Shown here: positions 1 to 64,000 of the stretch, one piece after another | Layout: each line of letters begins with the position of its first letter | Position numbering within the stretch: position 1 is the first letter of the stretch | DNA from: Kosakonia sacchari SP1 | GTDB taxonomy: Bacteria > Pseudomonadota > Gammaproteobacteria > Enterobacterales > Enterobacteriaceae | Direction: 5' to 3' | Length of the DNA stretch: 64,000 nucleotides | NCBI RefSeq assembly: GCF_000300455.3 | Contig: NZ_CP007215.2 | Coordinates: 1,116,001 to 1,180,000 of the forward strand | Position numbers and translations under genes: made by a program | Notes under the pieces: generated by a model | Seen by the model: only the letters and a program-made list of their open reading frames with translations | Databases searched by the model: none | What the model was told of the DNA's origin: nothing

Positions 1-182
1 CATGTTGTTTCCCCGGCGACAACCACCGGTAACTGACGAAAGCCCATCGCACGCAGCTCATCGGCCGCTTGCGGCACGTGGTCAACGTTCACCATTTCGA
101 ACGCCAGGCCACGGCTTTCCATCGCGCGTTTGGTGGCGTGGCACTGAACACAATCATTTCGAGTGTAAATGGTAATGCGCAT
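1..182 (-). CDS. nrdH: NrdH glutaredoxin-like protein, 3' end cut by window edge
   Basis: This is the first 60 codons of NrdH, the thioredoxin-like electron donor of the class Ib ribonucleotide reductase NrdEF. The redox motif CVQC is near the N-terminus, followed by the FRQLPVV cis-proline segment typical of the fold. The ATG at 182 begins MRITIYTR, the usual NrdH start. The gene reads out of the left edge, so nrdIEF should lie beyond it. A pair of NrdR boxes lies about 75-120 bp upstream. The next gene upstream is ygaM, as in E. coli. Confidence 0.93.
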   Translation of the reverse strand, partial: MRITIYTRNDCVQCHATKRAMESRGLAFEMVNVDHVPQAADELRAMGFRQLPVVVAGETT

Positions 183-256
183 AATTCGTATTTCCGTCTA
201 AAATAGAGTGGCGGCGCGAAGGTTCGCGTCAGTTAGTGTGTGTGTTACCGATCTGA

Positions 257-303
257 ATACTAGATGTAGTTATTTAAAGATGCAACCACACAATATATAG
301 GAA
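257..303 (-). promoter_or_regulatory. Tandem NrdR boxes of the nrdHIEF promoter
   Basis: Two 16-bp sites match the NrdR consensus (acaCwAtATaTwGtgt). Site 1 is at 257-272 with core ACTAGATGTAGT, and site 2 is at 288-303 with core CACAATATATAG. The equivalent C residues are at 260 and 291, exactly 31 bp or about three helical turns apart, which is the spacing NrdR needs to bind as an oligomer. NrdR is the ATP/dATP-sensing repressor of ribonucleotide reductase operons. The sites and spacing are seen in the sequence. Repression is inferred from the family. Confidence 0.75.
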
Positions 304-390
304 ATTGTCATAGGCTTTGCCCAAAGGATGGAAACAATGGGTAAGGGCGGTTTGTACGCGTTTCGTACAAAAAAACGATATGCAGGCAAA

Positions 391-423
391 TAAAAACCCC
401 TGCGGGGGAAACCGGCAGGGGTT
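391..423 (-). terminator. Rho-independent terminator of ygaM
   Basis: Read leftwards, a 9-bp stem (AACCCCTGC pairing with GCAGGGGTT) is followed by a T-run. It sits 19 bases past the ygaM stop. Confidence 0.75.
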
Positions 424-441
424 GAGTCGTGCGGAAATCCG

Positions 442-768
442 TTAGCGGCGCAAGCTCAGCAGCGCGCCAAGAAAAATACCGACCGCGGCGGCGGCGCCAA
501 CGCTGCACCAGGGTTTGTCTTTCACAAACGTATCGGCACAACCCACGGCATCTCTCGCCGCTTGTTGCACACGGCTGCGACCATGCATGCGTGCGCGGGT
601 CTCTTTCAGTAAGGCCTGTGCTTTACGGCGGGCGCTTTCCGCTTCGTCTTTCGCGTCGCTCCCCCAGGATTTCAGCACGGCTTCGAGGCTATCAGCGAGC
701 TGGTTAACATCGTGGTTAATATCCTCAACACCTTCATCTACGTCACGGCGATTCGGTCTGTTAAACAT
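442..768 (-). CDS. ygaM: YgaM, ElaB/YqjD-family (DUF883) membrane-anchored protein
   Basis: A 108-residue protein of the DUF883 family, whose ElaB and YqjD members tether ribosomes or other partners to the inner membrane in stationary phase. The first 80 residues are charged and helical (DVNQLADSLEAVLKSWG, then Lys/Glu/Ala-rich). The C-terminus has one hydrophobic segment (AAAAVGIFLGALL) ending in Arg-Arg, the tail-anchor pattern of the family. It lies between nrdH and ygaC as in E. coli. Stationary-phase control is expected from the family but is not visible here. Confidence 0.9.
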   Translation of the reverse strand: MFNRPNRRDVDEGVEDINHDVNQLADSLEAVLKSWGSDAKDEAESARRKAQALLKETRARMHGRSRVQQAARDAVGCADTFVKDKPWCSVGAAAAVGIFLGALLSLRR

Positions 769-930
769 AGGATCCTCCCTCGTTTTCGATGTGAATTTTA
801 GTTTAGACCATAATTTTTAAGGCCAGACGGCAATCACGCCTTTCAGGTTCGTTTGTGGAATTTTCTGAGTCACGGTCCATGCTCAGTCATGTAAGGTGGC
901 GAGGCTTTGGAAAGATGACGAGGAAAATCT

Positions 931-1275
931 ATGTATTTAAGACCCGATGAAGTGGCGCGCGTGCTGGAAAAAGTGGGATTCACCATGGATGTGGCCACGC
1001 CGAAAACCTATGGTTATCGCCGTGGCGAAAATTATGTGTATGTTAACCGCGAAGCGCGTATGGGACGCACGGCGCTGGTGATTCACCCCACGTTGAAAGA
1101 ACGCAGTTCGTCGCTCGCGGAACCCGCCTCGGACATCAAACTGTGCGATCACTACCAGAATTTCCCGCTCTACTTCGGCGGCGATGCGCAGGAGCATTAC
1201 GGCATTCCGCACGGCTTTAGCTCGCGCGTGGCGCTGGAAAAATTTATTACGGGATTATTTGGCGAAGCGCATTAA
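931..1275 (+). CDS. ygaC: YgaC, DUF2002 family protein
   Basis: A 114-residue protein matching YgaC in length and content (starts [17 protein letters not shown], contains [19 protein letters not shown]). The family is a small soluble alpha/beta protein of unknown function, reported as Fur-regulated in E. coli. It is divergent from ygaM and convergent with alaE. The start ATG follows a plausible AGGAAAAT ribosome-binding site. The stop codon overlaps the A-run of the alaE terminator. Confidence 0.9.
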
Positions 1276-1302
1276 AAAGGCGGCAGACCAAAGCCTGCCG
1301 CC
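1274..1302 (-). terminator. Terminator of alaE, overlapping the ygaC 3' end
   Basis: The 8-bp stem GGCGGCAG/CTGCCGCC reads leftwards into five T residues. It lies between the convergent stops of ygaC and alaE. Confidence 0.7.
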
Positions 1303-1307
1303 CGCCA

Positions 1308-1757
1308 TCAGGCCTTGGCCTGATGGTAGTTGCTCACCCGGAACAGGCGGCGGCAATAATCGAGGAAGTAACCGTATACTGCGCCCATCATCATCGACAG
1401 CACAATATTGGAGCTGACCGCGGCGACAATCTGGTGCCAGTCGGCACCGACTCCCCACAAAATGGCGACATACACCGGTGACTGAAAGGTCACGTAGGCC
1501 AGCACATCGGCGAGATTCTTCATCCAGCCAGACGGGCTAATACGGCGGGCGTAACGCATAAACGCATCGCGGTACATACCATAAGGCCAGGCGATAATAA
1601 TGTTCACCGGGATAGCCACCAGCCGCGATGAAAGTGACTGTTCAAAGCTCATTCCGGAGAGAAATATTTCAATCAACATGTTCACTACCGAACAGTAGAC
1701 AACCATAGCAAAGGTGTCCGCAGCGGCGTGACGCAGGCGAGACTGCGAAGAGAACAT
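1308..1757 (-). CDS. alaE: L-alanine exporter AlaE
   Basis: A 149-residue inner-membrane protein with four hydrophobic segments, near residues 15-40, 46-66, 85-110 and 115-138. It matches AlaE, which exports L-alanine and related small neutral amino acids by proton antiport. Recognised stretches include [16 protein letters not shown] and [16 protein letters not shown]. In E. coli it lies beside ygaC and stpA. Here ygaC is kept but stpA is missing, and the 450 bp upstream has no gene. The ATG at 1757 has an AAGGAGC site just upstream. Confidence 0.92.
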
Positions 1758-2177
1758 GGTGGTGCTCCTTGATAATCAATAAACGGGCAAATGAACGGTC
1801 GTGTTAGCGTTTTACAACGGCTGGCTTGATGTGTGTAGATTATCTATCTGCATTGAAACTCACAACTAGCGATAAATTTTTATTTTCTTTTCTTTGTTGG
1901 ATAAAGTGCTCTGCATTTGCGTGAATTTTACGCATTTCATTATTTTTGTTGGGACGGTCATTAAATTCATTAAATATCAAAGCGTTATTTTTGATATGTG
2001 ATGTGACGCACTCATTAACAGGTAAGCGCATGCCCCTGTTTTAGTGCGCTATGCTTCCGGGGGAGAAATAAAACCGTGGGCAGCATTTTTTATGCTAATT
2101 AAGCGTGAATGGTAGTGTTTAGTGCTGAAATTGAGGTTGCTTGTTTATGCGGTTTTTTTGAATAGAACTGAATTTTT
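1758..2177. other. Gene-free AT-rich region upstream of alaE
   Basis: No convincing gene is seen. It holds the alaE promoter region and a Ser/Asn-rich 63-codon frame on the minus strand (1840-2031) without a good ribosome-binding site. stpA would occupy this place in E. coli. Confidence 0.5.
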
Positions 2178-2201
2178 AAGCGGTGGGAGAACGCCCACCG
2201 C
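2178..2201 (-). terminator. Terminator of the YodC-like gene
   Basis: The 8-bp stem GCGGTGGG/CCCACCGC (2180-2187 with 2194-2201) reads leftwards into TTAAAAATT just past the stop codon. Confidence 0.7.
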
Positions 2202-2207
2202 CACCGA

Positions 2208-2387
2208 TTAGCAGACGCCAAAATCACCGTCTTCTTTATACAGAGAGACATCTTCCGCTTTCAGCGTGATTTTTGCTGCCTGCTCGTCATGGGCCGGAAC
2301 CACGACAATCTGATCCTGATGGACTTCCAGTACTTTCAGTTTTGGCCCGCCAATGCGTGGCTGCACAATATCGCCGACAGAAAACAT
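2208..2387 (-). CDS. Small YodC-like (DUF2158) protein
   Basis: A 59-residue protein beginning MFSVGDIVQPRIGGPKLKV. The early pattern GD-V--R-GGP-M/L-V is that of the DUF2158/YodC family, small beta-barrel proteins of unknown function. An upstream in-frame ATG would give 96 residues. The ATG at 2387 is preferred because AAAGGAGC lies 7 bases before it, the homology starts there, and the longer N-terminus looks random. Monocistronic with its own terminator. Confidence 0.75.
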   Translation of the reverse strand: MFSVGDIVQPRIGGPKLKVLEVHQDQIVVVPAHDEQAAKITLKAEDVSLYKEDGDFGVC

Positions 2388-2566
2388 GTTTTGCTCCTTT
2401 TGTAATGAGTTTGTGAAGATAAACATAGCCTGAACGTCCGCCAGGGTACAGCGTAAAAGAGGGTAAACACGGCCAGTGAAAGTGGCAGCTGCAGGCAAAG
2501 TGGCTAATCTTTAAGGGATTGTCTTTCTTTTCAATCAACTGGAATGACGTTGCACAGGAGGTTTAT

Positions 2567-2725
2567 ATGGGTTTTTGGCGAGTTGTATTTACCATTATTC
2601 TGCCGCCGCTGGGCGTGCTGCTTGGCAAAGGCTTTGGTTGGGCATTTATCATTAACATCCTGCTTACACTGCTGGGCTATTTCCCTGGCCTGATCCACGC
2701 GTTTTGGGTGCAAACCCGCAATTAA
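2567..2725 (+). CDS. yqaE: YqaE, PMP3-family membrane protein
   Basis: A 52-residue Pmp3/UPF0057 protein with two membrane helices joined by a short loop (TIILPPLGVLLGKGFGW, then INILLTLLGYFPGLIHAFW). The family is linked to membrane-potential and salt-stress tolerance in yeast and plants, and YqaE is stress-induced in E. coli. The frame is open 16 codons further upstream, but the ATG at 2567 has CAGGAGG six bases before it and gives the standard length. Confidence 0.92.
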   Translation: MGFWRVVFTIILPPLGVLLGKGFGWAFIINILLTLLGYFPGLIHAFWVQTRN

Positions 2726-2733
2726 CTCCTGTC

Positions 2734-2752
2734 GGGCGGGTCTCCGCCCATT
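2734..2752 (+). terminator. Possible terminator of yqaE
   Basis: The 6-bp GC stem GGGCGG/CCGCCC with a GTCT loop lies just after the stop. The following tract is AT-rich but not a clean T-run. Confidence 0.4.
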
Positions 2753-2876
2753 ATTAAAACTCACCTGATGACATCCCAATTTATAGTGGTTTTGCGTGAA
2801 TTTTGCGCAAAACAGTAAAGAACACCCGCGGCGTCGACGATAACCGACTGATGAACGTCAATTCTATGGAGAAGAT

Positions 2877-3758
2877 ATGAGCATTCAGGATGTCGGTTCG
2901 TCTGCCGCGTTGCAGACGTTACCCGAAATACGTCAGTCAAAAACCATCACTTTTGCTGGAAAAGAGATCGTCACGGAAAGCTCAATTTCCGTCAACATTT
3001 CAGCAGAAGCGCTGGCAAAGGGCATGGAAGGGCGCACTGCGCCAACCAAAGAAGAGGCGGAAAAGCGGGCGCAGGCAATGGCGGTGGTTCGTAATGCCAA
3101 CATGGCCACTTATGCGCGTGGGCCAAGTCTCGCCAGCGAGTTCTATTCCGATCCGCAAAGCGCGGGTGACGCGGTGAAGTTTATCGATTTTTTCCAGCAC
3201 TCGACCGTTAACCCTGATGACATGGCCGCCGCGTTACATCAGGCGCTCGTCTCACCGCAAGCGAGCGGTGATTACACGACCAGCGCGATGGATCTGTCGA
3301 TGACCCAGGCGAAGCTCAATGACGTGGTGTCAAAGTACATCTCTGCTGATTATCAGCAGCAGGCCAGCGCGTTTGTCGCCAGTTTTATTGCCGAAAAAGC
3401 CGATCAGGCCGATCAGATGAACCGCGCGGTGCTGACGCAGGCGTCGAATCTCGCACAAAGCCTGGGCAATACGGCACAAGCCAGGCAACATCAGCAAGCG
3501 ATTGATCAACTGAGCGCGGGTACACATGCCTCCCAGACGGTACGCCATCAAATGCTGAGTATCACCGCCCGCGGTACTGACAGCGATAGCTGGTTCACGC
3601 AGTTTAATCAGTCAGTGGACAATAGCGGAACGCTGCCGTTTATGCGTGATATCGAGAAAAACCACATCAGCGCGCTACAGCAGCAGTGGCAGCAGTTTGC
3701 GGTCTTTTTGCAGACGGCAAAACAGAGTGATGCAGCGCAAGAGCGTGGCAATCAGTAA
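2877..3758 (+). CDS. Hypothetical 293-residue protein
   Basis: I do not recognise this protein. The start is good: ATGGAGAAG lies a few bases before the ATG. It has no signal peptide or membrane segment. It is rich in Ala, Gln and Ser and is predicted mostly helical from about residue 60. Near residue 38 it has the phrase ISVNISAEALAKG, which resembles the short 'xVxISxEA' motif seen near the N-terminus of several flagellar-associated and secreted enterobacterial proteins, but that is weak. It stands alone and shares a bidirectional terminator with the downstream chemoreceptor. Codon use looks ordinary for the neighbourhood. Confidence 0.7.
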   Translation: MSIQDVGSSAALQTLPEIRQSKTITFAGKEIVTESSISVNISAEALAKGMEGRTAPTKEEAEKRAQAMAVVRNANMATYARGPSLASEFYSDPQSAGDAVKFIDFFQHSTVNPDDMAAALHQALVSPQASGDYTTSAMDLSMTQAKLNDVVSKYISADYQQQASAFVASFIAEKADQADQMNRAVLTQASNLAQSLGNTAQARQHQQAIDQLSAGTHASQTVRHQMLSITARGTDSDSWFTQFNQSVDNSGTLPFMRDIEKNHISALQQQWQQFAVFLQTAKQSDAAQERGNQ

Positions 3759-3794
3759 CCGCGACAGCGATGTAAACGGCATCGTGAAAGGAAG

Positions 3795-3831
3795 AAAAGC
3801 CAGCGCGACAAGCATATCGCGCTGGCTTTTT
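3795..3831. terminator. Bidirectional terminator between hypothetical gene and chemoreceptor
   Basis: A 14-bp perfect stem, AAAAGCCAGCGCGA with TCGCGCTGGCTTTT, is flanked by A-run and T-run. It serves both converging genes. Confidence 0.85.
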
Positions 3832-3838
3832 GCGGGGG

Positions 3839-5509
3839 TTAGAACGTTTCCCAGTTGTTGTCACTACTTGATGGCGCTGCGGTAGCGACCGGGCGCAACG
3901 GCGTAGCTTGCGGTTTGCCCGGTTTTGCATTCAGTAGCGCGTTGTGTCCGTTAACACGGAACACGGCAACTGCCTGGCGCAACTGCTCGGCTTGCTGCTC
4001 AAGCGCAGCGGAAGCAGCGGCGGATTCCTGCACCAGCGCGGCGTTCTGCTGGGTTACGCTGTCCATCTGCGATACCGCAAGGCTCACCTGTTCAATTCCC
4101 TTGCTCTGTTCTTCAGAGGCGGAGGCGATTTCGCCCATGATATCCGTCACGCGTGTAACGGCATTGACGATCTCTTTCATCGTATCGCCCGCTTCCGCAA
4201 CCTGCGTGGTACCCGAGTTCACCCGGTTCACAGAGTTATCAATCAGGGTTTTGATCTCTTTCGCCGCCTGCGCACTGCGGCTTGCCAGCGTACGGACTTC
4301 GCCTGCCACCACCGCAAAACCCCGGCCCTGCTCACCGGCACGCGCCGCTTCGACCGCCGCGTTGAGCGCGAGAATATTAGTCTGGAAGGCAATACCGTCG
4401 ATCACGCTGGTGATATGGGCGATTTGCTGCGAACTGTCGGAAATTTCGCTCATCGTGCGCACCACGTTATTCACCACTTCGCCACCGCGTGCGGCGGTAT
4501 CGGAGGCGTTTTTCGCCAGATGCGATGCCTGACGAGCGTTATCGGTGTTCTGTTTCACCGTTGCCGTTAACTGTTCCATGCTGGCGGCGGTCTCTTCCAG
4601 CGAAGCGGCTTGTTGCTCGGTACGCGACGAGAGATCGTTGTTGCCAGTGGAGATTTCGCTGGCGCCGGTGTAAATCGAATCGGAACTGTTGCGCACCGCG
4701 CTGACCGTTTTCACCAGCGATGTTTGCATTTCATGTAAACCGGCGGCGAGTTGGCTCATTTCGTTACGCCCTTCAGCCGAAATGCTCATCGTCAAATCAC
4801 CCCCGGCGATAGCGCGAATATGCCCCATCACGCTGTGCAGCGGGCGCAGAAGCAAGTGCTGGAGACCCAGCCAGATAACGGTCATTACCGCAATTACCAC
4901 CAACAAAATCACGCCCAGCGTCCACTGCATGCTGGTAAAACTGCTCTGGTTTTGCTGTGCGGCGGCTTGCAGGAAGGTGTTATTTTCCGCCCGCCATTTG
5001 GCGTAGCTGGCGTCCATATCATCCTGCGCTTGCTGCGCGTCGAGGTTGCCATAAGCCTCGTAGTTATTGGCGCGCAGGAAAGCGATCGACTGCTGCAACA
5101 CATCGTGCATTTTGGTGATGTTTTGCGCCACTTCGTCGGCTAATGCAGCGTCCTGCCCGGCAACGCGCGGCGTGCTTTTGTAGTTGTTGAAATACCCTTC
5201 AGATTTACCCAGCGAATCTGCCGCCGTAGTGAGCAGCTTTTCAATGCTGGCCAGCGACGCCGGATCGCGCTGGTTTTTCAAAAAGCGGATTGCCACGCGG
5301 GTAACGGTAACGCGTGTTTTGATAAGCGTGTTCACGCTGTCGCCAAGATTTTCTTGCTGTGCGTTCAGCACGCCAGTGTTCTGAAAGTTGACCCTGTCGT
5401 TATTGACCGCCGAGTAGAAAAGACCCCCAGTAACCAGTTGAAGAAGACAAAATACTGAAAGAGCAATAATGATGCCTGTAATAACCCGTATATTTTTAAG
5501 CATGGCCAT
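3839..5509 (-). CDS. Methyl-accepting chemotaxis protein (Tar/Tsr type)
   Basis: A 556-residue transmembrane chemoreceptor. TM1 is at about 8-30, the periplasmic four-helix ligand domain at about 31-190 and TM2 at about 191-213. A HAMP domain follows to about 267 and then the methylation/signalling helices. The conserved hairpin tip is present (EAARAGEQGRGFAVVAGEVR). The C-terminus is NNWETF, so it carries the NWETF tether that binds CheR and CheB in high-abundance receptors. A strong sigma-28 promoter lies 32 bp upstream, placing it in the flagellar late regulon although the flagellar locus is 30 kb away. The ligand cannot be told from the sequence. Confidence 0.93.
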   Translation of the reverse strand: MAMLKNIRVITGIIIALSVFCLLQLVTGGLFYSAVNNDRVNFQNTGVLNAQQENLGDSVNTLIKTRVTVTRVAIRFLKNQRDPASLASIEKLLTTAADSLGKSEGYFNNYKSTPRVAGQDAALADEVAQNITKMHDVLQQSIAFLRANNYEAYGNLDAQQAQDDMDASYAKWRAENNTFLQAAAQQNQSSFTSMQWTLGVILLVVIAVMTVIWLGLQHLLLRPLHSVMGHIRAIAGGDLTMSISAEGRNEMSQLAAGLHEMQTSLVKTVSAVRNSSDSIYTGASEISTGNNDLSSRTEQQAASLEETAASMEQLTATVKQNTDNARQASHLAKNASDTAARGGEVVNNVVRTMSEISDSSQQIAHITSVIDGIAFQTNILALNAAVEAARAGEQGRGFAVVAGEVRTLASRSAQAAKEIKTLIDNSVNRVNSGTTQVAEAGDTMKEIVNAVTRVTDIMGEIASASEEQSKGIEQVSLAVSQMDSVTQQNAALVQESAAASAALEQQAEQLRQAVAVFRVNGHNALLNAKPGKPQATPLRPVATAAPSSSDNNWETF

Positions 5510-5540
5510 AGTCCGTGAAAGAGTCGGGATTGCACCACTA

Positions 5541-5567
5541 ATATCGACCTGGCCAGCATTAACTTTA
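5541..5567 (-). promoter_or_regulatory. Sigma-28 (FliA) promoter of the chemoreceptor
   Basis: Read leftwards, TAAAGTTA is followed by exactly 11 bases and GTCGATAT. The E. coli FliA consensus is TAAAGTTT-N11-GCCGATAA, so 7/8 and 6/8 positions match at the correct spacing. It lies immediately upstream of the receptor start. Confidence 0.8.
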
Positions 5568-5635
5568 TGATCACTTTTTAAACACTTAAATAAGACTTAA
5601 ATAAGTACCGGCGCCTTGCATGCCGGGAAAGTGTT

Positions 5636-7057
5636 TTAGATTTTTTTGCGGCGTTTTACGGCGAGAGCAATACGGGGTTCCAGCAGTTTTGCCACGGCGG
5701 CGAAGACGGGAACGACAACCGAGTTACCAAACTGGCGATAGGCTTGCGTATCGGAAACCGGAATGCGAAACGGTTTTTCGCCCACTTTTTCAAACCCCAT
5801 CAAACGCGCACATTCATGCGGTGTCAGCCGTCGTGGGCGACGCGCCTGATTTTCCGCGTTGGCAAAATCAGTTTCACCGAGCGCTTTATCCCAGCCGCGA
5901 TCGATAAGAATTTCTGATCCATCTTTGTGATAACGCGCCGAAAGGGTGCGTGCGACGCTATCAGCGCGGGTTGGATCAACCAGCCCGAAGCCAAAACCAT
6001 TGCCTTTCGCGGCGTGCTTTTTCGCGTAGCGATAGAGATAATCCCACAGCTTATGCGACAACACATATTTGCTGTCGACGGTCGGCTCCAGTAGCTCACC
6101 GAATGCGGGCCGTTTTGTCGGATAAAAACGGTCGATATCGCGCAGGGTAAAACCCTCGGCGAGGTCTAAATCGCGGCGAAAACCCACCAGCACAATGCGC
6201 TCGCGGTGCTGGGGTAAAAAGTGTTTGCCATCGATAATTTTCGGATCGTCTTTGCCGTTTAGCGCGGCGTCAGCCACGTCATAGCCCAGTTCATCCAGCG
6301 TATTCATAATCACGCTGAAGGTTTTGCCTTTGTCGTGGCTCTTTAAATTTTTAACGTTTTCCAGCACGAAGATGGCCGGGCGGCGGGCTTTGATAATGCG
6401 CGCCACATCGAAAAACAGCGTGCCCTGCGCTTCGCACTCAAATCCGTGCGCGCGGCCCATGGCGTTCTTTTTACTGACACCCGCAAGGCTAAAGGGCTGG
6501 CAGGGAAAACCGGCGAGCAGAACATCATGGTCAGGGATCGTTGCGGCGATATGCGCGTAGGCATCGGCTTCGGAAACGTTCGGATTGCCGCTCAGCGTCA
6601 CTTCGCGAATATCCTGATTGAAGGTATGCGTGGCGTGATCGTTATACCAGTTAGCTTTATAGGTGCGTACCGCGTTTTTATTCCATTCACTGGTGAACAC
6701 GCATTGCCCGCCAATGGCTTCAAACCCGCTGCGAATACCGCCGATACCGGCGAAGAGATCGATAAAGCGAAAACGGTAGTTCGGATGATGAGCGGGCGGG
6801 GAGGGCAGCAAGCTGCGCAGCAGCGCCTCTTCGGCGGCGGTGAACCTTCTCGGATTGCCTTTACCGTTGACCCAGCGGTTGAGCGATTCGCGGCTCCACT
6901 CGGCTTTACCCGCTTTTTTTAACTGCTCCGCCACATATTTCTGGCCGTAAATTTCCAGCACCTGATCCAGTAGTACCCGGTCCCGTTCCTGCTGTCGCTG
7001 CTGGTCAGTATCTGCCTGCGCCAGCAGATCCTGCGCAAGTGAATCAAATTCCGCCAT
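5636..7057 (-). CDS. dcm: DNA cytosine methyltransferase Dcm
   Basis: A 473-residue C5 methyltransferase that modifies the inner cytosine of CCWGG. The ordered motifs are all present: [10 protein letters not shown] (AdoMet, motif I), GFPCQPFS (catalytic Cys, IV), LENVKN (VI), [10 protein letters not shown] (VIII) and YRQFGNSV (X). The N-terminal 80 residues match the Dcm extension ([20 protein letters not shown]). In E. coli, vsr overlaps the 3' end of dcm. Here the stop is followed only by the promoter of the chemoreceptor, so the mismatch-repair endonuclease partner is not adjacent. Confidence 0.95.
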
Positions 7058-7132
7058 GACGTCTCCTTGGGGTTAGGCCCTGAAATATATCACTCATTTG
7101 ACCCAGAGGATAATCGGCAGGTGCGGGGATTT

Positions 7133-7675
7133 TTACTGCGCAATAAACGAAGGCGGTACTGATTCGGTGAGCCACACGCCGTTATCAGCTTGATAGAAAA
7201 CAAAGCCCTGCGTCTGCATCTCGCCTGCGTTAACTCGCAGCACCACCGGTTTCCCATGGCGCTGGCCAACTGTCGTTGCTGTGACTTCATCGGCGGATAA
7301 ATGCACATACTGGCGCGATTTTGCTTCGAGCCCCTGCGCCAGAATATCGTCAAGGAAGCGGGTTGCCGTGCCGTGATAAAGCGTTTCTGGCGGCGCTTTC
7401 GGTTGATAGGAAATATTAACCTGCGCGGTGGAATGCCCCTGCGCGGCGCGGATTGATGCACCATCGGCAGATAAGGTGAAGCGCTTTTTATCGCTGGTCT
7501 CGACAATCTGGCGGATCAGCTCGTGGGTAAACGTATAACCTTGTGATGCTGCACCCGCGATCAGCGCGTCGATATTCACCCAGCCTTCCGCATCCAGCGT
7601 CAACCCAATTGCCTGGGGTTCATGGCGTAAGACATAGCTTAAAAACTTGCTCATCTCACTCTGTTTTTTGTCCAT
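7133..7675 (-). CDS. kptA: RNA 2'-phosphotransferase KptA (Tpt1 family)
   Basis: A 180-residue Tpt1/KptA enzyme, which moves an internal RNA 2'-phosphate to NAD to give ADP-ribose 1'',2''-cyclic phosphate. It has the winged N-terminal lobe with the family start (SKFLSYVLRHEPQAIGL) and the ART-fold lobe (LYHGTATRFLDDILAQGL, YVHLSADEVTA, GQRHGKPVVLRV). These contain the catalytic Arg-His-Arg-Arg positions. The frame is open 18 codons upstream. The ATG at 7675 is preferred because GGAGAG lies 8 bases before it and the family begins there. The physiological RNA substrate in bacteria is unknown. Confidence 0.9.
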   Translation of the reverse strand: MDKKQSEMSKFLSYVLRHEPQAIGLTLDAEGWVNIDALIAGAASQGYTFTHELIRQIVETSDKKRFTLSADGASIRAAQGHSTAQVNISYQPKAPPETLYHGTATRFLDDILAQGLEAKSRQYVHLSADEVTATTVGQRHGKPVVLRVNAGEMQTQGFVFYQADNGVWLTESVPPSFIAQ

Positions 7676-7757
7676 CAATGACTCTCCGTTTGAAAGCGCC
7701 ATTATCTGGCGACTTTTCTGTGTGGGCAATTACCCACTTCTGGCGGCGCAAACCTGT

Positions 7758-8282
7758 CTAACTGCGGTTCCACGGCATCTTCGCCAACAGCAGCGCCATG
7801 CCGCACCAGCCACTCAGACCCGCAAACAGCAAACCCGCGCCAACAAAACCCGACAGCAGGAAGAAATTGGGGTGAAGTGCAAAACCGAGCACCACACCGA
7901 GCAGGATCAGGCTGCCTGCCACAATCTGCACCTGCTGCATCAGCGGGCGCGGCTGACGTTTATCCTGCACCGTCGGCAGCTTTTCGCGTTTCCAGTTATT
8001 AAGTCCTCCGTCGAGGATCATGACTTTTGCGGGCGCAGCCGCGCGCACTAATGCGTCGGCGTTTTGTTGCGTGCGCATGCCGGACTGGCAATGGAAAATA
8101 ACCGTTTGGTCCGGCGAAATTTGCGTAACGGTTTGCCCGGCAAGCACGTCGTCCAGCGGCAGGGAAACCGCGTCGGGTAAATGTTCACGACGAAATTCAT
8201 CCGCCTGGCGAATATCAACAATCAGCGCGCCGTTTTGCTGCTGCGCACTGGCTTCTTTTGGGCTGACGAGGGTGTACTGCAT
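7758..8282 (-). CDS. ygaP: YgaP, membrane-bound rhodanese
   Basis: A rhodanese domain (about residues 5-105) has the active-site loop HCQSGMRT, whose Cys carries persulfide. A DUF2892 membrane hairpin follows (IVAGSLILLGVVLGFAL, FLLSGFVGAGLLFAGLSGWCGMALLL). This is the layout of E. coli YgaP, an inner-membrane sulfurtransferase. The ATG at 8282 follows the ygaV stop by two bases and has CGGAG upstream. An ATG six codons earlier lies inside ygaV and is unlikely. Co-transcribed with the repressor ygaV. Confidence 0.93.
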   Translation of the reverse strand: MQYTLVSPKEASAQQQNGALIVDIRQADEFRREHLPDAVSLPLDDVLAGQTVTQISPDQTVIFHCQSGMRTQQNADALVRAAAPAKVMILDGGLNNWKREKLPTVQDKRQPRPLMQQVQIVAGSLILLGVVLGFALHPNFFLLSGFVGAGLLFAGLSGWCGMALLLAKMPWNRS

Positions 8283-8284
8283 GG

Positions 8285-8596
8285 TTATATCTCCGGGCAA
8301 TAAATGGTTTTCAGCGTATGAACCAGCGTTCGGATCGCAGGCGCTTTAATGAAGTAGTTCACCCGCTGCGCCTGGCGCTGGCTTTCGATCAACCCTTCCT
8401 CTTTCATCCGTGCCAGATGCTGCGACGTGGCGGAAGGGCTAAGGCCTGTTACGGCGCTTAACTCCCCGGCGGATGTACCGGGCGCGTCGCACAGCATGCA
8501 GAGGATCAGTAAACGATGCGGGTTACTCATCGCTTTCAGTAGAGCAGACGCTTTCTCGGCCTGCGCTTGCAGTAAGGTGATATCGGAACTGGTCAT
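8285..8596 (-). CDS. ygaV: YgaV, ArsR-family sulfide/redox-sensing repressor
   Basis: A 103-residue ArsR-type winged helix protein. The recognition region is GLSPSATSQHLARMKEEGLI and the wing IESQRQAQRVNYFIK. Cysteines occur near residues 33, 36 and 99 (ILCMLCDAPG, IYCPEI). E. coli YgaV uses a Cys pair to sense sulfide or tributyltin and autoregulates ygaVP. Here it is the first gene of the pair and is divergent from the lipase gene across about 150 bp. In E. coli this pair sits with yqaE and stpA, so it has moved about 5 kb. Confidence 0.9.
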   Translation of the reverse strand: MTSSDITLLQAQAEKASALLKAMSNPHRLLILCMLCDAPGTSAGELSAVTGLSPSATSQHLARMKEEGLIESQRQAQRVNYFIKAPAIRTLVHTLKTIYCPEI

Positions 8597-8749
8597 TGTA
8601 TTTTAGTATTTTCTAAATTTAGGCAACTCTAAAATAATTGGCGTGGAGAAAGCAACCTGTATGAATAAATTACTCACACTTTCGGTTTGAATTCTTGCCG
8701 CCAACTCCGTTTACTGACGGCTAACATCCCGCTATCTATGGAGAAAAAC

Positions 8750-10021
8750 GTGAAAGTTCGCCGCCATCTCAACTGTGCGATTTGCGCCCTTACCATGTGG
8801 GTCAACGGCGCGAACGCCTGGAGCAACGCGCTGCCGGTTGGGCCTGCGGCAGGTGATCAAACACTTTCGCCGTTTTATATCTGGGATGGCGCGTTACCCG
8901 ATAAACCCGGCGTGATGCTGCGTGAAGAGCCGATTCCCGGTCAGCCTGACATTACCGATGCCAGCCAGATCGCGCGCATTCTTTATACCTCGCAGGATAA
9001 ACGCTGGAATGCTGGCATCGTGCCGGTCAGCGGTACGCTGTGGTTGCCGAAAGGGCGCGCGCCAAAAGGCGGCTGGCCGCTTGTTGCCTGGGCGCACGGC
9101 ACGCTGGGCGTTGCCGATAGCTGTGCGCCTTCCTGGACTAACCCGCCCCCGCGGGATGCGCACTATATCAATCAGTGGCTGAAGCACGGTTTTGCTGTCG
9201 TCGCCACCGATTACCAGGGGCTGGGTGGGCCAGGCCCGCACCCATACATGAACTGGGAAGCCGAAGGGCGTTCGGTGCTGGACAGCGTGCGCGCTGCGCT
9301 TAAGAGCACGTCGCAACTGGCAAATAATCTGGTGATCAGCGGTCAGTCGCAAGGCTCCGGCGCATCGCTTGGCGCCAGCCTGCTCGCGCCGGATTACGCG
9401 CCGGAACTCAAGCTGCGCGCGACAATAGCCACCGGTGTGGTTGCCACTTTTCCGGACGGTCCGATAAAACCGGGGCCTGCGCGGCCAGGGCAGCGCGATC
9501 CCGCCCGCTTTACGCTGCTGCGCATCATTGGCGGTTCATTGCCGGACGGCGCACCGGCTGCTGAAAAATGGGTGACGGATAAAGGCACAAAGATGCTGGC
9601 GCTCGCCAGAACATCCTGTATGCCGGAACTGGGGCGTTACGAGCGGCGGGAAAAACTCACGGGTGACACGGTATTTGTGGGCGGCACGAAACAGGTGGAG
9701 TCAGCATTGCTTGCGGTAACGGATATGCCGGTGAAAACTTTTCCCGCCCCGCTGTTTACCGCGACCGGGCTTGCCGATCACACGTTGTCGCCACATCACC
9801 AGTACGCCGCCATCGCCGCGCTCTGCGCGGGTGGCAATGCGGTGGAGTGGAAGACCTACCCCGGCATTACGCATAACGGTGTGGTTAACGTTGCTTTCGA
9901 CGATGAGCTGAAATTTGTGCGCGGCGTGATGGAAAATGCCCCGCAGCCCAACAGTTGTGGTTCGTTACAGGCTCCGGGGAAATTGCAGCAGCCATTAGAG
10001 GGCGTGCCGTTTAACCGATAA
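8750..10021 (+). CDS. Secreted alpha/beta-hydrolase, lipase-like
   Basis: An exported hydrolase of the secretory-lipase type. The nucleophile elbow is GQSQG (ISGQSQGSGAS), with WAHGT as oxyanion region. Likely acid and base residues are in GLADHTLSPHH and THNGV. A signal peptide follows the basic start (VRRHLNCAICALTMWVNGANA). Three starts are possible in frame: 8687, ATG 8738 and GTG 8750. GTG 8750 is preferred because ATGGAG sits at Shine-Dalgarno distance before it and the signal peptide then has a normal length. The start is uncertain by four codons. The substrate is unknown. It stands alone. Confidence 0.8.
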   Translation: MKVRRHLNCAICALTMWVNGANAWSNALPVGPAAGDQTLSPFYIWDGALPDKPGVMLREEPIPGQPDITDASQIARILYTSQDKRWNAGIVPVSGTLWLPKGRAPKGGWPLVAWAHGTLGVADSCAPSWTNPPPRDAHYINQWLKHGFAVVATDYQGLGGPGPHPYMNWEAEGRSVLDSVRAALKSTSQLANNLVISGQSQGSGASLGASLLAPDYAPELKLRATIATGVVATFPDGPIKPGPARPGQRDPARFTLLRIIGGSLPDGAPAAEKWVTDKGTKMLALARTSCMPELGRYERREKLTGDTVFVGGTKQVESALLAVTDMPVKTFPAPLFTATGLADHTLSPHHQYAAIAALCAGGNAVEWKTYPGITHNGVVNVAFDDELKFVRGVMENAPQPNSCGSLQAPGKLQQPLEGVPFNR

Positions 10022-10049
10022 CACACCGGGCAAGCCGTACACTCTCTGC

Positions 10050-10163
10050 CTAAAAAGGCAGCAGGTAAAAGGGAGATGTCGGTGCCAGCCGATGTCGCAC
10101 CGCCAGGCCACGGTTGTCGATAACCGACACCGACGGGGTTTTGCTGAACAGTGATGTGCTCAT
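10050..10163 (-). pseudogene. Vestigial 5' end of a TccC/RHS-type toxin gene
   Basis: An ATG with AGGAGAG upstream opens a 37-codon frame ([20 protein letters not shown]). Its 'TP-V-V-DNRGL-VR' pattern is the characteristic N-terminus of insecticidal toxin-complex TccC/RHS proteins. The family continues with a DIxWHR motif. Here the same nucleotides read DIGWHR only if two bases are added after the AVR codons. The similarity then ends and a stop follows. The rest of the gene (about 900 codons in the family) is absent. The frame is the same as that of scrR upstream. Confidence 0.55.
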
Positions 10164-11252
10164 TATTCTCTCCTGTTTGTGTGATGCAGCCAGTAAGGCT
10201 GCATGATTAAAAATAGAGCAAACAGGAGAGGGATGATTCTTATGAAGCGGGTGGCGAAAGCGCAGCGTTGCGGGCAGCACACGCTGCGGTGAAGCCGGTT
10301 CATTGCCTTCTATCATCTGGGTGATGATATCAAAGCAGTCCTGCGCGAGGCGCGGGACATTCTGCTCAACCGTATCAATCGGCAGCGTCAGCGAATCGTA
10401 TAAATAGTGATCGTCGAAGCTGGCGATATGAATATCGCTCTCCAGCATATGGTGCTGGCTCATATAACGCAGAACCCCTTCCAGCAGGCCGCAGGCGGCG
10501 GTGAACAGCGCTTTGGGCGGGCGGCCCAGTTTTGCGCACAAGGCGGCAAACATCTCATAACCGCTGCTCGGATGGTAATTACCGTGAATAATCCACTCCG
10601 GGCGCGGCGTAACGCCGGCGCGCTCCAGCCCTTGCATAAACCCGGCAAGGCGGTCTTTGGTGGGCGACAGGCGCGGTTGTCCGCCAAGAAAGTAGACTTC
10701 ATCCGGGTTGGCGCGCGCCAGCCGTTCGACCAGATCGGCGGTCGGCGTCAGCGAATCGGTGATCACTAACGGCAACAGCGTGTCATTGATATGGCGATCA
10801 AACAGCACCACTGGCAACTGCTCGCTGAGCTTCACATAGTCGGCGTCGTTTTGCATGCTGGAGGCGACAATTAGCCCGTCCACCTGGCGCGCAACCAGGT
10901 TGTTGACCACCACCGTTTCCTGGCTGGCGTTTTCGTCGGTACAGGAGATAAGCAGTTGCAAACCGGCTTCGCGGCAGAGATTTTCCAGCTCGTGAGAAAA
11001 AACAGCGAAACCGTAGTTGGTGATTTCCGGCACCACCAGCCCCAGCGTATGGCTGCGGTTTTCACGCAGCAGGCGGGCGTGAATGCTGGGCTGGTAATGA
11101 TGCTGCTGGGCGATGGCCTGTACGCGATCGCGCGTCTCCTGCGCCACGCGCAGCTCTTTACCGCGGCCGTTAAGCACCAGGCTGGCGGTGGCTTTCGACA
11201 CACCCGCCAGCGCGGCGATATCACTGATGGTAACGCGTTTTGTTTTTCTCAC
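10050..11252 (-). CDS. scrR: Sucrose operon repressor ScrR with abnormal C-terminal run-on
   Basis: A LacI-family repressor with an N-terminal helix-turn-helix ([21 protein letters not shown]), hinge and periplasmic-binding-like effector domain. It controls scrK and scrYAB and is induced by fructose or fructose 1-phosphate. It strongly resembles Klebsiella/pUR400 ScrR, which ends soon after the LRFRHP segment (about position 10248 here, roughly 335 codons). No stop occurs there, and the frame continues 65 more codons through a hairpin into the toxin scrap. One extra C in the CCC run at that point would give a stop three codons later. The GTG at 11252 is preferred because homology begins there. 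An ATG at 11297 overlaps scrB. Confidence 0.85.
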
Positions 11253-11281
11253 GGTTGTGCATCGGTTAAGGAAACAAGCAC

Positions 11282-12691
11282 TTATTCTACCATGCAAGCA
11301 CGTAACGACCAGTAGCTGGCCTGCACTTCTGCGTCTCCCGTCAGGGTTATTTGTGCCGGATGAACCGGGAAGTAGCGGCTGCTCATCACCCCTTCGCCAT
11401 CATTGATAAAGATCTCTATGCTTGAGTGGTCGCAAAGGATCTGCAACTTATGCGCGCATCCGTTCCAGTACCGGTACAGCCATGCGCCGTTCTCCAGGCT
11501 GCGGCGTGAAAGTCGCAGTTCATCGTGATGCCATTCGAGGATCAGCGTATCGGCGAAATTCAGCGTTACGCCACCTGTACTTTCCAGTACCAGTTCCAGA
11601 CGTTGCGCATCCAGCGCGGGCATCTTGTGCGCCACGCCGCGATACTGTTGCTGTTCACCGCGCAGCGCCTGCAACTCATTGACGGGTTGCTGGTAGAGTT
11701 TTCCATTGCGCGAGGTCAGCTCGCGCAGGCAGGTCATCTGGTGGAGCCAACCATTGGCAATGGTCGGCTGGCGCATCTCTTCGCCGTCCGGCACGCCCAT
11801 CCAGCCCACCAGCAGGCGGCGTCCGTCGGCGCTGAGCGTAGTTTGCGGGGCATAAAACTCAAACCCGGCGTCCAGTTCGTGAAAGTCACCGTGCTGGTAG
11901 CTTGCAGTGGCGTAGTCGAGCTGACCGCTTAAATAAGCGCTTGGGTAAGTGTTCAGATAGCGCTTCTCTTCGCGCGCCAGGCCTTGTGGGCAGCAGACTA
12001 AAAACGTACTGCCGTTAAGCGTGAACATGTCGGGGCACTCCCACATGTAACCCGCGTCACCCAGCCCGCCCAGCCCGCTACCGGCGATTTCGCCAAGGTT
12101 TTGCCAGTTCCACAAGTTTTCGGAACGCAGCAGTAAAACTTTGCCCTGTAATTGCAGATCCTGCGCGCCCAGCACCATGTACCAGTAGTCGCCGTGGCGC
12201 CACACCTTCGGGTCGCGAACGTGACCGGTGTAGCCGTGCGGCAGGGGGATCGCAGGGCCGAGCTTGTCGAAGCCGCCTGCGTTGTTTTGCACCGCCAGGC
12301 ATTGCCACGCGGTGCGCGTGCCATCGTCAAATTTGACATTGCCGGTATAACAAAGCGTCAGGACGCCATTGTTATCAACAGCGCTGCCGGAATAACAACC
12401 GCTGCGGTCGTACTCTTCATCAGGCATCAATGCGATAGGTTCATGCTGCCAGTGCACTAAGTCCTCTGAACTCCAGTGCGCCCAGCATTTGTGTAAATGC
12501 TGGCAGCCCAGCGCATTCCACTGGTAGAACAGGTGGTAGCGCCCGGCAAAGTGGATAAACCCATTCGGATCGTTGAGCAGCCCGGTAGTCGGTGCCAGGT
12601 GCCAGCCAGGGTAGCGGCTGTCATTCAGCGCCTTCGGTTGACCTTTCATCACCGCCTGTAAAATGGCGGGTAGCAGCGGTTGTGAAGCCAT
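11282..12691 (-). CDS. scrB: Sucrose-6-phosphate hydrolase ScrB (GH32)
   Basis: A 469-residue cytoplasmic invertase that splits sucrose 6-phosphate into glucose 6-phosphate and fructose. GH32 motifs are NDPNG (nucleophile Asp, about residue 41), FRDP-type HVRDPKVW and the acid/base Glu in MWECPD. The C-terminal half is the beta-sandwich module. The start codon overlaps the scrA stop by one base (TAATG), showing translational coupling. It is followed by scrR. Confidence 0.96.
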
Positions 12692-14061
12692 TATTCAGAG
12701 TCCGTTTTGTATTTCAGCAGGTAAGAGATAACAAAGGCGACGCTAAAGGCGATAGCCATGCCGATAATATAATTCAGCAGCGAGCTGGCCTGCACAATCG
12801 CCATCCCTGGTAGGCCGGTCAGGCCAACCGCCGTCATATAAACATGCACCGACACCACCCACGCACCGCCGACCGCGCCGCCGATAAGCGCAGCGATAAA
12901 CGGTTTTACAAAGCGCAGGTTGATACCGAAAATTGCCGCCTCGGTAATGCCGAGCAGGGCGGAGAACGCCGAGGGCAGGGTAATCGCTTTAATCTTCGCG
13001 TCTTTGGTTTTAAACCATACCGCCAGACATGCGCCGCCCTGGGCGACGTTTGCCATCGCCCAAATCGGCAGCAGGAAGTTAACGCCAATCGACGGGTTAC
13101 CCAACAGCCCGGCTTCAATGGCATGGAAGCTGTGATGTACGCCGGTAATGACAATCACCGAATACAAGCCGCCGAACAGCAAACCGGCCAGCCATCCGGC
13201 ATGGGTGATAAGCGTACTGAGCACAAAGGAGATGCCATCGCCGAGCGCGCGACCCGCCGGGCCGATAATCAGCATCGCGACAAAGCCGGAAATAATCACT
13301 GTCAGGAACGGCGTGAGGATCAGATCCAGCGCATCCGGGATCACGCGGCGCAGTTGTTTTTCCAGCAGGCTCATAAACCACACCGCCAGCAGCACCGGGA
13401 AGACTGTCCCCTGGTAGCCGATCATCGCCACTTCAATGCCGAAGAAATTCATGGTGTGGAAGCCAGCCGCCACGCCCCAGGCGTTGGTCAGCGCCGGGTG
13501 GGTCAGAATGCCGCCGAGCGTTGCACCAAGGTACGGGTTACCGCCAAATTCGCGCGCGGCGGTAAAGCCAATCAGGATCGGCAGAATGATAAACGCCGCC
13601 GAGCTGAACATGTCGAGCATGATATAGAGCGCGTTGTCGGCGTTCACCCAGCCGTAGGTTTTCACCATCCCCAGCAGGCCCATCAGCAGACCGGAGGCGA
13701 CGATCGCCGGAATAATCGGCACGAAAATGTTGGAGAGCAAACGGGCGATACGCTGGAACGGATTCAGTTTACGCGCGGCAATATCCGCCGCTTCTGATTT
13801 GCTGGTTTCGCTGATCCCGGCTTCGGCAATAAACGCGGCGTAAACTTTATTCACTACGCCTGTGCCAAAGATAATCTGCAACTGACCGGCGTTACGAAAG
13901 CACCCCTTTACGCCGTCGACTTTGCCAATCGCGGCAGTGTCCGCTTTGGCATCTTCCACCAGCACCAGACGCAAGCGTGTCGCGCAGTGCGCGGCGCTGG
14001 CAATATTGTCCTTGCCTCCCAGTAGCGGCAGTAGCGACCGGGAAATTTGTGCAAAATCCAT
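12691..14061 (-). CDS. scrA: PTS sucrose-specific EIIBC component ScrA
   Basis: A 456-residue PTS permease that imports sucrose and phosphorylates it. The N-terminal EIIB domain has the phosphocysteine in SAAHCATRLR (about residue 27). The EIIC domain with about ten membrane spans runs from about 105 (FVPIIPAIVASGLLMGLLG) to the end. There is no EIIA domain, so Crr (EIIA-Glc) is the expected phosphodonor, as known for ScrA. It lies between scrY and scrB in the standard scr order. Confidence 0.96.
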   Translation of the reverse strand: MDFAQISRSLLPLLGGKDNIASAAHCATRLRLVLVEDAKADTAAIGKVDGVKGCFRNAGQLQIIFGTGVVNKVYAAFIAEAGISETSKSEAADIAARKLNPFQRIARLLSNIFVPIIPAIVASGLLMGLLGMVKTYGWVNADNALYIMLDMFSSAAFIILPILIGFTAAREFGGNPYLGATLGGILTHPALTNAWGVAAGFHTMNFFGIEVAMIGYQGTVFPVLLAVWFMSLLEKQLRRVIPDALDLILTPFLTVIISGFVAMLIIGPAGRALGDGISFVLSTLITHAGWLAGLLFGGLYSVIVITGVHHSFHAIEAGLLGNPSIGVNFLLPIWAMANVAQGGACLAVWFKTKDAKIKAITLPSAFSALLGITEAAIFGINLRFVKPFIAALIGGAVGGAWVVSVHVYMTAVGLTGLPGMAIVQASSLLNYIIGMAIAFSVAFVISYLLKYKTDSE

Positions 14062-14128
14062 AAAAACCTCTGTTTTATCGTTTTTGTGGGACTAACCGGC
14101 AAAAGTGGCCCCCGAAGGAGCCGTTTCA

Positions 14129-15658
<1,530 letters not shown>

Positions 15659-15690
15659 CTAAGGAAGAGCCATCATCACAGAGTTATTTT

Positions 15691-15707
15691 GCTAAACCGG
15701 TTTAGGC
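15691..15707. promoter_or_regulatory. ScrR operator, proximal to scrY
   Basis: A perfect 14-bp palindrome CTAAACCGGTTTAG with a 5' G, 45 bp before the scrY start. It is identical in core to the site at 15751, 60 bp (about six turns) away. The LacI-family operator form (central CG) supports ScrR binding. Confidence 0.8.
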
Positions 15708-15750
15708 TTCGAATCATAATCAAGCCCATTTTCTCGGCGCAATGAAATTT

Positions 15751-15766
15751 GCTAAACCGGTTTAGT
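15751..15766. promoter_or_regulatory. ScrR operator, distal site upstream of scrY
   Basis: A second copy of GCTAAACCGGTTTAG. The phased 60-bp separation between the two sites would suit a repression loop over the scrY promoter. Confidence 0.8.
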
Positions 15767-15809
15767 GATTGTGAGACGGCTCGCAAAACGAAGCGGCAAG
15801 CCCGCCAAA

Positions 15810-16736
15810 TCAGCGGCATTGTTCCAGAAGCTGGTGGTGATACGGCAGGGCGGTCATCGCACCTTTGGCGGTGGTCGCCAGCGCACCGCAGATCTGCGCG
15901 CTGGCAAGCCGCGCGGACAACTGCGCTTCACAGTCCGGCAGGCCGTGTTCCGCCAGCCCCCACAACAGCCCGGCGACAAAGGCGTCGCCTGCGCCAGTGG
16001 TATCGACGCTCACCACCGGCAACGTGGGGTAGTGGAAAATTTTGCCGCTGTGCCAGGCGGTCACGCCCGCTTTTCCTTGTGTCACCAACAGCAAGCTGAT
16101 GGCATAACGCGTCGCCATGGCTTGCATGCTTGCTTCCATCTGCGTGGAACCGGAAAAAAACGCCAGCTCCTCTTCAGACAGTTTCACCACATCAGCCAGC
16201 GTTAAGGCCTGGCTCAGGCAGCGGCGAAGCTGCGTGGCATCTTCCCAGAGATCCTGTCGGATATTGGGATCGAAGCTGACAAAGCCGCCCGCGCTGCGTA
16301 CCCGCTGCATGGCAGAAAAGGTGGTGGATCGCGACGGTTCTGCCGCCAGCGCAATTGAGCAGCAGTGTAGCCATTCGCCGCGCTGGAATGCTGGCAGGTC
16401 GCTTTCGGTAAGAAACAGGTCGGCGCTCGGGCGTACCATAAAGGTAAACGAACGTTCACCGTCATCGTCCAGCGCTACCACCACCGTGGAGGTGCGCTGC
16501 GCCGGATCGGCGCGCATAAACGCGGTGTCGACCTGTTCTGTGGACAGTGTTTGTTGCATAAAACGACCAAACGGATCGTCACCGACGCGGCCGATAAACC
16601 CGCTATTTCCCTGCAACCGCGCAACCCCGACCGCAACATTCGCCGGGGCGCCACCGGGACACTGCATTAAATGACCCGGTGCTTCCGGCAGTAAATCCAC
16701 CACGGCATCGCCCAGACACCAGACTCTGGCTGACAT
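15810..16736 (-). CDS. scrK: Fructokinase ScrK
   Basis: A 308-residue PfkB/ribokinase-family kinase that phosphorylates the fructose released by ScrB. It shows the N-terminal substrate signature (GGAPANVAVGVARL) and the C-terminal PfkB signature with catalytic Asp (VDTTGAGDAFVAGLL). It is upstream of scrY with its own operator, so it is either a separate transcription unit or reads through into scrYAB. This matches the scrK-scrYAB-scrR layout of pUR400 and Klebsiella. Confidence 0.95.
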   Translation of the reverse strand: MSARVWCLGDAVVDLLPEAPGHLMQCPGGAPANVAVGVARLQGNSGFIGRVGDDPFGRFMQQTLSTEQVDTAFMRADPAQRTSTVVVALDDDGERSFTFMVRPSADLFLTESDLPAFQRGEWLHCCSIALAAEPSRSTTFSAMQRVRSAGGFVSFDPNIRQDLWEDATQLRRCLSQALTLADVVKLSEEELAFFSGSTQMEASMQAMATRYAISLLLVTQGKAGVTAWHSGKIFHYPTLPVVSVDTTGAGDAFVAGLLWGLAEHGLPDCEAQLSARLASAQICGALATTAKGAMTALPYHHQLLEQCR

Positions 16737-16770
16737 GCTTTTCTCCTGACAAATAGTATTGCTAAAAATT

Positions 16771-16788
16771 AACTAAAACGGTTTAGCA
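16771..16788. promoter_or_regulatory. ScrR operator upstream of scrK
   Basis: CTAAAACGGTTTAG, one mismatch from the scrY operators, lies about 37-50 bp before the scrK start. A half-site GCTAAAAATT lies ten bases nearer the gene. Confidence 0.7.
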
Positions 16789-16885
16789 AATCAATGGCGT
16801 TTTGCCAGTTCAACGATTTTTAACTCTTGTTATGGGGGCGAATTCTGTGCGGAACATAAAAGATATATCAGATAAAGAGGGTCAT

Positions 16886-16927
16886 ATGCAGTCGAAAAAT
16901 TACGATTTGCAGCCATATAAGATCTGA
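16886..16927 (+). CDS. Possible 13-residue leader peptide upstream of gadB
   Basis: ATG with AAAGAGGG upstream begins a 13-codon frame (MQSKNYDLQPYKI) ended by TGA. It lies in AT-rich DNA about 250 bp before gadB. There is no similarity I recognise. The ribosome-binding site is its only support. Confidence 0.2.
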   Translation: MQSKNYDLQPYKI

Positions 16928-16962
16928 ATTCATCTCATAAAATATAAATTAAGGAAATCAGA

Positions 16963-17151
16963 GTGGTTATTTATATCAGCGAGTTACCTGTTCCTGTAAA
17001 TAAATATGTATTTCGCTTGTTAATGTTTTTTTCTTTTAAAATCAGCTTAATAGTGTGCCGTTTTTATTCATTTAATGATTGGGTAAGGAAATTCCATTGG
17101 TTTGAAAAAATAAAAGGCAGGGTTTATAGCTTTCTCAGACATAACGAATGA
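16963..17151 (+). CDS. Possible small hydrophobic protein upstream of gadB
   Basis: A 62-codon frame starts with GTG after AAGGAAA. It encodes a short hydrophobic segment (FRLLMFFSFKISLIVCRFY) followed by a basic tail rich in Trp, Phe and Arg. It ends 27 bp before gadB and would be its first operon gene. It is AT-rich and has no recognised family. It could be an untranslated leader. Confidence 0.3.
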   Translation: MVIYISELPVPVNKYVFRLLMFFSFKISLIVCRFYSFNDWVRKFHWFEKIKGRVYSFLRHNE

Positions 17152-17178
17152 GCAAATGCACCCATAAGGAGAGGGCAC

Positions 17179-18564
17179 ATGGATGGGCAATACCCTGGCA
17201 TAGATGATATTTACGCCTCACTGGAATTATCTTCGTCCCTGGAAAAACACCACTTCCCCGCTAAAGAACGGGATCCGCGCAATGTCTTTGCCGCAGTACA
17301 CGACGAATTGATGCTTGACGGTAACTCACGACAAAATCTGGCAACGTTCTGCCAGACATGGGTCGATGATGAAATTCGCACATTGATGGATTTGTCTATC
17401 GACAAAAACATGATCGATAAAGACGAATACCCGCAAACGGCTGAAATTGAGTCTCGCTGTGTACATATGCTGGCCGATTTATGGCACTCGCCGGAGGCGG
17501 AAAACACGCTCGGCTGCTCGACAATTGGTTCATCTGAAGCGGCAATGCTCGGCGGTCTGGCGCTGAAATGGCGCTGGCGGAAAAAACAAGCTGCTGCAGG
17601 CAAACCTACCGACAAACCGAACCTGATTTGCGGGCCAGTGCAAATCTGCTGGCACAAATTTGCACGCTATTTTGATGTTGAGCTGCGCGAAATTCCCCTG
17701 CAAGGCCAGCGGTTAGTGATGAACGCCGAAGAGGTGATCAAACGGGTTGATGAAAACACCATTGGCGTTGTTCCGACGATGGGCGTCACCTTCTCATGCC
17801 AGTATGAGCCGGTAAAAGCGGTGCATGATGCGCTGGATAATCTGCAACAGGAAACCGGCCTTGATATTCCCATCCATGTTGACGGTGCCAGCGGCGGGTT
17901 TCTGGCGCCGTTTTGCGCGCCGGATATTCAGTGGGACTTTCGCCTGCCACGGGTGAAATCGATTAATGCCTCTGGCCATAAATTCGGTCTTGCACCGCTG
18001 GGCGCCGGTTGGGTCGTATGGCGCGAGGCCGCCGATTTACCGGAAGAACTGATTTTTAATGTTAACTACCTCGGCGGCAACATGCCGACGTTCGCTCTCA
18101 ACTTTTCACGACCTGGCGGGCAGGTTATTGCCCAGTATTACAATTTCCTGCGTCTGGGGCGGGAAGGTTACACGAAAATTCATCACGCCTGTTACCAGAC
18201 AGCGCAGTATCTGGCGCGGGAAATCGACAAGCTTGGGCCGTTCAAAATCCTGTTCGATGGCGACAGTCAGCAAGGCATTCCCGCACTGGCGTGGACGCTG
18301 CGCACCGAGCGCGCCATTGGCGGATACACCCTTTATGACCTTGCCGATCGCCTGCGCAGCCGTGGCTGGCAGGTGCCCGCCTATTCAATGCCAGCCCATC
18401 GCGAAGATTTGGTTATCCAGAGGGTGCTGGTGCGCCACGGCGTAAGCCACGATCTCGCCAGCTTGCTGGTGGACGATATTAAGCGCGCACTTGACTACTT
18501 TTCCCGCCATCCGGTCATCAACCCGCTCAGCGCGGAAGAAGCCAGTGGTTTTAATCACGCCTGA
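17179..18564 (+). CDS. gadB: Glutamate decarboxylase GadB
   Basis: A 461-residue PLP enzyme that consumes a proton to convert glutamate to GABA. The PLP-binding lysine is in [15 protein letters not shown] holds the PLP-contacting Asp, and [19 protein letters not shown] is the family signature. The N-terminus shows the [18 protein letters not shown] segment of bacterial Gad. GAGAGGGCAC precedes the ATG. It is the first clear gene of gadB-gadC-hdeA. No GadE, GadX or GadW gene lies in the window, so control must come from elsewhere. Confidence 0.96.
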
Positions 18565-18599
18565 GGCCCGAAAAGTCCCGTTATGAAAGGAGGAGTGCC

Positions 18600-20126
18600 A
18601 TGGAGGCGGTGAACAAAAGCGTTCCGGCTAAGTCATTATCCATGATGGGTTTTTTTGCGATCACCGCATCCATGGTGATGGCGGTGTATGAATACCCGAC
18701 GTTTGCGACATCGGGTTTCAGTCTGGTTTTTTTCTTATTACTGGGCGGCATCTTATGGTTTATCCCGGTTGGCCTGTGTGCGGCTGAAATGGCCACGGTT
18801 GAGGGCTGGGAAGAGGGCGGGATCTTCACCTGGGTATCAAAAACGTTGGGAGAACGCTGGGGGTTTGCGGCAATTTCATTTGGTTATCTGCAAATCGCGA
18901 TCGGTTTTATCCCGATGCTCTACTTCGTGCTGGGCGCGCTGGCGTATATCCTTGACTGGCCAGCGCTGAACAGCGATCCGCTGACGAAAACCATCGCCGC
19001 GTTAATCATTCTGTGGGCGCTGGCGTTTACCCAGTTTGGCGGCACGAAATATACCGCGCAAATCGCCAAACTGGGCTTCTTCGGCGGCATCCTGCTGCCT
19101 GCTGCTATCCTCGTGGTGCTGGCCATCGCGTACCTCCTCAGCGGCGCGCCGCTGGCCATCACTTTTGATATGTCGACGTTTGTCCCGGATTTCACCCAGC
19201 TCGGCACGCTGGTGGTCTTTGTGGCGTTCATTCTGAGTTATATGGGTGTCGAGGCGTCGGCTACACATGTTAACGAAATGAACAACCCAGGCCGTGACTA
19301 TCCGCTGGCCATGATATTGCTGATGATCGCCGCGATTTGCCTCAGCTCAATTGGCGGCTTGTCTGTCGCGGCCGTGATCCCACATAACGAGATCAACCTT
19401 TCTGCCGGGGTCGTTCAAACTTTCAGCGTGTTAATTACCCATTACGGTGCCGGACTCGCCTGGGCCGTAAAAGTCATTGCGGCGCTGCTGGTGCTGGGCG
19501 TGTTGGCAGAGATCGCTTCATGGATTGTTGGCCCGTCTCGCGGCATGTATGTCACCGCGCAGCGAGGCATTCTGCCTGCGACATTCGCCCGGGTGAATAA
19601 AAATGGTGTGCCGGTAACCCTGGTGGTGAGCCAACTGTTGATGACATCTGTTGCGCTGGTGGTGCTCACCAATTCGGGTGGCGGGAGCAATATGTCCTTT
19701 TTGATTGCCCTGACGCTGACGGTGGTGATTTATCTGTGTAGCTATTTTTTATTGTTCCTAGGCTATATGCAGTTAATTCGCAAACAGCCACAGCTTAAGC
19801 GCACCTTTCATATTCCCGGCGCAAAAGGATTCCGGCTCGCGGTAGCGGTGCTGGGCTTTTTGGTGTCGCTGCTGGCCTTTATCGTCTCTTTTTATCCACC
19901 GGCCTCGATTGGCGGCGAAAGCGCCGACGAGAAGTACATCACGCTGCTGGTTATCTGTTTTGTGATTGTGCTGATCCTCCCCTTTCTGGTCTACGCGCTG
20001 CATGACAAGCGCGGCAAACAAGGCACTGTGACCCTGGTCGCCATCACCACTGATAATGCGCCGAAAGGACATTTCTTTATACATCCACGCGCGCGTTCAC
20101 CGCATCATTTAGCCCCTAAGGAATAG
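18600..20126 (+). CDS. gadC: Glutamate/GABA antiporter GadC
   Basis: A 508-residue APC-superfamily exchanger that swaps external glutamate for internal GABA at low pH. There are twelve membrane spans. The unwound TM1 region is [20 protein letters not shown]. The hydrophilic C-terminal tail, rich in His, Pro and Arg, corresponds to the C-plug that closes the E. coli protein at neutral pH. It lies 35 bp after gadB with AAAGGAGGAG at its start. Confidence 0.96.
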
Positions 20127-20167
20127 CAGTTTTTTCAATGATATGAGTCATTAATAAGGAGAAGTGA

Positions 20168-20482
20168 ATGAAAACAACCGTTAGCATCATCGTTGGCAGC
20201 TTGCTGCTGGTTTCTGCTGCGACACAGGCAGCAGATAAAGGTAAACCCGTGAATAGCTGGACATGTGAGGATTTTCTCGCGCTGAAAGCCTCTTTCCAGC
20301 CAACTGCCATCGGCATTGCTGAAGCCTTAAACAGTAAGGACAAACCTGAAGAAGCGGTGGTGGATGTTCAGGGGATTGAAACGGTGACGCCCGCCGTGAT
20401 TGAAGCCTGCAAACAAGACAAACAAGCCACGTTCAAAAGCAAAGTGGAGGGCGAGTGGGACAAACTAAAAAAGGATATGTGA
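20168..20482 (+). CDS. hdeA: Periplasmic acid-stress chaperone HdeA
   Basis: A 104-residue HdeA homologue. A signal peptide ends at ATQA-AD. The mature part has VNSWTCEDFLALKASFQPTA and the second cysteine in IEACKQDKQA, the single disulfide of the family. It ends KGEWDK-like then KKDM as in HdeA. At low pH the dimer opens and holds periplasmic proteins. TAAGGAG precedes the ATG. Its place directly after gadBC is unlike E. coli, where hdeAB is a separate operon in the acid fitness island. Confidence 0.93.
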   Translation: MKTTVSIIVGSLLLVSAATQAADKGKPVNSWTCEDFLALKASFQPTAIGIAEALNSKDKPEEAVVDVQGIETVTPAVIEACKQDKQATFKSKVEGEWDKLKKDM

Positions 20483-20505
20483 ACGCGAAAATTTATTATG
20501 GCTAA

Positions 20506-20530
20506 CCTGCCGGGGCATTGAGGCCCCGGC
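20506..20530. terminator. Hairpin between hdeA and the convergent permease gene
   Basis: A strong GC stem (CCGGGGC with GCCCCGG) lies between convergent stops. There is no long T-run on either side. Confidence 0.5.
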
Positions 20531-20533
20531 ATC

Positions 20534-21415
20534 TTACTCCGGCTTAAACAGCGGCACTGTTTTGCCGGTAATATAGCGTCGGCGCAGCCAGGCCGACGCG
20601 CTATCCATTAGCATCACTACCATCACCAGAATCACGGTGATAAACATCACCACATCCCAGTTCCACAGCCGCATATTCTCGGCGTAAATCAAACCAATCC
20701 CGCCCGCGCCAACAAAACCGAGCACTGCTGCCGAGCGGGTGTTGGACTCAATTTGATACAGGCTCAGTGCCAGAAATGTCGGGAAAGATTGGGTAAAGGT
20801 GCTGAAGCGGTGTTTCTGCAGGCCACCCGCGCCCACGGCGGTTAAGCCGCGCCCTGGCGAGCGATCCACCGCTTCGTGGCTTTCGGCGTACAGCCGACCG
20901 AGCAGGCCGGTGTCCTGCATGATGATCGCCAGCACCCCGGCAAGCGGCCCAAGCCCGACGGCGCGCACAAAAATCAGCCCCCAGATCGCCATATCAATGC
21001 CGCGCAGCATATCGAACAGGCGGCGCACGAAAAAGGCGATAACGCCCGCAAGGCCGCCTTTCATGATGTTGCGCGCGGCAAAAAACGACAACAACAGCGC
21101 GAATAGTGTGGCGGTCGTTGTGCCGGCAAAGACAATCGCCAGCGTAATGCCAATCTGCGTGAAGTAGTAGCCAAACGGCCAGTTGAGAAAATCGTGCCAG
21201 ACGAACATGCGCAAAATATAGCGGCCGATCTGCTGCATGCCGGTCAGCGCCTGTTCAGCAGGAATGCCGAACTGCATAAAGAACCACACGTAATAGAGCA
21301 GCACAGCAAGGGCGATAAGCCCGAGGCGGCGCAGATAACGCCCCTGCGCCTGGAACAGTTTTCGGTTTAATTTGCGGCTCAATTCCACATTCGGTACGGC
21401 TTGCCAATTGGTCAC
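20534..21415 (-). CDS. phnE: PhnE-type ABC transporter permease (second subunit)
   Basis: A 293-residue permease of the phosphonate type. The EAA loop region is ESHEAVDRSPGRGLTAVGA and the end FVGAGGIGLIYAENMRLWNW is the PhnE signature. About six membrane spans are seen. The GTG at 21415 is preferred because GAGGGAA lies just before it and it begins a sensible N-terminus. The frame is open 16 codons further. It is the last gene of phnC-phnD-phnE1-phnE2. No phnF-P C-P lyase genes are in the window, so the substrate (phosphonate, phosphite or another) is unproven. Confidence 0.85.
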   Translation of the reverse strand: MTNWQAVPNVELSRKLNRKLFQAQGRYLRRLGLIALAVLLYYVWFFMQFGIPAEQALTGMQQIGRYILRMFVWHDFLNWPFGYYFTQIGITLAIVFAGTTTATLFALLLSFFAARNIMKGGLAGVIAFFVRRLFDMLRGIDMAIWGLIFVRAVGLGPLAGVLAIIMQDTGLLGRLYAESHEAVDRSPGRGLTAVGAGGLQKHRFSTFTQSFPTFLALSLYQIESNTRSAAVLGFVGAGGIGLIYAENMRLWNWDVVMFITVILVMVVMLMDSASAWLRRRYITGKTVPLFKPE

Positions 21416-22283
21416 TTTTTCCCTCCAGCACCCACTGGCGCAAGCGGCCAGAGAGCGTATCAAGCAAGAAAACGACGATAATAATCAGCAGCAGCGTGAT
21501 GCTGACCTGATCGTAACGGTCGAGTTTGATGTTGGTCATCAGCTCCTGGCCGATGCCGCCTGCGCCAACCAGCCCAAGAATGGTCGAGGAGCGAAAGTTA
21601 ATTTCAAGGCGCATAAAGCCATAAGAGAGAAAAATCGGTTTCACCTGCGGCCACAACGCGAAGCGAATGCGTTGCAGATGTGTCGCACCGCAGGAGGCCA
21701 GCCCGCGTACTGGTCTGTCATGCGTGCTCTCGACCGCTTCATAAAACAGCTTGGTCAAGCTGCCAACGGTGTGCAGCGCCAGCGCCAGAAAACCAGGGAT
21801 CGCCCCGATACCAAACGCCATCACGAAGATCACCGCCCACGCCAGCTCCGGCATGGTGCGCAAAAAGGCGACCAGCGTACGCACGGCAAAGCGTACCGGC
21901 GGCGGAGACCAGGTGTTGCCCGCCGCCAGAAAGGCCAGCACGATAGTGATAGCGAATGAGACCAGTGTTGCGGCCAGCGCCAGTTGTAGGGTTTCCCAGA
22001 TCAGCGGGAGCTGGATCGGCAAGCGGTAACCCCAGTACGCCAGCGAGCCTTTGGTGTGGCTGTCGGCAAACAGCACTGGCCAGTGCAGCGTTGGCACCGT
22101 TTCCAGCATGTAATCCATAAAGTTCGGCAGCGAATGCCAGATGGTGGCGAGATTGAATTCTGCTGCGTTACCGGCGGCGAAATAGAGCGCCAGCAGCACC
22201 AGCGACCAGGCGACGGTGTCGCGTTTCTGGCGCATTCTGATTTGCTGATAGTAGTGCTCGAACTGCGTATTCGACATGTTCAT
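21255..22283 (-). CDS. phnE: PhnE-type ABC transporter permease (first subunit), with lost or recoded stop
   Basis: A permease paralogous to the next gene: EAVESTHDRPVRGLASCGA loop and LGLVGAGGIGQELMTNIKLDRYDQ signature. Family members end a few residues after the last membrane helix, near the LRQWVLEGK segment (about 21425). Here the frame has no stop and runs on 52 codons inside the second permease, giving non-family sequence (Pro, Arg and Cys-rich). At the junction the bases are G GGA AAA AGT GAC. A -1 shift on GGAAAA would read AAG TGA and stop exactly over the GTG start of the next gene. The true product is thus probably about 290 residues. See findings. Confidence 0.75.
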   Translation of the reverse strand: MNMSNTQFEHYYQQIRMRQKRDTVAWSLVLLALYFAAGNAAEFNLATIWHSLPNFMDYMLETVPTLHWPVLFADSHTKGSLAYWGYRLPIQLPLIWETLQLALAATLVSFAITIVLAFLAAGNTWSPPPVRFAVRTLVAFLRTMPELAWAVIFVMAFGIGAIPGFLALALHTVGSLTKLFYEAVESTHDRPVRGLASCGATHLQRIRFALWPQVKPIFLSYGFMRLEINFRSSTILGLVGAGGIGQELMTNIKLDRYDQVSITLLLIIIVVFLLDTLSGRLRQWVLEGKSDQLASRTECGIEPQIKPKTVPGAGALSAPPRAYRPCCAALLRVVLYAVRHSC

Positions 22284-22315
22284 GCGTAGCGGGAGATCCT
22301 GTATGACCAGCGAAT

Positions 22316-22343
22316 AAAAGCCCCTGGTTTTTACGCAGGGGCC
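22316..22343 (-). terminator. Intercistronic terminator-like hairpin between phnD and phnE
   Basis: Read leftwards, GCCCCTG and CAGGGGC form a 7-bp stem followed by TTTTATT. It lies after the phnD stop, within the operon, and would keep the binding protein in excess over the permeases. Confidence 0.55.
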
Positions 22344-22365
22344 GGAGAATCGATGCGGCGAAGGA

Positions 22366-23307
22366 TTAACGTGCGCTAACCAGTTCGCGTTTCATTTCGA
22401 TAATCTGTTTAAAGTCATCCACGCTGCCGGGACCGATATGCTGCGTACCGCCCATCGCTTTCACGAAGCAGGCGTGGTTATCGGTATCCAGTTTTTTAAC
22501 CGCAGTAATCACTTTGGCTTTGAAATCCGCCGGCAGGCTGTTGCTCACCAGAATCGGGCCGTTCGGGATCAGCGGCGATTCCCAGATGATGCGGATCTCT
22601 TTCATCAGATTCGGGTGATCCATGCGGATCAGTCGGTTAAACGCCCCGACGCTGTAGCCGGTGTTGTAATCACCCACCATTGAAGTCCAGGTCACTGCGC
22701 CAGCGAACTGGCCGTTCAGCACGCCGAGGATGTCCTGCTCGTGACCACCGGAGAAGGTGACGCTGGAGAAGTAGTTGTTGTATTTATTGTCCGCGTTACC
22801 GCCAAACTTCTGTTTGAAGGCGTAGTTCGGGATCAGGTAACCGGAAGTGGAGTCCGGATCGGCGAAGCCAAACGCTTTGCCTTTCAGATCTTCCAGTTTT
22901 TTGTACGGGCTGTCGGCTTTCACAATCACCACCGAGTGGTAACCGCGCGACTTGTCTTTGTCGTCCACCGCGATACCGACGATATCCACGGCTTTCGGGT
23001 TATTGATATACACAGATGCGTAAGAAGAGGGCGACATGCTCAGCACCACATCGACTTTTCCGCCCAACAGACCCTGAATAACACCCGAATAGTCAGACGA
23101 GTTGCGCAGCTTGGTGTCCACGCTGAGTTCTTTATCCAGAAACTCTTTCACGCACTGGTTATCACCAATTTGTTGGGTTGCGTTCTGGCCGCCCAAAATC
23201 CCCAGATTTAATTCCTTCGGCTGCTCAGCGGCAGCCGCCTGCCATGCCAGCAGAAGTCCTGTCATCAATGCCGATAAACGTAATGCGCCAGAAATATGCT
23301 TTTTCAT
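22366..23307 (-). CDS. phnD: PhnD-type periplasmic substrate-binding protein
   Basis: A secreted phosphonate/phosphate/phosphite-binding protein. A signal peptide (LRLSALMTGLLLAWQAAAA) is followed by LNLGILGGQNA. Ligand-loop features of PhnD follow (DYSGVIQGLLGGKVDVVLSM, DPDSTSGYLIPNYAF, AVTWTSM). The ATG at 23307 is favoured over the one two codons earlier because the AGG lies at a better distance. The E. coli protein binds 2-aminoethylphosphonate best, but the specificity here is not readable by eye. Confidence 0.87.
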   Translation of the reverse strand: MKKHISGALRLSALMTGLLLAWQAAAAEQPKELNLGILGGQNATQQIGDNQCVKEFLDKELSVDTKLRNSSDYSGVIQGLLGGKVDVVLSMSPSSYASVYINNPKAVDIVGIAVDDKDKSRGYHSVVIVKADSPYKKLEDLKGKAFGFADPDSTSGYLIPNYAFKQKFGGNADNKYNNYFSSVTFSGGHEQDILGVLNGQFAGAVTWTSMVGDYNTGYSVGAFNRLIRMDHPNLMKEIRIIWESPLIPNGPILVSNSLPADFKAKVITAVKKLDTDNHACFVKAMGGTQHIGPGSVDDFKQIIEMKRELVSAR

Positions 23308-23342
23308 TGTCATTGCCTGTGTCGTCTCATTGGAAGGAATAA

Positions 23343-24185
23343 TTAATGCAATTGACTGATTTCATCGCCATACAGCACCTGCAGCACGTCTTGCGTTAAC
23401 CGGGAGGGATGACCGTCAAAAATAATCCGTCCCTGGGAAACGCCAATAACGCGGGTGCAATACTCTTTCACCAGCTCCACGGAGTGCAGGTTCACCATCA
23501 CGCTGATGCCTTGCTCGCTCACTTCGCGTAATACGCCCATGATGCGCTGGGTATTTTTCGGATCCAGCGAAGCGACAGGTTCGTCCGCCAGTAAAAGGGA
23601 GGGGTTTTGAATCAGCGCGCGGCAAATGGCGACACGCTGCATCTGCCCGCCGGAAAGCGTTTCTGCACGCTGCAAGGCATGCGGCAGCATATTCAGCCAC
23701 TCCAGCAAGGCGATTGCTTTGGCACGGTCTTCATCGGTAAAGACTTTAAACAGGGATTTCAGCGTCGATGTCTGGCTCAGTCTGCCGAGCAGCACATTGG
23801 TCAGCACGTCGAGGCGCGGTACCAGGCAGAAGTCCTGAAAAATCATGCCGCACTGGCTGCGCCACTGATTAAGCGAGCGACCTTTCAGATGCGTGACATC
23901 GCGCGGTGTACCTACTTCCGGGAAACTTAAAATCTCGCCAGAAGTGGCGCTGTGCGTACCATTAAGCACATGCAGCAACGTGGATTTCCCTGCGCCGGAG
24001 CGTCCAATCACACCCACCATCTCACCGCTGTGCAGATCAAAACTGATGTCGTGCAGCACGGTCTGGTGCGTATTATAGGCTTTGCGTAAGTTCTTCACGC
24101 TCAGCACCTTTTGCTTCGGCACGGTGTTTAATTGATGCCGAGACGAAAAGTGGTCTTCAGAGATTTCTGCCAACGCGCTGTTCAT
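23343..24185 (-). CDS. phnC: PhnC-type ABC transporter ATPase
   Basis: A 280-residue ABC ATPase. Walker A is [11 protein letters not shown], the signature [10 protein letters not shown], Walker [13 protein letters not shown] and the H-loop NLHSVE. There is a 30-residue N-terminal extension before the domain ([14 protein letters not shown]). The ATG at 24185 has GGAAGA upstream. The frame is open a further 38 codons with no support. First gene of the phnCDEE operon. Confidence 0.88.
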
Positions 24186-24416
24186 AAGTCTTCCGGATTT
24201 TTCATTAAACTGGCGACCATTAAGAGCACGGGTGATGATCGTTTTATGACGAAAAAGCGAACAAATAATGAACGTGGATGTTTGGCTTAGGTGACGCAAT
24301 TAGGCCGAAGGGGTGAGCTGCCGGTAACGCGGGAGGGATTTTTCGGTCAGGATACCGTGTCGCATCCCTGCCAAAAAGCGTTAAAGTAAGCCGACTTTTC
24401 ATCAGGAGGAAACCGC

Positions 24417-24788
24417 ATGGCAAATATCCTGCACGGTGTTGCCCTTTTATGCATCGCCATTGTGGTGATATTCCTTATCTACAAAGTAACGCGCTGGATC
24501 CGCCAGCTATTTATCGAAGCTCATGTGATGAAACACGGCATCGGTGCGAATGCCGATATTATTGCGCTTAAGCGCACCAACTGGATGGACAGGCGCTCTG
24601 TCTATTGTGAACTGGTGTTGCGCTTCAGAACTCGCGAGGGGCAGGTGGTGCAGGCGAGCGTGTTTCAGTTCCTGGATAGCCGTGAAATTGTGCGCTTTGC
24701 CGAGGGCAACGGCACGACCGTGAAATATTCGCCGCAAAATCCAAAGCATATTGTGCTGTATGATCGTCCGCTGATTTTAGGTGACTAA
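24417..24788 (+). CDS. Hypothetical single-span membrane protein
   Basis: A 123-residue protein with one N-terminal membrane helix (HGVALLCIAIVVIFLIYKV). A soluble part follows with a beta-rich look (ELVLRFRTREGQVVQASVFQFLD, GTTVKYSPQNPKHIVLYD). That pattern of a membrane helix then a domain ending in 'V-YsPxnP---' resembles DUF3592-type proteins, of unknown function. GGAGGAAA precedes the ATG. Monocistronic. Confidence 0.75.
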   Translation: MANILHGVALLCIAIVVIFLIYKVTRWIRQLFIEAHVMKHGIGANADIIALKRTNWMDRRSVYCELVLRFRTREGQVVQASVFQFLDSREIVRFAEGNGTTVKYSPQNPKHIVLYDRPLILGD

Positions 24789-25092
24789 TATCCCTGTTAT
24801 CGATCGGATAAGCGTTATAAATAAAAATAGATATCGCCTGAGTTAATTCACTTTCGTCCTCACGTCGTCTTTTTAATACATCTTTATTATTCCGCGATGA
24901 AAACAGGAACAGATCTATCTGGCTGATCTGTAATGCTTTAACGCATCGATGTGCGTGATTCTGCAACCTCAGTAATTAAACCCCGCCAGCGTCACAAAAC
25001 CTGGAAAAAACAAGCCACTGCGTTGCACCGGGTGAAATGCACGCTATATGTTAAATTTGTGTTTAAAAAAATGATACCAAAGGGGTTTGTTC
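24789..25092. other. Intergenic region upstream of the ABC importer operon
   Basis: 304 bp, AT-rich, with no gene seen. It should hold the promoter of the substrate-binding protein. I could not pick out a convincing Fur box by eye. Confidence 0.4.
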
Positions 25093-26181
25093 ATGGATAA
25101 GAAATTCACTGTTCTGGCCGTGGCACTGACGGCACTTTTTTCCGGCACCTCGCTGGCTGCCGTGCCTCAGGGTTACCCGGCGGATTACCAGAAAATCGTA
25201 GACGCCGGAACCAAAGAAGGCAAAGTCGTTATTTACTCCACCACCGATACCAAAGCCGCGGGCCCGCTGATTAAGGGGTTCGAGGCGCAATATCCGGGCA
25301 TTAAAGTGGAATATAACGATATGAACAGTACCGAACTGTACAATCGTTATCTTAGCGAACAGGCTTCCGGCGGCGGCAGCGGCGACGTGGTATGGAGCTC
25401 CTCAATGGACACCGCGCTGAAACTGGCCACCGATTATGCCGCTGAATACGCGTCGCCCGAGCTGGATAAATTACCCAAGTGGGCGGTCTGGGAGAAAAAA
25501 GCCTACGGCACCACCTATGAACCGGTAGTCTTTATCTATAACAAACGGCTGATCCCGGCGGGCGACGTGCCGGATTCGCACACCGCGCTTGGCAAACTCA
25601 TCGCCAGCCAGACTGACAAATTCAAAAGCAAAGTCACCACCTACGATATCGAAAAATCGGGGCTTGGCTTTATGCTCGCCGTGGAAGACAGCAAACACGA
25701 CAAAGACTATTTCACCCATCTGGCGGACGTGGCGAAGGGCGGTTTAACGGTGCAATCCTCCACCGGCACCATGATGGAACGCGTCTCTTCCGGCGAAAAT
25801 CTAATTGGCTACAACATCCTGGGTTCGTACGCCGAAGCCCGCGCGAAGGGTGATAACTCGCTCGGCATCTCCTATCCGAAAGATTACGTGCTGGTGCTGT
25901 CGCGCGTGTCGTTTATCAGCGCTGAAGCGGAGCACAGCAACGCCGCGAAATTGTGGTTTGACTATCTGCTGTCGGAAAAAGGGCAGAGCATTCTCGCCAG
26001 CCAGGCGGATATCCCCTCGCTGCGTAACGATATTGAAGGCAAAAACGACATCGACGGCTTGACCAAACAGTTGGGTGACGCGCTGAAGCCGATTGCGGTG
26101 GATGAGTCGCTGCTGGAGTATCTGGAGCCGAAAAAACGTCTGGAATTTATTAAACAATGGCGCGCTGCCGCCGCTAAATAA
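25093..26181 (+). CDS. Periplasmic substrate-binding protein, ferric-iron/AfuA type
   Basis: A 362-residue secreted protein. The signal peptide (KKFTVLAVALTALFSGTSLAA) is followed by a type-II periplasmic fold beginning YQKIVDAGTKEGKVVIYSTTD. This opening and the YNDMNSTELYNRYLSE and DVVWSS segments are typical of the FbpA/AfuA/FutA family. The ATG at 25093 has AGGGG eight bases upstream. It is followed by a terminator-like hairpin, then permease and ATPase. Members of this family carry ferric iron, but E. coli and Actinobacillus AfuA bind hexose phosphates, so the cargo is open. Confidence 0.82.
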   Translation: MDKKFTVLAVALTALFSGTSLAAVPQGYPADYQKIVDAGTKEGKVVIYSTTDTKAAGPLIKGFEAQYPGIKVEYNDMNSTELYNRYLSEQASGGGSGDVVWSSSMDTALKLATDYAAEYASPELDKLPKWAVWEKKAYGTTYEPVVFIYNKRLIPAGDVPDSHTALGKLIASQTDKFKSKVTTYDIEKSGLGFMLAVEDSKHDKDYFTHLADVAKGGLTVQSSTGTMMERVSSGENLIGYNILGSYAEARAKGDNSLGISYPKDYVLVLSRVSFISAEAEHSNAAKLWFDYLLSEKGQSILASQADIPSLRNDIEGKNDIDGLTKQLGDALKPIAVDESLLEYLEPKKRLEFIKQWRAAAAK

Positions 26182-26191
26182 TGCCCTGACT

Positions 26192-26222
26192 GGTTGTGCG
26201 CTGATTTGCGCACAACCCTTTT
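26192..26222 (+). terminator. Intra-operon terminator after the binding-protein gene
   Basis: A perfect 10-bp stem GGTTGTGCGC/GCGCACAACC with a TGATTT loop and CTTTTCTC. It would give less permease and ATPase than binding protein. Confidence 0.75.
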
Positions 26223-26268
26223 CTCAGCCAGCGGGTTGGCATGAGGTTCCTGACCAAAGGGATGATGT

Positions 26269-28038
26269 ATGAATAGTGTGCGCAGAAAATGGCAGGGGTT
26301 GCCGCGCGGCGTCATTGTGTTAATTACCGCGCTGGTTATCTATATCCCACTGTTATTTATTGTGGTGCAGAGTTTTCTCTCGGCGCCCTTTTTTGTCCGT
26401 TCTAAGGAACTGAGTCTCGAAGCCTTCGAGTTTATCTTTACCGATCCGGATTTCTATCTGGCGCTGAAGTCCGGCTTTATCCTCGCTTTTGGCCTGGTGT
26501 TTATCGCGATTCCACTGGGCGGCATTCTGGCGTTTTTGATGGTGCGCACCGATTTACCCGGCCGCCGTTTTATTGAGCCGCTGATCTTGGTGCCCATCTT
26601 TGTCTCGCCGATGGTGCTTGGCTTTGGTTATGTGGTGGCGGCCGGACCGGTGGGCTTTTTCTCGCGCTGGGCGCAGGAGTTAATCGGCTTTGTGCCGTGG
26701 AATATCTACTCGATGTTCAGCATCGTGGTGATTGCCGGGCTCACACATGTTCCCCACGCTTATCTCTATATCTCCTCGGCGCTGCGCAGCGTCGGTTCGG
26801 ACGTGGAAGAAGCCGCGCGCACCGTTGGCGCGTCGCCATTACAGGTGATGACCGCCGTCAGCCTGCCGATGGTGCGCCCGTCAATTTTGTACGCCTGCGT
26901 TCTGCTGTTCTTCCTTGGGCTGGAGGTGTTCGGCCTGATGCTGGTGCTGGGCGATCCGGAAGGCAACATGGTGCTGGCGACCTACCTGTATAAATTAACC
27001 AACAAATTGGGCACGCCCTCTTACCACCTGATGGCAGCAGTGGCGGTGGTGCTGATTTGTATCACTATTCCGCTGGTGATGCTGCAACGCCGCCTGATGC
27101 GCACCGCCAACCGTTTTGTCACCATGAAAGGCAAAGCCTCGCAGGCGCGGGCGCTGCCGCTGGGCAAATGGCGCTGGGTTGCCGGTGCGGTGGTGGTGGC
27201 GTGGCTGACGGTTACCATCGGTGTGCCGCTGATTGGCGTGGTGTTGCGGGCATTTATCTCCAACTGGGGCGTTGGCGTTTCGCTGTGGGATGAGGTGTCG
27301 CTCGATACTTTCCGCAATATCTGGCAGCAGCCCAACCTGCTGCGCGCCATCGTCAACTCAATGGCGATTGGCGTTTTTGGCGGCGCTCTGGCGGTGATCT
27401 GTTATCTGTTTGTCGGCATTGCCATGCACCGCAAGCAGGATAACGTGACGCGGTTTCTTGATTACAGCGTGCTGGTTCCCCGTGCCGTGCCGGGGCTGCT
27501 GGCCGGGCTGGCATTTTTGTGGGTGTTCCTGTTTTTACCGATGTGGCTCGATCAGTCGCTGAAAAACGGCTGGCTTTCCGGTTTGCCGGTGGCCGAGTGG
27601 CTGCGCGAAAATCTGATTGTCTGGCTGCGATCGCTGCGTAACACCATCTTCAGCGTCTGGCTGGCCTACACCGTGGTGTGGATGGCCTACGGCTTACGGC
27701 TTATCTCCTCCACGCTTTTGCAGGTCGGGCCGGAGCTGGAAGAAGCGGCGCGCAGCACGGGAGCGACGAGCGGACAAGTAACGCGCCACGTGACGGTGCC
27801 GCTGTCGCGTTACGGCCTGATTGGCTCCTGGCTACTGATGTTCCTGATTTTTGAGCGCGAATACTCAACCGGGGTTTATCTGCTCTCGCCCGGAACGGAA
27901 ACCATCGGCTCAATGCTGGTGTCGCTGTGGGCGGCAGGGGCGATTGATATTGTCGCCGCGCTGTCGTTTATCAATATTCTGCTGGTGGTCATTGGTCTTG
28001 GTGTGGCCCTGCGCTTTGGAGTGAAATTACATGATTGA
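26269..28038 (+). CDS. Fused double ABC permease, ferric-iron/AfuB type
   Basis: A 589-residue permease with two homologous halves of about six membrane spans each. Both halves hold an EAA loop (DVEEAARTVGASPLQVMTAVSLP at about 179, and ELEEAARSTGATSGQVTRHVTVP at about 491). This fused layout is typical of FbpB/AfuB. It overlaps the downstream ATPase gene by 8 bp (ATGATTGA). GGGATG precedes the start. Confidence 0.88.
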   Translation: MNSVRRKWQGLPRGVIVLITALVIYIPLLFIVVQSFLSAPFFVRSKELSLEAFEFIFTDPDFYLALKSGFILAFGLVFIAIPLGGILAFLMVRTDLPGRRFIEPLILVPIFVSPMVLGFGYVVAAGPVGFFSRWAQELIGFVPWNIYSMFSIVVIAGLTHVPHAYLYISSALRSVGSDVEEAARTVGASPLQVMTAVSLPMVRPSILYACVLLFFLGLEVFGLMLVLGDPEGNMVLATYLYKLTNKLGTPSYHLMAAVAVVLICITIPLVMLQRRLMRTANRFVTMKGKASQARALPLGKWRWVAGAVVVAWLTVTIGVPLIGVVLRAFISNWGVGVSLWDEVSLDTFRNIWQQPNLLRAIVNSMAIGVFGGALAVICYLFVGIAMHRKQDNVTRFLDYSVLVPRAVPGLLAGLAFLWVFLFLPMWLDQSLKNGWLSGLPVAEWLRENLIVWLRSLRNTIFSVWLAYTVVWMAYGLRLISSTLLQVGPELEEAARSTGATSGQVTRHVTVPLSRYGLIGSWLLMFLIFEREYSTGVYLLSPGTETIGSMLVSLWAAGAIDIVAALSFINILLVVIGLGVALRFGVKLHD

Positions 28039-29104
28039 GCTGGCGGTAGAAAACCTGCATCTGACCTACGGTGACAACGCGGTGCTAAAAGGCGTCTCGA
28101 TGGAGCTGAAACGCGGCGAAGTGGTGTCGCTGCTTGGCCCTTCCGGCAGCGGGAAAACCACGTTGCTGCGCGCTGTCGCCGGGCTGGAAAAACCCACCCA
28201 GGGGCGGATAACCATTGGTAATAACGTGGTGTACGACGGTACGCCGCGCAGTGAAGTTCCGGCTGAGGAACGCAACCTTGGGCTGGTGTTCCAGTCTTAC
28301 GCCTTGTGGCCGCATAAAACGGTGTTTGAGAATGTCGCTTACCCGCTCAAACTGCGCAAAGTCGGCGCGGCGGAAATCAATACCCGCGTGCAAAGCGTGC
28401 TGGATCAGCTTGGGCTGGGCACGCTTGGCAAGCGTCACCCGCACCAGCTTTCCGGCGGCCAGCAGCAGCGCGTGGCGATTGGTCGGGCGCTGGTTTACAA
28501 CCCGCCGGTGATTTTGCTTGATGAGCCGCTCTCGAATCTCGATGCCAAGCTGCGCGAAGAAGCGCGGGTTTTTTTGCGCGAACTGATTGTTAAGCTGGGG
28601 CTGTCGGCATTGATGGTCACGCACGATCAGAATGAAGCGATGGCGATTTCCGACCGGATTTTGCTGCTCAACAACGGAGTGATTGAGCAGCAAGGTACGC
28701 CGCAGGAGATGTACGCCACGCCGTCGACGCTGTTTACCGCCGAGTTTATGGGCAGCAACAACCGGCTGCACGGCAAGGTGAGCGAAGTTAGCAACGGCAG
28801 AGCGAGGATCGAAGGGGCGAACTGGGCGCTATGGGGCGTTGCCGGACCGGGCGTTCGCGCAGGCCAGGATTGCACGGCGGTGATCCGTGTCGAAAGCCTG
28901 CGGCTGGCGGACTCGCCGCAGGATAACTCACTCGATTTGCCGATGTTGACCAGCATGTATCTGGGCGATCGCTGGGAGTACTTATTCCGCACCTCCGGCG
29001 ATGATTTCGCGATCCGTGTGTACGGCACCCAGCAGCGCAACCAACAAAACTACCGCGTGGTGCTGCCAGCTGAACAGCTGTGGATCTTCCCGCAAAAAAG
29101 CTAA
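28031..29104 (+). CDS. ABC transporter ATPase, FbpC/AfuC type
   Basis: A 357-residue ATPase. Walker A is GPSGSGKTTLL, Q-loop LVFQSYALWPHKTV, signature LSGGQQQRVA, Walker B VILLDEPLSNLD and H-loop VTHDQNEA. The C-terminal 110 residues form a TOBE-type regulatory domain. Translationally coupled to the permease gene. Together the three genes form a complete importer. Confidence 0.9.
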   Translation: MIELAVENLHLTYGDNAVLKGVSMELKRGEVVSLLGPSGSGKTTLLRAVAGLEKPTQGRITIGNNVVYDGTPRSEVPAEERNLGLVFQSYALWPHKTVFENVAYPLKLRKVGAAEINTRVQSVLDQLGLGTLGKRHPHQLSGGQQQRVAIGRALVYNPPVILLDEPLSNLDAKLREEARVFLRELIVKLGLSALMVTHDQNEAMAISDRILLLNNGVIEQQGTPQEMYATPSTLFTAEFMGSNNRLHGKVSEVSNGRARIEGANWALWGVAGPGVRAGQDCTAVIRVESLRLADSPQDNSLDLPMLTSMYLGDRWEYLFRTSGDDFAIRVYGTQQRNQQNYRVVLPAEQLWIFPQKS

Positions 29105-29111
29105 GTGTGTA

Positions 29112-29139
29112 AGTACGTACTGACTGTTCAGTACGTGCT
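29112..29139. terminator. Hairpin between convergent ATPase and nrsF genes
   Basis: A 12-bp stem with one mismatch (AGTACGTACTGA with TCAGTACGTGCT) and a CTGT loop lies in the 40-bp convergent gap. There is no T-run, so terminator function is uncertain. Confidence 0.4.
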
Positions 29140-29144
29140 GCGCA

Positions 29145-29780
29145 TTACGGCAGTGACACCCATTTATAACCCAGCGCTATCGTTGCCAGCACAATGGTGC
29201 TGAAGGCGGCGATATGCAGCATCAAATCCGCCAGGCTGATGTGCGTCGGGTGGCAAAGGGCAAGCAACGTAAGCGCCATGCAGGCGACGCCAGCGCCTGC
29301 GGCCGCCAGGCTGCGCGCCGGGAAAAGCGTGCGCGTGCGGCGCAGGTAAGCAATCACTATCAATGCCATCGGCACGCTGACCGTCACCATAAACAGATAG
29401 CAATTCGGCCCTTCGACAGCCGTACTTACCGGCAACACGCGGTGCAAATGCAGATTACTGAACGTACCTGCCAGCCACAGCGCTGCCAGTGGCGTAAACC
29501 ATTTCCAGCCCAGCGCGTTGCGCCCGGCGATGCTCAACAGAAACGCATTACGCACCGCCAGCGTCCCGGCGATAAATGTCAGCAGTAATTGCATCAGCGC
29601 CCACCACGCGCCAGGCTGCGACCAGTCGGTCAGCGTGCGGTTGAGGATAAAACCCGCGATAACGCCGCAAGGCAGCGCGAGCGCCACCCAGCTTAGCGCC
29701 CGCCAGCCCGGCTGGAAGGGGCGTTTTACTGGTTCAATGGAACGACCCAATTGTTCAATTAACAGGTCATGATCGGCCAT
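29145..29780 (-). CDS. NrsF-type membrane anti-sigma factor (DUF1109)
   Basis: A 211-residue protein with six membrane spans and a short cytoplasmic N-terminus (MADHDLLIEQLGRSIEPVKR). The pattern and length fit the DUF1109/NrsF family. In Caulobacter and other proteobacteria, NrsF holds SigF-type ECF factors at the membrane and releases them on heavy-metal or oxidative stress through conserved cysteines. Cysteines here include GPNCYLF and LALCHPTH. It overlaps the sigma gene by 14 bp, so the pair is coupled. Confidence 0.82.
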   Translation of the reverse strand: MADHDLLIEQLGRSIEPVKRPFQPGWRALSWVALALPCGVIAGFILNRTLTDWSQPGAWWALMQLLLTFIAGTLAVRNAFLLSIAGRNALGWKWFTPLAALWLAGTFSNLHLHRVLPVSTAVEGPNCYLFMVTVSVPMALIVIAYLRRTRTLFPARSLAAAGAGVACMALTLLALCHPTHISLADLMLHIAAFSTIVLATIALGYKWVSLP

Positions 29781-30318
29781 GATGTGCTCCTAACCGACGA
29801 AGATTGCTCAGGGCGCGATGCAACAGAGATTTCACGGCGGCGACCGTCAAATTTTGCTGCGTCGCAGTTTCTGCCAGCGTCATTTCGCGCAGGTGGACAT
29901 GTTCAACCACCTCCCGCTGGCGCGCAGGTAGCTGATTCAGCAGCATGGCCAGCTCATCGTGTGATGGCACTTCCATGCTGGTGGCAGGCAGGGGAATATC
30001 CGCCTCGCTGACGACTTCGCGCTGCTGGTGGCGGCCTCGTTTGCGCAGGGCATCCACCGCGCGGGCGTTGGCTATCGCCATCAGCCACGGCAGAAAAGGC
30101 GCGCCCGGATCGTAGGTGTGCCGCACCCGGTGCACGGTGAGCAGCACATCCTGAATCACATCTTCCACCAGCACCTCATCGGCAATCTGTTTGCGGGCAA
30201 GGGAGCGGATAACCGGCACCAGCGCTTTGAGCAGCCGCGTGTAGGCCTGGCTGTCGCCGGACTGCGCCAGCGCCATCAGTTGCGGCCATTCATCGCGTGC
30301 TGCCTCGTTTTTTTCCAT
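29767..30318 (-). CDS. ECF sigma factor (SigF-like)
   Basis: A 183-residue group-4 sigma factor. Region 2 includes VEDVIQDVLLTVHRVRHTYDPG and FLPWLMAIANARAVDALRKRG. Region 4 is LPARQREVVEHVHLREMTLAETATQQNLTV, then KSLLHRALSNLRR. It is paired with NrsF directly downstream and preceded by a thiol-reductase and a peroxiredoxin gene, so its regulon is probably envelope oxidative or metal stress. The operon probably includes its own target promoter upstream of the peroxiredoxin gene. Confidence 0.88.
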   Translation of the reverse strand: MEKNEAARDEWPQLMALAQSGDSQAYTRLLKALVPVIRSLARKQIADEVLVEDVIQDVLLTVHRVRHTYDPGAPFLPWLMAIANARAVDALRKRGRHQQREVVSEADIPLPATSMEVPSHDELAMLLNQLPARQREVVEHVHLREMTLAETATQQNLTVAAVKSLLHRALSNLRRLGAHHGRS

Positions 30319-30327
30319 ATCCCGCCT

Positions 30328-31551
30328 TCAGGTTTTTTTCCCGCTGGCCTGCGTTAGCGCGTTAACCACAATTGAAGGGGTTAACACCTGCGGCAAAATG
30401 TGCGGTGCGCTGCCGTCCGCCGGGTAGACCACGTACAGCGGTAAACTGCCCTGGCCCAGCTCGTTCAGCGCGTCATCAATATCTGCATTAAATTTGGTCG
30501 AATCCGCCACCATATATAGCGTGTTGGTTTTTGCCAGCGCCTCTTTCACGGCTTGTGTCGAGAGCGATGTCTTTTCATTAACCTGGCAGGTTATGCACCA
30601 GGAGGCGGTGAAATTGACAAAGATAGCCTTGCCGTGGCCGCGATTATCCGCCACGGTTTGCGGCGACCATTTGACCTCTTCAACCGTGTTGCTCGCCGTA
30701 AGCGGCGCGCCGTTTTGCACTATTGAAGGCAGCGGAACAATGGCAGCAAGTAACAGCGCCGCGGTCAGTGCAAACAGCACTTTATGATCGCGCCCGGCAA
30801 ACCGACGCTGCTGCGCCATGCCGTAAAGCCAGGCGGCGAAACTCACCACCACGGCAGCCGCCAGAATAGCCGCCAGCGCCGTGGTTCCTGCTTGCTGCGC
30901 CAGTACCCACACCAGCCAGCCGAAGGCGCCAAACATCGGAAAGGCCAGCCCGCGTTTTAGCGTATTCATCCATGCACCGGGGCGCGGCAGCCATTTGCCG
31001 AGCGCCGGAAACAGCGAAATAAGCGTAAACGGCGCGGTAAAACCGAGCGCCAGTGCGACGAATATCGCCAGCGCCACGGCGGGCGGTTGCACCAGCGCGT
31101 AGCCGATGGCGCTCGCCATAAAGGGAGCGGCACACGGGGTGGCGACAATGATCGAGAGCGCACCGGTCAGCGCCGCACGCAGAAATGCCCCGCGTTCTAT
31201 GGTTAACTCGCCAGCACGTTGCACCGACAGACCGACCTCAAACACGCCGAGCAAATTGAGTGCTGCGCCAAGAATAACCAGCGCCAGAAAGGCGATCACC
31301 AGCGGCGATTGCAACTGAAAGCCCCAGCCCACGGCGGTTCCTCCGGCGCGTAACGCCAGCAACACTCCCGCAAGCGCCAGCATGGTCAGCACACAGCCGA
31401 GTAAAAAACCAAGCCCCTCTTTGCGGGTTTGCGCCGGGCTTTGCGTGTGGCGCAACAACCCCAGCGCTTTCAGCGAAATAATCGGAAACACGCAGGGCAT
31501 AAAGTTGAGAATAATGCCGCCTGCGAAGGCGGCGAGCATGGCGGTTAACAT
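30328..31551 (-). CDS. DsbD-like membrane thiol:disulfide reductase lacking the alpha domain
   Basis: A 407-residue protein with a CcdA/DsbD-type membrane domain. The two transmembrane cysteines lie in NFMPCVFP and VATPCAAPF. A C-terminal thioredoxin domain has FTASWCITCQVNE. The N-terminal alpha domain of DsbD (about 140 residues) is missing, so it must hand electrons to a separate periplasmic partner. The adjacent peroxiredoxin is the obvious candidate. It sits between the peroxiredoxin and sigma genes on the same strand with a 9-bp gap to the latter. Confidence 0.87.
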   Translation of the reverse strand: MLTAMLAAFAGGIILNFMPCVFPIISLKALGLLRHTQSPAQTRKEGLGFLLGCVLTMLALAGVLLALRAGGTAVGWGFQLQSPLVIAFLALVILGAALNLLGVFEVGLSVQRAGELTIERGAFLRAALTGALSIIVATPCAAPFMASAIGYALVQPPAVALAIFVALALGFTAPFTLISLFPALGKWLPRPGAWMNTLKRGLAFPMFGAFGWLVWVLAQQAGTTALAAILAAAVVVSFAAWLYGMAQQRRFAGRDHKVLFALTAALLLAAIVPLPSIVQNGAPLTASNTVEEVKWSPQTVADNRGHGKAIFVNFTASWCITCQVNEKTSLSTQAVKEALAKTNTLYMVADSTKFNADIDDALNELGQGSLPLYVVYPADGSAPHILPQVLTPSIVVNALTQASGKKT

Positions 31552-31591
31552 AGTGATTCTCTGACAGATAAAAGACGATTAACGGGCCTGT

Positions 31592-32143
31592 TTACGAATG
31601 CGCGTTCGCATACTGTTTCACCGCTTCCATCGTTTTCTGAATATGCGTCTCCGGGTTTCTGTCAGTGTAGCTCAGCAGGATTTTGCCATCCGGGGCGATG
31701 ACATACGAGGTGCGATCCGAGAGGGTTTTGCCGTTCATCTTCATCAGTGTGTCGTACTGCGCCGCCACTTTTGCGCCCGGATCGGCGGTGACGGTGAATT
31801 TATCGCGACACTCCAGTTTGGAGAATTCATCCACCTGGTCGGTGTTGCCTGCCGTCACGCCCACCACTGTCGCGCCCAGTTTTTTGAAATCATCCGTCGC
31901 TTCGGCGAAGGCGTGCGCTTCAATAGTACAACCCTTGCTGAACGCCGCCGGGAAGAAGTAAAGCACCACCGGACCTTTTTGCAGTGCCTGTTGCAACGAG
32001 AAGGTGAGCGGTTTTCCGGCCAGCGCGCCTTGTAATTTAAAGTCCGGTGCTTGCGAACCGGTGGGCAGGGCGGCGTGGGCAGTAGCGATGTTCAACAGTG
32101 CAGCGGCGGTGAGGCTGAGGGCGAGTTTTTTCATTGGGATCAT
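31592..32143 (-). CDS. Periplasmic peroxiredoxin (AhpC/TSA family)
   Basis: A 183-residue exported thiol peroxidase. A signal peptide (KKLALSLTAAALLNIATAHA) precedes a Prx fold (GSQAPDFKLQGALAGK). The peroxidatic Cys is in FFPAAFSKGCTIEAHAF, with a candidate resolving Cys in KLECRDKF. The ATG at 32143 has AGGAGC seven bases upstream. It is the first gene of a four-gene operon with the DsbD-like reductase, the ECF sigma factor and the anti-sigma factor. Reduction by the DsbD-like protein is inferred from context. Confidence 0.87.
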   Translation of the reverse strand: MIPMKKLALSLTAAALLNIATAHAALPTGSQAPDFKLQGALAGKPLTFSLQQALQKGPVVLYFFPAAFSKGCTIEAHAFAEATDDFKKLGATVVGVTAGNTDQVDEFSKLECRDKFTVTADPGAKVAAQYDTLMKMNGKTLSDRTSYVIAPDGKILLSYTDRNPETHIQKTMEAVKQYANAHS

Positions 32144-32536
32144 GTTGCGCTCCTGTAGGGAAGTTTATTGATGCTCATACACAGTTCGTTCGCAGACAGA
32201 CAAAAGTTTCGCCTGGTTAAAAAAAGAAAACGCCATTTTTTCTGTAGCAGCACAGCAGATTGATTATTAACCACAGGCAAATTTCATGTGCCCAGGAAAT
32301 TAAAATCAGTGATAAATCTGAATTGGCAAAAATGCTGCAATGAGAGGAGGTTTCGAATAAAAGGGAGTTATTTATTCTTTTTTATCATGGTGTTATTATT
32401 TTCTTTGGCTGGCGAAAAGGGCGAAATATCTGGTGGAAACGATTCTGCTCATTTTCTTATATGCTACATTTAATAGGCTTTCCTCTGGCCTTGAGGCCCA
32501 CCTTTTCACTGCCTTGCGTTACGCTGGTAAATTTTG
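32144..32536. other. Divergent promoter region
   Basis: 393 bp between the peroxiredoxin operon and the SgrR-like gene. It is AT-rich. A 61-codon plus-strand frame at 32288-32473 lacks support. No sgrS-like small RNA is recognisable. Confidence 0.4.
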
Positions 32537-34183
32537 ATGCTTTATAATTCTGCCGTTAAAAAAGGTAGTTTGCTGCGCCGTTATAATCGGTTGCTCACCC
32601 GCTATAATACTCACCGCCACGAAGTGTCATTGGCACAGATTGCCGATACATTAGCCTGCACGTCGCGCTATGCGCGCTCTTTGCTTCATGAAATGCAGGA
32701 AGAGGGCTGGCTGGTGTGGAATTCCCGTCCTGGGCGCGGCGCGCTTGGCGTACTGCAATGCCGCATGAATGCGGCGGCGCTGGAGACCCTCGTTGCGGGT
32801 GAGTATCCGGTAGCGGAAACCGAAATGGTGACAACGCAGGCGCAGCCGCACTATTCCAGCGACGGTTTTCGCTATTTAATCTCTTTCTATCGGCCGCTGT
32901 TGGCGCCTATTCCTTCTATCCACACCGACCGCGCCGGGCGGCATATATTACAGATGGTTCATGCCGGACTGACGCGCCATATTCCTGAGCAAGTCGCGCC
33001 CGTTCCCGGCCTCGCCCACACCATCACCAGTAGTGAAGATGGATTGCGCTGGCGTTTTATTCTACGTCGCGGCCTGGTCTGGCATAACGGCGAGCCTGTT
33101 CTGCCTGAGCAGCTTCGGCAGACGCTCGAGCGCTATGCTGGTGGCCCTGGGTTGCCGCATGTCATTGACGTGAAATGTGACAATTATGTGCTGACGATGC
33201 AGCTGGGCCAACGAGACAACATGCTGCTTTATCGGCTGGCAAACCCGGTTTATGCGCTGCCGCATCCGCGCAATGGCTCCATTGGCCTGGGGCCATTTAA
33301 AGTGAGTGAACACTCAAGCAGCCAACTGGTGCTTACCCGCGCGGCTTTCTGGTATGGCGAAACGCCGCAGGCATCGGAGATTGTTTACAGCACACCGCTC
33401 AGTGTCGCGCCGCTGCCAGCGTTGGTGCGTCTGGATACGCCTCATTCGCTGATTGCACCGGAAGCCATGACCGAGCGGGATAATGCCGACGCGTTCTACT
33501 ATGTCACCTTCAACCAGGCGCGCGGGCGTTTAAACGCGCAGCAGCAGGCTTTTATCCGGCGCGTTACGCGCTGTATTTGCGCAGGCTTGATCGAGCGGGA
33601 GGATACGTTAGGCCCGCTGCCGGAGTGGCTGCAGCCAACCGCCGAACCGGAAGTTCAGGCGCTGCTGCCTGATAACCTCAATCTTGTCTATTTCCGCTCA
33701 ACAGAAATGCGCAAGCTGGTGGATGAGTTGGCGAAAAGCCTGCGCTATCGCGGCTGTAAAGTGACGCTGACGCCGATAAGCGTTACTCATTGGTTATTGC
33801 AGGATAAAAACTGGGCGGAGCAGGATATTTGTATGGGATTTCTGCGTTTCGAGCAGCATGACGCGTTCAGCATGGAGGAGCGCTACCGTCACAGCGTAAT
33901 GTGGGCCTGGTTTTGGGGAGAAGCGGTCTGGCGGCGCGGGATTGGTATTCTTGATCGTATAAATGCCGGGCCTGCGGAGCGCTACAGCCGACGCGTCAAA
34001 CGGTTGATGCGCTATCTCAGCGATCGCCGCTGGATCGTACCGCTGCTCGCGCAACGCTACCGGCTGGTGACGCCCGCCAGCGTACAGGGTGTTTTTTGCT
34101 ATCCGCAGAGCTGGCCCGATTACACGCGGTTGTGGACGGATGAGGTGCAGCATGCCCACAGCGCACAACAACGTCAGGAGTAG
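32537..34183 (+). CDS. SgrR-family transcriptional regulator
   Basis: A 548-residue protein. The N-terminal winged helix (about residues 1-100: SLAQIADTLACTSRYARSLLHEMQEEGWLVWNSRPGRG) matches the SgrR DNA-binding domain. The rest is a type-5 solute-binding-like domain (GLTRHIPEQVAPVPGLAHTITSSEDGLRWRFILRRGLVWHNGEP). SgrR itself senses sugar-phosphate stress and activates sgrS. There is no sgrS, setA or thiBPQ next to this gene, so it is a paralogue of unknown effector. The start is the ATG at 32537. Confidence 0.85.
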   Translation: MLYNSAVKKGSLLRRYNRLLTRYNTHRHEVSLAQIADTLACTSRYARSLLHEMQEEGWLVWNSRPGRGALGVLQCRMNAAALETLVAGEYPVAETEMVTTQAQPHYSSDGFRYLISFYRPLLAPIPSIHTDRAGRHILQMVHAGLTRHIPEQVAPVPGLAHTITSSEDGLRWRFILRRGLVWHNGEPVLPEQLRQTLERYAGGPGLPHVIDVKCDNYVLTMQLGQRDNMLLYRLANPVYALPHPRNGSIGLGPFKVSEHSSSQLVLTRAAFWYGETPQASEIVYSTPLSVAPLPALVRLDTPHSLIAPEAMTERDNADAFYYVTFNQARGRLNAQQQAFIRRVTRCICAGLIEREDTLGPLPEWLQPTAEPEVQALLPDNLNLVYFRSTEMRKLVDELAKSLRYRGCKVTLTPISVTHWLLQDKNWAEQDICMGFLRFEQHDAFSMEERYRHSVMWAWFWGEAVWRRGIGILDRINAGPAERYSRRVKRLMRYLSDRRWIVPLLAQRYRLVTPASVQGVFCYPQSWPDYTRLWTDEVQHAHSAQQRQE

Positions 34184-35293
34184 TTTTTCTGGTTTAAAAT
34201 ATCGCAATTTGTGTTTGTTGTGGTTTTTAAAATCGGAAATTGGCGGGGAAATTTAACGCAGGCGATATTAATCACTGTCACGCGGTGAGGGTTTTGTGGT
34301 TTTTCCCAGGAAAGTTTTAATATAACAGTTAGTTGCGGTTTTAACATCGCCGGAGGCAGAAACTGGACGATTAAAAAAGATACGGTAGAATATGCCACTA
34401 CAGCCATTGCAAAACGGGCTTCTCTCTATTTTTTTCGCTGATAAGATAAAACTGCAAGAATATATCCGTTAAAAAGATTAATGGATATTTCTATGAGGCG
34501 TTATGGCGTTTTTTCTTGAATGTTAGCGATCACATTTCTTATTTTTCTGTTTTCCTTCATCGTTATTTTACGCATTTTTATTTTTTGCTTGTATAGCAAT
34601 AAATATCTTCCTCTTTTTTCTTTTTGTGTTTTTTAACGTCTGTGCTTGATGTTTTTTTCTGTAACATCATGAAAAAATGGCAAAAAAAAATGCCACTCAA
34701 GGTGGCAATCGAAATAGTGGTTTTACATCACATATGACAACTAATGTACTGTTTAATTGCCACAGTAATATAGTTTAGTCACCAGGTTTCCCGACATGTG
34801 GCAACTAAAGAACACGCCTTTCATCGAGAGGGTATTTAAGCAAAGCACCATTCAGAATGAACCGGTAAAACGTCCTGTTGCATTGCTTGAATGTATTTTC
34901 GCTATTTTTGATGCGTTCGTAAATAGCCTTTTTTCTGCCAATTGATTTATCGGGGGGAGAAAAAACAGATCAAAAATTCCCTGTTAAAAATGTGCCAATT
35001 ATTTACTCTGACCGCTCCCCGCTCAGGCAGAATTTTTAACCGGAAAAAAAGGATCTAAATCAGCGCTTTTGATTTTTAATGCGACCGACCTCACATTCAC
35101 CGCCAAAATTAATGAAACATTTGGAAACATTTTTGTTAGGGGAAACGCTGAGAACGGCATTCTGCGCGGGTTTATCGCTAAGACTAGTACGAAGATAAGT
35201 AACGCCGATGGTCAAATAAACGGCACAGAGGATTGTGCTATGGGTGAAGGCCATAAAACAGAACCGAAGTGCGCGGCGGTTAACCCTCAGTCG
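34184..35293. other. Gene-free AT-rich region before the flagellar locus
   Basis: About 1.1 kb. The first 850 bp is very AT-rich with homopolymer runs and the terminator at 34682-34707. The last 250 bp grades into the degenerate repeats. Frames of 80-96 codons at 35060-35359 lack ribosome-binding sites and overlap the repeats, so I reject them as genes. Confidence 0.5.
34682..34707 (-). terminator. Strong leftward terminator in a gene-free region
   Basis: Read leftwards, TGCCAC-CTTGA-GTGGCA is followed by nine T residues. It has no gene immediately upstream on that strand: flgN ends 1.15 kb away. It may end an unannotated small RNA or a long flgN 3' tail. Confidence 0.7.
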
Positions 35294-35750
35294 TCCAGAC
35301 AATCACTGAAGGCAAAAATGGATGCCATGACGCCACAAAGAGTAAACCACCGAAACTAAACGCCAGCTTACAGCACAGAAGAAAAGTGCGGGTTTAAGCG
35401 TCTGAACACTGCGTAGAGGAAAATGCCGTAAATGAATGCCGACTAACAGCACAGAAGAGAAGTGCGGGTTTGAGCGTCCTAACGCCACGCGGAGTAAAAC
35501 GCCAGAACTAAACGTCAGCTAACAATACAGAAGGAGAGATCCTGGTTCAGCCATTGGCAATGCGCATAACGCCACACAGAACAGATCACCGGAATTAAAC
35601 AGCAGATATCAGCCCGCAAGCAAGGCCGGTCACGGCGTCGGTACGCTACACAGAACGGATACAGGAAAGGAGGCGGAAAAAACCACGCAAAGTGCGTTCA
35701 GGGAATACGCGTCAGGAGAAATGCGAGCATCCCTGGCGGGATACACACAC
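35294..35750. repeat. Degenerate tandem repeat of about 76 bp downstream of flgN
   Basis: The phrase ACAGCACAGAAG or a near copy recurs at 35370, 35446 and 35522 (ACAATACAGAAG), exactly 76 bp apart. Around it recur AAGTGCGGGTTT-AGCGTC, AACGCCACxCGGAGTAAA and AxTAAACGxCAGCTAA. An earlier diverged copy precedes 35370. Copies after 35598 are more diverged, one carrying about 11 extra bases. The unit is not a multiple of three, so it is not a repeated protein segment. There are no unique spacers and no cas genes. Confidence 0.75.
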
Positions 35751-35861
35751 CAGGCGCGGAAGCTGAGAATGGCTTCCGAACCTGGCGCGGAGAACAACAC
35801 GGGCGCGCAAGACGCCATAACGCGGTGTTAATGCTGAATGTTGCACGGAGAAGAGGCCGCA

Positions 35862-36308
35862 TTAAACGGAAATGCGGTAAACATTACCCGAAGCATCATT
35901 GCTGCGGTTGCCGCTTTCGCCATAAAGCTGCGCGGTGGCGGTCGTCTGGCTGACAATCTTTTTGAAGTCATTCATCTTCTTCATATGCATGTTCAGCAAC
36001 TGATAGCTTTTTTGATTGAGCTCAGCAGATTTTCGCACCACCACGGTAATGCGATCCCAAAGGGTGGCCAGTTCGGAGTGGTGCGGATAGGGAAATGTCA
36101 ACTGATGTTGTTTCTCTTCCTGTTTACGCTGCTCATCATAGAAGTTAATCGCTGATAACAAACGGCTCTTGTTGTCGGAGATCACTTGCAGCGACACCGG
36201 GTTTATCTGGGCGCGGCTAAGCTGACCAATTTCTTCTACCAGGGTCGCTTCAAGTTCACCCAGCAGCGTATACAGTTTGTTCAGAATTACGGGTAAGTTT
36301 TCCATCAT
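35862..36308 (-). CDS. flgN: FlgN, export chaperone for FlgK and FlgL
   Basis: A 148-residue helical chaperone that binds the hook-filament junction proteins FlgK and FlgL in the cytoplasm and escorts them to the export gate. The start (MENLPVILNKLYTLLGELEATLVEE) and the C-terminal LYGESGN fit the family. It is the last gene of flgA-flgM-flgN and is followed by 1.7 kb of non-coding DNA. Confidence 0.87.
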   Translation of the reverse strand: MMENLPVILNKLYTLLGELEATLVEEIGQLSRAQINPVSLQVISDNKSRLLSAINFYDEQRKQEEKQHQLTFPYPHHSELATLWDRITVVVRKSAELNQKSYQLLNMHMKKMNDFKKIVSQTTATAQLYGESGNRSNDASGNVYRISV

Positions 36309-36325
36309 TCACGTGCATGTTGAGA

Positions 36326-36625
36326 TTATGAGAATCTAAAGATGTCGCGTACCAACGCGCTGGCGATTTTATCGCTGTCCAGGTGGAGTTCACCTGCATC
36401 CATCTTCGCTTTAATGGCGGCAAGACGTTCCGTATTAACATCACGGCTGCCGTCATTTTTAATTTGCTGCGTCAGCTGGCTGAGTTTGACCTGCGTGCCG
36501 GCCTGCTGGGCGTCTGTTTTCCCCGATTGCGCGGATTCATCATTCATTATTTTCGTCTCAACGGGCTGTTGTTGAGTGCCGGTTGCCTGAATGGGATTGG
36601 CCTGGCGGGTGCGTTCAATGTTCAT
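36326..36625 (-). CDS. flgM: FlgM, anti-sigma-28 factor
   Basis: A 99-residue protein that binds FliA until it is exported through the finished hook-basal body. The N-terminus (MNIERTRQANPIQ) is the disordered export part. The C-terminal helices (SQLTQQIKNDGSRDVNTERL, ASALVRDIFRF) correspond to the FliA-binding region. A sigma-28 site lies 40-66 bp upstream, as in E. coli. The window also encodes fliA, so inhibitor and target are both local. Confidence 0.9.
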   Translation of the reverse strand: MNIERTRQANPIQATGTQQQPVETKIMNDESAQSGKTDAQQAGTQVKLSQLTQQIKNDGSRDVNTERLAAIKAKMDAGELHLDSDKIASALVRDIFRFS

Positions 36626-36664
36626 ACGGATCCTGGTTTTCTATGCGGTGGCTCTGTATTAAAG

Positions 36665-36691
36665 ATATCGGCACGGGGAAAATAAAACTGA
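36665..36691 (-). promoter_or_regulatory. Sigma-28 promoter upstream of flgM
   Basis: Read leftwards, TCAGTTTT-N11-GCCGATAT, close to TAAAGTTT-N11-GCCGATAA. Seven of eight -10 bases match and spacing is exact. It sits between the flgA stop and flgM. Confidence 0.7.
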
Positions 36692-36693
36692 AA

Positions 36694-37395
36694 TCAGTTC
36701 GACAGGCTAATGCTCACTTGTCCTTGTCCTGTTACGGTGGCGACCACCACCTGGCCGGTTCGGGTCTGTACTCTGACGCTTTCATCGAGCGCTGCGTTAT
36801 CCAGCGCTTTACCTTTGGCGTGGATCAGAAAACCGTCACCCGGCGCGGTAATTTCGACGGTGCGATTAGCAATAACGGCCCAACTGCGGTGCAGCTGATT
36901 TTCTGCCAGCGGCGATCCCGGTTGAATGATGCGCGTGGGCGTGCTGCCAATAATGCTCTGCGGATCAAGCAATAACCCGGCCGGTAAACGATCCAGTTCA
37001 CCGCTCACGGGCTGGATATCCTCTGCGCTAATAATTTGCCCCGGTTTCAGCGTCTGCGCTGCCACCCAGTACCTGCCGGTGGCACTAATCTGAATCTGAA
37101 TGAACTGCTGCTTTTTGCCGCATTTGGCTATCACGCTGCGCCGACCTGTCAGGCGCACGGAGCGGCCCGAAAGCCGTAAATCCGGCTGCGCGCACAATGC
37201 GGCGAGTTTGGCCGCAGGGGTAAGAATTTTAATGCGCAGCTGCGGCTGATTCTCTGCTTCTTTATTGTCCGCAGCCAGCAGGGTGGTGATGCGAGCTTCG
37301 AGATCGCTGTTTTCCGGCGCGCTGGCAAAAGCCGGTGAGAACGGGCAGCAGAGCGCGACAATCACGATAAGCAACCGGATAAGGGACTGCGGCAT
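36694..37395 (-). CDS. flgA: FlgA, P-ring assembly chaperone
   Basis: A 233-residue periplasmic chaperone for FlgI. A signal peptide (LIRLLIVIVALCCPFSPAFA) is followed by the SAF domain (YWVAAQTLKPGQIISAEDIQPV, then GDGFLIHAKGKALDNA). It is divergent from flgB across 282 bp, the usual flagellar class II arrangement. The ATG at 37395 is preferred over an upstream TTG. Heads flgAMN. Confidence 0.9.
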   Translation of the reverse strand: MPQSLIRLLIVIVALCCPFSPAFASAPENSDLEARITTLLAADNKEAENQPQLRIKILTPAAKLAALCAQPDLRLSGRSVRLTGRRSVIAKCGKKQQFIQIQISATGRYWVAAQTLKPGQIISAEDIQPVSGELDRLPAGLLLDPQSIIGSTPTRIIQPGSPLAENQLHRSWAVIANRTVEITAPGDGFLIHAKGKALDNAALDESVRVQTRTGQVVVATVTGQGQVSISLSN

Positions 37396-37677
37396 AATGA
37401 GGTAAACCTGCCTTATAATATAAAGAAACAATAGGATTAATATTTTTTTATTGTAATTCAGGGTGGCTATTTTCTTATCTATTAAATGCCGTCAGTTTTG
37501 ACAGCATTTCACTGTATTGCTATTTCAACTTTTAAATATAAGCTTCTTTTCGGCAAATTAAGCGAAAGTGAATTGGCTAAATGCGTCAACTTCTGTCGGA
37601 TTTTTAAGGTATAGATTTATTAGGTTGTCTCTTAGACTATGCCTCGTAATCAATTTTCGAAGTAAGCGAGTCATTTC
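37396..37677. promoter_or_regulatory. Divergent flgA-flgB promoter region
   Basis: 282 bp of AT-rich DNA between divergent flagellar operons. In E. coli this interval holds FlhDC-dependent class II promoters for both. I could not delimit FlhDC boxes by eye. Confidence 0.5.
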
Positions 37678-38088
37678 ATGTTTGATAAACTTGATAATGA
37701 ATTGCGTTTCCAGCAGCAGGCGTTAAGCCTGATGTCGCGGCGGCAGGATATTTTAGCGTCCAATATCGCGAATGCCGATACGCCGGGATACAAGGCGCGA
37801 GATATTGATTTTTCAAAAGAATTGAAAAATGCAATGCAGCAGGAAACGCGTCATCCATTAACACTAAGTTTAACCGCCGGGAAACATATTCCTGGCGTAG
37901 CGCCGAAAACGGACAATCGACAATTACTTTATCGTATTCCCGATCAGCCAAGAGCTGATGGAAACACTGTCGATATGGATCGTGAACGCGTTAATTTTGC
38001 TGACAACAATGTCAAATATCAGACGAGTCTAACGATTCTCGGCGCTCAAATAAAAGGTTTAACGAGTGCCCTTAACCAAGGTCAATAA
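37678..38088 (+). CDS. flgB: FlgB, proximal rod protein
   Basis: A 136-residue rod subunit. It has the [26 protein letters not shown] motif that marks the N-terminal helix of axial proteins. The C-terminal helix is [19 protein letters not shown]. Close to E. coli length. First gene of a ten-gene rod, hook and ring operon. Confidence 0.95.
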
Positions 38089-38093
38089 TTTTC

Positions 38094-38498
38094 ATGTCGC
38101 TGTTTAGTGTTTTCGATATTTCAGGTTCGGCTATGGCCGCCCAATCAAAAAGACTTAACGTCAGTGCCAGCAATATGGCGAATGCCGACAGTATTGCCGG
38201 CCCGGATGGCAAACCGTACCGCGCGCGTTCGGTGGTGTTCAATGTCGACAATTCCGCTGGTCAGGAGATTGGTGGCGTGAAAGTGAGCGGCGTTACGGAA
38301 TCCACTGCGCCGGACAGACTGGTTTATGAACCCGCAAACCCACTGGCGGACGACAAAGGTTATGTCCATATGCCGAATGTCGATGTGGTGGGTGAAATGG
38401 TCAACACCATTTCCGCATCCCGCAGCTACCAGGCCAACGTCGAAGTGATGAACTCGGCGAAGAGCCTGATGCTGAAAACGCTGACTCTGGGCCAGTAA
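38094..38498 (+). CDS. flgC: FlgC, rod protein
   Basis: A 134-residue rod subunit, the same length as in E. coli. N-terminal axial motif [24 protein letters not shown] and C-terminal helix [25 protein letters not shown]. Five bases after flgB. Confidence 0.95.
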
Positions 38499-38508
38499 GG
38501 ATTAAAAA

Positions 38509-39231
38509 ATGGCAATTTCACCGGTCATGACCCAAAGCGCTGCGACGACGAAAACCACCTCCTCGTCTGGCACCAGTAACACCAATACCACCAGTTCTTC
38601 CAGCGTCGGTACCGGCTCCAGCGCCGACGATCTGCTGAATAACTTTATGACGCTGCTGGTTGCGCAGATGCAAAACCAGGATCCCACCAGCCCAATGGAC
38701 AACAACCAGCTGACTGCTCAGCTGGCGCAGTTCAACACGGCGGCGGGCGTCGAGCAGCTCAACAGCACCATGAACAGCATGGGCACGCTGGTCGCCAGTA
38801 TGCAGCAGATGAACTCCGCTGACTGGGTAGGCCGCGACATCATGGTCGAAGGCGAACCTTCAGTTTCCACCGCCACGGACGGAAACCAGAAAGTTGGGCT
38901 TTCCCTGAATAGCCCGGCGGATGAAGTCACCGTCACGCTGACCGATCCGGCCGGTAACGCCTATACCGCGAAGCTGAAAAATGTCGAAGCGGGCGTGCAT
39001 CAGTACTCGCTGGATGATTTTGAAGATTTCCAGCCGAGCGATCCGCGCTTGCAGGCCGACACGAACTTCAAAGTGTCGTTCTCCGCCACCAACGCCGACG
39101 GCAGCACGCCAACCATTACCGCATTGAAACCGGCGAAAGTGCAAAGCGTCTCCTTCACCAACTCAGGCGCGGTGCTGCAACTGGGTGTTAATGGTACCGC
39201 CTCGCTGAGTGACGTTTACCTCATCGAGTAA
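38509..39231 (+). CDS. flgD: FlgD, hook-capping protein
   Basis: A 240-residue scaffold that caps the growing hook. The N-terminal export/cap segment (NNFMTLLVAQMQNQDPTSPMDNNQLTAQLAQFNTA) is diagnostic. A Tudor/FnIII-like region follows. A Ser/Thr-rich stretch at residues 10-40 makes it slightly longer than the E. coli protein. Confidence 0.95.
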   Translation: MAISPVMTQSAATTKTTSSSGTSNTNTTSSSSVGTGSSADDLLNNFMTLLVAQMQNQDPTSPMDNNQLTAQLAQFNTAAGVEQLNSTMNSMGTLVASMQQMNSADWVGRDIMVEGEPSVSTATDGNQKVGLSLNSPADEVTVTLTDPAGNAYTAKLKNVEAGVHQYSLDDFEDFQPSDPRLQADTNFKVSFSATNADGSTPTITALKPAKVQSVSFTNSGAVLQLGVNGTASLSDVYLIE

Positions 39232-39276
39232 TTTTTAGTTTGGATTTTGCGCACCCCGCGCACAGGAATTTATCAC

Positions 39277-40476
39277 ATGGGTTTTTCTCAAGGTCTTAGT
39301 GGATTAAACGCCTCTTCACAGGCGCTGGATGTTGTAGGTAACAACATCGCCAACTCACAAACGGTCGGTTTTAAATCAGGTTCTGTGGCTTTCGCCGATG
39401 TGTTTGCCGGTTCTCAGGTCGGCATGGGCGTACAGGTTGCTGGTGTGAACCAGAACTTCAGCGATGGTGTACTCGGCGCAGGCAGCAGCCCGCTGGATAT
39501 GGGTATCCAGGGCAATGGCTTCTTCCGCATGGTGACCGAAGCGGGTCGCGTATTTTACAGCCGTAACGGCCAGTTCCAGACCGATGAAAATGGCTACGTC
39601 GTCAATAACCAGGGCATGCGCCTGACTGGTTATATGGCAACGGGTACACCGCCTGCGATTCAGCAGGGCGCACCGGTAGGGCCGATTCAGATCCCGACCG
39701 GGCAGATGCCTGCGCGTGCGTCTGACGCCGGTTCCATTTCCGGTAACCTGGATTCAGGCAACGAGATTGTCACGGTAACGCCTTTCGATCCGGCTAATGG
39801 CGACTCTTACACTTATTCCACTCAGGTCAACGCTTATGACAGCCTGGGCAACGAGCACGCGATCAACGTCTATTACGTGAAAACGGCCGACAACCAGTGG
39901 ACGGCCTACTCCGTAGACTCCACCTCGCCGGGTACCACCAGCTCTGTCAACCTGACATTTGATACCTCCGGCAAGCTCACCACCAACCCGGCGAACCTGC
40001 CGGTTGCGGGCGCGGCTTACCAGGGCGGCGCGGCGCTGAACTTCAACCTTGATCTCTCTGGTCTTTCGCAGCAGGCGTCGGAAAACACCATGGACAGCCC
40101 GAGCACCACCGGTTACCCGCCGGGACTGATGAACGGCTACACCGTGGGTGATAACGGCCAGATCATCGCCTCTTACAGCAATGGCGAAAACCAGTTGCTG
40201 GGTCAGGTGGTACTGAGCAACTTCACCAATCCGGGCGGTCTTCAGTCTGCGGGCAACAACTGCTGGACGGAAACCCCGGAATCCGGTCAGCCGGTCATTG
40301 GTATTGCCGACACCGGTAACCTCGGCTCGCTGCGCGGCAACATGCTGGAAGCCTCGAACGTGGATCTGAGTAAAGAGATGGTGAACATGATTGTTTACCA
40401 GCGTAACTACCAGTCCAACTCTCAGACCATCAAAACCCAGTCTGAGCTTCTGCAAACGCTGGTTAACCTGGGTTAA
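39277..40476 (+). CDS. flgE: FlgE, flagellar hook protein
   Basis: A 399-residue hook subunit. Start MGFSQGLSGLNASSQALDVVGNNIANSQTVGFKSG and end MVNMIVYQRNYQSNSQTIKTQSELLQTLVNLG are the D0 axial helices. The ATG at 39277 has CAGGAA upstream. The frame is open ten codons earlier without support. Hook D1/D2 domains in the middle are of normal size. Confidence 0.95.
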   Translation: MGFSQGLSGLNASSQALDVVGNNIANSQTVGFKSGSVAFADVFAGSQVGMGVQVAGVNQNFSDGVLGAGSSPLDMGIQGNGFFRMVTEAGRVFYSRNGQFQTDENGYVVNNQGMRLTGYMATGTPPAIQQGAPVGPIQIPTGQMPARASDAGSISGNLDSGNEIVTVTPFDPANGDSYTYSTQVNAYDSLGNEHAINVYYVKTADNQWTAYSVDSTSPGTTSSVNLTFDTSGKLTTNPANLPVAGAAYQGGAALNFNLDLSGLSQQASENTMDSPSTTGYPPGLMNGYTVGDNGQIIASYSNGENQLLGQVVLSNFTNPGGLQSAGNNCWTETPESGQPVIGIADTGNLGSLRGNMLEASNVDLSKEMVNMIVYQRNYQSNSQTIKTQSELLQTLVNLG

Positions 40477-40488
40477 GAGTAGCGCCTC

Positions 40489-41235
40489 ATGGATCACGCG
40501 ATTTATACCGCAATGGGGGCCGCAAACGCGGCCCTCAACCGCCAGGCGGTGACCTCTAACAACCTGGCGAATGCTTCTACCACCGGTTTTCGTGCGCAGA
40601 TCGCGGCGTTTCGCGCGATCCCTGTGCAGGGGCCGTCGATAGAAACCCGCACCATGGTGGCGGAATCCACGCCGTTTAGCGACAACACCATGGGCACGAT
40701 GCAGGCCACCGGGCGCAGCCTGGATGTCGCCATGCCGCAAAACGGTTGGCTGGCGGTGCAGTTGCCCGATGGCAGTGAAGGCTACACCAAAGATGGCAAC
40801 ATCGAAGTGGATGCCGAAGGTCAGCTGCGGGTGCGCGGTATGCCGCTGCTCGGTGATGGCGGCCCGGTAGCCGTACCGCCGCAGGCGGAACTGACTATCG
40901 CGGCGGACGGCACCATCACCGCGCTGGGCGCAGGCGATGAGCCTTCAGCGCTGGCGCAGGTGGCGCGCCTGAAAATGGTTAACGCCACACCAAACACGCT
41001 GAAACATGGTGACGACGGTCTGTTTCATGTCGCCGATCCGGCTGCAGCACAAGTGCTTCCCGCCGATGCGGATCTGCGCCTGATGCCCGGCATGCTGGAA
41101 GGCAGCAACGTCAGCCCGGTGAAATCAATGGTGGACATGATCGCCACCGCCCGTGGTTTTGACATGAACATGAAAGTCATCACCACCGTTGATGATAACG
41201 AACAAAAAGCTAACCAGTTACTGAGCGCCGGTTAA
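40489..41235 (+). CDS. flgF: FlgF, proximal rod protein
   Basis: A 248-residue rod subunit: MDHAIYTAMGAANAALNRQAVTSNNLANASTTGFRAQ and C-terminal KSMVDMIATARGFDMNMKVI. Thirteen bases after flgE. Confidence 0.95.
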   Translation: MDHAIYTAMGAANAALNRQAVTSNNLANASTTGFRAQIAAFRAIPVQGPSIETRTMVAESTPFSDNTMGTMQATGRSLDVAMPQNGWLAVQLPDGSEGYTKDGNIEVDAEGQLRVRGMPLLGDGGPVAVPPQAELTIAADGTITALGAGDEPSALAQVARLKMVNATPNTLKHGDDGLFHVADPAAAQVLPADADLRLMPGMLEGSNVSPVKSMVDMIATARGFDMNMKVITTVDDNEQKANQLLSAG

Positions 41236-41258
41236 GCCCCGATAAGGAGAAATAGACC

Positions 41259-42041
41259 ATGATCCGTTCTTTATGGATTGCGAAAACCGGCCTCGAAGCC
41301 CAGCAAACCAATATGGATGTGATTTCCAACAACCTGGCGAACGTCAGCACCAACGGCTTTAAACGCCAGCGTGCGGTGTTTGAAGATCTGATTTATCAGA
41401 CCTTACGCCAGCCGGGCGCGCAGTCTTCCGAGCAGACCACCATCCCTTCTGGTTTACAGCTGGGTACTGGTGTTCGCCCGGTTGCGACCGAGCGCATTCA
41501 CAGCCAGGGCAGCCTGACGCAGACCAACAACAGCAAAGACGTCGCTATTCAGGGCAGCGGTTTCTTCCAGGTACAGTTGCCGGATGGCACCACCGCCTAT
41601 ACCCGTGACGGCTCGTTCCAGTTTGACCAGAACGGACAGCTGGTGACCTCCAGCGGTTATCAGGTGCAACCGGCGATCACTATCCCGCAGGACGCGCAAA
41701 GCCTGACCATCGGTAACGACGGTATTGTCAGCGTGACCGTGCCGGGGCAGACCGCGCCGCAGCAGGTTGGTCAGCTAACGCTGAGCTCATTTATCAATGA
41801 TTCCGGCCTCGAAAGCATTGGTGAAAACCTGTATCGCGAAACGCAATCCTCTGGCGCACCGAATGAATCCACACCGGGTTTAAACGGCGCAGGCACCCTG
41901 AAACAGGGTTATGTCGAAACCTCGAACGTTAACGTCGCAGAAGAGCTGGTCAACATGATCCAGACCCAGCGCGCCTACGAAATTAACAGTAAAGCGGTGT
42001 CGACGTCTGACCAGATGCTGCAACGACTGACTCAACTTTGA
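41259..42041 (+). CDS. flgG: FlgG, distal rod protein
   Basis: A 260-residue distal rod subunit, identical in length to E. coli Flg[37 protein letters not shown] and the end [28 protein letters not shown] are diagnostic. AAGGAGAAA precedes the ATG. Confidence 0.96.
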
Positions 42042-42090
42042 TCCCTGGCCGCGGGTCTTGCTCGCGGCTGCTTTACCTGTAGTGAATGAA

Positions 42091-42804
42091 ATGACCAATC
42101 ACCCTTGCTCTGTACGTACGCTTTGTCGTTTGGCAACGACTTTTATGCTGATTTCCGTGGTTACCGGCTGCGCCTATATTCCGCAAAAACCGTTGGTGGG
42201 GGGCGAAACCTCCGCCATGCCTGCGCCGGTCGCCGCCGCTACCGCGAATGGCTCGATTTTTCAGACAGGGCAGGCGATGAATTATGGTTATCAACCGATG
42301 TTTGAAGACCGCCGTCCACGAAATGTGGGCGATACGCTGACCATTGCGCTGCAAGAAAATGTCAGCGCCAGCAAAAGTTCCTCGGCGAGTGCCTCGCGTG
42401 ATGGCTCCACCGATGTTGGCGTCGCTGGCGTACCCGGTTTTATGGCCGGTCTGGTGGGCAACGGCAAAGCCGATGCGTCGATCAGTGGAACGAATGACTT
42501 CGCCGGGAAAGGCGGCGCGGCGGCGAAAAATACCTTTAGCGGCACCATCACCGTGACGGTGAAACAGGTGCTGGAAAACGGCAACCTGGCGGTTGTCGGC
42601 GAAAAACAGATTGCGATTAACCAGGGGACTGAGTTTATCCGCTTCTCCGGCATCGTGAACCCACGCACGATCAGCGCCAGCAACACTGTTATCTCCACCC
42701 AGGTGGCGGACGCGCGCATCGAGTATGTCGGTAATGGCTATATCAACGAAGCGCAGCAAATGGGCTGGCTGCAGCGCATGTTCCTTAACCTTTCTCCTTT
42801 TTGA
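42091..42804 (+). CDS. flgH: FlgH, outer-membrane L-ring lipoprotein
   Basis: A 237-residue L-ring subunit. The signal ends in the lipobox VVTGC, so Cys is lipidated. The mature part has the FlgH segments [25 protein letters not shown] and [23 protein letters not shown]. The ATG at 42091 gives a normal lipoprotein signal. The frame is open 11 codons earlier. Confidence 0.94.
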
Positions 42805-42807
42805 TTG

Positions 42808-43926
42808 ATGATGAAAACGAATTTCTTAACCCGCTGCCTGGCGCTGCTGTGCTGTCTGTCTGCGCTGGTGGCCGGGCAGGCCAGCGCGGAGCGGATCCGC
42901 GATTTAACTACTCTGCAAGGGGTGCGCGGTAACTCCCTGATGGGCTATGGCCTGGTGGTCGGTCTTGATGGCACCGGTGACCAGACCATGCAGACGCCGT
43001 TTACCACCCAGAGCCTGAACAACATGCTCTCGCAACTGGGTATCACCGTACCCGCTGGCGTGAATATGCAGCTCAAAAACGTCGCGGCGGTAATGGTGAC
43101 GGCGGAACTGCCGCCGTTTGCCCGCGCCGGTCAGCAGATTGACGTGGTGGTTTCCTCCATGGGTAACGCGAAAAGCCTGCGCGGCGGCACGCTGCTGATG
43201 ACCCCGCTGAAGGGGGCCGATAGCCAGATCTATGCGCTGGCGCAGGGGAACCTGTTGGTTTCCGGCGCAGGCGCGCAGGCCGGTGGTAACCGGGTGCAGG
43301 TCAACCAACTCAATGGCGCGCGCATTAGCGGTGGCGCAACAGTTGAACGTGAAGTGCCGTCGAACTTTGCCGGACAAGGCTCGCTCAAGCTCCAGCTTAA
43401 TGAAGATGATTTCACCGTGGCGCAGCAGATAAGCGATGCCATCAACCGCCGTTTCGCGGGCGCCGCGTTTGCGGAAGATGCTCGCAGCATTAGCCTGCGC
43501 GCACCTGCCGACAGCGCCGCGCGTGTGCGTTTCCTTGCGGCAGTGCAGGATATTCCGCTGCGCGTTGATGCGGGCGACGCCCGAATTATCATCAACTCGC
43601 GTACCGGATCGGTGGTGATGAACCGCCATGTTTCGCTGGATTCCTGTGCGGTTGCGCAGGGCGATCTGACGGTAGAAGTCGCCAACAACACTCAGGTGAA
43701 TCAGCCGAATACGCCGCTGGCGGGCGGGCAAACGGTGGTCACGCAGAACACGCAGCTTTCGGTGCGTGAGCAAAACGGTTCTCTGCAACGCGTAAACACC
43801 AGCACCGATCTGAACAATGTGGTGCGTGCGTTAAATAACCTTGGCGCAACGCCGAATGATTTGATGGCAATCCTGCAATCGATGAAAACCGCAGGCTGCC
43901 TGCATGCGCGTCTGGAGATTAACTGA
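42808..43926 (+). CDS. flgI: FlgI, P-ring protein
   Basis: A 372-residue periplasmic P-ring subunit. A signal peptide ([17 protein letters not shown]) is followed by [33 protein letters not shown]. The end is [34 protein letters not shown]. Either of two adjacent ATGs (42808, 42811) may be used. It overlaps flgJ by one base. Confidence 0.95.
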
Positions 43927-44885
43927 TGATCGGCCCGGCAATGACGCAGGGGGCGGCGTTTGACGCGCACAGCCTCGATAAACTGAAACTGGCCGCCCGC
44001 AACGACTCCCCGGATGCGTTAAAGGCGGTAGCGAAGCAGATGGAAGGGCTATTCGTGCAGATGATGCTCAAGAGCATGCGCCAGGCCTCCTTCAAAGACG
44101 GGCTGTTCAATACGCAGCAGTCGGAGATGTTTACCTCGATGTATGACCAGCAGCTGTCGCAGAACATCGCCGATAAAGGAAAAATGGGTTTTGCCGATCT
44201 GATGGTGCAACAACTGACCGGCAAACCCGCTTCCACGGCGGAAAATGTCACCGCGACACGTGAAGTGCCGCTTAATATCAGCCCGGCACGCTTTATCAGC
44301 GTGCCGCTGCGTTTGCAGCCGGTCGACCCTGAAGAACAGCAGGCTGAAAAAACCGCCACGCCGCAGCCGGAAATACCGGCGGTTCCGGGCGGCAGCTTTA
44401 TTTCCCGCATGATGGCACCTGCGATGGCGGTCGCGCGTTTAAGCGGTATTCCGCATCAGTTAATTATTGCGCAGGCGGCACTGGAATCCGGTTGGGGTAA
44501 ACGCGAAATTATGACCAGCGATGGCAAACCGAGTCATAACTTATTTGGCGTGAAAGCCACGGCGGATTGGGATGGCGAAACCACAGAAATTACCACCACG
44601 GAATATGAAGGTGGTGTCGCGCAAAAAATAAAAGACAAATTTAAAGTCTATTCCTCTTATGCCGAGGCGCTGGAAGATTATACGTCGTTAATTAGTCGTA
44701 GTCCGCGTTATAAAAATGTTGTGAAATCTGAATCGCCGGAAATAGCGGCAAAAGCGTTGCAGTCTGCCGGATATGCAACCGATCCTGCGTATGCGAAAAA
44801 ATTGATCAGCATCATTCAGCAAGTGAAGAATAACGTCAATCAGGCGGCTGAAGCCTATTCGTCAGATTTTTCTTCATTATTTTAA
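43926..44885 (+). CDS. flgJ: FlgJ, rod cap and peptidoglycan hydrolase
   Basis: A 319-residue dual protein. The N-terminal rod-cap domain (AVAKQMEGLFVQMMLKSMRQASFKDGLF) is joined to a C-terminal glucosaminidase domain (PHQLIIAQAALESGWGKREIMT, HNLFGVKATADWDG) that opens the cell wall for the rod. The catalytic Glu lies in ALESGWG. Overlaps flgI by one base (TGATG). Confidence 0.95.
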   Translation: MIGPAMTQGAAFDAHSLDKLKLAARNDSPDALKAVAKQMEGLFVQMMLKSMRQASFKDGLFNTQQSEMFTSMYDQQLSQNIADKGKMGFADLMVQQLTGKPASTAENVTATREVPLNISPARFISVPLRLQPVDPEEQQAEKTATPQPEIPAVPGGSFISRMMAPAMAVARLSGIPHQLIIAQAALESGWGKREIMTSDGKPSHNLFGVKATADWDGETTEITTTEYEGGVAQKIKDKFKVYSSYAEALEDYTSLISRSPRYKNVVKSESPEIAAKALQSAGYATDPAYAKKLISIIQQVKNNVNQAAEAYSSDFSSLF

Positions 44886-44894
44886 CCGTCAGGC

Positions 44895-44921
44895 TTTAGT
44901 GAAATTTTATAAGGCCGATAA
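44895..44921 (+). promoter_or_regulatory. Sigma-28 promoter upstream of flgK
   Basis: TTTAGTGA-N11-GCCGATAA: the -10 element is a perfect match to the FliA consensus with exact spacing, while the -35 is weaker. It lies 66 bp before flgK. flgKL also has a late promoter in E. coli. Confidence 0.72.
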
Positions 44922-44986
44922 ATATAAGAGAGCGCTACTTTTATCAGGGGCGTCTTACCTCCTCCTCTGGTTAGGATCGATAACAT

Positions 44987-46627
44987 ATGAATTTAATCAA
45001 TCTGGCCCAGAATGGGCTTAACGCTGCGCAGAACGCATTGAATGTGGTGGGGAATAACCTGTCAAATGCCACCACGGCGGGATATAGCCGCCAGAATATT
45101 ATCCTGGGCGAAGCGGGTGGCAAATCCACCAATTATGGTTTCTTCGGCTATGGCGTAAAAGTAGGCGATGTTCAGCGTGCTTATAATGGTTTTATGACCA
45201 ATCAGGTGCGCGGCGCGGCAACGGAATTTTATTCCCTGAATAGCCGTTACGAGCAGGTTAGCCAAATTGATAACATGCTCGGCGATAGCACCAATAATAT
45301 TTCTGTGACCATGGATAATTTATTCGAAGCCATGGAATCGGTAAGTAAAGACCCGGTTGACCCGGCGGCTCGCCAGGGCGTTATGGCTGAATTTAACGCC
45401 ATCGCTAACCAATATCGCAGCAACAGCAAAACATTAAATGATCTGGAGCAGAGCACCAACACGCAAATTAAACAGACTGTTGATGATATTAACTCCTATA
45501 CCAAACAGCTGGCATCGCTGAATAAGCAAATTGAAAAGATCCACGGTCAGACCGGCGGTATGCCTGCGGATTTACTCGATCAGCGTGACCAAATATTAGG
45601 CCAGTTGAGCGAGAAGATCGGTATTAAGGTGACAGAAAACACCGATACCGGCGCGGTCAGTGTTTCCATGCAAAACGGTATGTCGCTGGTGAGCGGCGGC
45701 AAATCCTATGAACTGCAGGCCAGCGCCTCTGAAAGCAACCCGGCAAAAACCGTGGTGGCGTACGTTGACGCTTCGGGCAACGCCCTGCCGCTCGACGAAG
45801 GGAAAACCACCGGTGCGCTGGGCGGGCTGTTCAAATTCCGCAATGAAGATCTGGTCTCCGCGCGCGATCAACTGAACCAGCTGGCGCTGCAAATGGCCAA
45901 CAAGTTCAACGAAGCGAATGCGCAAGGTTACGACCTCGACGGCAACGCGGGCGGCGATATTTTTAATATCGGTAAACCGCAAGCGGTCGGCAACATCAAT
46001 AACGTGGGCACTGGTTCACTGGATGTCAGCTTTAGCGATATCTCGTCGGTGAAATCGGAAGACTACGAGCTGACTTTTAACGGGCCGGGCAGTACCGACT
46101 GGACTATCACCACCGCGGATGGCCGCGCTATCACACCGACCATTGGCAGTAATGGCGAACTGGAATTCGAAGGGATCTCCATTACCCCTGGCGGCACGCC
46201 GCAGCCGGGTGACAGCTTCTCGCTGAACCCGACCGACGGCGCGGCAGATAACATCACCGTGGCGATCACCGATGGCGATCAGATTGCGGCGGCGAAATCC
46301 CCCGATCCTGCCGACCAGAGCGATAACGAAAATATGCTGGCGATGATTGGCATTAAAGACGAGGAAGTGGTTGACGGTAAAACGCTTTCCGGCGCTTACG
46401 CAAGCCTTGTCAGCTCTGTCGGTTCCTCCGTTAGCGCGCTGAAAGCGGACATGACCACCTCGGCGAATGTGTATGACCAGTGGGCGCTTCAGCAGCAGTC
46501 GGTTTCGGGTGTTGATATCACTGAAGAGTACGTCAATTTGCAGATGTTCTCTCAGTATTACCAGGCGAACGCGCAGGTTTTGCAGACCGCGAACACCCTG
46601 TTCGACACGTTGTTAAGTATTCGCTAA
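44987..46627 (+). CDS. flgK: FlgK, hook-filament junction protein 1
   Basis: A 546-residue HAP1. The start NLINLAQNGLNAAQNALNVVGNNLSNATTAGYSRQN and the end DITEEYVNLQMFSQYYQANAQVLQTANTLFDTLLSIR are the D0/D1 helices. Exported with FlgN. Length equals that in E. coli within one residue. Confidence 0.95.
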   Translation: MNLINLAQNGLNAAQNALNVVGNNLSNATTAGYSRQNIILGEAGGKSTNYGFFGYGVKVGDVQRAYNGFMTNQVRGAATEFYSLNSRYEQVSQIDNMLGDSTNNISVTMDNLFEAMESVSKDPVDPAARQGVMAEFNAIANQYRSNSKTLNDLEQSTNTQIKQTVDDINSYTKQLASLNKQIEKIHGQTGGMPADLLDQRDQILGQLSEKIGIKVTENTDTGAVSVSMQNGMSLVSGGKSYELQASASESNPAKTVVAYVDASGNALPLDEGKTTGALGGLFKFRNEDLVSARDQLNQLALQMANKFNEANAQGYDLDGNAGGDIFNIGKPQAVGNINNVGTGSLDVSFSDISSVKSEDYELTFNGPGSTDWTITTADGRAITPTIGSNGELEFEGISITPGGTPQPGDSFSLNPTDGAADNITVAITDGDQIAAAKSPDPADQSDNENMLAMIGIKDEEVVDGKTLSGAYASLVSSVGSSVSALKADMTTSANVYDQWALQQQSVSGVDITEEYVNLQMFSQYYQANAQVLQTANTLFDTLLSIR

Positions 46628-46674
46628 GTACGCCCGGTTTACCGGGCCACTCAATGAAAAGTCAGGAATAAACG

Positions 46675-47598
46675 ATGCGTCTTAGCACCAGTTATATGTT
46701 TCAAAACCGTATTGATAGCCTGTCAGATGCCATGACCGGTTATAACGATTTGTCCACGCGCCTTTCTGCCGGGCAAACGCTGCTGAAGCCTTCCGACGAT
46801 CCAACGGGCGCGTCGCAGGCGGTCATTTTGCAGAACGCGTTATCCAGAATGAGCCAGTACGACACGGCGCGCACCTACGCGCAGGATGCGCTGGGCCAGG
46901 AAGATAACACCCTGGATTCTATCTCTAACCTGCTGTCTGAAAATTTGTCGCAGAAAATCGTCGCCGGTGGTAACGGCGCGTACTCCGATGAGGATCGCGC
47001 GGCGCTGGCGCAAGAGTTGCAAGGTATTCGCGATAACCTGCTGGATCTGGCGAACACCAAAAACAGTGACGGTCGCTACATTTTTGCCGGTTACAAAACC
47101 GGGGCGGCGCCTTTCCAGAAAGACGGCACCTATGTCGGCGGTGATACCGCGATGACGCAGGTGGTTTCCGACAGTACCGAAATGCAGGTCGGTCATACGG
47201 GCGATGACATCTTTTTGAGCGGCTCGCCGGACGATCTGTTCAAAGCGCTGGACGCGGCGATTACGCAACTGCAGCAGCCGATCACTAGCGATGCCGATCG
47301 CCAGGCTTTGCAGGACACGCTGGACAGCACCAATATCACCGTGAAGAAAAGCATTGATAATCTGGGCAAAGTTCGCGCCACCGTCGGCACCAATATGCAG
47401 CAGATTGAAGCTCTGGGTTTCAGCTCTGAAGCGCAGAATATCAATGTGCAAAGCCGGTTGCAGGAAACACTAGGTTCGGATTGGGATTCGATGATTACGC
47501 TGTTGTCGCAATCAAAGATGTCGGAGTTTGCGCTCAATTCGTCAATGACCGTATTTCAGTCGATGCAGCAACTGTCGATTTTTAATTTTGTGGGTTAA
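46675..47598 (+). CDS. flgL: FlgL, hook-filament junction protein 3
   Basis: A 307-residue HAP3. RLSTSYMFQNRIDSLSDAMTGYNDLSTRLSAGQTLLKPSDDPTGAS is the N-terminal flagellin-like helix. The end is FALNSSMTVFQSMQQLSIFNFVG. CAGGAATAAACG precedes the ATG. Followed by a terminator. Confidence 0.94.
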   Translation: MRLSTSYMFQNRIDSLSDAMTGYNDLSTRLSAGQTLLKPSDDPTGASQAVILQNALSRMSQYDTARTYAQDALGQEDNTLDSISNLLSENLSQKIVAGGNGAYSDEDRAALAQELQGIRDNLLDLANTKNSDGRYIFAGYKTGAAPFQKDGTYVGGDTAMTQVVSDSTEMQVGHTGDDIFLSGSPDDLFKALDAAITQLQQPITSDADRQALQDTLDSTNITVKKSIDNLGKVRATVGTNMQQIEALGFSSEAQNINVQSRLQETLGSDWDSMITLLSQSKMSEFALNSSMTVFQSMQQLSIFNFVG

Positions 47599-47608
47599 CC
47601 CATTCAGG

Positions 47609-47632
47609 CCCGTCATTATTGACGGGTTTTTA
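47609..47632 (+). terminator. Terminator after flgL
   Basis: A 7-bp stem CCCGTCA/TGACGGG with a TTAT loop and a T-run, 10 bp after the flgL stop. Confidence 0.85.
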
Positions 47633-47705
47633 TTCATCACGCATGTGTGCATGAAATATCTGCAAAAAGGTATTTCGCCGTGTTCTCAATTATTTAGGTT
47701 TCGTT

Positions 47706-49367
47706 ATGTTTAAAGACTTAAAAATATCCACCGGGATTAATATCCTGTTTGGGTTGTTAATTGCTTGTATTATTTTGGTCTCTGCCTATGCGCTGGTCAG
47801 TAGCCGCTCGACGGCGGATAACTTCGATGATGCAGTAATGACCAATGACAACATCGATATGCTGAATAGCGCAATTGTCGGCTTGACGGGAGGTATTGCT
47901 CAGGTTAACGGCGCCATGGTCGCGACCATGATCAACCAGCCGGTGGATCAGACTGATATCGACAAAGCAAAGCAAATGCTCGCGACTGCGGAAAAGCAGA
48001 TGGACAAATTTATGTCCACGCCGTTCCAGACCGAGGAAGAGCAGACAATTGCCGCCAATATTAAGAAGCGTTTTGATACGGTTCTGACGAGTGCGCAGCG
48101 GAAAGTAACGTTTATTAAAAACCCGACGGCGTATGATCGCGATGTGATTGACGAAGCCAAAAACCGTGTTGCGGTACAAGAGGCAGCTCAAGAATATCTG
48201 GCTTATGCCGAGCAATTGATTTCCGGTTTTAGCGATGTATCGCACAGTGACACTCAGCGTATGACCTTTTTCGCGTTCTTTGCTCTGGCTCTGGCGATCA
48301 TTAGCGCGGTGGGTTCTCGTATCTGGTTGAAACGCACTATTTTCAACCGTCTGGAACAGGCTGTTGTCTCCTTCCAGGCTATCGCTGGCGGTAACCTGAG
48401 CAACAAAATTGACGCCGGTGCGCAGAACGAAATCGGCCAAATGTTGCAGGAAGTGGAGCATATGCGCCAGTCTCTGACCGACACGGTGTACGGTATTCGT
48501 AATGGCGTGAAGCAGATTTACTCTAACGCCCAGGAAATCGCCACCAGCAACAACGATCTCTCTTCGCGTACCGAGCAGCAGGCTTCCGCTCTGCAGGAAA
48601 CTGCGGCCAGCATGGAAGAGCTGAAAATCACCGTGCGTCAGAACGCCGATAACGCCCACAGCGCTCAACAACTGGCAGAAAGCGCCAGCGCCAGCGCGCA
48701 GAAAGGCGGCGAAGTCATGACCAATCTTGATAAGATCATGACAGAAATTACGGTAAACTCCCGTCAAATTGCCGACATCAACAGCGTGATCGATAGCATT
48801 GCAAACCAGACCAACATCCTGGCGCTTAACGCGGCGGTTGAAGCGGCGCGTGCCGGTGAACAGGGTCGTGGTTTTGCGGTGGTTGCCGGTGAAGTGCGTA
48901 ACCTGGCGAAACGCAGCGCCGACGCGGCGAAAGAGATCCGCCAGTTGATCAACACCTGTGTTGCCAATATGAATATCGGTTCCCAGGAAGTTGAACTGGC
49001 AGGTTCTTCGATGCAGGAAATTGTGAAATCCGTTATTCAGGTAACCGACATTATGGCGGAAATTACCTCGGCATCGGATGAGCAAAGCACCGGTATTAAC
49101 CAGATTGCGCAGGCCGTTAATGAAATGGATCTGGTAACGCAGCAGAACGCCAGCATGGTTGAGAACGCCGCGCGCACCGCAACCAGCGTGGAAGAACATG
49201 CCAGCGATCTGGAACAAATTGTCGCACAGTTTGTTGTCAATGAAAGCCACGTATCGGTTGTTACCCGTGAAAGAAATAACAGCGAGAAATTGCGCCCAGT
49301 TATTACCACTACCAAGCGAGATTATGTTCCTGTCAAGAAAACTGAAGGCGACTGGGAAACATTTTAA
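47706..49367 (+). CDS. Methyl-accepting chemotaxis protein inside the flagellar locus
   Basis: A 553-residue chemoreceptor. TM1 is at about 9-30, the periplasmic domain to about 190, TM2 at about 191-210, then HAMP and the signalling hairpin with EAARAGEQGRGFAVVAGEVRNL. It ends GDWETF, a CheR/CheB tether close to NWETF. The periplasmic domain differs from that of the receptor at 3839-5509. It lies between flgL and fliA, an unusual place. No sigma-28 site is obvious upstream. The ligand is unknown. Confidence 0.92.
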   Translation: MFKDLKISTGINILFGLLIACIILVSAYALVSSRSTADNFDDAVMTNDNIDMLNSAIVGLTGGIAQVNGAMVATMINQPVDQTDIDKAKQMLATAEKQMDKFMSTPFQTEEEQTIAANIKKRFDTVLTSAQRKVTFIKNPTAYDRDVIDEAKNRVAVQEAAQEYLAYAEQLISGFSDVSHSDTQRMTFFAFFALALAIISAVGSRIWLKRTIFNRLEQAVVSFQAIAGGNLSNKIDAGAQNEIGQMLQEVEHMRQSLTDTVYGIRNGVKQIYSNAQEIATSNNDLSSRTEQQASALQETAASMEELKITVRQNADNAHSAQQLAESASASAQKGGEVMTNLDKIMTEITVNSRQIADINSVIDSIANQTNILALNAAVEAARAGEQGRGFAVVAGEVRNLAKRSADAAKEIRQLINTCVANMNIGSQEVELAGSSMQEIVKSVIQVTDIMAEITSASDEQSTGINQIAQAVNEMDLVTQQNASMVENAARTATSVEEHASDLEQIVAQFVVNESHVSVVTRERNNSEKLRPVITTTKRDYVPVKKTEGDWETF

Positions 49368-49496
49368 TTCGCTGTGGGTTTCGTGGGGAAATAAAGTCAC
49401 GATATGTTCCACTTTCCGATTGCTTATCATGCTATTTGAAATGGCGATAATCGATAATAATTTTAGTCAATTATTATCATCCCGGAAATTGTAATA

Positions 49497-50225
49497 GTGA
49501 ATGGATTATATAGCCCTGACGGGTCAATTCAGAAAGACCAGTTGTGGACCAAATACGGTTATTTGGTTCGCTATGAAGCGTTAAAGATGCAGTCTAAATT
49601 ATCGTCAAGTGTTGATATTGACGATCTTATTCAGGCGGGTGCTATTGCGCTTCTGGATGCAATCGAACAGTTTGACCCCAAAAAAGGGGTCAAACTCACG
49701 GTCTATATTGCACAGCGTTTACGTTGGGCCTTTATGGATGAATTACGCGAACACGATTGGGTACCTCGCCGCGTTCGCCGTAAAACCCGTGAAGTTTCTT
49801 CTGCCATTATGCGCGTTGAGCAACGTGCCGGTGGCGTGGCAAGTGAGTCGGACATTGCTGCTGAATTAGGGATGAGCTTGCAGGAATATCAGCAAGTATT
49901 ATCCGATACTAATACCAGCATGCTCTGTTCACTCGACGAGCTACAGGAATTACTGGCAGATGGTGTTGAGCTGTCAGAAATGGAACAGGATCATCTTGAC
50001 CCGCTCAACGATGTTTTACTGGGCGATTTGACAAAGCAGATCAGTAAGGAGATCAGAGAACTTCCTGAGCGCGAGCAGATGCTACTCAATTTATATTATC
50101 AACAGGAGTTGAATATGAAAGAGGTCGGTTCACTGCTGGGGATTACCGAAACGCGCGTCAGCCAGTTGCATAGTCAAACGATCAAACGTTTACGTGCACG
50201 TCTGGAAGGAAGAGGCTGGGAATAA
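49497..50225 (+). CDS. fliA: FliA, flagellar sigma-28 factor
   Basis: A 242-residue sigma factor for late flagellar genes. Region 2 has VDIDDLIQAGAIALLDAIEQFD and AQRLRWAFMDELREHDWVPRRVRR. Region 4 has LPEREQMLLNLYYQQELNMKEVGSLLGITETRVSQLHSQTIKRLR. The start is GTG (as in E. coli). Compared with the E. coli protein as I recall it, region 3 and the linker are clearly diverged. It is not followed by fliZ. It stands directly before flhDC, which is not the E. coli arrangement. Confidence 0.93.
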   Translation: MNGLYSPDGSIQKDQLWTKYGYLVRYEALKMQSKLSSSVDIDDLIQAGAIALLDAIEQFDPKKGVKLTVYIAQRLRWAFMDELREHDWVPRRVRRKTREVSSAIMRVEQRAGGVASESDIAAELGMSLQEYQQVLSDTNTSMLCSLDELQELLADGVELSEMEQDHLDPLNDVLLGDLTKQISKEIRELPEREQMLLNLYYQQELNMKEVGSLLGITETRVSQLHSQTIKRLRARLEGRGWE

Positions 50226-50410
50226 TAAGGCATCAGGAAAATCTTGCACCGATTAAATTTCGACCAGGCCGGCTTTCCTTATTAGGTTCATTATTTCCGT
50301 TTAACCTTGATTTCTTATACTAAAAAATTGGCATTAAACTTGTTACATCTTGGTTACACAATAAAGGACGGTAATTGCAGTTTGAATTACCTTGTACAGG
50401 GGGAATTGTA
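50226..50410 (+). promoter_or_regulatory. flhDC promoter and leader region
   Basis: 185 bp of AT-rich DNA between fliA and flhD with no gene. A sigma-70-like promoter is possible near TTGTTA...CACAAT (about 50340-50365). It is much shorter than the long flhDC leader of E. coli. Confidence 0.35.
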
Positions 50411-50758
50411 ATGAACGTAACAAACTTTAATGAGCCGACACAGTGTATTCGGGACTTGAATCTTTCCTATTTGTTATTGGCGCAACGTCTCATTCACGAG
50501 GACCGCTTTACGGCAAAATTTCGCCTGGGCTTAAGTGAGTCCACTATCGATATTGTGAAAGGATTGACGTTTCCGCAGCTTATTAAACTTTCGTCAACCG
50601 GTCAGCTTATTTGCCGGTTACGCATAGATAACGAAACAGTGATTGACTGTTTAACTAAAGATTCCCGTATTGATGCTTTACAAAGTATCCATACCGGAAT
50701 CATTTTATCCACTGATTTGCTTAATTCTCTTTCTGAGGACGAGCCTTCGAGATCCTGA
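50411..50758 (+). CDS. flhD: FlhD, flagellar master regulator subunit
   Basis: A 115-residue FlhD. LNLSYLLLAQRLIHEDRFTAKFRLGLSES and the end DSRIDALQSIHTGIILSTDLLN are the family core. With FlhC it forms the heterohexamer that switches on class II flagellar operons. The ATG at 50411 has GGGGG seven bases upstream. The frame is open 12 codons earlier without homology. Divergence from the E. coli protein is visible throughout. Confidence 0.92.
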   Translation: MNVTNFNEPTQCIRDLNLSYLLLAQRLIHEDRFTAKFRLGLSESTIDIVKGLTFPQLIKLSSTGQLICRLRIDNETVIDCLTKDSRIDALQSIHTGIILSTDLLNSLSEDEPSRS

Positions 50759-50772
50759 CAGCGGAGTTTGTA

Positions 50773-51321
50773 ATGTGTGAAAAAAGCATAATGTCAGAAA
50801 TCAGGGATGCGCAAATTGCCATGGAATTGATTTCTTTTGGCGCAAGGATGCAGGTTCTCGAAAGTGAAACCAATCTTAGCCGCAGAAGATTATTAAAACT
50901 GTATAAAGAACTCAAAGGCTGTTCGCCGCCGAAAGGCATGTTACCGTTTTCCACCGATTGGTATATGGCGTGGGAACAAAATATTCATTCGTCAATGTTT
51001 TATAACATTTATTGTTATCTGCAAAAAACCGAATTGGGTCGTCCCGTTGAGATTATGCTCAAAGGCTATCGCCTGTATCTGGAAAATAGTCTGAATGGTA
51101 CAGAGAAAAAGCCTGTTTTAGGTTTAACGCGCGCCTGGACGCTGCTGCGGTTTATTGATTGCGGCATGGTTAAACATACTGAGTGCAGCACGTGTGGCGG
51201 GCGTTTTATTACCACGCCGGAAAATACCAACACCAATTTTACTTGCTGTTTGTGTTTTCCACCTTCGCGGGCAATTAAAAAAGCTACGCCTGATCTGGCG
51301 CGTTCTCATCGGCGACAGTAA
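50773..51321 (+). CDS. flhC: FlhC, flagellar master regulator subunit
   Basis: A 182-residue FlhC. MELISFGARMQVLESETNLSRRRLLKLYKELKG and GMLPFSTDWYMAWEQNIHSSMFYNIY are diagnostic. The zinc site is intact: C-x2-C in ECSTCGG, then CCLC in FTCCLCFPPSRA. Fourteen bases after flhD. The C-terminal tail is about ten residues shorter than in E. coli. Confidence 0.93.
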   Translation: MCEKSIMSEIRDAQIAMELISFGARMQVLESETNLSRRRLLKLYKELKGCSPPKGMLPFSTDWYMAWEQNIHSSMFYNIYCYLQKTELGRPVEIMLKGYRLYLENSLNGTEKKPVLGLTRAWTLLRFIDCGMVKHTECSTCGGRFITTPENTNTNFTCCLCFPPSRAIKKATPDLARSHRRQ

Positions 51322-51397
51322 CAGATGCTGCGGCATTTTCACCGCGCGGCCTGATATCAGAGTTGCGGAATGATTACTGAATTATTAAGGAGTTGAA

Positions 51398-52288
51398 GTG
51401 TTAGTCATTATTGGCTATATCGTCGTTTTCGCGACCGTATTTGGCGGCTTTGCGCTCAGTGGCGGCAATCTTGCGTCACTGTTTCAGCCTACCGAGTTTT
51501 TAATTATCGGCGGGGCAGGCGTAGGGGCTTTTATTGTCGGAAATAACGGTAAAGCGATCCGGGCCACCTTAAAAGCATTTCCTACTTTGTTTAAAGGTTC
51601 CCATTTCACCAAAGCGTTATATATGGATCTGCTGGCGATGATGTATCTGTTGCTGGCGAAAGGCCGCCAGAACGGCCTGGTATCGCTGGAAAACGATATT
51701 GAAGATCCGCAAAACAGCCCGATTTTCTCGGCCTATCCACGGCTGATGGCCGACAGTGAAATCATGAATTTCATCACCGATTATCTGCGCCTGATGGTGA
51801 GCGGTAATACCAACGCCTTCGAAATGGAAGCGTTGATGGATGAAGAGATTGAGACCTGCGAACACGAGCATGAAGTGCCGGCGCATAGCCTTAATTCTGT
51901 CGGTGATGGGTTGCCTGCATTCGGTATCGTGGCGGCGGTAATGGGGGTGGTGAACGCCCTGGCGGCGGCCGATCGTCCCGCAGCCGAACTGGGTGCGCTG
52001 ATTGCCCACGCCATGGTCGGTACCTTCCTCGGTATTTTGATGGCCTACGGCATGGTGCTGCCGCTGGCGACGTTGCTGCGCCAGCGTAGCGCGGAACACC
52101 TGAAAATGCTTGAGTGCATTAAAACCATGCTGCTTTCCAGCATGAACGGTTATGCGCCGCAGATCGCCGTTGAATTTGGCCGTAAGACCCTCTTTTCCAC
52201 GGAACGTCCAAGCTTCGCGGAACTGGAAGATCATGTGCGCGAAGTGCGTACCTCAAGCGCTTCATCCTCTTCGGGTGAGTCGACATGA
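51398..52288 (+). CDS. motA: MotA, stator proton-channel subunit
   Basis: A 296-residue protein with four membrane spans and a large cytoplasmic loop. FGGFALSGGNLASLFQPTEFLIIGGAGVGAF and GDGLPAFGIVAAVMGVVNAL (with the conserved Pro of span 3) are typical. GTG start with AAGGAG upstream. Overlaps motB by 4 bp. Partner of MotB in the proton-driven stator. Confidence 0.95.
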   Translation: MLVIIGYIVVFATVFGGFALSGGNLASLFQPTEFLIIGGAGVGAFIVGNNGKAIRATLKAFPTLFKGSHFTKALYMDLLAMMYLLLAKGRQNGLVSLENDIEDPQNSPIFSAYPRLMADSEIMNFITDYLRLMVSGNTNAFEMEALMDEEIETCEHEHEVPAHSLNSVGDGLPAFGIVAAVMGVVNALAAADRPAAELGALIAHAMVGTFLGILMAYGMVLPLATLLRQRSAEHLKMLECIKTMLLSSMNGYAPQIAVEFGRKTLFSTERPSFAELEDHVREVRTSSASSSSGEST

Positions 52289-53241
52289 GTAAGAAGTCTG
52301 CCACTACCATTGTTGTCCGCAGATCCATCAATAAAAAGCATGGTTCACATGGCGGTTCCTGGAAAATCGCCTATGCGGATTTTATGACCGCAATGATGGC
52401 GTTTTTCCTGGTGATGTGGCTGCTCTCTTCTTCCAGCCCGGAGCAGCGCCAGCAGATTGCTGAATACTTCAAAATGCCGATGAAAACCACGCTGGCGCAG
52501 GGCGATAAAGCGAGCCTTAGCGACAGCATGATCCCCGGCGGCGGCGAAGATGTCATCAAACAAGATGGCGAAGTTTTCAAACGAACGTTGCAGCAACTGG
52601 ACGCGAAGAAGAGTGAAGTCAACCTGAAGCGGGCGAGAGAGAAGCTGGAAAGCCTGATCCAAATCGATCCGCGCCTGAACAACTTCACCTCCAACCTGCG
52701 GCTTTCGCTGACCGATGACGGATTGCTGATTCAGATCACCGATAGCGCGGATCGTCCGATGTTCAAAATCGGCCGACCGACGCCCGAAAGCTACATGGTG
52801 AATATTCTGCAGGCGCTGGTGCCGGTGTTAAACGACATGCCGAACCGCATCATTGTGACCGGCCATACGGATTCACTGCCTTACGCTAACGGTGAGCAGG
52901 GCTACAGCAACTGGGAGCTCTCTTCCGATCGTGCCAACGCGGCGCGGCGCATCCTGGCCGGTGCCGGGCTTGCCAGCAATAAATTTATCCGCGTTATCGG
53001 TACGGCGGACACCATGATGCAGGCCGGTTCCGATGCGGCCGATCCCATTAACCGCCGGATCAGTATCCTGGTGCTGAGCCAGCAAAAAGAGAAACAGATC
53101 ATGCAAGAAGATGTGCTTTTGCGCGACACGCTGGTTTCAACCCCGGCAAGCCCGAGTGCATTAGCCACCGACGCGCCGCCGCAAAGCAGCCCGGTGGCAG
53201 TTGAACCTACGGTAAAAAGCGGTCCTGAGGAGAGTAAGTAA
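52285..53241 (+). CDS. motB: MotB, stator peptidoglycan-anchored subunit
   Basis: A 318-residue protein. HGGSWKIAYADFMTAMMAFFLVMWLLSS holds the single span with the proton-accepting Asp. The OmpA-like peptidoglycan-binding domain is in the C-terminal half (IIVTGHTDSLPYANGEQGYSNWELSSDRANAARRIL). Overlaps motA and abuts cheA. Proton-type rather than sodium-type by the AYADFM motif. Confidence 0.95.
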   Translation: MSKKSATTIVVRRSINKKHGSHGGSWKIAYADFMTAMMAFFLVMWLLSSSSPEQRQQIAEYFKMPMKTTLAQGDKASLSDSMIPGGGEDVIKQDGEVFKRTLQQLDAKKSEVNLKRAREKLESLIQIDPRLNNFTSNLRLSLTDDGLLIQITDSADRPMFKIGRPTPESYMVNILQALVPVLNDMPNRIIVTGHTDSLPYANGEQGYSNWELSSDRANAARRILAGAGLASNKFIRVIGTADTMMQAGSDAADPINRRISILVLSQQKEKQIMQEDVLLRDTLVSTPASPSALATDAPPQSSPVAVEPTVKSGPEESK

Positions 53242-55254
53242 ATGGACATAAGCGATTTTTATCAGGCCTTTTTTGACGAGGCGGATGAGCTGATGGCGGA
53301 TATGGAAAAGTATCTGCTGGAGCTGGATCTCGACTCACCGGACAGAGAAGTTCTGAATGCGATTTTTCGCGCTGCGCACTCGATAAAAGGCGGTGCGGGC
53401 ACCTTTGGTTTCACGGTGTTACAGCAAACCATGCACATCCTGGAAAACCTGCTGGATGATGTACGCAGCGGTACGTTGACGATTACCGGCCCTATTCGCG
53501 ATCTGTTTTTGGAGAGCAAAGATATTATGCAGGATCAACTGGATGCCTATAAAGCGTCCGCGGAGCCCGACGAAGAGACGTTCAACTATATTTGCGATGC
53601 ACTGCGCCAGATAGCGCTCGATGGCGCGGCTCCCGCTACGGTTTCCACAGATGTCGCCGCGCCGGTTGCTGCCGAGGCAGTGGTTGCAGACACGGTTGCG
53701 GCACCGGAGGCGAAACCAGCCGAGGACGGTCAGCGACTGCGCATCGTGCTGAGCAAAATCAAAGAAGATGATCGCCAGCCGCTCATTGATGAAATGGGCA
53801 ATTTAGGTCGCGTGAGCCAGTTGCAGACCGAGAATGAGAGCCTGCAATTGACGCTGCACACCACGGCATCCCCGGACGATATTCTGGCGGTGCTGTGTTT
53901 TGTGCTCGAACCGGAACAGATTTCCATCGCCCCGGCCCCGGCTGAAGAAGAACCGGTTGCCGCATCCGGTGAAGCTGCGGCAGCAACGCCTGCGGCAGTG
54001 AACGCGGTAGCGGCACCGGCCGCACCGGCAGCGCGTGCGACACGCCCGGAAAATAACCGCCAGCGCCCGCAAGCGACAGAAGCCAGCAGCATTCGCGTGG
54101 CGGTCGAGAAGGTTGACCAGATAATCAACCAGGTGGGTGAGTTGATCATCACCCAGGCGATGCTTTCACAGCTTTCCAGTGTGCTCGATTCCACCAATCA
54201 CGACACGCTGATTAGCACCATTGCGCAGCTCGAACGTAACGCGCGCGACTTGCAGGAGTCGGTGATGTCGATTCGCATGATGCCAATGGAATATGTCTTT
54301 AGCCGCTTCCCGCGTCTGGTGCATGACCTGGCCGGTAAGCTGAATAAAGAAGTGGAACTGACGCTGGTTGGCGGTTCTGCTGAGCTTGATAAACGTCTTA
54401 TCGAACAGATTGTCGATCCGTTAACGCACCTGGTGCGTAACAGCCTCGATCACGGGATTGAACCGGTTGATGTGCGCCGCGCCAATGGTAAAGCCGACAA
54501 GGGCAACCTGGTGCTTTCTGCGGAACACCACGGCGGCAATATCATCATTGAAGTCACCGACGATGGCGCCGGGCTGAACCGCGAGAAGATCCTGGCACGC
54601 GCGCAAATGCAGGGCATGACCATCAGCGACAACATGAGCGATGAAGATGTCTGGATGCTGATTTTCGCGCCGGGCTTCTCTACGGCGGAAAAAGTGACCG
54701 ATGTCTCTGGTCGCGGCGTTGGCATGGACGTGGTGCGTCGTAACATTCAGGAAATGGGCGGACATGTGACCGTCCACTCCGAGCAGGGGCGCGGTTCGAA
54801 GATCCGCATTATTCTGCCGCTGACGCTGGCGATCCTCGATGGGATGTCGGTGCGCGTTGGTTCGGAAATCTACGTTCTGCCGCTCGGCAGCATGATGGAA
54901 TCGTTAATGCTTTCGGAAAATACGCTGCACCGGATGACCGGCGGCGAGCGCATGTTGCAGGTGCGCGAAGAGTATTTGCCGCTGGTTGAGCTGGGCACGC
55001 TGTTTGGCATTCACGACGAGGATTACGATATCAGCGAAGGGATTGCCGTCATTGTACAGAGCGCCGGTAGCCGTTACGCCTTGTTGGTGGATCAACTGAT
55101 CGGTCAGCACCAGGTGGTGGTGAAAAATCTTGAGCAGAACTACCGCAAAATTCCGGGTATTTCTGCGGCGACCATCCTTGGCGATGGCAGCGTCGCGTTG
55201 ATTCTGGATGTGGCGGTTCTAACGACGCTGGCGAAAAGCGCCAGAGCGCACTGA
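53242..55254 (+). CDS. cheA: CheA, chemotaxis histidine kinase
   Basis: A 670-residue kinase. P1 has the phosphorylated His in RAAHSIKGGAGTF (about residue 48), followed by P2 at about 155-225 and an Ala/Pro-rich linker. Then P3 (QIINQVGELIITQAMLSQ), P4 with the N box HLVRNSLDHGIEP and the G boxes DDGAGLN and GRGVGMDVV, and a CheW-like P5. Complete. An internal start for a short CheA is possible but not examined. First base follows the motB stop. Confidence 0.96.
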   Translation: MDISDFYQAFFDEADELMADMEKYLLELDLDSPDREVLNAIFRAAHSIKGGAGTFGFTVLQQTMHILENLLDDVRSGTLTITGPIRDLFLESKDIMQDQLDAYKASAEPDEETFNYICDALRQIALDGAAPATVSTDVAAPVAAEAVVADTVAAPEAKPAEDGQRLRIVLSKIKEDDRQPLIDEMGNLGRVSQLQTENESLQLTLHTTASPDDILAVLCFVLEPEQISIAPAPAEEEPVAASGEAAAATPAAVNAVAAPAAPAARATRPENNRQRPQATEASSIRVAVEKVDQIINQVGELIITQAMLSQLSSVLDSTNHDTLISTIAQLERNARDLQESVMSIRMMPMEYVFSRFPRLVHDLAGKLNKEVELTLVGGSAELDKRLIEQIVDPLTHLVRNSLDHGIEPVDVRRANGKADKGNLVLSAEHHGGNIIIEVTDDGAGLNREKILARAQMQGMTISDNMSDEDVWMLIFAPGFSTAEKVTDVSGRGVGMDVVRRNIQEMGGHVTVHSEQGRGSKIRIILPLTLAILDGMSVRVGSEIYVLPLGSMMESLMLSENTLHRMTGGERMLQVREEYLPLVELGTLFGIHDEDYDISEGIAVIVQSAGSRYALLVDQLIGQHQVVVKNLEQNYRKIPGISAATILGDGSVALILDVAVLTTLAKSARAH

Positions 55255-55291
55255 GACAGAGCCTGACGTCAGTTTTTAAAAAGGTTAAGAA

Positions 55292-55801
55292 ATGAATTTA
55301 TCTAACACAAATAAGCAGTTAACCGGTGACAACACGGGGAATGAGTTCCTGGTGTTTCGCCTGGGCACCGAAGAGTACGGCATTGAGATCTTGAAAGTAC
55401 AAGAGATCCGTGGTTACGACCGCGTGACGCGCATTGCCAACACGCCTGCTTTTATTGCCTGTGTGACCAACCTGCGCGGCGTGATCGTGCCGATCGTCGA
55501 TCTGCGCGTGAAATTTGAACTGGCTTCCGCCGAGTTTGACGACAATACGGTGGTGATTGTGCTGAGCCTCGACAGCGGCCGCGTGGTCGGGATTGTGGTT
55601 GACGGCGTTTCCGATGTGCTGGCGCTTAATGCAGAGCAGATCAAACCTGCGCCGGAATATACCGTTACGCTCTCGACACAATATTTACTGGGTCTTGGCT
55701 CGCTCGATGAGCGCATGCTGATTCTGGTCGATATTGAAAAGCTGCTGAACAGCGAAGAGATGGAGCTGATTGAACGCGTGACCGAGACCTCGTTTAACTA
55801 A
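55292..55801 (+). CDS. cheW: CheW, receptor-kinase coupling protein
   Basis: A 169-residue adaptor: [55 protein letters not shown] is the family core. It links receptors to CheA. It ends the operon. The tar, tap, cheR, cheB, cheY and cheZ genes that follow in E. coli are absent and a terminator comes 31 bp later. Confidence 0.96.
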
Positions 55802-55832
55802 TTTTATTTTTTATACGCGCTGTACCTTACAG

Positions 55833-55859
55833 GCCTTTCCTCACGGAAAGGCTTTTTTT
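55833..55859 (+). terminator. Terminator after cheW
   Basis: An 8-bp stem GCCTTTCC/GGAAAGGC with a TCAC loop and seven T residues. Confidence 0.88.
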
Positions 55860-55905
55860 GTTCACGCTAACCTGCGATAAACTTTTTTGCCTTTTCTCAA
55901 CGTGA

Positions 55906-56209
55906 TCACCAGTTGACATAAACCCGAATGGTTCTACCAACCTGGCTTTTCAGGTACTGGTGTACTTTGTAGACATCTTTGCTTGAATTGAAGTCATTAA
56001 ATCTAAAGCGAACATAATCTCCCATCGAATGGGCAAAAATATAAGCCTGGAAGTCGTGAGACATATCAAAAACGACATCATCGGTTCTGACTTGTATGCC
56101 CGCAACACTAAGTTCGGCAAGCAATTGTTCATCGTTTTCAGGACTACCTGTGAAAAACATTGCGGTAAAAAGGCACGATGGAGAAATGTACTCAGGATGA
56201 TATGAGGTT
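55906..56209 (-). pseudogene. Unknown small gene split by the insertion sequence
   Basis: About 100 codons of an unrecognised protein (TSYHPEYISPSCLFTAMFF near the start, ending RTIRVYVNW). The only start on this side lies in the IS end (ATG at 56235), which adds nine IS-derived codons. On the far side of the IS, AAGGAG, eight bases, then ATG-AA (57484-57480) abuts the element. Joining ATGAA to the bases before 56210 restores one frame: M-K-T-S-Y-H. So the native gene was about 102 codons and the IS sits after its second base of codon 2. Function is unknown. Confidence 0.55.
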
Positions 56210-56244
56210 TGGACTGACCCCACAACAGTAGACATTTCCTGTCC

Positions 56245-57054
56245 TCACGACGAGGCCTGTTCAAAGGCCTCCGGACTGACGCCGCCGAGATGGCTGTGGC
56301 GCCGGGCCCGGTTGTAGAACACTTCAATGTAATCGAAGATATCGGCCCGGGCCAGATCCCGGGTTTTATAGATGCGCTTTCTGATCCGTTCTTTTTTCAG
56401 CGAACTGAAGAACGACTCCGCTACCGCATTATCCCAGCAGTTGCCACGCCGGCTCATGCTCGGGGCCAGGTTATTGGCCCGGCAGAAGCGCTGCCAGTCG
56501 TCGCTGCCGTACTGGCTGCCCTGATCGCTGTGTACGATAACCTCGCCGTCCGGTTTTCGTCGCCACACGGCCATCATGAGCGCATCCAGCGCCAGTTCGC
56601 GTGAGAGAGTGGGTTTCATCGACCAGCCCACCACGTTACGGGCGAAGAGATCGATAACCACCGCCAGATATAACCAGCCCTGCCAGGTGCGGATATAGGT
56701 AATGTCGGTTACCCAGACCTGATTGGCCCGGACAACGGTAAACTGCCGCTGCACACGATTAGGCGCAACCACTGAAGGTCTGCCGGCGATACGACGCGGA
56801 GCTTTATAGCCGCGCACGGCTTTAATCCGGTTCAGTTGCATAATACGGCCCACCCGATTTTTACCGCAGATTTCCCCGATTTCGTTCAGGTCGCCATGAA
56901 CCCGGCGGTAACCGTATACGCCTCCGCTCAGTGAATAGGAGTCACGGATAAGCGTCAGCAGACGCTGGTTATCTTTATCCCGCGCGGAGACCGGGTTATG
57001 CAGCCACGCATAAAACCCGGCCCGGGCAACGCACAACACCCGACACATCGTCAT
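56245..57054 (-). CDS. IS3-family transposase OrfB
   Basis: A 269-residue rve integrase-type transposase. The DDE residues lie in VTDITYI, HSDQGSQY and AVAESFFSSLK. WVTDITYIRTWQGWLYLAVVIDLF is characteristic. The reading frame is open further upstream, overlapping orfA (YRFINEHR segment). The active protein is thus probably an OrfAB fusion made by -1 frameshifting. Confidence 0.88.
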   Translation of the reverse strand: MTMCRVLCVARAGFYAWLHNPVSARDKDNQRLLTLIRDSYSLSGGVYGYRRVHGDLNEIGEICGKNRVGRIMQLNRIKAVRGYKAPRRIAGRPSVVAPNRVQRQFTVVRANQVWVTDITYIRTWQGWLYLAVVIDLFARNVVGWSMKPTLSRELALDALMMAVWRRKPDGEVIVHSDQGSQYGSDDWQRFCRANNLAPSMSRRGNCWDNAVAESFFSSLKKERIRKRIYKTRDLARADIFDYIEVFYNRARRHSHLGGVSPEAFEQASS

Positions 57055-57095
57055 GACACCCCATACAGTGCGGTGCTCATTGATAAAGCGGTACT

Positions 57096-57380
57096 TCAGT
57101 CGGGCTCCCTTGCAAAGTACCGCGCGGCCTTTTTCAGTATGTCCCGTTCTTCCTCAGTGCGCTTCAGTTGGGCCCTGAGCTTCAGGATCTCGCTTTTCGC
57201 TTCCAGTAAATCACGGGCATGCTGCTCGCTGTTATCGGGTTTAATAGCCCGTAACCACTTATAGAGACTGTGTGCTGAAACGCCCAGCCGGTCAGAAACT
57301 TCGGCGACGGAATAACCGCGTTCCGTTATCTGACGGACGGCTTCTTCCTTAAATTCAGGTGTAAATCGTGGTGTGCCCAT
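57096..57380 (-). CDS. IS3-family OrfA (helix-turn-helix)
   Basis: A 94-residue protein: RFTPEFKEEAVRQITERGYSVAEVSDRLGVSAHSLYKWLR is the transposase_8 HTH, followed by a leucine-zipper-like helix (SEILKLRAQLKRTEEERDILKKA). The AAAAAG near its end is the likely slippage site toward OrfB. Confidence 0.88.
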   Translation of the reverse strand: MGTPRFTPEFKEEAVRQITERGYSVAEVSDRLGVSAHSLYKWLRAIKPDNSEQHARDLLEAKSEILKLRAQLKRTEEERDILKKAARYFAREPD

Positions 57381-57399
57381 ACGCTCCTCCTATGCTCAA

Positions 57400-57479
57400 A
57401 CTATAGGGCAGGATCGTCTACCGGGGCGGGGTCAGTCCAACTATAGGGCAGGATCGTCTACCGGGGCGGGGTCAGTCCA
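57400..57479. repeat. Tandem duplication of the IS right end
   Basis: The same 40 bp, starting ACTATAGGGC and ending GTCAGTCCA, occurs twice without any gap (57400-57439 and 57440-57479). The outer copy could be the remnant of an earlier element. Confidence 0.9.
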
Positions 57480-57484
57480 TTCAT

Positions 57485-57971
57485 ATATGTACTCCTTTTT
57501 CATACCCAACCTTTTATAAATCATAGGTTATCTTCCATGAGGGCGCACAGGAATCATCCCTCACGCCACCGGTAAATCGGGAGTGGGTTGCAATGCCCAA
57601 ACCGCCGATGCCGGTCGCCTCGTTCGCAGGACATCTGGTGTCGGGCCGCAGCCGACACTTGCCATATTTTTCCTGGCATTATCACAGACACACAGTGAAT
57701 ACCTGATGTAATGCCGTAATAGTCTTTCCTCTGCCCCGTTAATAAAACTTTTTTGAATTTATTCTTCCGCTTACGCTTGTTGTAAATGGTTTGTAGACCA
57801 CACTTGGAGAGGCTCCTGAAGGATGCGCACCCCGACCCAGGGAATGACTTATGGATGAGTCCATACCTTCAGCGGGAGCTGAGGGAACTGAAAATAAGAA
57901 CCGATGCTGTACCTCAATATTGCCTTCGCTTAGAAGGCATTTTTTTACTTTCAGAAATTAACAAACTCAAG
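57485..57971. other. Unassigned region between the IS and the satellite
   Basis: No convincing gene. A plus-strand 75-codon frame (57786-58013) starts LERLLKDAHPDPGNDLW-like but runs through a terminator, so it is at best a fragment. On the minus strand a stop-free stretch at about 57525-57665 has coding-like composition but no start. A hairpin TGTCGG/CCGACA lies near 57634. No tRNA or tmRNA end was recognised as attachment site. Confidence 0.35.
57921..57946 (+). terminator. Rightward terminator of unknown transcript
   Basis: A 7-bp stem TGCCTTC/GAAGGCA with a GCTTA loop and seven T residues. It has no clear gene before it. Confidence 0.7.
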
Positions 57972-58202
57972 CTATTTCAAAAGTTTGTTTGCAGCTTCGA
58001 CGATTTCATGTGATGTAACCTCTCTGTCTGAGGCTACACAAAACTCAGTATGATCGCCAGTAAGCGAATGAACTCCCGCATACATAATCTTAAGGTTAGT
58101 TTCCTCACCATTCGGGTATTCACGGAGTATTGTGGTAGTGCCATCTACAACCCTGACAACCACCACTGGCTGCCGATTGAAGAACACCAGAACATTTTTC
58201 AT
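57972..58202 (-). CDS. Hypothetical 76-residue protein
   Basis: A small protein (start MKNVLVFFNRQPVVVVRVV, end EIVEAANKLLK) with an AGGGATG ribosome-binding site five bases before the ATG at 58202. An ATG two codons earlier is possible. Beta-rich first half. It has no membrane segment and is not recognised. It lies between the IS and the satellite replication gene, so it is accessory DNA. Confidence 0.55.
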   Translation of the reverse strand: MKNVLVFFNRQPVVVVRVVDGTTTILREYPNGEETNLKIMYAGVHSLTGDHTEFCVASDREVTSHEIVEAANKLLK

Positions 58203-58220
58203 AGGCATCCCTAATGTTGA

Positions 58221-58245
58221 GAAAAGGCCACAATAAGTGGCCTTT
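58221..58245. terminator. Hairpin upstream of the hypothetical gene
   Basis: A perfect 9-bp stem AAAGGCCAC/GTGGCCTTT with an AATAA loop. Leftward reading ends in TTTTCTC, rightward in TTTGAT. It would stop leftward transcripts coming from the satellite. Confidence 0.55.
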
Positions 58246-58623
58246 GATAAGTATCAGCTTGAAGTCAGAATAGTGATTCGCAGGAGCCACCCGGGCGATT
58301 CATGTTTTCTGATCGACCAATAACCGCTGCCTTTCTTGTGTAGGCAAGGCGGCGGTGAATTGAGTCTACAGAGTTTTAATGTTTTCACATGGTAAAGGGC
58401 AAGATGATGGTAGTTATGCTGCAACTTTTGATTTCCATCTGCGATTAAACTGTTTCGGCAGTTTTAACCACTGCAAGTCGTGTGACCTGCTCCCCATAAA
58501 TTAACATATCTCAATGTTATCAATGTCTGCTGTTGGCACTGAGCGGTCTTATAACATTTGAGGGTAAAAAGGTATTTCTGGGAAAACTGTTCACTCCGAC
58601 TCTGACCGGTGTGCAGGTAAAAA
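58246..58623. other. Left-flank region of the satellite
   Basis: About 380 bp with no gene. One iteron-like ACTGTTCACT (58586-58595) is present. In P4-type prophages this side carries the cos site and an attachment site, but I could not recognise either. Confidence 0.35.
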
Positions 58624-58643
58624 AGACCGGCAATTGCCGGTCT
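58624..58643 (-). terminator. Terminator of the alpha gene operon
   Basis: The perfect palindrome AGACCGGCAATTGCCGGTCT, read leftwards into six T residues, lies 9 bp past the alpha stop. Confidence 0.85.
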
Positions 58644-58651
58644 GAGGTAGG

Positions 58652-60985
58652 TTATTTTACTGCGGGCTCATCGCACTTCGGCAGCCAGTCGCCGTTGCTT
58701 TCTTCTTTCAGCGTCAGGTTAGTCTGCATACCCTGATTTGTCCGGCGTTTGTCATAGTTCAGGCCGAACTCTTTCAGCATGGTTGGCAGTCCCTTGCTGA
58801 ACGAGGTCAGGCTGAGGGTGTTTTTGTAGCCGTGCGCCTCCATATACACCAGATAGGCGTGATACAGGTACAGGCGAGGCTGACGCGGAATAATGTTGGC
58901 ATTACCCATATACATCCCGTCAGCGTCAGGCAATGCCTCCAGATAACCACAAAAATCAAACGTAGGGTCAGCATCGCGCTTGATGCTCAGCGCCTCGTCA
59001 GAGTTCTGCTGTGACTGGAGCAGCGTGCGGGCGGTCATCGGGTCGCTGAACCGCTGCATAAGCTGGCGCACAATGACGGCCAGCTCGCGGGCGATTTTGT
59101 CCTTAAGATGCGGGTCGCGCTCCTCCGGGGCAATCTGTTCCGGGAAGTGCAGGATAACCCGGCGACGGGATACGCCGCCGCTGCGGTCAGTGAAGCGCAT
59201 CGGGTTGTTGTTCACCGCCAGAATCACCGCCGGGATATGCGTGGAATAGGCGTCGCGGTATTTCGGGTCAACTGACACCGCATCGCCGCCGGTGATGGCC
59301 TTGAGCCCGGCACCGTCACCGCTCCATTTCTCCTGGTCAGGCAGACGAATCAGCGAGAAGCCTATCAGGGCAGCACGCTCGCGCGGGGATTCCAGCGTCT
59401 CGATGGTCGCGGAGGTGGCGTTGTCCTCGCCTGCGAGCAGGGTCGCAATTTCGGCCAGAATGCTTTTCCCGCTTCCCCCTGGTCCCGTCACTTCAAGAAA
59501 GAGCTGCCAGTCATAGCGGTTCGCCAGCACCATAAACAGCGCGGCGAGTATCACATCGCGTTTGTCGGCACGGCCACCGGCGGCGCGGTCGAGCCACTGC
59601 CAGAAATGCGGGGCATGGGTTACCAGTGTTTCGCCCGCCACCGGCGGGGTGAAATCCACCTCGCACAGGGTGCACAGCCAGTGGGATTTGTGGTGTGGGC
59701 TGAACGTGCCGCTGACGGTATCGAGCACACCGTTGCGAAAGCCAATCAGACGCCGTGCCGGAGCGCCCTGTTGCGGCACAATGAGTTTCAGTGTCTCCAC
59801 CACCGACGCAATTTTCCCTGACGAGAACGGCGCGCGCAGGCGCTGAAAGAGTGCGGCCACATCGCGGGAGAAGTCAGCCGGGGACATCACTTTCCAGGCT
59901 CCGGCTTCATACCGGGATAGAAGCTGGCCGTTAGCATCCACCGCCAGCGCCTCGCCGTAATGCTCATGTACCCGCATCGCCTTCTCACTGGTGCTCATGG
60001 CTGTGAATTCCGCCTCGCTCATGGTGTCGAAAGGGCTCGCGACCGGTGGCTTAATGGCATCGTAAATCGCCCTGCGCGTGGCGTCCTTACCATTCAGGGT
60101 AAACGCATCATTCCAGTCACCGAACACCGGCGGCAGCGCGACAATTCCCTCGCAGGCTTTTGCGGCCGCAGCGGCTTTTGTCTGGCCGTCGCCGTTCAGG
60201 TCACGGTCAGCGGCAAGGACAATCTGACAGCCCGGATGCCGGTTGCGGGCAAGGCTCGCCAGAGAAAGGAGGTTCACGGACGACAGCGCCACCATCACGG
60301 TTTCACCGGTCAGGTGATGCACGGTCAGCGCCGTGGCGTACCCTTCCGCTATCCACAGGCGTTTCCCCGCCTGTTTTTCACCGTTGATAAGGTGACAGGC
60401 TCCCTTCACCTGACCGCCTTTCAGGGTGCGCTTGTCGCCGTCAGCGTTAATGAGCTGGAGGTTCACAAGCGCGCCGGTGTCGTCATACAGCGGTACAACC
60501 ACATCCCCGGCGCGGTATGTCACGCCGCCGGTTTTGTGAGTGGTTGTCAGCGTCAGGCATTCCAGAGCAGGAAAGCCCTTGCGGGTCAGGTAGGCGTTAC
60601 CGGTGGCTGAACGGCTTTTCGCCAGCAGACTGGCCGCCAGCGCGGCGGCCTCCCTGCGCCCGGCTTCAGTTTCGGCCGTATCAGCAGCAATCACCGCCGG
60701 GGCAACCGGCGTCAGGCTGCCGGTCACGGCATTCACCCGGTCGGCGGCTTCGCTGACCGTCACGCCCAGCGCCTTTTCAACCAGGCTCAGACCGTCGCCC
60801 GCGCCACACTGGTTGCAGAACCACGTTCCGCGCCCCTCTTTATCGTCAAAACGAAAGCGGTCAGCGCCGCCGCACACCGGGCAGGGCTGATGCCGGTTTT
60901 TTATCACTTTCACGCCCAGCGCCGGGAGAATACGCGGCCAGTGGCCGCACGCCTGTCTGACGGTTTCCGTTACGTTCATTTTCAT
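58652..60985 (-). CDS. P4-type alpha protein, primase/helicase
   Basis: A 777-residue replication protein, the same length as P4 alpha. The N-terminal primase zinc motif has Cys at 35, 38, 57 and 60 (PCPVCGGADRF, WFCNQCG). The TOPRIM-like region includes KRLWIAEGYATALTV and LAADRDLNGDGQ. The C-terminal SF3 helicase has Walker A GPGGSGKS and VILAVNNNPMRF. The last 120 residues form the iteron-binding domain in P4. It primes, unwinds and recognises the origin. It is the last gene of a leftward operon with its own terminator. Confidence 0.95.
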   Translation of the reverse strand: MKMNVTETVRQACGHWPRILPALGVKVIKNRHQPCPVCGGADRFRFDDKEGRGTWFCNQCGAGDGLSLVEKALGVTVSEAADRVNAVTGSLTPVAPAVIAADTAETEAGRREAAALAASLLAKSRSATGNAYLTRKGFPALECLTLTTTHKTGGVTYRAGDVVVPLYDDTGALVNLQLINADGDKRTLKGGQVKGACHLINGEKQAGKRLWIAEGYATALTVHHLTGETVMVALSSVNLLSLASLARNRHPGCQIVLAADRDLNGDGQTKAAAAAKACEGIVALPPVFGDWNDAFTLNGKDATRRAIYDAIKPPVASPFDTMSEAEFTAMSTSEKAMRVHEHYGEALAVDANGQLLSRYEAGAWKVMSPADFSRDVAALFQRLRAPFSSGKIASVVETLKLIVPQQGAPARRLIGFRNGVLDTVSGTFSPHHKSHWLCTLCEVDFTPPVAGETLVTHAPHFWQWLDRAAGGRADKRDVILAALFMVLANRYDWQLFLEVTGPGGSGKSILAEIATLLAGEDNATSATIETLESPRERAALIGFSLIRLPDQEKWSGDGAGLKAITGGDAVSVDPKYRDAYSTHIPAVILAVNNNPMRFTDRSGGVSRRRVILHFPEQIAPEERDPHLKDKIARELAVIVRQLMQRFSDPMTARTLLQSQQNSDEALSIKRDADPTFDFCGYLEALPDADGMYMGNANIIPRQPRLYLYHAYLVYMEAHGYKNTLSLTSFSKGLPTMLKEFGLNYDKRRTNQGMQTNLTLKEESNGDWLPKCDEPAVK

Positions 60986-60994
60986 TATTTTTCC

Positions 60995-61315
60995 TCAGTG
61001 CACGACCGGCGCGGTGATATGGCGGGCGCATAACTCTTCCATCACGGCGAGGCCGAGAAAGGAGAGCGATGGCGCGCTTTTAAGCGGTGCGGCATTCATT
61101 AAATCTTCCAGTAGCGCACAGGCAATCTGGCGGCCTTTATCCTCGCCGTGCTGGCGCAGATAAAACCCTTCGAGCTCGGCGGCGATGGCGGATTCCAGTG
61201 CATCAAGTGTCAGGTGCGGGTAACGGTGCTGACGCTGGCACAGGGTCAGCCAGGCACAGGCCACGGCGCGGCGGTAAAGTGCGGCACGCAGGGCGGGCGG
61301 TAACGGCTGTTTCAT
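60995..61315 (-). CDS. P4 Cnr-like copy-number regulator (DUF5375)
   Basis: A 106-residue protein, the length of P4 Cnr (orf106). It contains [28 protein letters not shown] and [26 protein letters not shown]4 Cnr binds alpha and prevents over-replication. It lies nine bases before alpha and overlaps the upstream gene by 4 bp (ATGA), so the genes are coupled. Confidence 0.82.
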
Positions 61316-61539
61316 ACCTTTTCCTCCCCGTCGAGCCAGCGCCGGTTGCAGCGCTCGATCACGGCATCGAGTTGATCCGTCATCAGGTAAATCAGGGAAA
61401 TGAGTTGCAGACGCTCAGCCGGATCGCGGCGGAGGGTCACATTGTCCTGTTCCGCTGCCAGCTCGCTGACCAGATGGCCGATATTGCGCAGGTGCTCCAG
61501 ATATCTGAGATCGTCAAGGGTGAGGATGGATTGGTTCAT
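61312..61539 (-). CDS. Small P4-satellite early protein
   Basis: A 75-residue helical protein ([29 protein letters not shown]). It is found by position in the early operon of P4-like satellites, between the Icd-like gene and cnr, with ATGA overlaps on both sides. It has no function I can assign. The heptad spacing of Leu suggests a coiled coil. Confidence 0.75.
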
Positions 61540-61730
61540 GCGCGCACCTCCGCAACCGGCAGGCGACCGGCAAACGAGAGGACATAATCGCGAACGAGGG
61601 AACGGCGGGCGGTGCGTTCATCAGCGGCAACTGTGCGCAGCATACAGACACGCGGTTTATGTACGGAACGACGAACGGCAGCGAAAATAAAGATAAATTG
61701 CGGGTGAGACAGGGTGAGGGTCGTAGCCAT
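61536..61730 (-). CDS. Icd/Kil-like host cell-division inhibitor
   Basis: A 64-residue protein ([21 protein letters not shown], then [21 protein letters not shown]) of the Icd-like group found in P4-type satellites and P1, members of which block cell division. AAGGAGG lies eight bases before the ATG at 61730. The same frame is open upstream to 62084, giving a 182-residue version often predicted in such elements. The strong ribosome-binding site and the overlap with the structured leader favour the short form. Confidence 0.72.
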
Positions 61731-61750
61731 AAGGGCAACCTCCTTGAAGT

Positions 61751-61860
61751 AGCGGTTATCGCTACCACCGGAGTTCTCACGCTCTGGTGGTAGCCCAGAC
61801 GGGGGTGAGAAACCGGCCTTCAAGGGAACCGGCCAGCCCGAAGGCTGCCCCGCCTGAGCC
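61751..61860 (-). ncRNA. Structured leader, P4 immunity-RNA-like region
   Basis: The leader of the early operon holds several hairpins: CTACCACC/GGTGGTAG (61762-61793), CAGCC-TTCG-GGCTG with a stable UUCG loop (61834-61847), and a repeated ACCGGCC. In P4, immunity is set by the CI RNA processed from this position, which terminates early transcription by pairing within the leader. The position and structures fit. RNA processing is inferred, and the ends are approximate. Confidence 0.4.
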
Positions 61861-62080
61861 ACCATTACGCAGATACAGCAACGGTTTAAGAACCGGTGCG
61901 TAAACAACAGGTGCACAGAGGCATAGACACAAAAAAAGACGCATGGCGCGTCCGGTGTCGCCTTGAAGAAACTCGGGTTCTCACGCCCGGCTGCCGATTT
62001 TGCGACAGCGGGGAAACTATACCTGGAAACGCTGACAGGAAGCAAGCCAGAAAAAGGGGCGTTTTGCTGACCGGGCAACA

Positions 62081-62347
62081 TCATGCATCACAGCCACGGT
62101 TACGCGCCGCGATGCGATCGCTCATCCATGCAGTGATTTCACTGTGCGCCCACGCCACGTTTTTTCCGCCGAGAGAGATTTGTTTCGGGAAAGCCTCCCG
62201 GCTGATGAGGTCGTAAATGGTTGAGCGGGACAGACCGCATAAATGCATCACTTCCGGCAGGCGTAAAAAGCGTTCCTGAATAACGTCAGAAACCGGCATT
62301 AACGGCGCGGCAGGGGCAGAAGACGGGGAAGAAAAAGCGGTGTGCAT
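62081..62347 (-). CDS. Vis/AlpA-family regulator
   Basis: An 88-residue AlpA-type DNA-binding protein, the same length as P4 Vis. The MerR-like helix-turn-helix is [21 protein letters not shown], followed by the short wing [21 protein letters not shown]4 Vis regulates the late promoter and aids excision. GAGGTAG precedes the ATG. It heads the leftward operon. Confidence 0.9.
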
Positions 62348-62536
62348 CGGGCTACCTCATAATGTCCATACAGTGCCGGTCGTGTCTTTCCGGCTTCGGG
62401 TAGCGCTCTATTTTGTGAATAAAAACGGAGAATGCAACAGGGGAAAAACGGGCTAACGCCAGTTAATTGCCGCTCGAAAAATGAGCATGTGATGAATATA
62501 GGGCAATATAGATGAATAGTGGGCAGGAGGTTAAAA

Positions 62537-62599
62537 ATGATACAGGTAAATATTATTCTGCCTATTGATTCCCTGTTATTAACAGGAAGAAAAAAGTAA
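62537..62599 (+). CDS. Possible 20-residue microprotein with strong ribosome-binding site
   Basis: CAGGAGG, seven bases, ATG, then MIQVNIILPIDSLLLTG and RKK before TAA. The central part is hydrophobic with a basic end. It lies between the divergent Vis promoter and the iterons. It has no known counterpart to me. The perfect Shine-Dalgarno is the only evidence. Confidence 0.3.
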   Translation: MIQVNIILPIDSLLLTGRKK

Positions 62600-62635
62600 A
62601 AAAATAACAGCGGCAAATGCGTGACATAGAAGTGC

Positions 62636-62732
62636 GGTGAACAGTAGTGAACAGTCGGTGAACACTTAATTTCTCAACTGTTCACCATTTAACTTACTGT
62701 ATTACTTATTCTTTTATTTTTCAGTGAACAGA
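62636..62732. other. P4-type replication origin (iterons)
   Basis: Five copies of the decamer GGTGAACAGT or a one- or two-base variant: 62636-62645, 62646-62655 and 62657-62666 on the plus strand, 62677-62686 on the minus strand, and 62723-62732 on the plus strand. P4 alpha protein binds iterons of the form GGTGAACAG at ori1 and crr. An AT-rich stretch between the fourth and fifth copies (62687-62722) is a good unwinding site. Confidence 0.72.
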
Positions 62733-62760
62733 GTGAAGAGTTAACTACAGAAAAACAAAC

Positions 62761-62790
62761 AGAAAGAGGGGTTTCCGGAGACCTCTTTCT
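62761..62790. terminator. Hairpin between the origin and the late promoter
   Basis: A perfect 9-bp stem AGAAAGAGG/CCTCTTTCT. Six T residues follow only after ten more bases on the right. It may insulate the late promoter from origin-proximal transcription. Confidence 0.45.
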
Positions 62791-62817
62791 GGCGAGCCAT
62801 TTTTTTCAGCGGGTTTC

Positions 62818-62835
62818 TGTGCCATCCCGGCCACA
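62818..62835 (+). promoter_or_regulatory. Ogr/Delta activator box of the late (sid) promoter
   Basis: TGT-N12-ACA, the exact consensus bound by P2 Ogr and P4 Delta about 55 bp before late transcripts. The centre at 62826/62827 predicts a start near 62881, with AGAATAC (62871-62877) at -10 position and the sid ATG at 62908. Confidence 0.75.
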
Positions 62836-62907
62836 ACTGCAATCAGTCGTATCGTTGTGCAGGGCGCGGCAGAATACGCTCAGGTTGACAACACAGAGAG
62901 CCCCGCC

Positions 62908-63705
62908 ATGAAAACTGAACTGATTACCGCCGTGATGAAAACCCTCGGCAGCACCCAGGACGCGAAAACCCGCACCGCTATCGACAGCGCCCTCGACGCC
63001 ATGAATAAAAAGGCCAGTGAAGAGAGTGCGGTCGCTGTAAATCGTGCCGTTGAGACGTTCAACCAGGCAAAAGCTGCCCACACCGGCAACATGATGAAGC
63101 TGAACGACATCGGCGCGGCCATCACCCGCAGCGAAAAGGAACGTGAGAACGCCCTGACAGAAAGTGCCGAAGCGGAACAGAGCTGGCGCGAGCGTTTCCG
63201 CACCCTGCGCGGCGAAATGACGCCGGAGCTGAAAGCCGAACATGGCAGACGCATTGCCGGTCGTGAGCTGGCGGAGGAGTTCACCGCCCTGATTGCGGAG
63301 CTGGAAACCGATAAATCCCGCGCCATGCTGGCCGCCTGCGCCTCCGGTGAAAAGTATGTGGAGGAACACCGGACAGCGTTTGGCCTGTACGCTCAGAGCG
63401 AATGGGCTGATGCCATGAAGACCATCAGCCCGGCGCTGGTCAGGGCATTCGTGCTGCGTCTGCGCGCGCTGGAAATGCAGCAGACGGAACGCCCGCTCAA
63501 TACCCTGATTCAGGAGCTCGGCGGCCATGTTTCCGTTCAGGCCGGGTTTTACACCTTCGATATGGACGGGGAGCCGGTACTTTCACAGCTTGGCCTGTAC
63601 CGCCCGCCGCTGACCGGCGTGGATATGGCGTTGTATAAAAGCCCGGTGAAGCGAACACTGCTCGCCACACGACTGGCTGAAATGAGAAAGCAGGCGGAGG
63701 GCTGA
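62908..63705 (+). CDS. P4 Sid-like capsid size determination protein
   Basis: A 265-residue coiled-coil protein. It aligns by eye with P4 Sid, sharing the pattern RRIAGRELAEEFTALIAELE (Sid RRELVQEYDNLAVVL) and an early heptad region. Sid forms an external scaffold that makes helper-phage capsids small. The ATG at 62908 has GAGAG upstream. The frame is open 17 codons earlier, but that would place the start before the predicted transcript start. First gene of the late operon. Confidence 0.82.
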   Translation: MKTELITAVMKTLGSTQDAKTRTAIDSALDAMNKKASEESAVAVNRAVETFNQAKAAHTGNMMKLNDIGAAITRSEKERENALTESAEAEQSWRERFRTLRGEMTPELKAEHGRRIAGRELAEEFTALIAELETDKSRAMLAACASGEKYVEEHRTAFGLYAQSEWADAMKTISPALVRAFVLRLRALEMQQTERPLNTLIQELGGHVSVQAGFYTFDMDGEPVLSQLGLYRPPLTGVDMALYKSPVKRTLLATRLAEMRKQAEG

Positions 63706-63708
63706 GCC

Positions 63709-63912
63709 ATGTTTCACTGTCCGTTCTGCAAACAGCCCGCACACGCGCGCACCAGCCGCTATCTGACGGAAAACCTCAAACAGCGCTATCACCAGTGCAT
63801 CAGTATTGAATGCTCGGCCACGTTCCGCACCACCGAGACGCTCGACAGCGTGATACGCAGACCGGCCATGCCGGAAAATGAGAGCTTGCAGGCAGATATT
63901 CAGCAGCAATAA
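63709..63912 (+). CDS. Ogr/Delta-type late transcription activator
   Basis: A 67-residue zinc protein with the Ogr pattern C-x2-C-x22-C-x4-C (Cys 4, 7, 30, 35: FHCPFCKQPAHARTSRYL, HQCISIEC). P4 Delta is a fused double domain of about 166 residues. This is a single domain like P2 Ogr. It activates late promoters with TGT-N12-ACA boxes, such as the one upstream of sid, so it is autoregulated. It starts three bases after sid. Confidence 0.9.
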   Translation: MFHCPFCKQPAHARTSRYLTENLKQRYHQCISIECSATFRTTETLDSVIRRPAMPENESLQADIQQQ

Positions 63913-64000
63913 TTCCCCGAAAATATCCCGATTTATGTGCGCCGGTACGCGTTACCGGCTGCGCTCTCTGTACCCCGAAAAAAAGCAAAAAATCCCGTTA
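63913..64000. other. Right end of window
   Basis: No gene is seen. The inverted repeat GCCGGTA/TACCGGC (63941-63959) could form a hairpin. psu would be expected next in a P4-type late operon. Confidence 0.3.

Follow-up and report, generated by a model that had tools for sequence, protein, structure and literature searches.

Among the supernumerary flagellar systems known in Enterobacterales, the closest to the locus studied here is flag-3b, also called KFS2. De Maayer, Pillay and Coutinho (2020, PMC7526173) gave its block 3 the order flgNMABCDEFGHIJKL-fliA-flhDC-motAB-cheAW and found the locus in 15 of 24 Kosakonia strains. In the sections of that study consulted here, transposases, pseudogenes or en bloc deletions are reported for 6 of 95 flag-3b loci (SP1 is not named there), a peritrichous flagellum is a prediction only, and flag-1 and flag-3 parts are argued to be perhaps not interchangeable. 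Becker et al. (2018, PMC6125372) state that 'K. oryzae SP1 has half of KFS2' and that the K. sacchari-group strain R4-368 has KFS2; SP1 is called K. oryzae there, though the methods of the same paper put SP1T in the K. sacchari group. Both the locus type and the half state of SP1 are thus already in print, and the present locus has little importance on that count alone.

A flag-3b block in the SP1 window

We analysed a window of 64,000 nucleotides from the genome of Kosakonia sacchari SP1 (G000; 4,902,027 bp), together with other Kosakonia genomes (labelled G001, G002 and so on). An earlier note on this DNA had described flgNMA/flgB-L, a chemoreceptor, fliA, flhDC, motAB, cheA and cheW at 35862–55801, and the order and orientation it gave were confirmed (Table 1). 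All 22 ORFs of this block are open and uninterrupted. Searches with E. coli MG1655 proteins (tblastn) identified 21 flagellar or chemotaxis genes and one chemoreceptor (MCP), and Pfam supported all six of the proteins scanned: FlgN, FlgM, FliA (sigma70 r2/r3/r4), FlhD, FlhC and the receptor (TarH/HAMP/MCPsignal). The start codon of flhD is probably the ATG at 50411, rather than the listed TTG at 50375.

Table 1. Features of the SP1 window (window positions)
Feature	Position	Strand	Remarks
SgrR-family regulator gene (SgrR_N + SBP_bac_5), left end of flag-3b insertion	32534..34183	+	
flgN (flag-3b)	35862..36308	-	tblastn, Pfam
flgM (flag-3b anti-sigma-28)	36326..36625	-	tblastn, Pfam
flgA (flag-3b)	36694..37431	-	tblastn
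flgB-flgJ (rod, hook, L and P rings, FlgJ)	37678..44885	+	tblastn
flgK, flgL (hook-filament junction)	44987..47598	+	tblastn
Chemoreceptor (MCP: TarH, HAMP, MCPsignal)	47706..49367	+	tblastn, Pfam
fliA (flag-3b sigma-28)	49497..50225	+	tblastn, Pfam
flhD + flhC, flag-3b copy #1	50411..51321	+	tblastn, Pfam; copy #2 of relatives missing in SP1
motA, motB (flag-3b)	51398..53241	+	tblastn
cheA, cheW (flag-3b)	53242..55801	+	cheA 65% identical to its flag-1 counterpart in G000
3' end of an ORF interrupted by the IS; G007 counterpart 250 aa (G007 stretch, 39585-40337)	55906..56208	-	
IS3-family element, repeated 40-bp right end	56209..57479	-	transposase 56245-57054 with rve domains; second ORF 57096-57380
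Stretch right of the truncation	57480..58605	.	unmatched in G007, G008, G011, G002, G015, G012, G005; one 46-base match at 80% in G006
P4-like element (primase-helicase and others)	58606..64000	-	runs past the window toward ssrA

Compared with E. coli, the 21 proteins ranged from 26% (FlgN) to 85% (FlgG) identity, with a mean of about 54% against flag-1 (averaged from the tblastn results). FliA, FlhD and FlhC, said in the earlier note to be clearly diverged, share 49%, 53% and 58% identity, respectively, with their E. coli counterparts. MG1655 carries the corresponding genes in three distinct regions, in line with the note. A genome search for second copies revealed a complete flag-1 set in three further regions of G000 (1.857–1.894, 1.917–1.940 and 2.911–2.923 Mb), arranged in conventional gene blocks and, flagellin aside, 42–95% identical to E. 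coli. Because this primary set is complete and lies elsewhere, the block is supernumerary, one of two options the note had offered.

Sequence comparison assigns the block to flag-3b, as its block 3. Gene content and order agree with the published definition. In a tree of FlhC (32 rows; the remaining proteins were placed by identity), the window copy clusters with the flag-3b FlhC of Kosakonia and is separated from flag-1 by branches with 100/100 support. The window FliA is 86–99% identical to copies in ten other Kosakonia genomes, compared to 48–49% for flag-1 FliA. Block 2 (fliCDST) and block 1 (flhEAB-cheZYBR-fliE-R), present in relatives, do not follow block 3 in G000, and we therefore file the locus as a truncated flag-3b remnant, not a complete member. 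As this case shows, block 3 genes by themselves do not suffice to score a genome as carrying a flag-3 locus. The description of the block as self-regulated holds at the level of gene content, with FlhDC, FliA and FlgM all present, but the flag-3b apparatus for FlgM export is missing and the second flhDC of the relatives has been lost.

We also scanned for sigma-28 promoters. The whole window yielded 112 matches against a shuffle mean of 48.6; these are spread throughout, coding sequence included, and hence say little about promoters. Ahead of flgM, flgK and fliA, the top-scoring sites have almost identical offsets in G000, G007, G008, G011 and G002; the flgM site is missing in G015. Of 500 single 250-base shuffles, 100 reached at least 9 of 12 and 7 reached 10. 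The scan was regarded as weak and not used as evidence.

The missing half and its breakpoint

Flag-3b FliA, at a threshold of at least 86% identity, is present in 11 of 15 genus genomes, G000 included. In ten of these 11, a FHIPEP (FlhA) match lies within 20 kb of it; G000 is the sole exception. G007, G011, G002, G008 and G015 carry the full locus, and in five relatives read through, the cluster runs on into fliC, fliDS(T), flhEAB-cheZYBR-fliE-R and a second flhDC. The gaps pointed out in the earlier note are real: for this system, neither the window nor the 80 kb to its right yielded genes for export, the MS ring, the C ring, flagellin or cheRBYZ.

A whole-genome FHIPEP search of G000 found no flag-3b FlhA. 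The matches were flag-1 FlhA and a gene at 36 kb, whose neighbors are fliI-, fliP- and flhB-like genes (27–41% identity for all four) and which has no other flagellar matches around it in bases 1–80000; we read this group as a putative type III secretion cluster. The missing half of G007 was then used as a DNA query against the whole of G000. Neither the 20 kb from fliC to fliM (best 40 of 92 candidates scored) nor the 5 kb from fliN to the second flhDC (best 40 of 58) gave anything near the ∼95% identity expected. Their matches comprised flag-1 copies, other flagellins, type III-like genes, the first flhDC and one 26-base match. Together with the FHIPEP searches of G000 and the genus, these data led us to reject relocation of the other half within the genome. 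An orphan fliC and cheZ at 3.256 Mb were considered as displaced flag-3b pieces, without support: the CheZ-like protein is 39% identical to G007 flag-3b CheZ versus 42% to flag-1 CheZ, and the missing-half DNA matches only the flagellin there, at 73–74%.

On the left, the window and G007, the nearest relative, are 99.3% identical over 408 bases, up to the first base of the IS3-family element, and the left end of the IS is the exact left breakpoint of the truncation. G000 has eight copies of this IS (1230–1272 bp), the other seven differing from the window copy by 0–1 substitution or gap over the aligned length. Ten relatives searched gave partial or diverged matches only, and one of the ten had none. 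No target-site duplication is visible at the window IS; since the other copies likewise show no such duplications, these were dropped as proof of an IS-mediated deletion. On the right, the 1.1 kb adjoining the junction has no homolog among the flag-3b relatives compared, which leaves the right breakpoint approximate. Both points weaken the case for an IS-mediated event.

Farther right lies an element that we label P4-like, based on primase-helicase domains (Pfam) and on similarity to E. coli regions whose annotation includes primase-helicase and Icd-like genes. Beyond it is ssrA (1185296–1185659 of the genome), next to a 402-aa ORF that reads by eye as a putative integrase. The SgrR-family gene was not found beside the left flank in G001, G005, G006 or G012, none of which has a complete flag-3b locus at this place. 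In G006, a fragment of a disrupted cheW persists at that flank, indicating that deletion-type loss occurred here more than once.

Age of the probable deletion and alternative readings

We consider it probable that SP1 carries half of a flag-3b locus in an insertion hotspot beside ssrA, that the other half was lost in a recent deletion associated with the IS3-family element, and that what is left is a relic without its own flagellum. Gene content, homology, the breakpoint at the IS end and the failure to find the missing genes in the genome are direct observations; cause, timing and functional outcome are inferred. The IS would have caused the deletion, late on the SP1 lineage, taking fliC, fliDS(T), flhEAB-cheZYBR, fliE-R and the second flhDC. 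Lacking its own MS and C rings, export gate, flagellin and cheRBYZ, the block should be unable to make a flagellum of its own, and swimming would depend on flag-1, which is complete. Should transcription of block 3 persist, the rod and hook genes and fliA would be driven by FlhDC-3b, and FlgM-3b, without a cognate exporter, would tend to keep FliA-3b inactive; the half locus would then be silent or mildly wasteful, and decay would be expected. Most likely, then, the cluster is a recent remnant and not a novel system.

To assess selection, we compared the 22 block 3 genes across five genomes, counting private changes only at codons identical in the other four. The SP1 lineage shows 6 nonsynonymous to 83 synonymous private changes, and its dN/dS (0.072) is not raised relative to three relatives (0.109–0.204). 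The synonymous distance of the SP1 branch, computed from the dN/dS distances, is near 0.08, whereas the IS copies differ by 0–1 position in about 1270. Given this, the low dN/dS of the kept genes probably records mostly the time before the deletion. With a deletion that seems recent on the scale of this branch, dN/dS was dropped as proof of present function. Still, 22 intact genes and an unraised dN/dS would also fit continued use, which counts against the deletion-relic reading.

Continued use could mean that the retained half serves as a flag-1 accessory, with FlhDC-3b, FliA-3b and FlgM-3b as regulatory input, MotAB, CheAW and the MCP joining the flag-1 motor and arrays, and rod and hook proteins perhaps exported by the flag-1 gate. 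We regard this as unlikely. In its favor, all 22 ORFs match those of the closest relatives over full or nearly full length, dN/dS is low, and FlgG, FlgC, MotA and CheW are 68–85% identical to the E. coli flag-1 proteins. However, the low dN/dS is probably mostly older than the deletion, mean identity to flag-1 is only about 54%, interchangeability of the parts is doubted by De Maayer et al. (PMC7526173), and in K. radicincitans the flhDC of KFS2 was reported to be strongly down with root exudate while KFS1 was up. A more specific version, in which flag-1 has captured the exporterless half so that the FlhDC/FliA/FlgM switch and MotAB-CheAW-MCP yield a hybrid motor or extra regulatory input, appears a little less likely again.

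An assembly error, with an IS-bounded contig dropped from the finished genome, is improbable. The break does fall at a multi-copy IS, and, according to the genome paper as consulted, 227 disrupted genes of the PacBio assembly were replaced from earlier Illumina data. Yet the same paper gives 63-fold PacBio coverage with 4–10 kb inserts, which should span a 1.27-kb IS, and the genome is a single contig with 100% completeness. Moreover, another group reported the half state (PMC6125372), though probably from the same record. Finally, the second option of the earlier note, a primary system that was rearranged and has its remaining half at another site, would explain a gene order unlike that of E. 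coli and the local lack of half the genes. It is refuted by a complete flag-1 set in standard blocks, a block just 26–85% identical to E. coli, and genome searches that found no flag-3b partner genes.

We see in SP1 a clean natural experiment: the locus retains intact genes for regulators, motor and hook, has lost those for export, flagellin and adaptation, apparently recently, and is whole in near relatives. It permits a direct test of whether regulators and parts of flag-1 and flag-3 are interchangeable, the question raised by De Maayer et al. (PMC7526173).

Comparison with described systems

With flag-1 of E. coli MG1655 and of SP1 itself, the block shares homologous parts and, by gene content, the same FlhDC-FliA-FlgM regulators; it differs in being differently ordered, incomplete and distant from E. 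coli (∼54% mean protein identity). It is like published flag-3b (PMC7526173) in the content and order of block 3 and in having no fliZ, which in the stretches examined occurs only beside flag-1 fliA, and unlike it in lacking blocks 2 and 1. An MCP gene, common in many published flag-3b loci and described there beside fliC, lies between flgL and fliA in SP1. By its description, KFS2 of K. radicincitans (PMC6125372) is the same second flagellar system; the consulted text of that paper does not list the genes in the half-KFS2 of SP1 and describes neither its breakpoint nor a mechanism. The second flhDC that we find after fliR in Kosakonia loci is likewise not mentioned in the consulted sections of PMC7526173. 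As far as we have seen, the breakpoint, its rough dating and this second flhDC are apparently what the present analysis adds to the described flag-3b and KFS2 systems.

Block 3 beside a complete primary system

The 20-kb block described in the earlier note (window positions 35862-55801) is present in that form, with all of the named genes found as open ORFs. Pfam backed the identities of all six proteins submitted (FlgN, FlgM, FliA, FlhD, FlhC and the chemoreceptor). The block encodes regulators, rod, hook, outer rings, junction proteins, stator and CheAW, and lacks the MS and C rings, export gate, filament and adaptation enzymes. A second chemoreceptor gene, Tar-like (52% to E. coli Tar), lies outside the flagellar block (3842-5503, minus strand).

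The earlier note had left room for a rearranged primary system. However, the source genome, G000 (a single contig of 4,902,027 bp), carries a complete set of second copies, the primary system flag-1, and hence the block is not the primary system. Flag-1 proteins are mostly 60–95% identical to those of E. coli, and SP1T is recorded, in the accessible part of its description (PMC4149035), as motile with peritrichous flagella. Apart from the flagellar loci read, an orphan flagellin gene adjoins a diverged cheZ (L025, a stretch at G000:C1:3256277-3258085), whose product is 42% identical to flag-1 CheZ. Another cluster (L020 and L021, G000:C1:35969-44594) encodes FlhA-, FliI-, FliP- and FlhB-like proteins with 27–41% identity to E. 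coli flagellar proteins and, judged by sequence, is probably a type III secretion system.

In the accessible text of De Maayer 2020 (PMC7526173), block 3 of flag-3 systems is defined as flgNMABCDEFGHIJKL-fliA-flhDC-motAB-cheAW, most flag-3b loci run from block 3 to block 2 (fliCDST) to block 1 (flhEAB-cheZYBR-fliE-R), and Kosakonia is listed among the flag-3b-bearing genera. We saw this 3/2/1 order in five other Kosakonia genomes (G007, G011, G002, G008 and G015). The order within block 3, which the earlier note had called non-standard, is shared by these five; in G000 only half of the locus is kept. In an FlhC tree of 32 rows, the window protein groups with Kosakonia flag-3b copy #1, and branches with 100/100 support separate flag-3 type FlhC from that of flag-1 and from the proteins of Burkholderia and Moellerella. 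The closest named records with this FlhC are from Kosakonia quasisacchari and K. pseudosacchari (99%).

Coordinates of flagellar genes and mobile elements
Feature	Location	Strand	Remarks
flgN, flgM, flgA	window, within 35862-55801	minus	open ORFs
flgB-L, chemoreceptor, fliA, flhD, flhC, motA, motB, cheA, cheW	window, up to 55801	plus	open ORFs
IS3-family element	window 56209-57479		rve domains
P4-like element	window, from 58606		then ssrA
fliE-R, fliDST, three tandem flagellins, fliAZ	G000, 1.857-1.894 Mb		flag-1
flhDC-motAB-cheAW-tar-tap-cheRBYZ-flhBAE	G000, 1.917-1.940 Mb		flag-1
flgNMA/flgB-L	G000, 2.911-2.923 Mb		flag-1
flhDC #2	L033 9654-10504	inverted	after fliR
flhDC #2	L035 9654-10513	inverted	after fliR
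flhDC #2	L034 9666-10537	inverted	after fliR

The missing half and the breakpoint

A fliA gene whose product has at least 86% identity is present in 11 of the 15 genus genomes searched, G000 counted; the best value is 59% in G001, and nothing exceeds 48% in G005, G006 and G012. The other ten of the 11, plus G001, have a match to the FlhA domain (FHIPEP) no more than 20 kb away from this gene. G000 has none at this distance, its only FHIPEP matches being flag-1 FlhA and a gene of the type III-like cluster. Missing-half DNA of G007 (queries fliC to fliM and fliN to flhDC #2) matched in G000 only flag-1 copies, flagellins, type III-like genes and the flhDC pair inside block 3, at 65–80% identity, and one stretch of 26 bases. 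Scoring covered 40 out of 92 first-look candidates for the first query and 40 out of 58 for the second, but any copy with about 95% identity would be expected at the top of the ranking. In the 80 kb to the right of the window, tblastn with E. coli flagellar proteins gave one weak sigma-factor match (37%). By tblastn in G007, the genes lost from G000 are fliC, fliD, fliS, flhEAB, cheZYBR, fliE-R and flhDC #2; as for fliT, a recognisable copy was seen in G002 and K. cowanii alone.

Window and G007 are collinear across the block (95.7% DNA identity), with 99.3% identity in the final 408 bases, which end at 56208. At 56209 an IS3-family element begins, inside what is an ORF of 250 aa in G007. The 1.1 kb beyond it has no match in G007, G008, G011, G002 or G015, and part of the P4-like element that follows also adjoins the flag-3b locus in G011. 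Relative to G011, ∼32 kb (50378 to 82586 of its stretch) is swapped for some 2.4–2.7 kb.

Descent, age and selection

G000 holds eight copies of the IS (1230–1272 bp), the other seven each showing 0–1 substitution or gap relative to the window copy along the part that aligns. In several IS copies the 40-bp right end is repeated once or more, and two copies have no such extra repeat. Among ten flag-3b relatives searched, nine have matches, every one partial or diverged; the best spans 955 bp at 100% identity and lies on contig 1 of G011. Set against a G000 branch of ∼0.08, computed from pairwise synonymous distances, the near-identity of the copies places the loss late on that branch, if the IS caused it; IS gene conversion could mimic such near-identity. 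Block 3 in G000 gives no sign of relaxed selection, with dN/dS of 0.047 against G007 (6198 codons) and private nonsynonymous to synonymous changes of 6:83, compared to 12:97 in G007, 14:128 in G008 and 36.5:178.5 in G011, although, given a late loss, the test is almost powerless for the time after deletion.

Block and flanks are alike in their identity to relatives (left flank, block and right flank: 95.2, 96.0 and 94.5% for G007; 94.5, 92.6 and 94.6% for G011; left flank and block, the extent covered: 84.1 and 83.2% for G002), as would be expected if descent within the group was mainly vertical. The fit is imperfect: G008 is nearer to the window in the block (94.3%) than in the left flank (91.4% over 7.7 kb; right flank not covered), and in the FlhC tree it is G008, not G007, that pairs with the window. 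In G012, G005 and G001 the left flank runs on without an SgrR-like gene and no flag-3b sequence was found there; in G012 and G005 the ssrA flank follows within some 10–17 kb. G006 differs: immediately after the left flank it has a fragment of a flag-3b-type cheW (L182 919-1110; 67% to window CheW over residues 52–105, plus a short DNA match), although it otherwise lacks flag-3b FliA. The locus was therefore once present at this place in G006 and has been almost entirely lost, and the fragment is a remnant of an independent loss. By these comparisons, the locus sits in an insertion hotspot adjoining ssrA, where it was reduced on at least two occasions. The record FOAY01000001.1 (L034, L184–L186), titled Kosakonia sacchari strain SP1, belongs to a 5.5-Mb genome with a complete flag-3b locus and only 68–82% DNA identity to the window's left flank; it looks mislabelled.

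A second flhDC and comparison with known loci

Each of the five relatives with the 3/2/1 order has a second flhDC, inverted, beyond fliR. Its FlhC forms a Kosakonia clade of its own (six rows, support 99/95). A complete Kosakonia flag-3b locus thus holds two flhDC which, with that of flag-1, make three FlhDC pairs per cell. FlhC was searched for in 392 family genomes, of which 240 gave a match at 1e-40. Matches numbered two in G000 and three in each of G002, G003 and G013; no further genome among the matches listed had three. The accessible part of PMC7526173 holds no mention of the second flhDC. A diverged flag-3 locus in G001:C12 (L189–L192; FliA 59% to window FliA) has flhD beside fliA with no recognisable flhC there, and a separate flhDC ∼5 kb outside the flgA end.

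Flagellum assembly needs parts absent from block 3, which alone would be unable to build a flagellum; FlgM-3b would have no exit through its own apparatus. In K. radicincitans exposed to root exudate, flhC and flhD of KFS2 (flag-3b) fall 24- to 27-fold and KFS1 rises (accessible text of Becker 2018, PMC6125372), so KFS2 seems to be off when flag-1 is raised. By analogy, this fits block 3 being a silent relic, though K. radicincitans is a different species and its KFS2 is complete.

Block 3 proteins are 26% to 85% identical to those of E. coli MG1655, and their mean of ∼54% (21 proteins) is close to the 52% given between flag-1 and flag-3 in the accessible text of PMC7526173. Our literature search, judged by titles and abstract openings, found nothing on the breakpoint or second flhDC. 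The accessible text of Becker 2018 (PMC6125372) lists one K. sacchari-group strain (R4-368) with KFS2 and states that "K. oryzae SP1 has half of KFS2"; as its methods put SP1T in the K. sacchari group, we take this to be the present strain. The locus is therefore already known, and the breakpoint and second flhDC refine the published picture.
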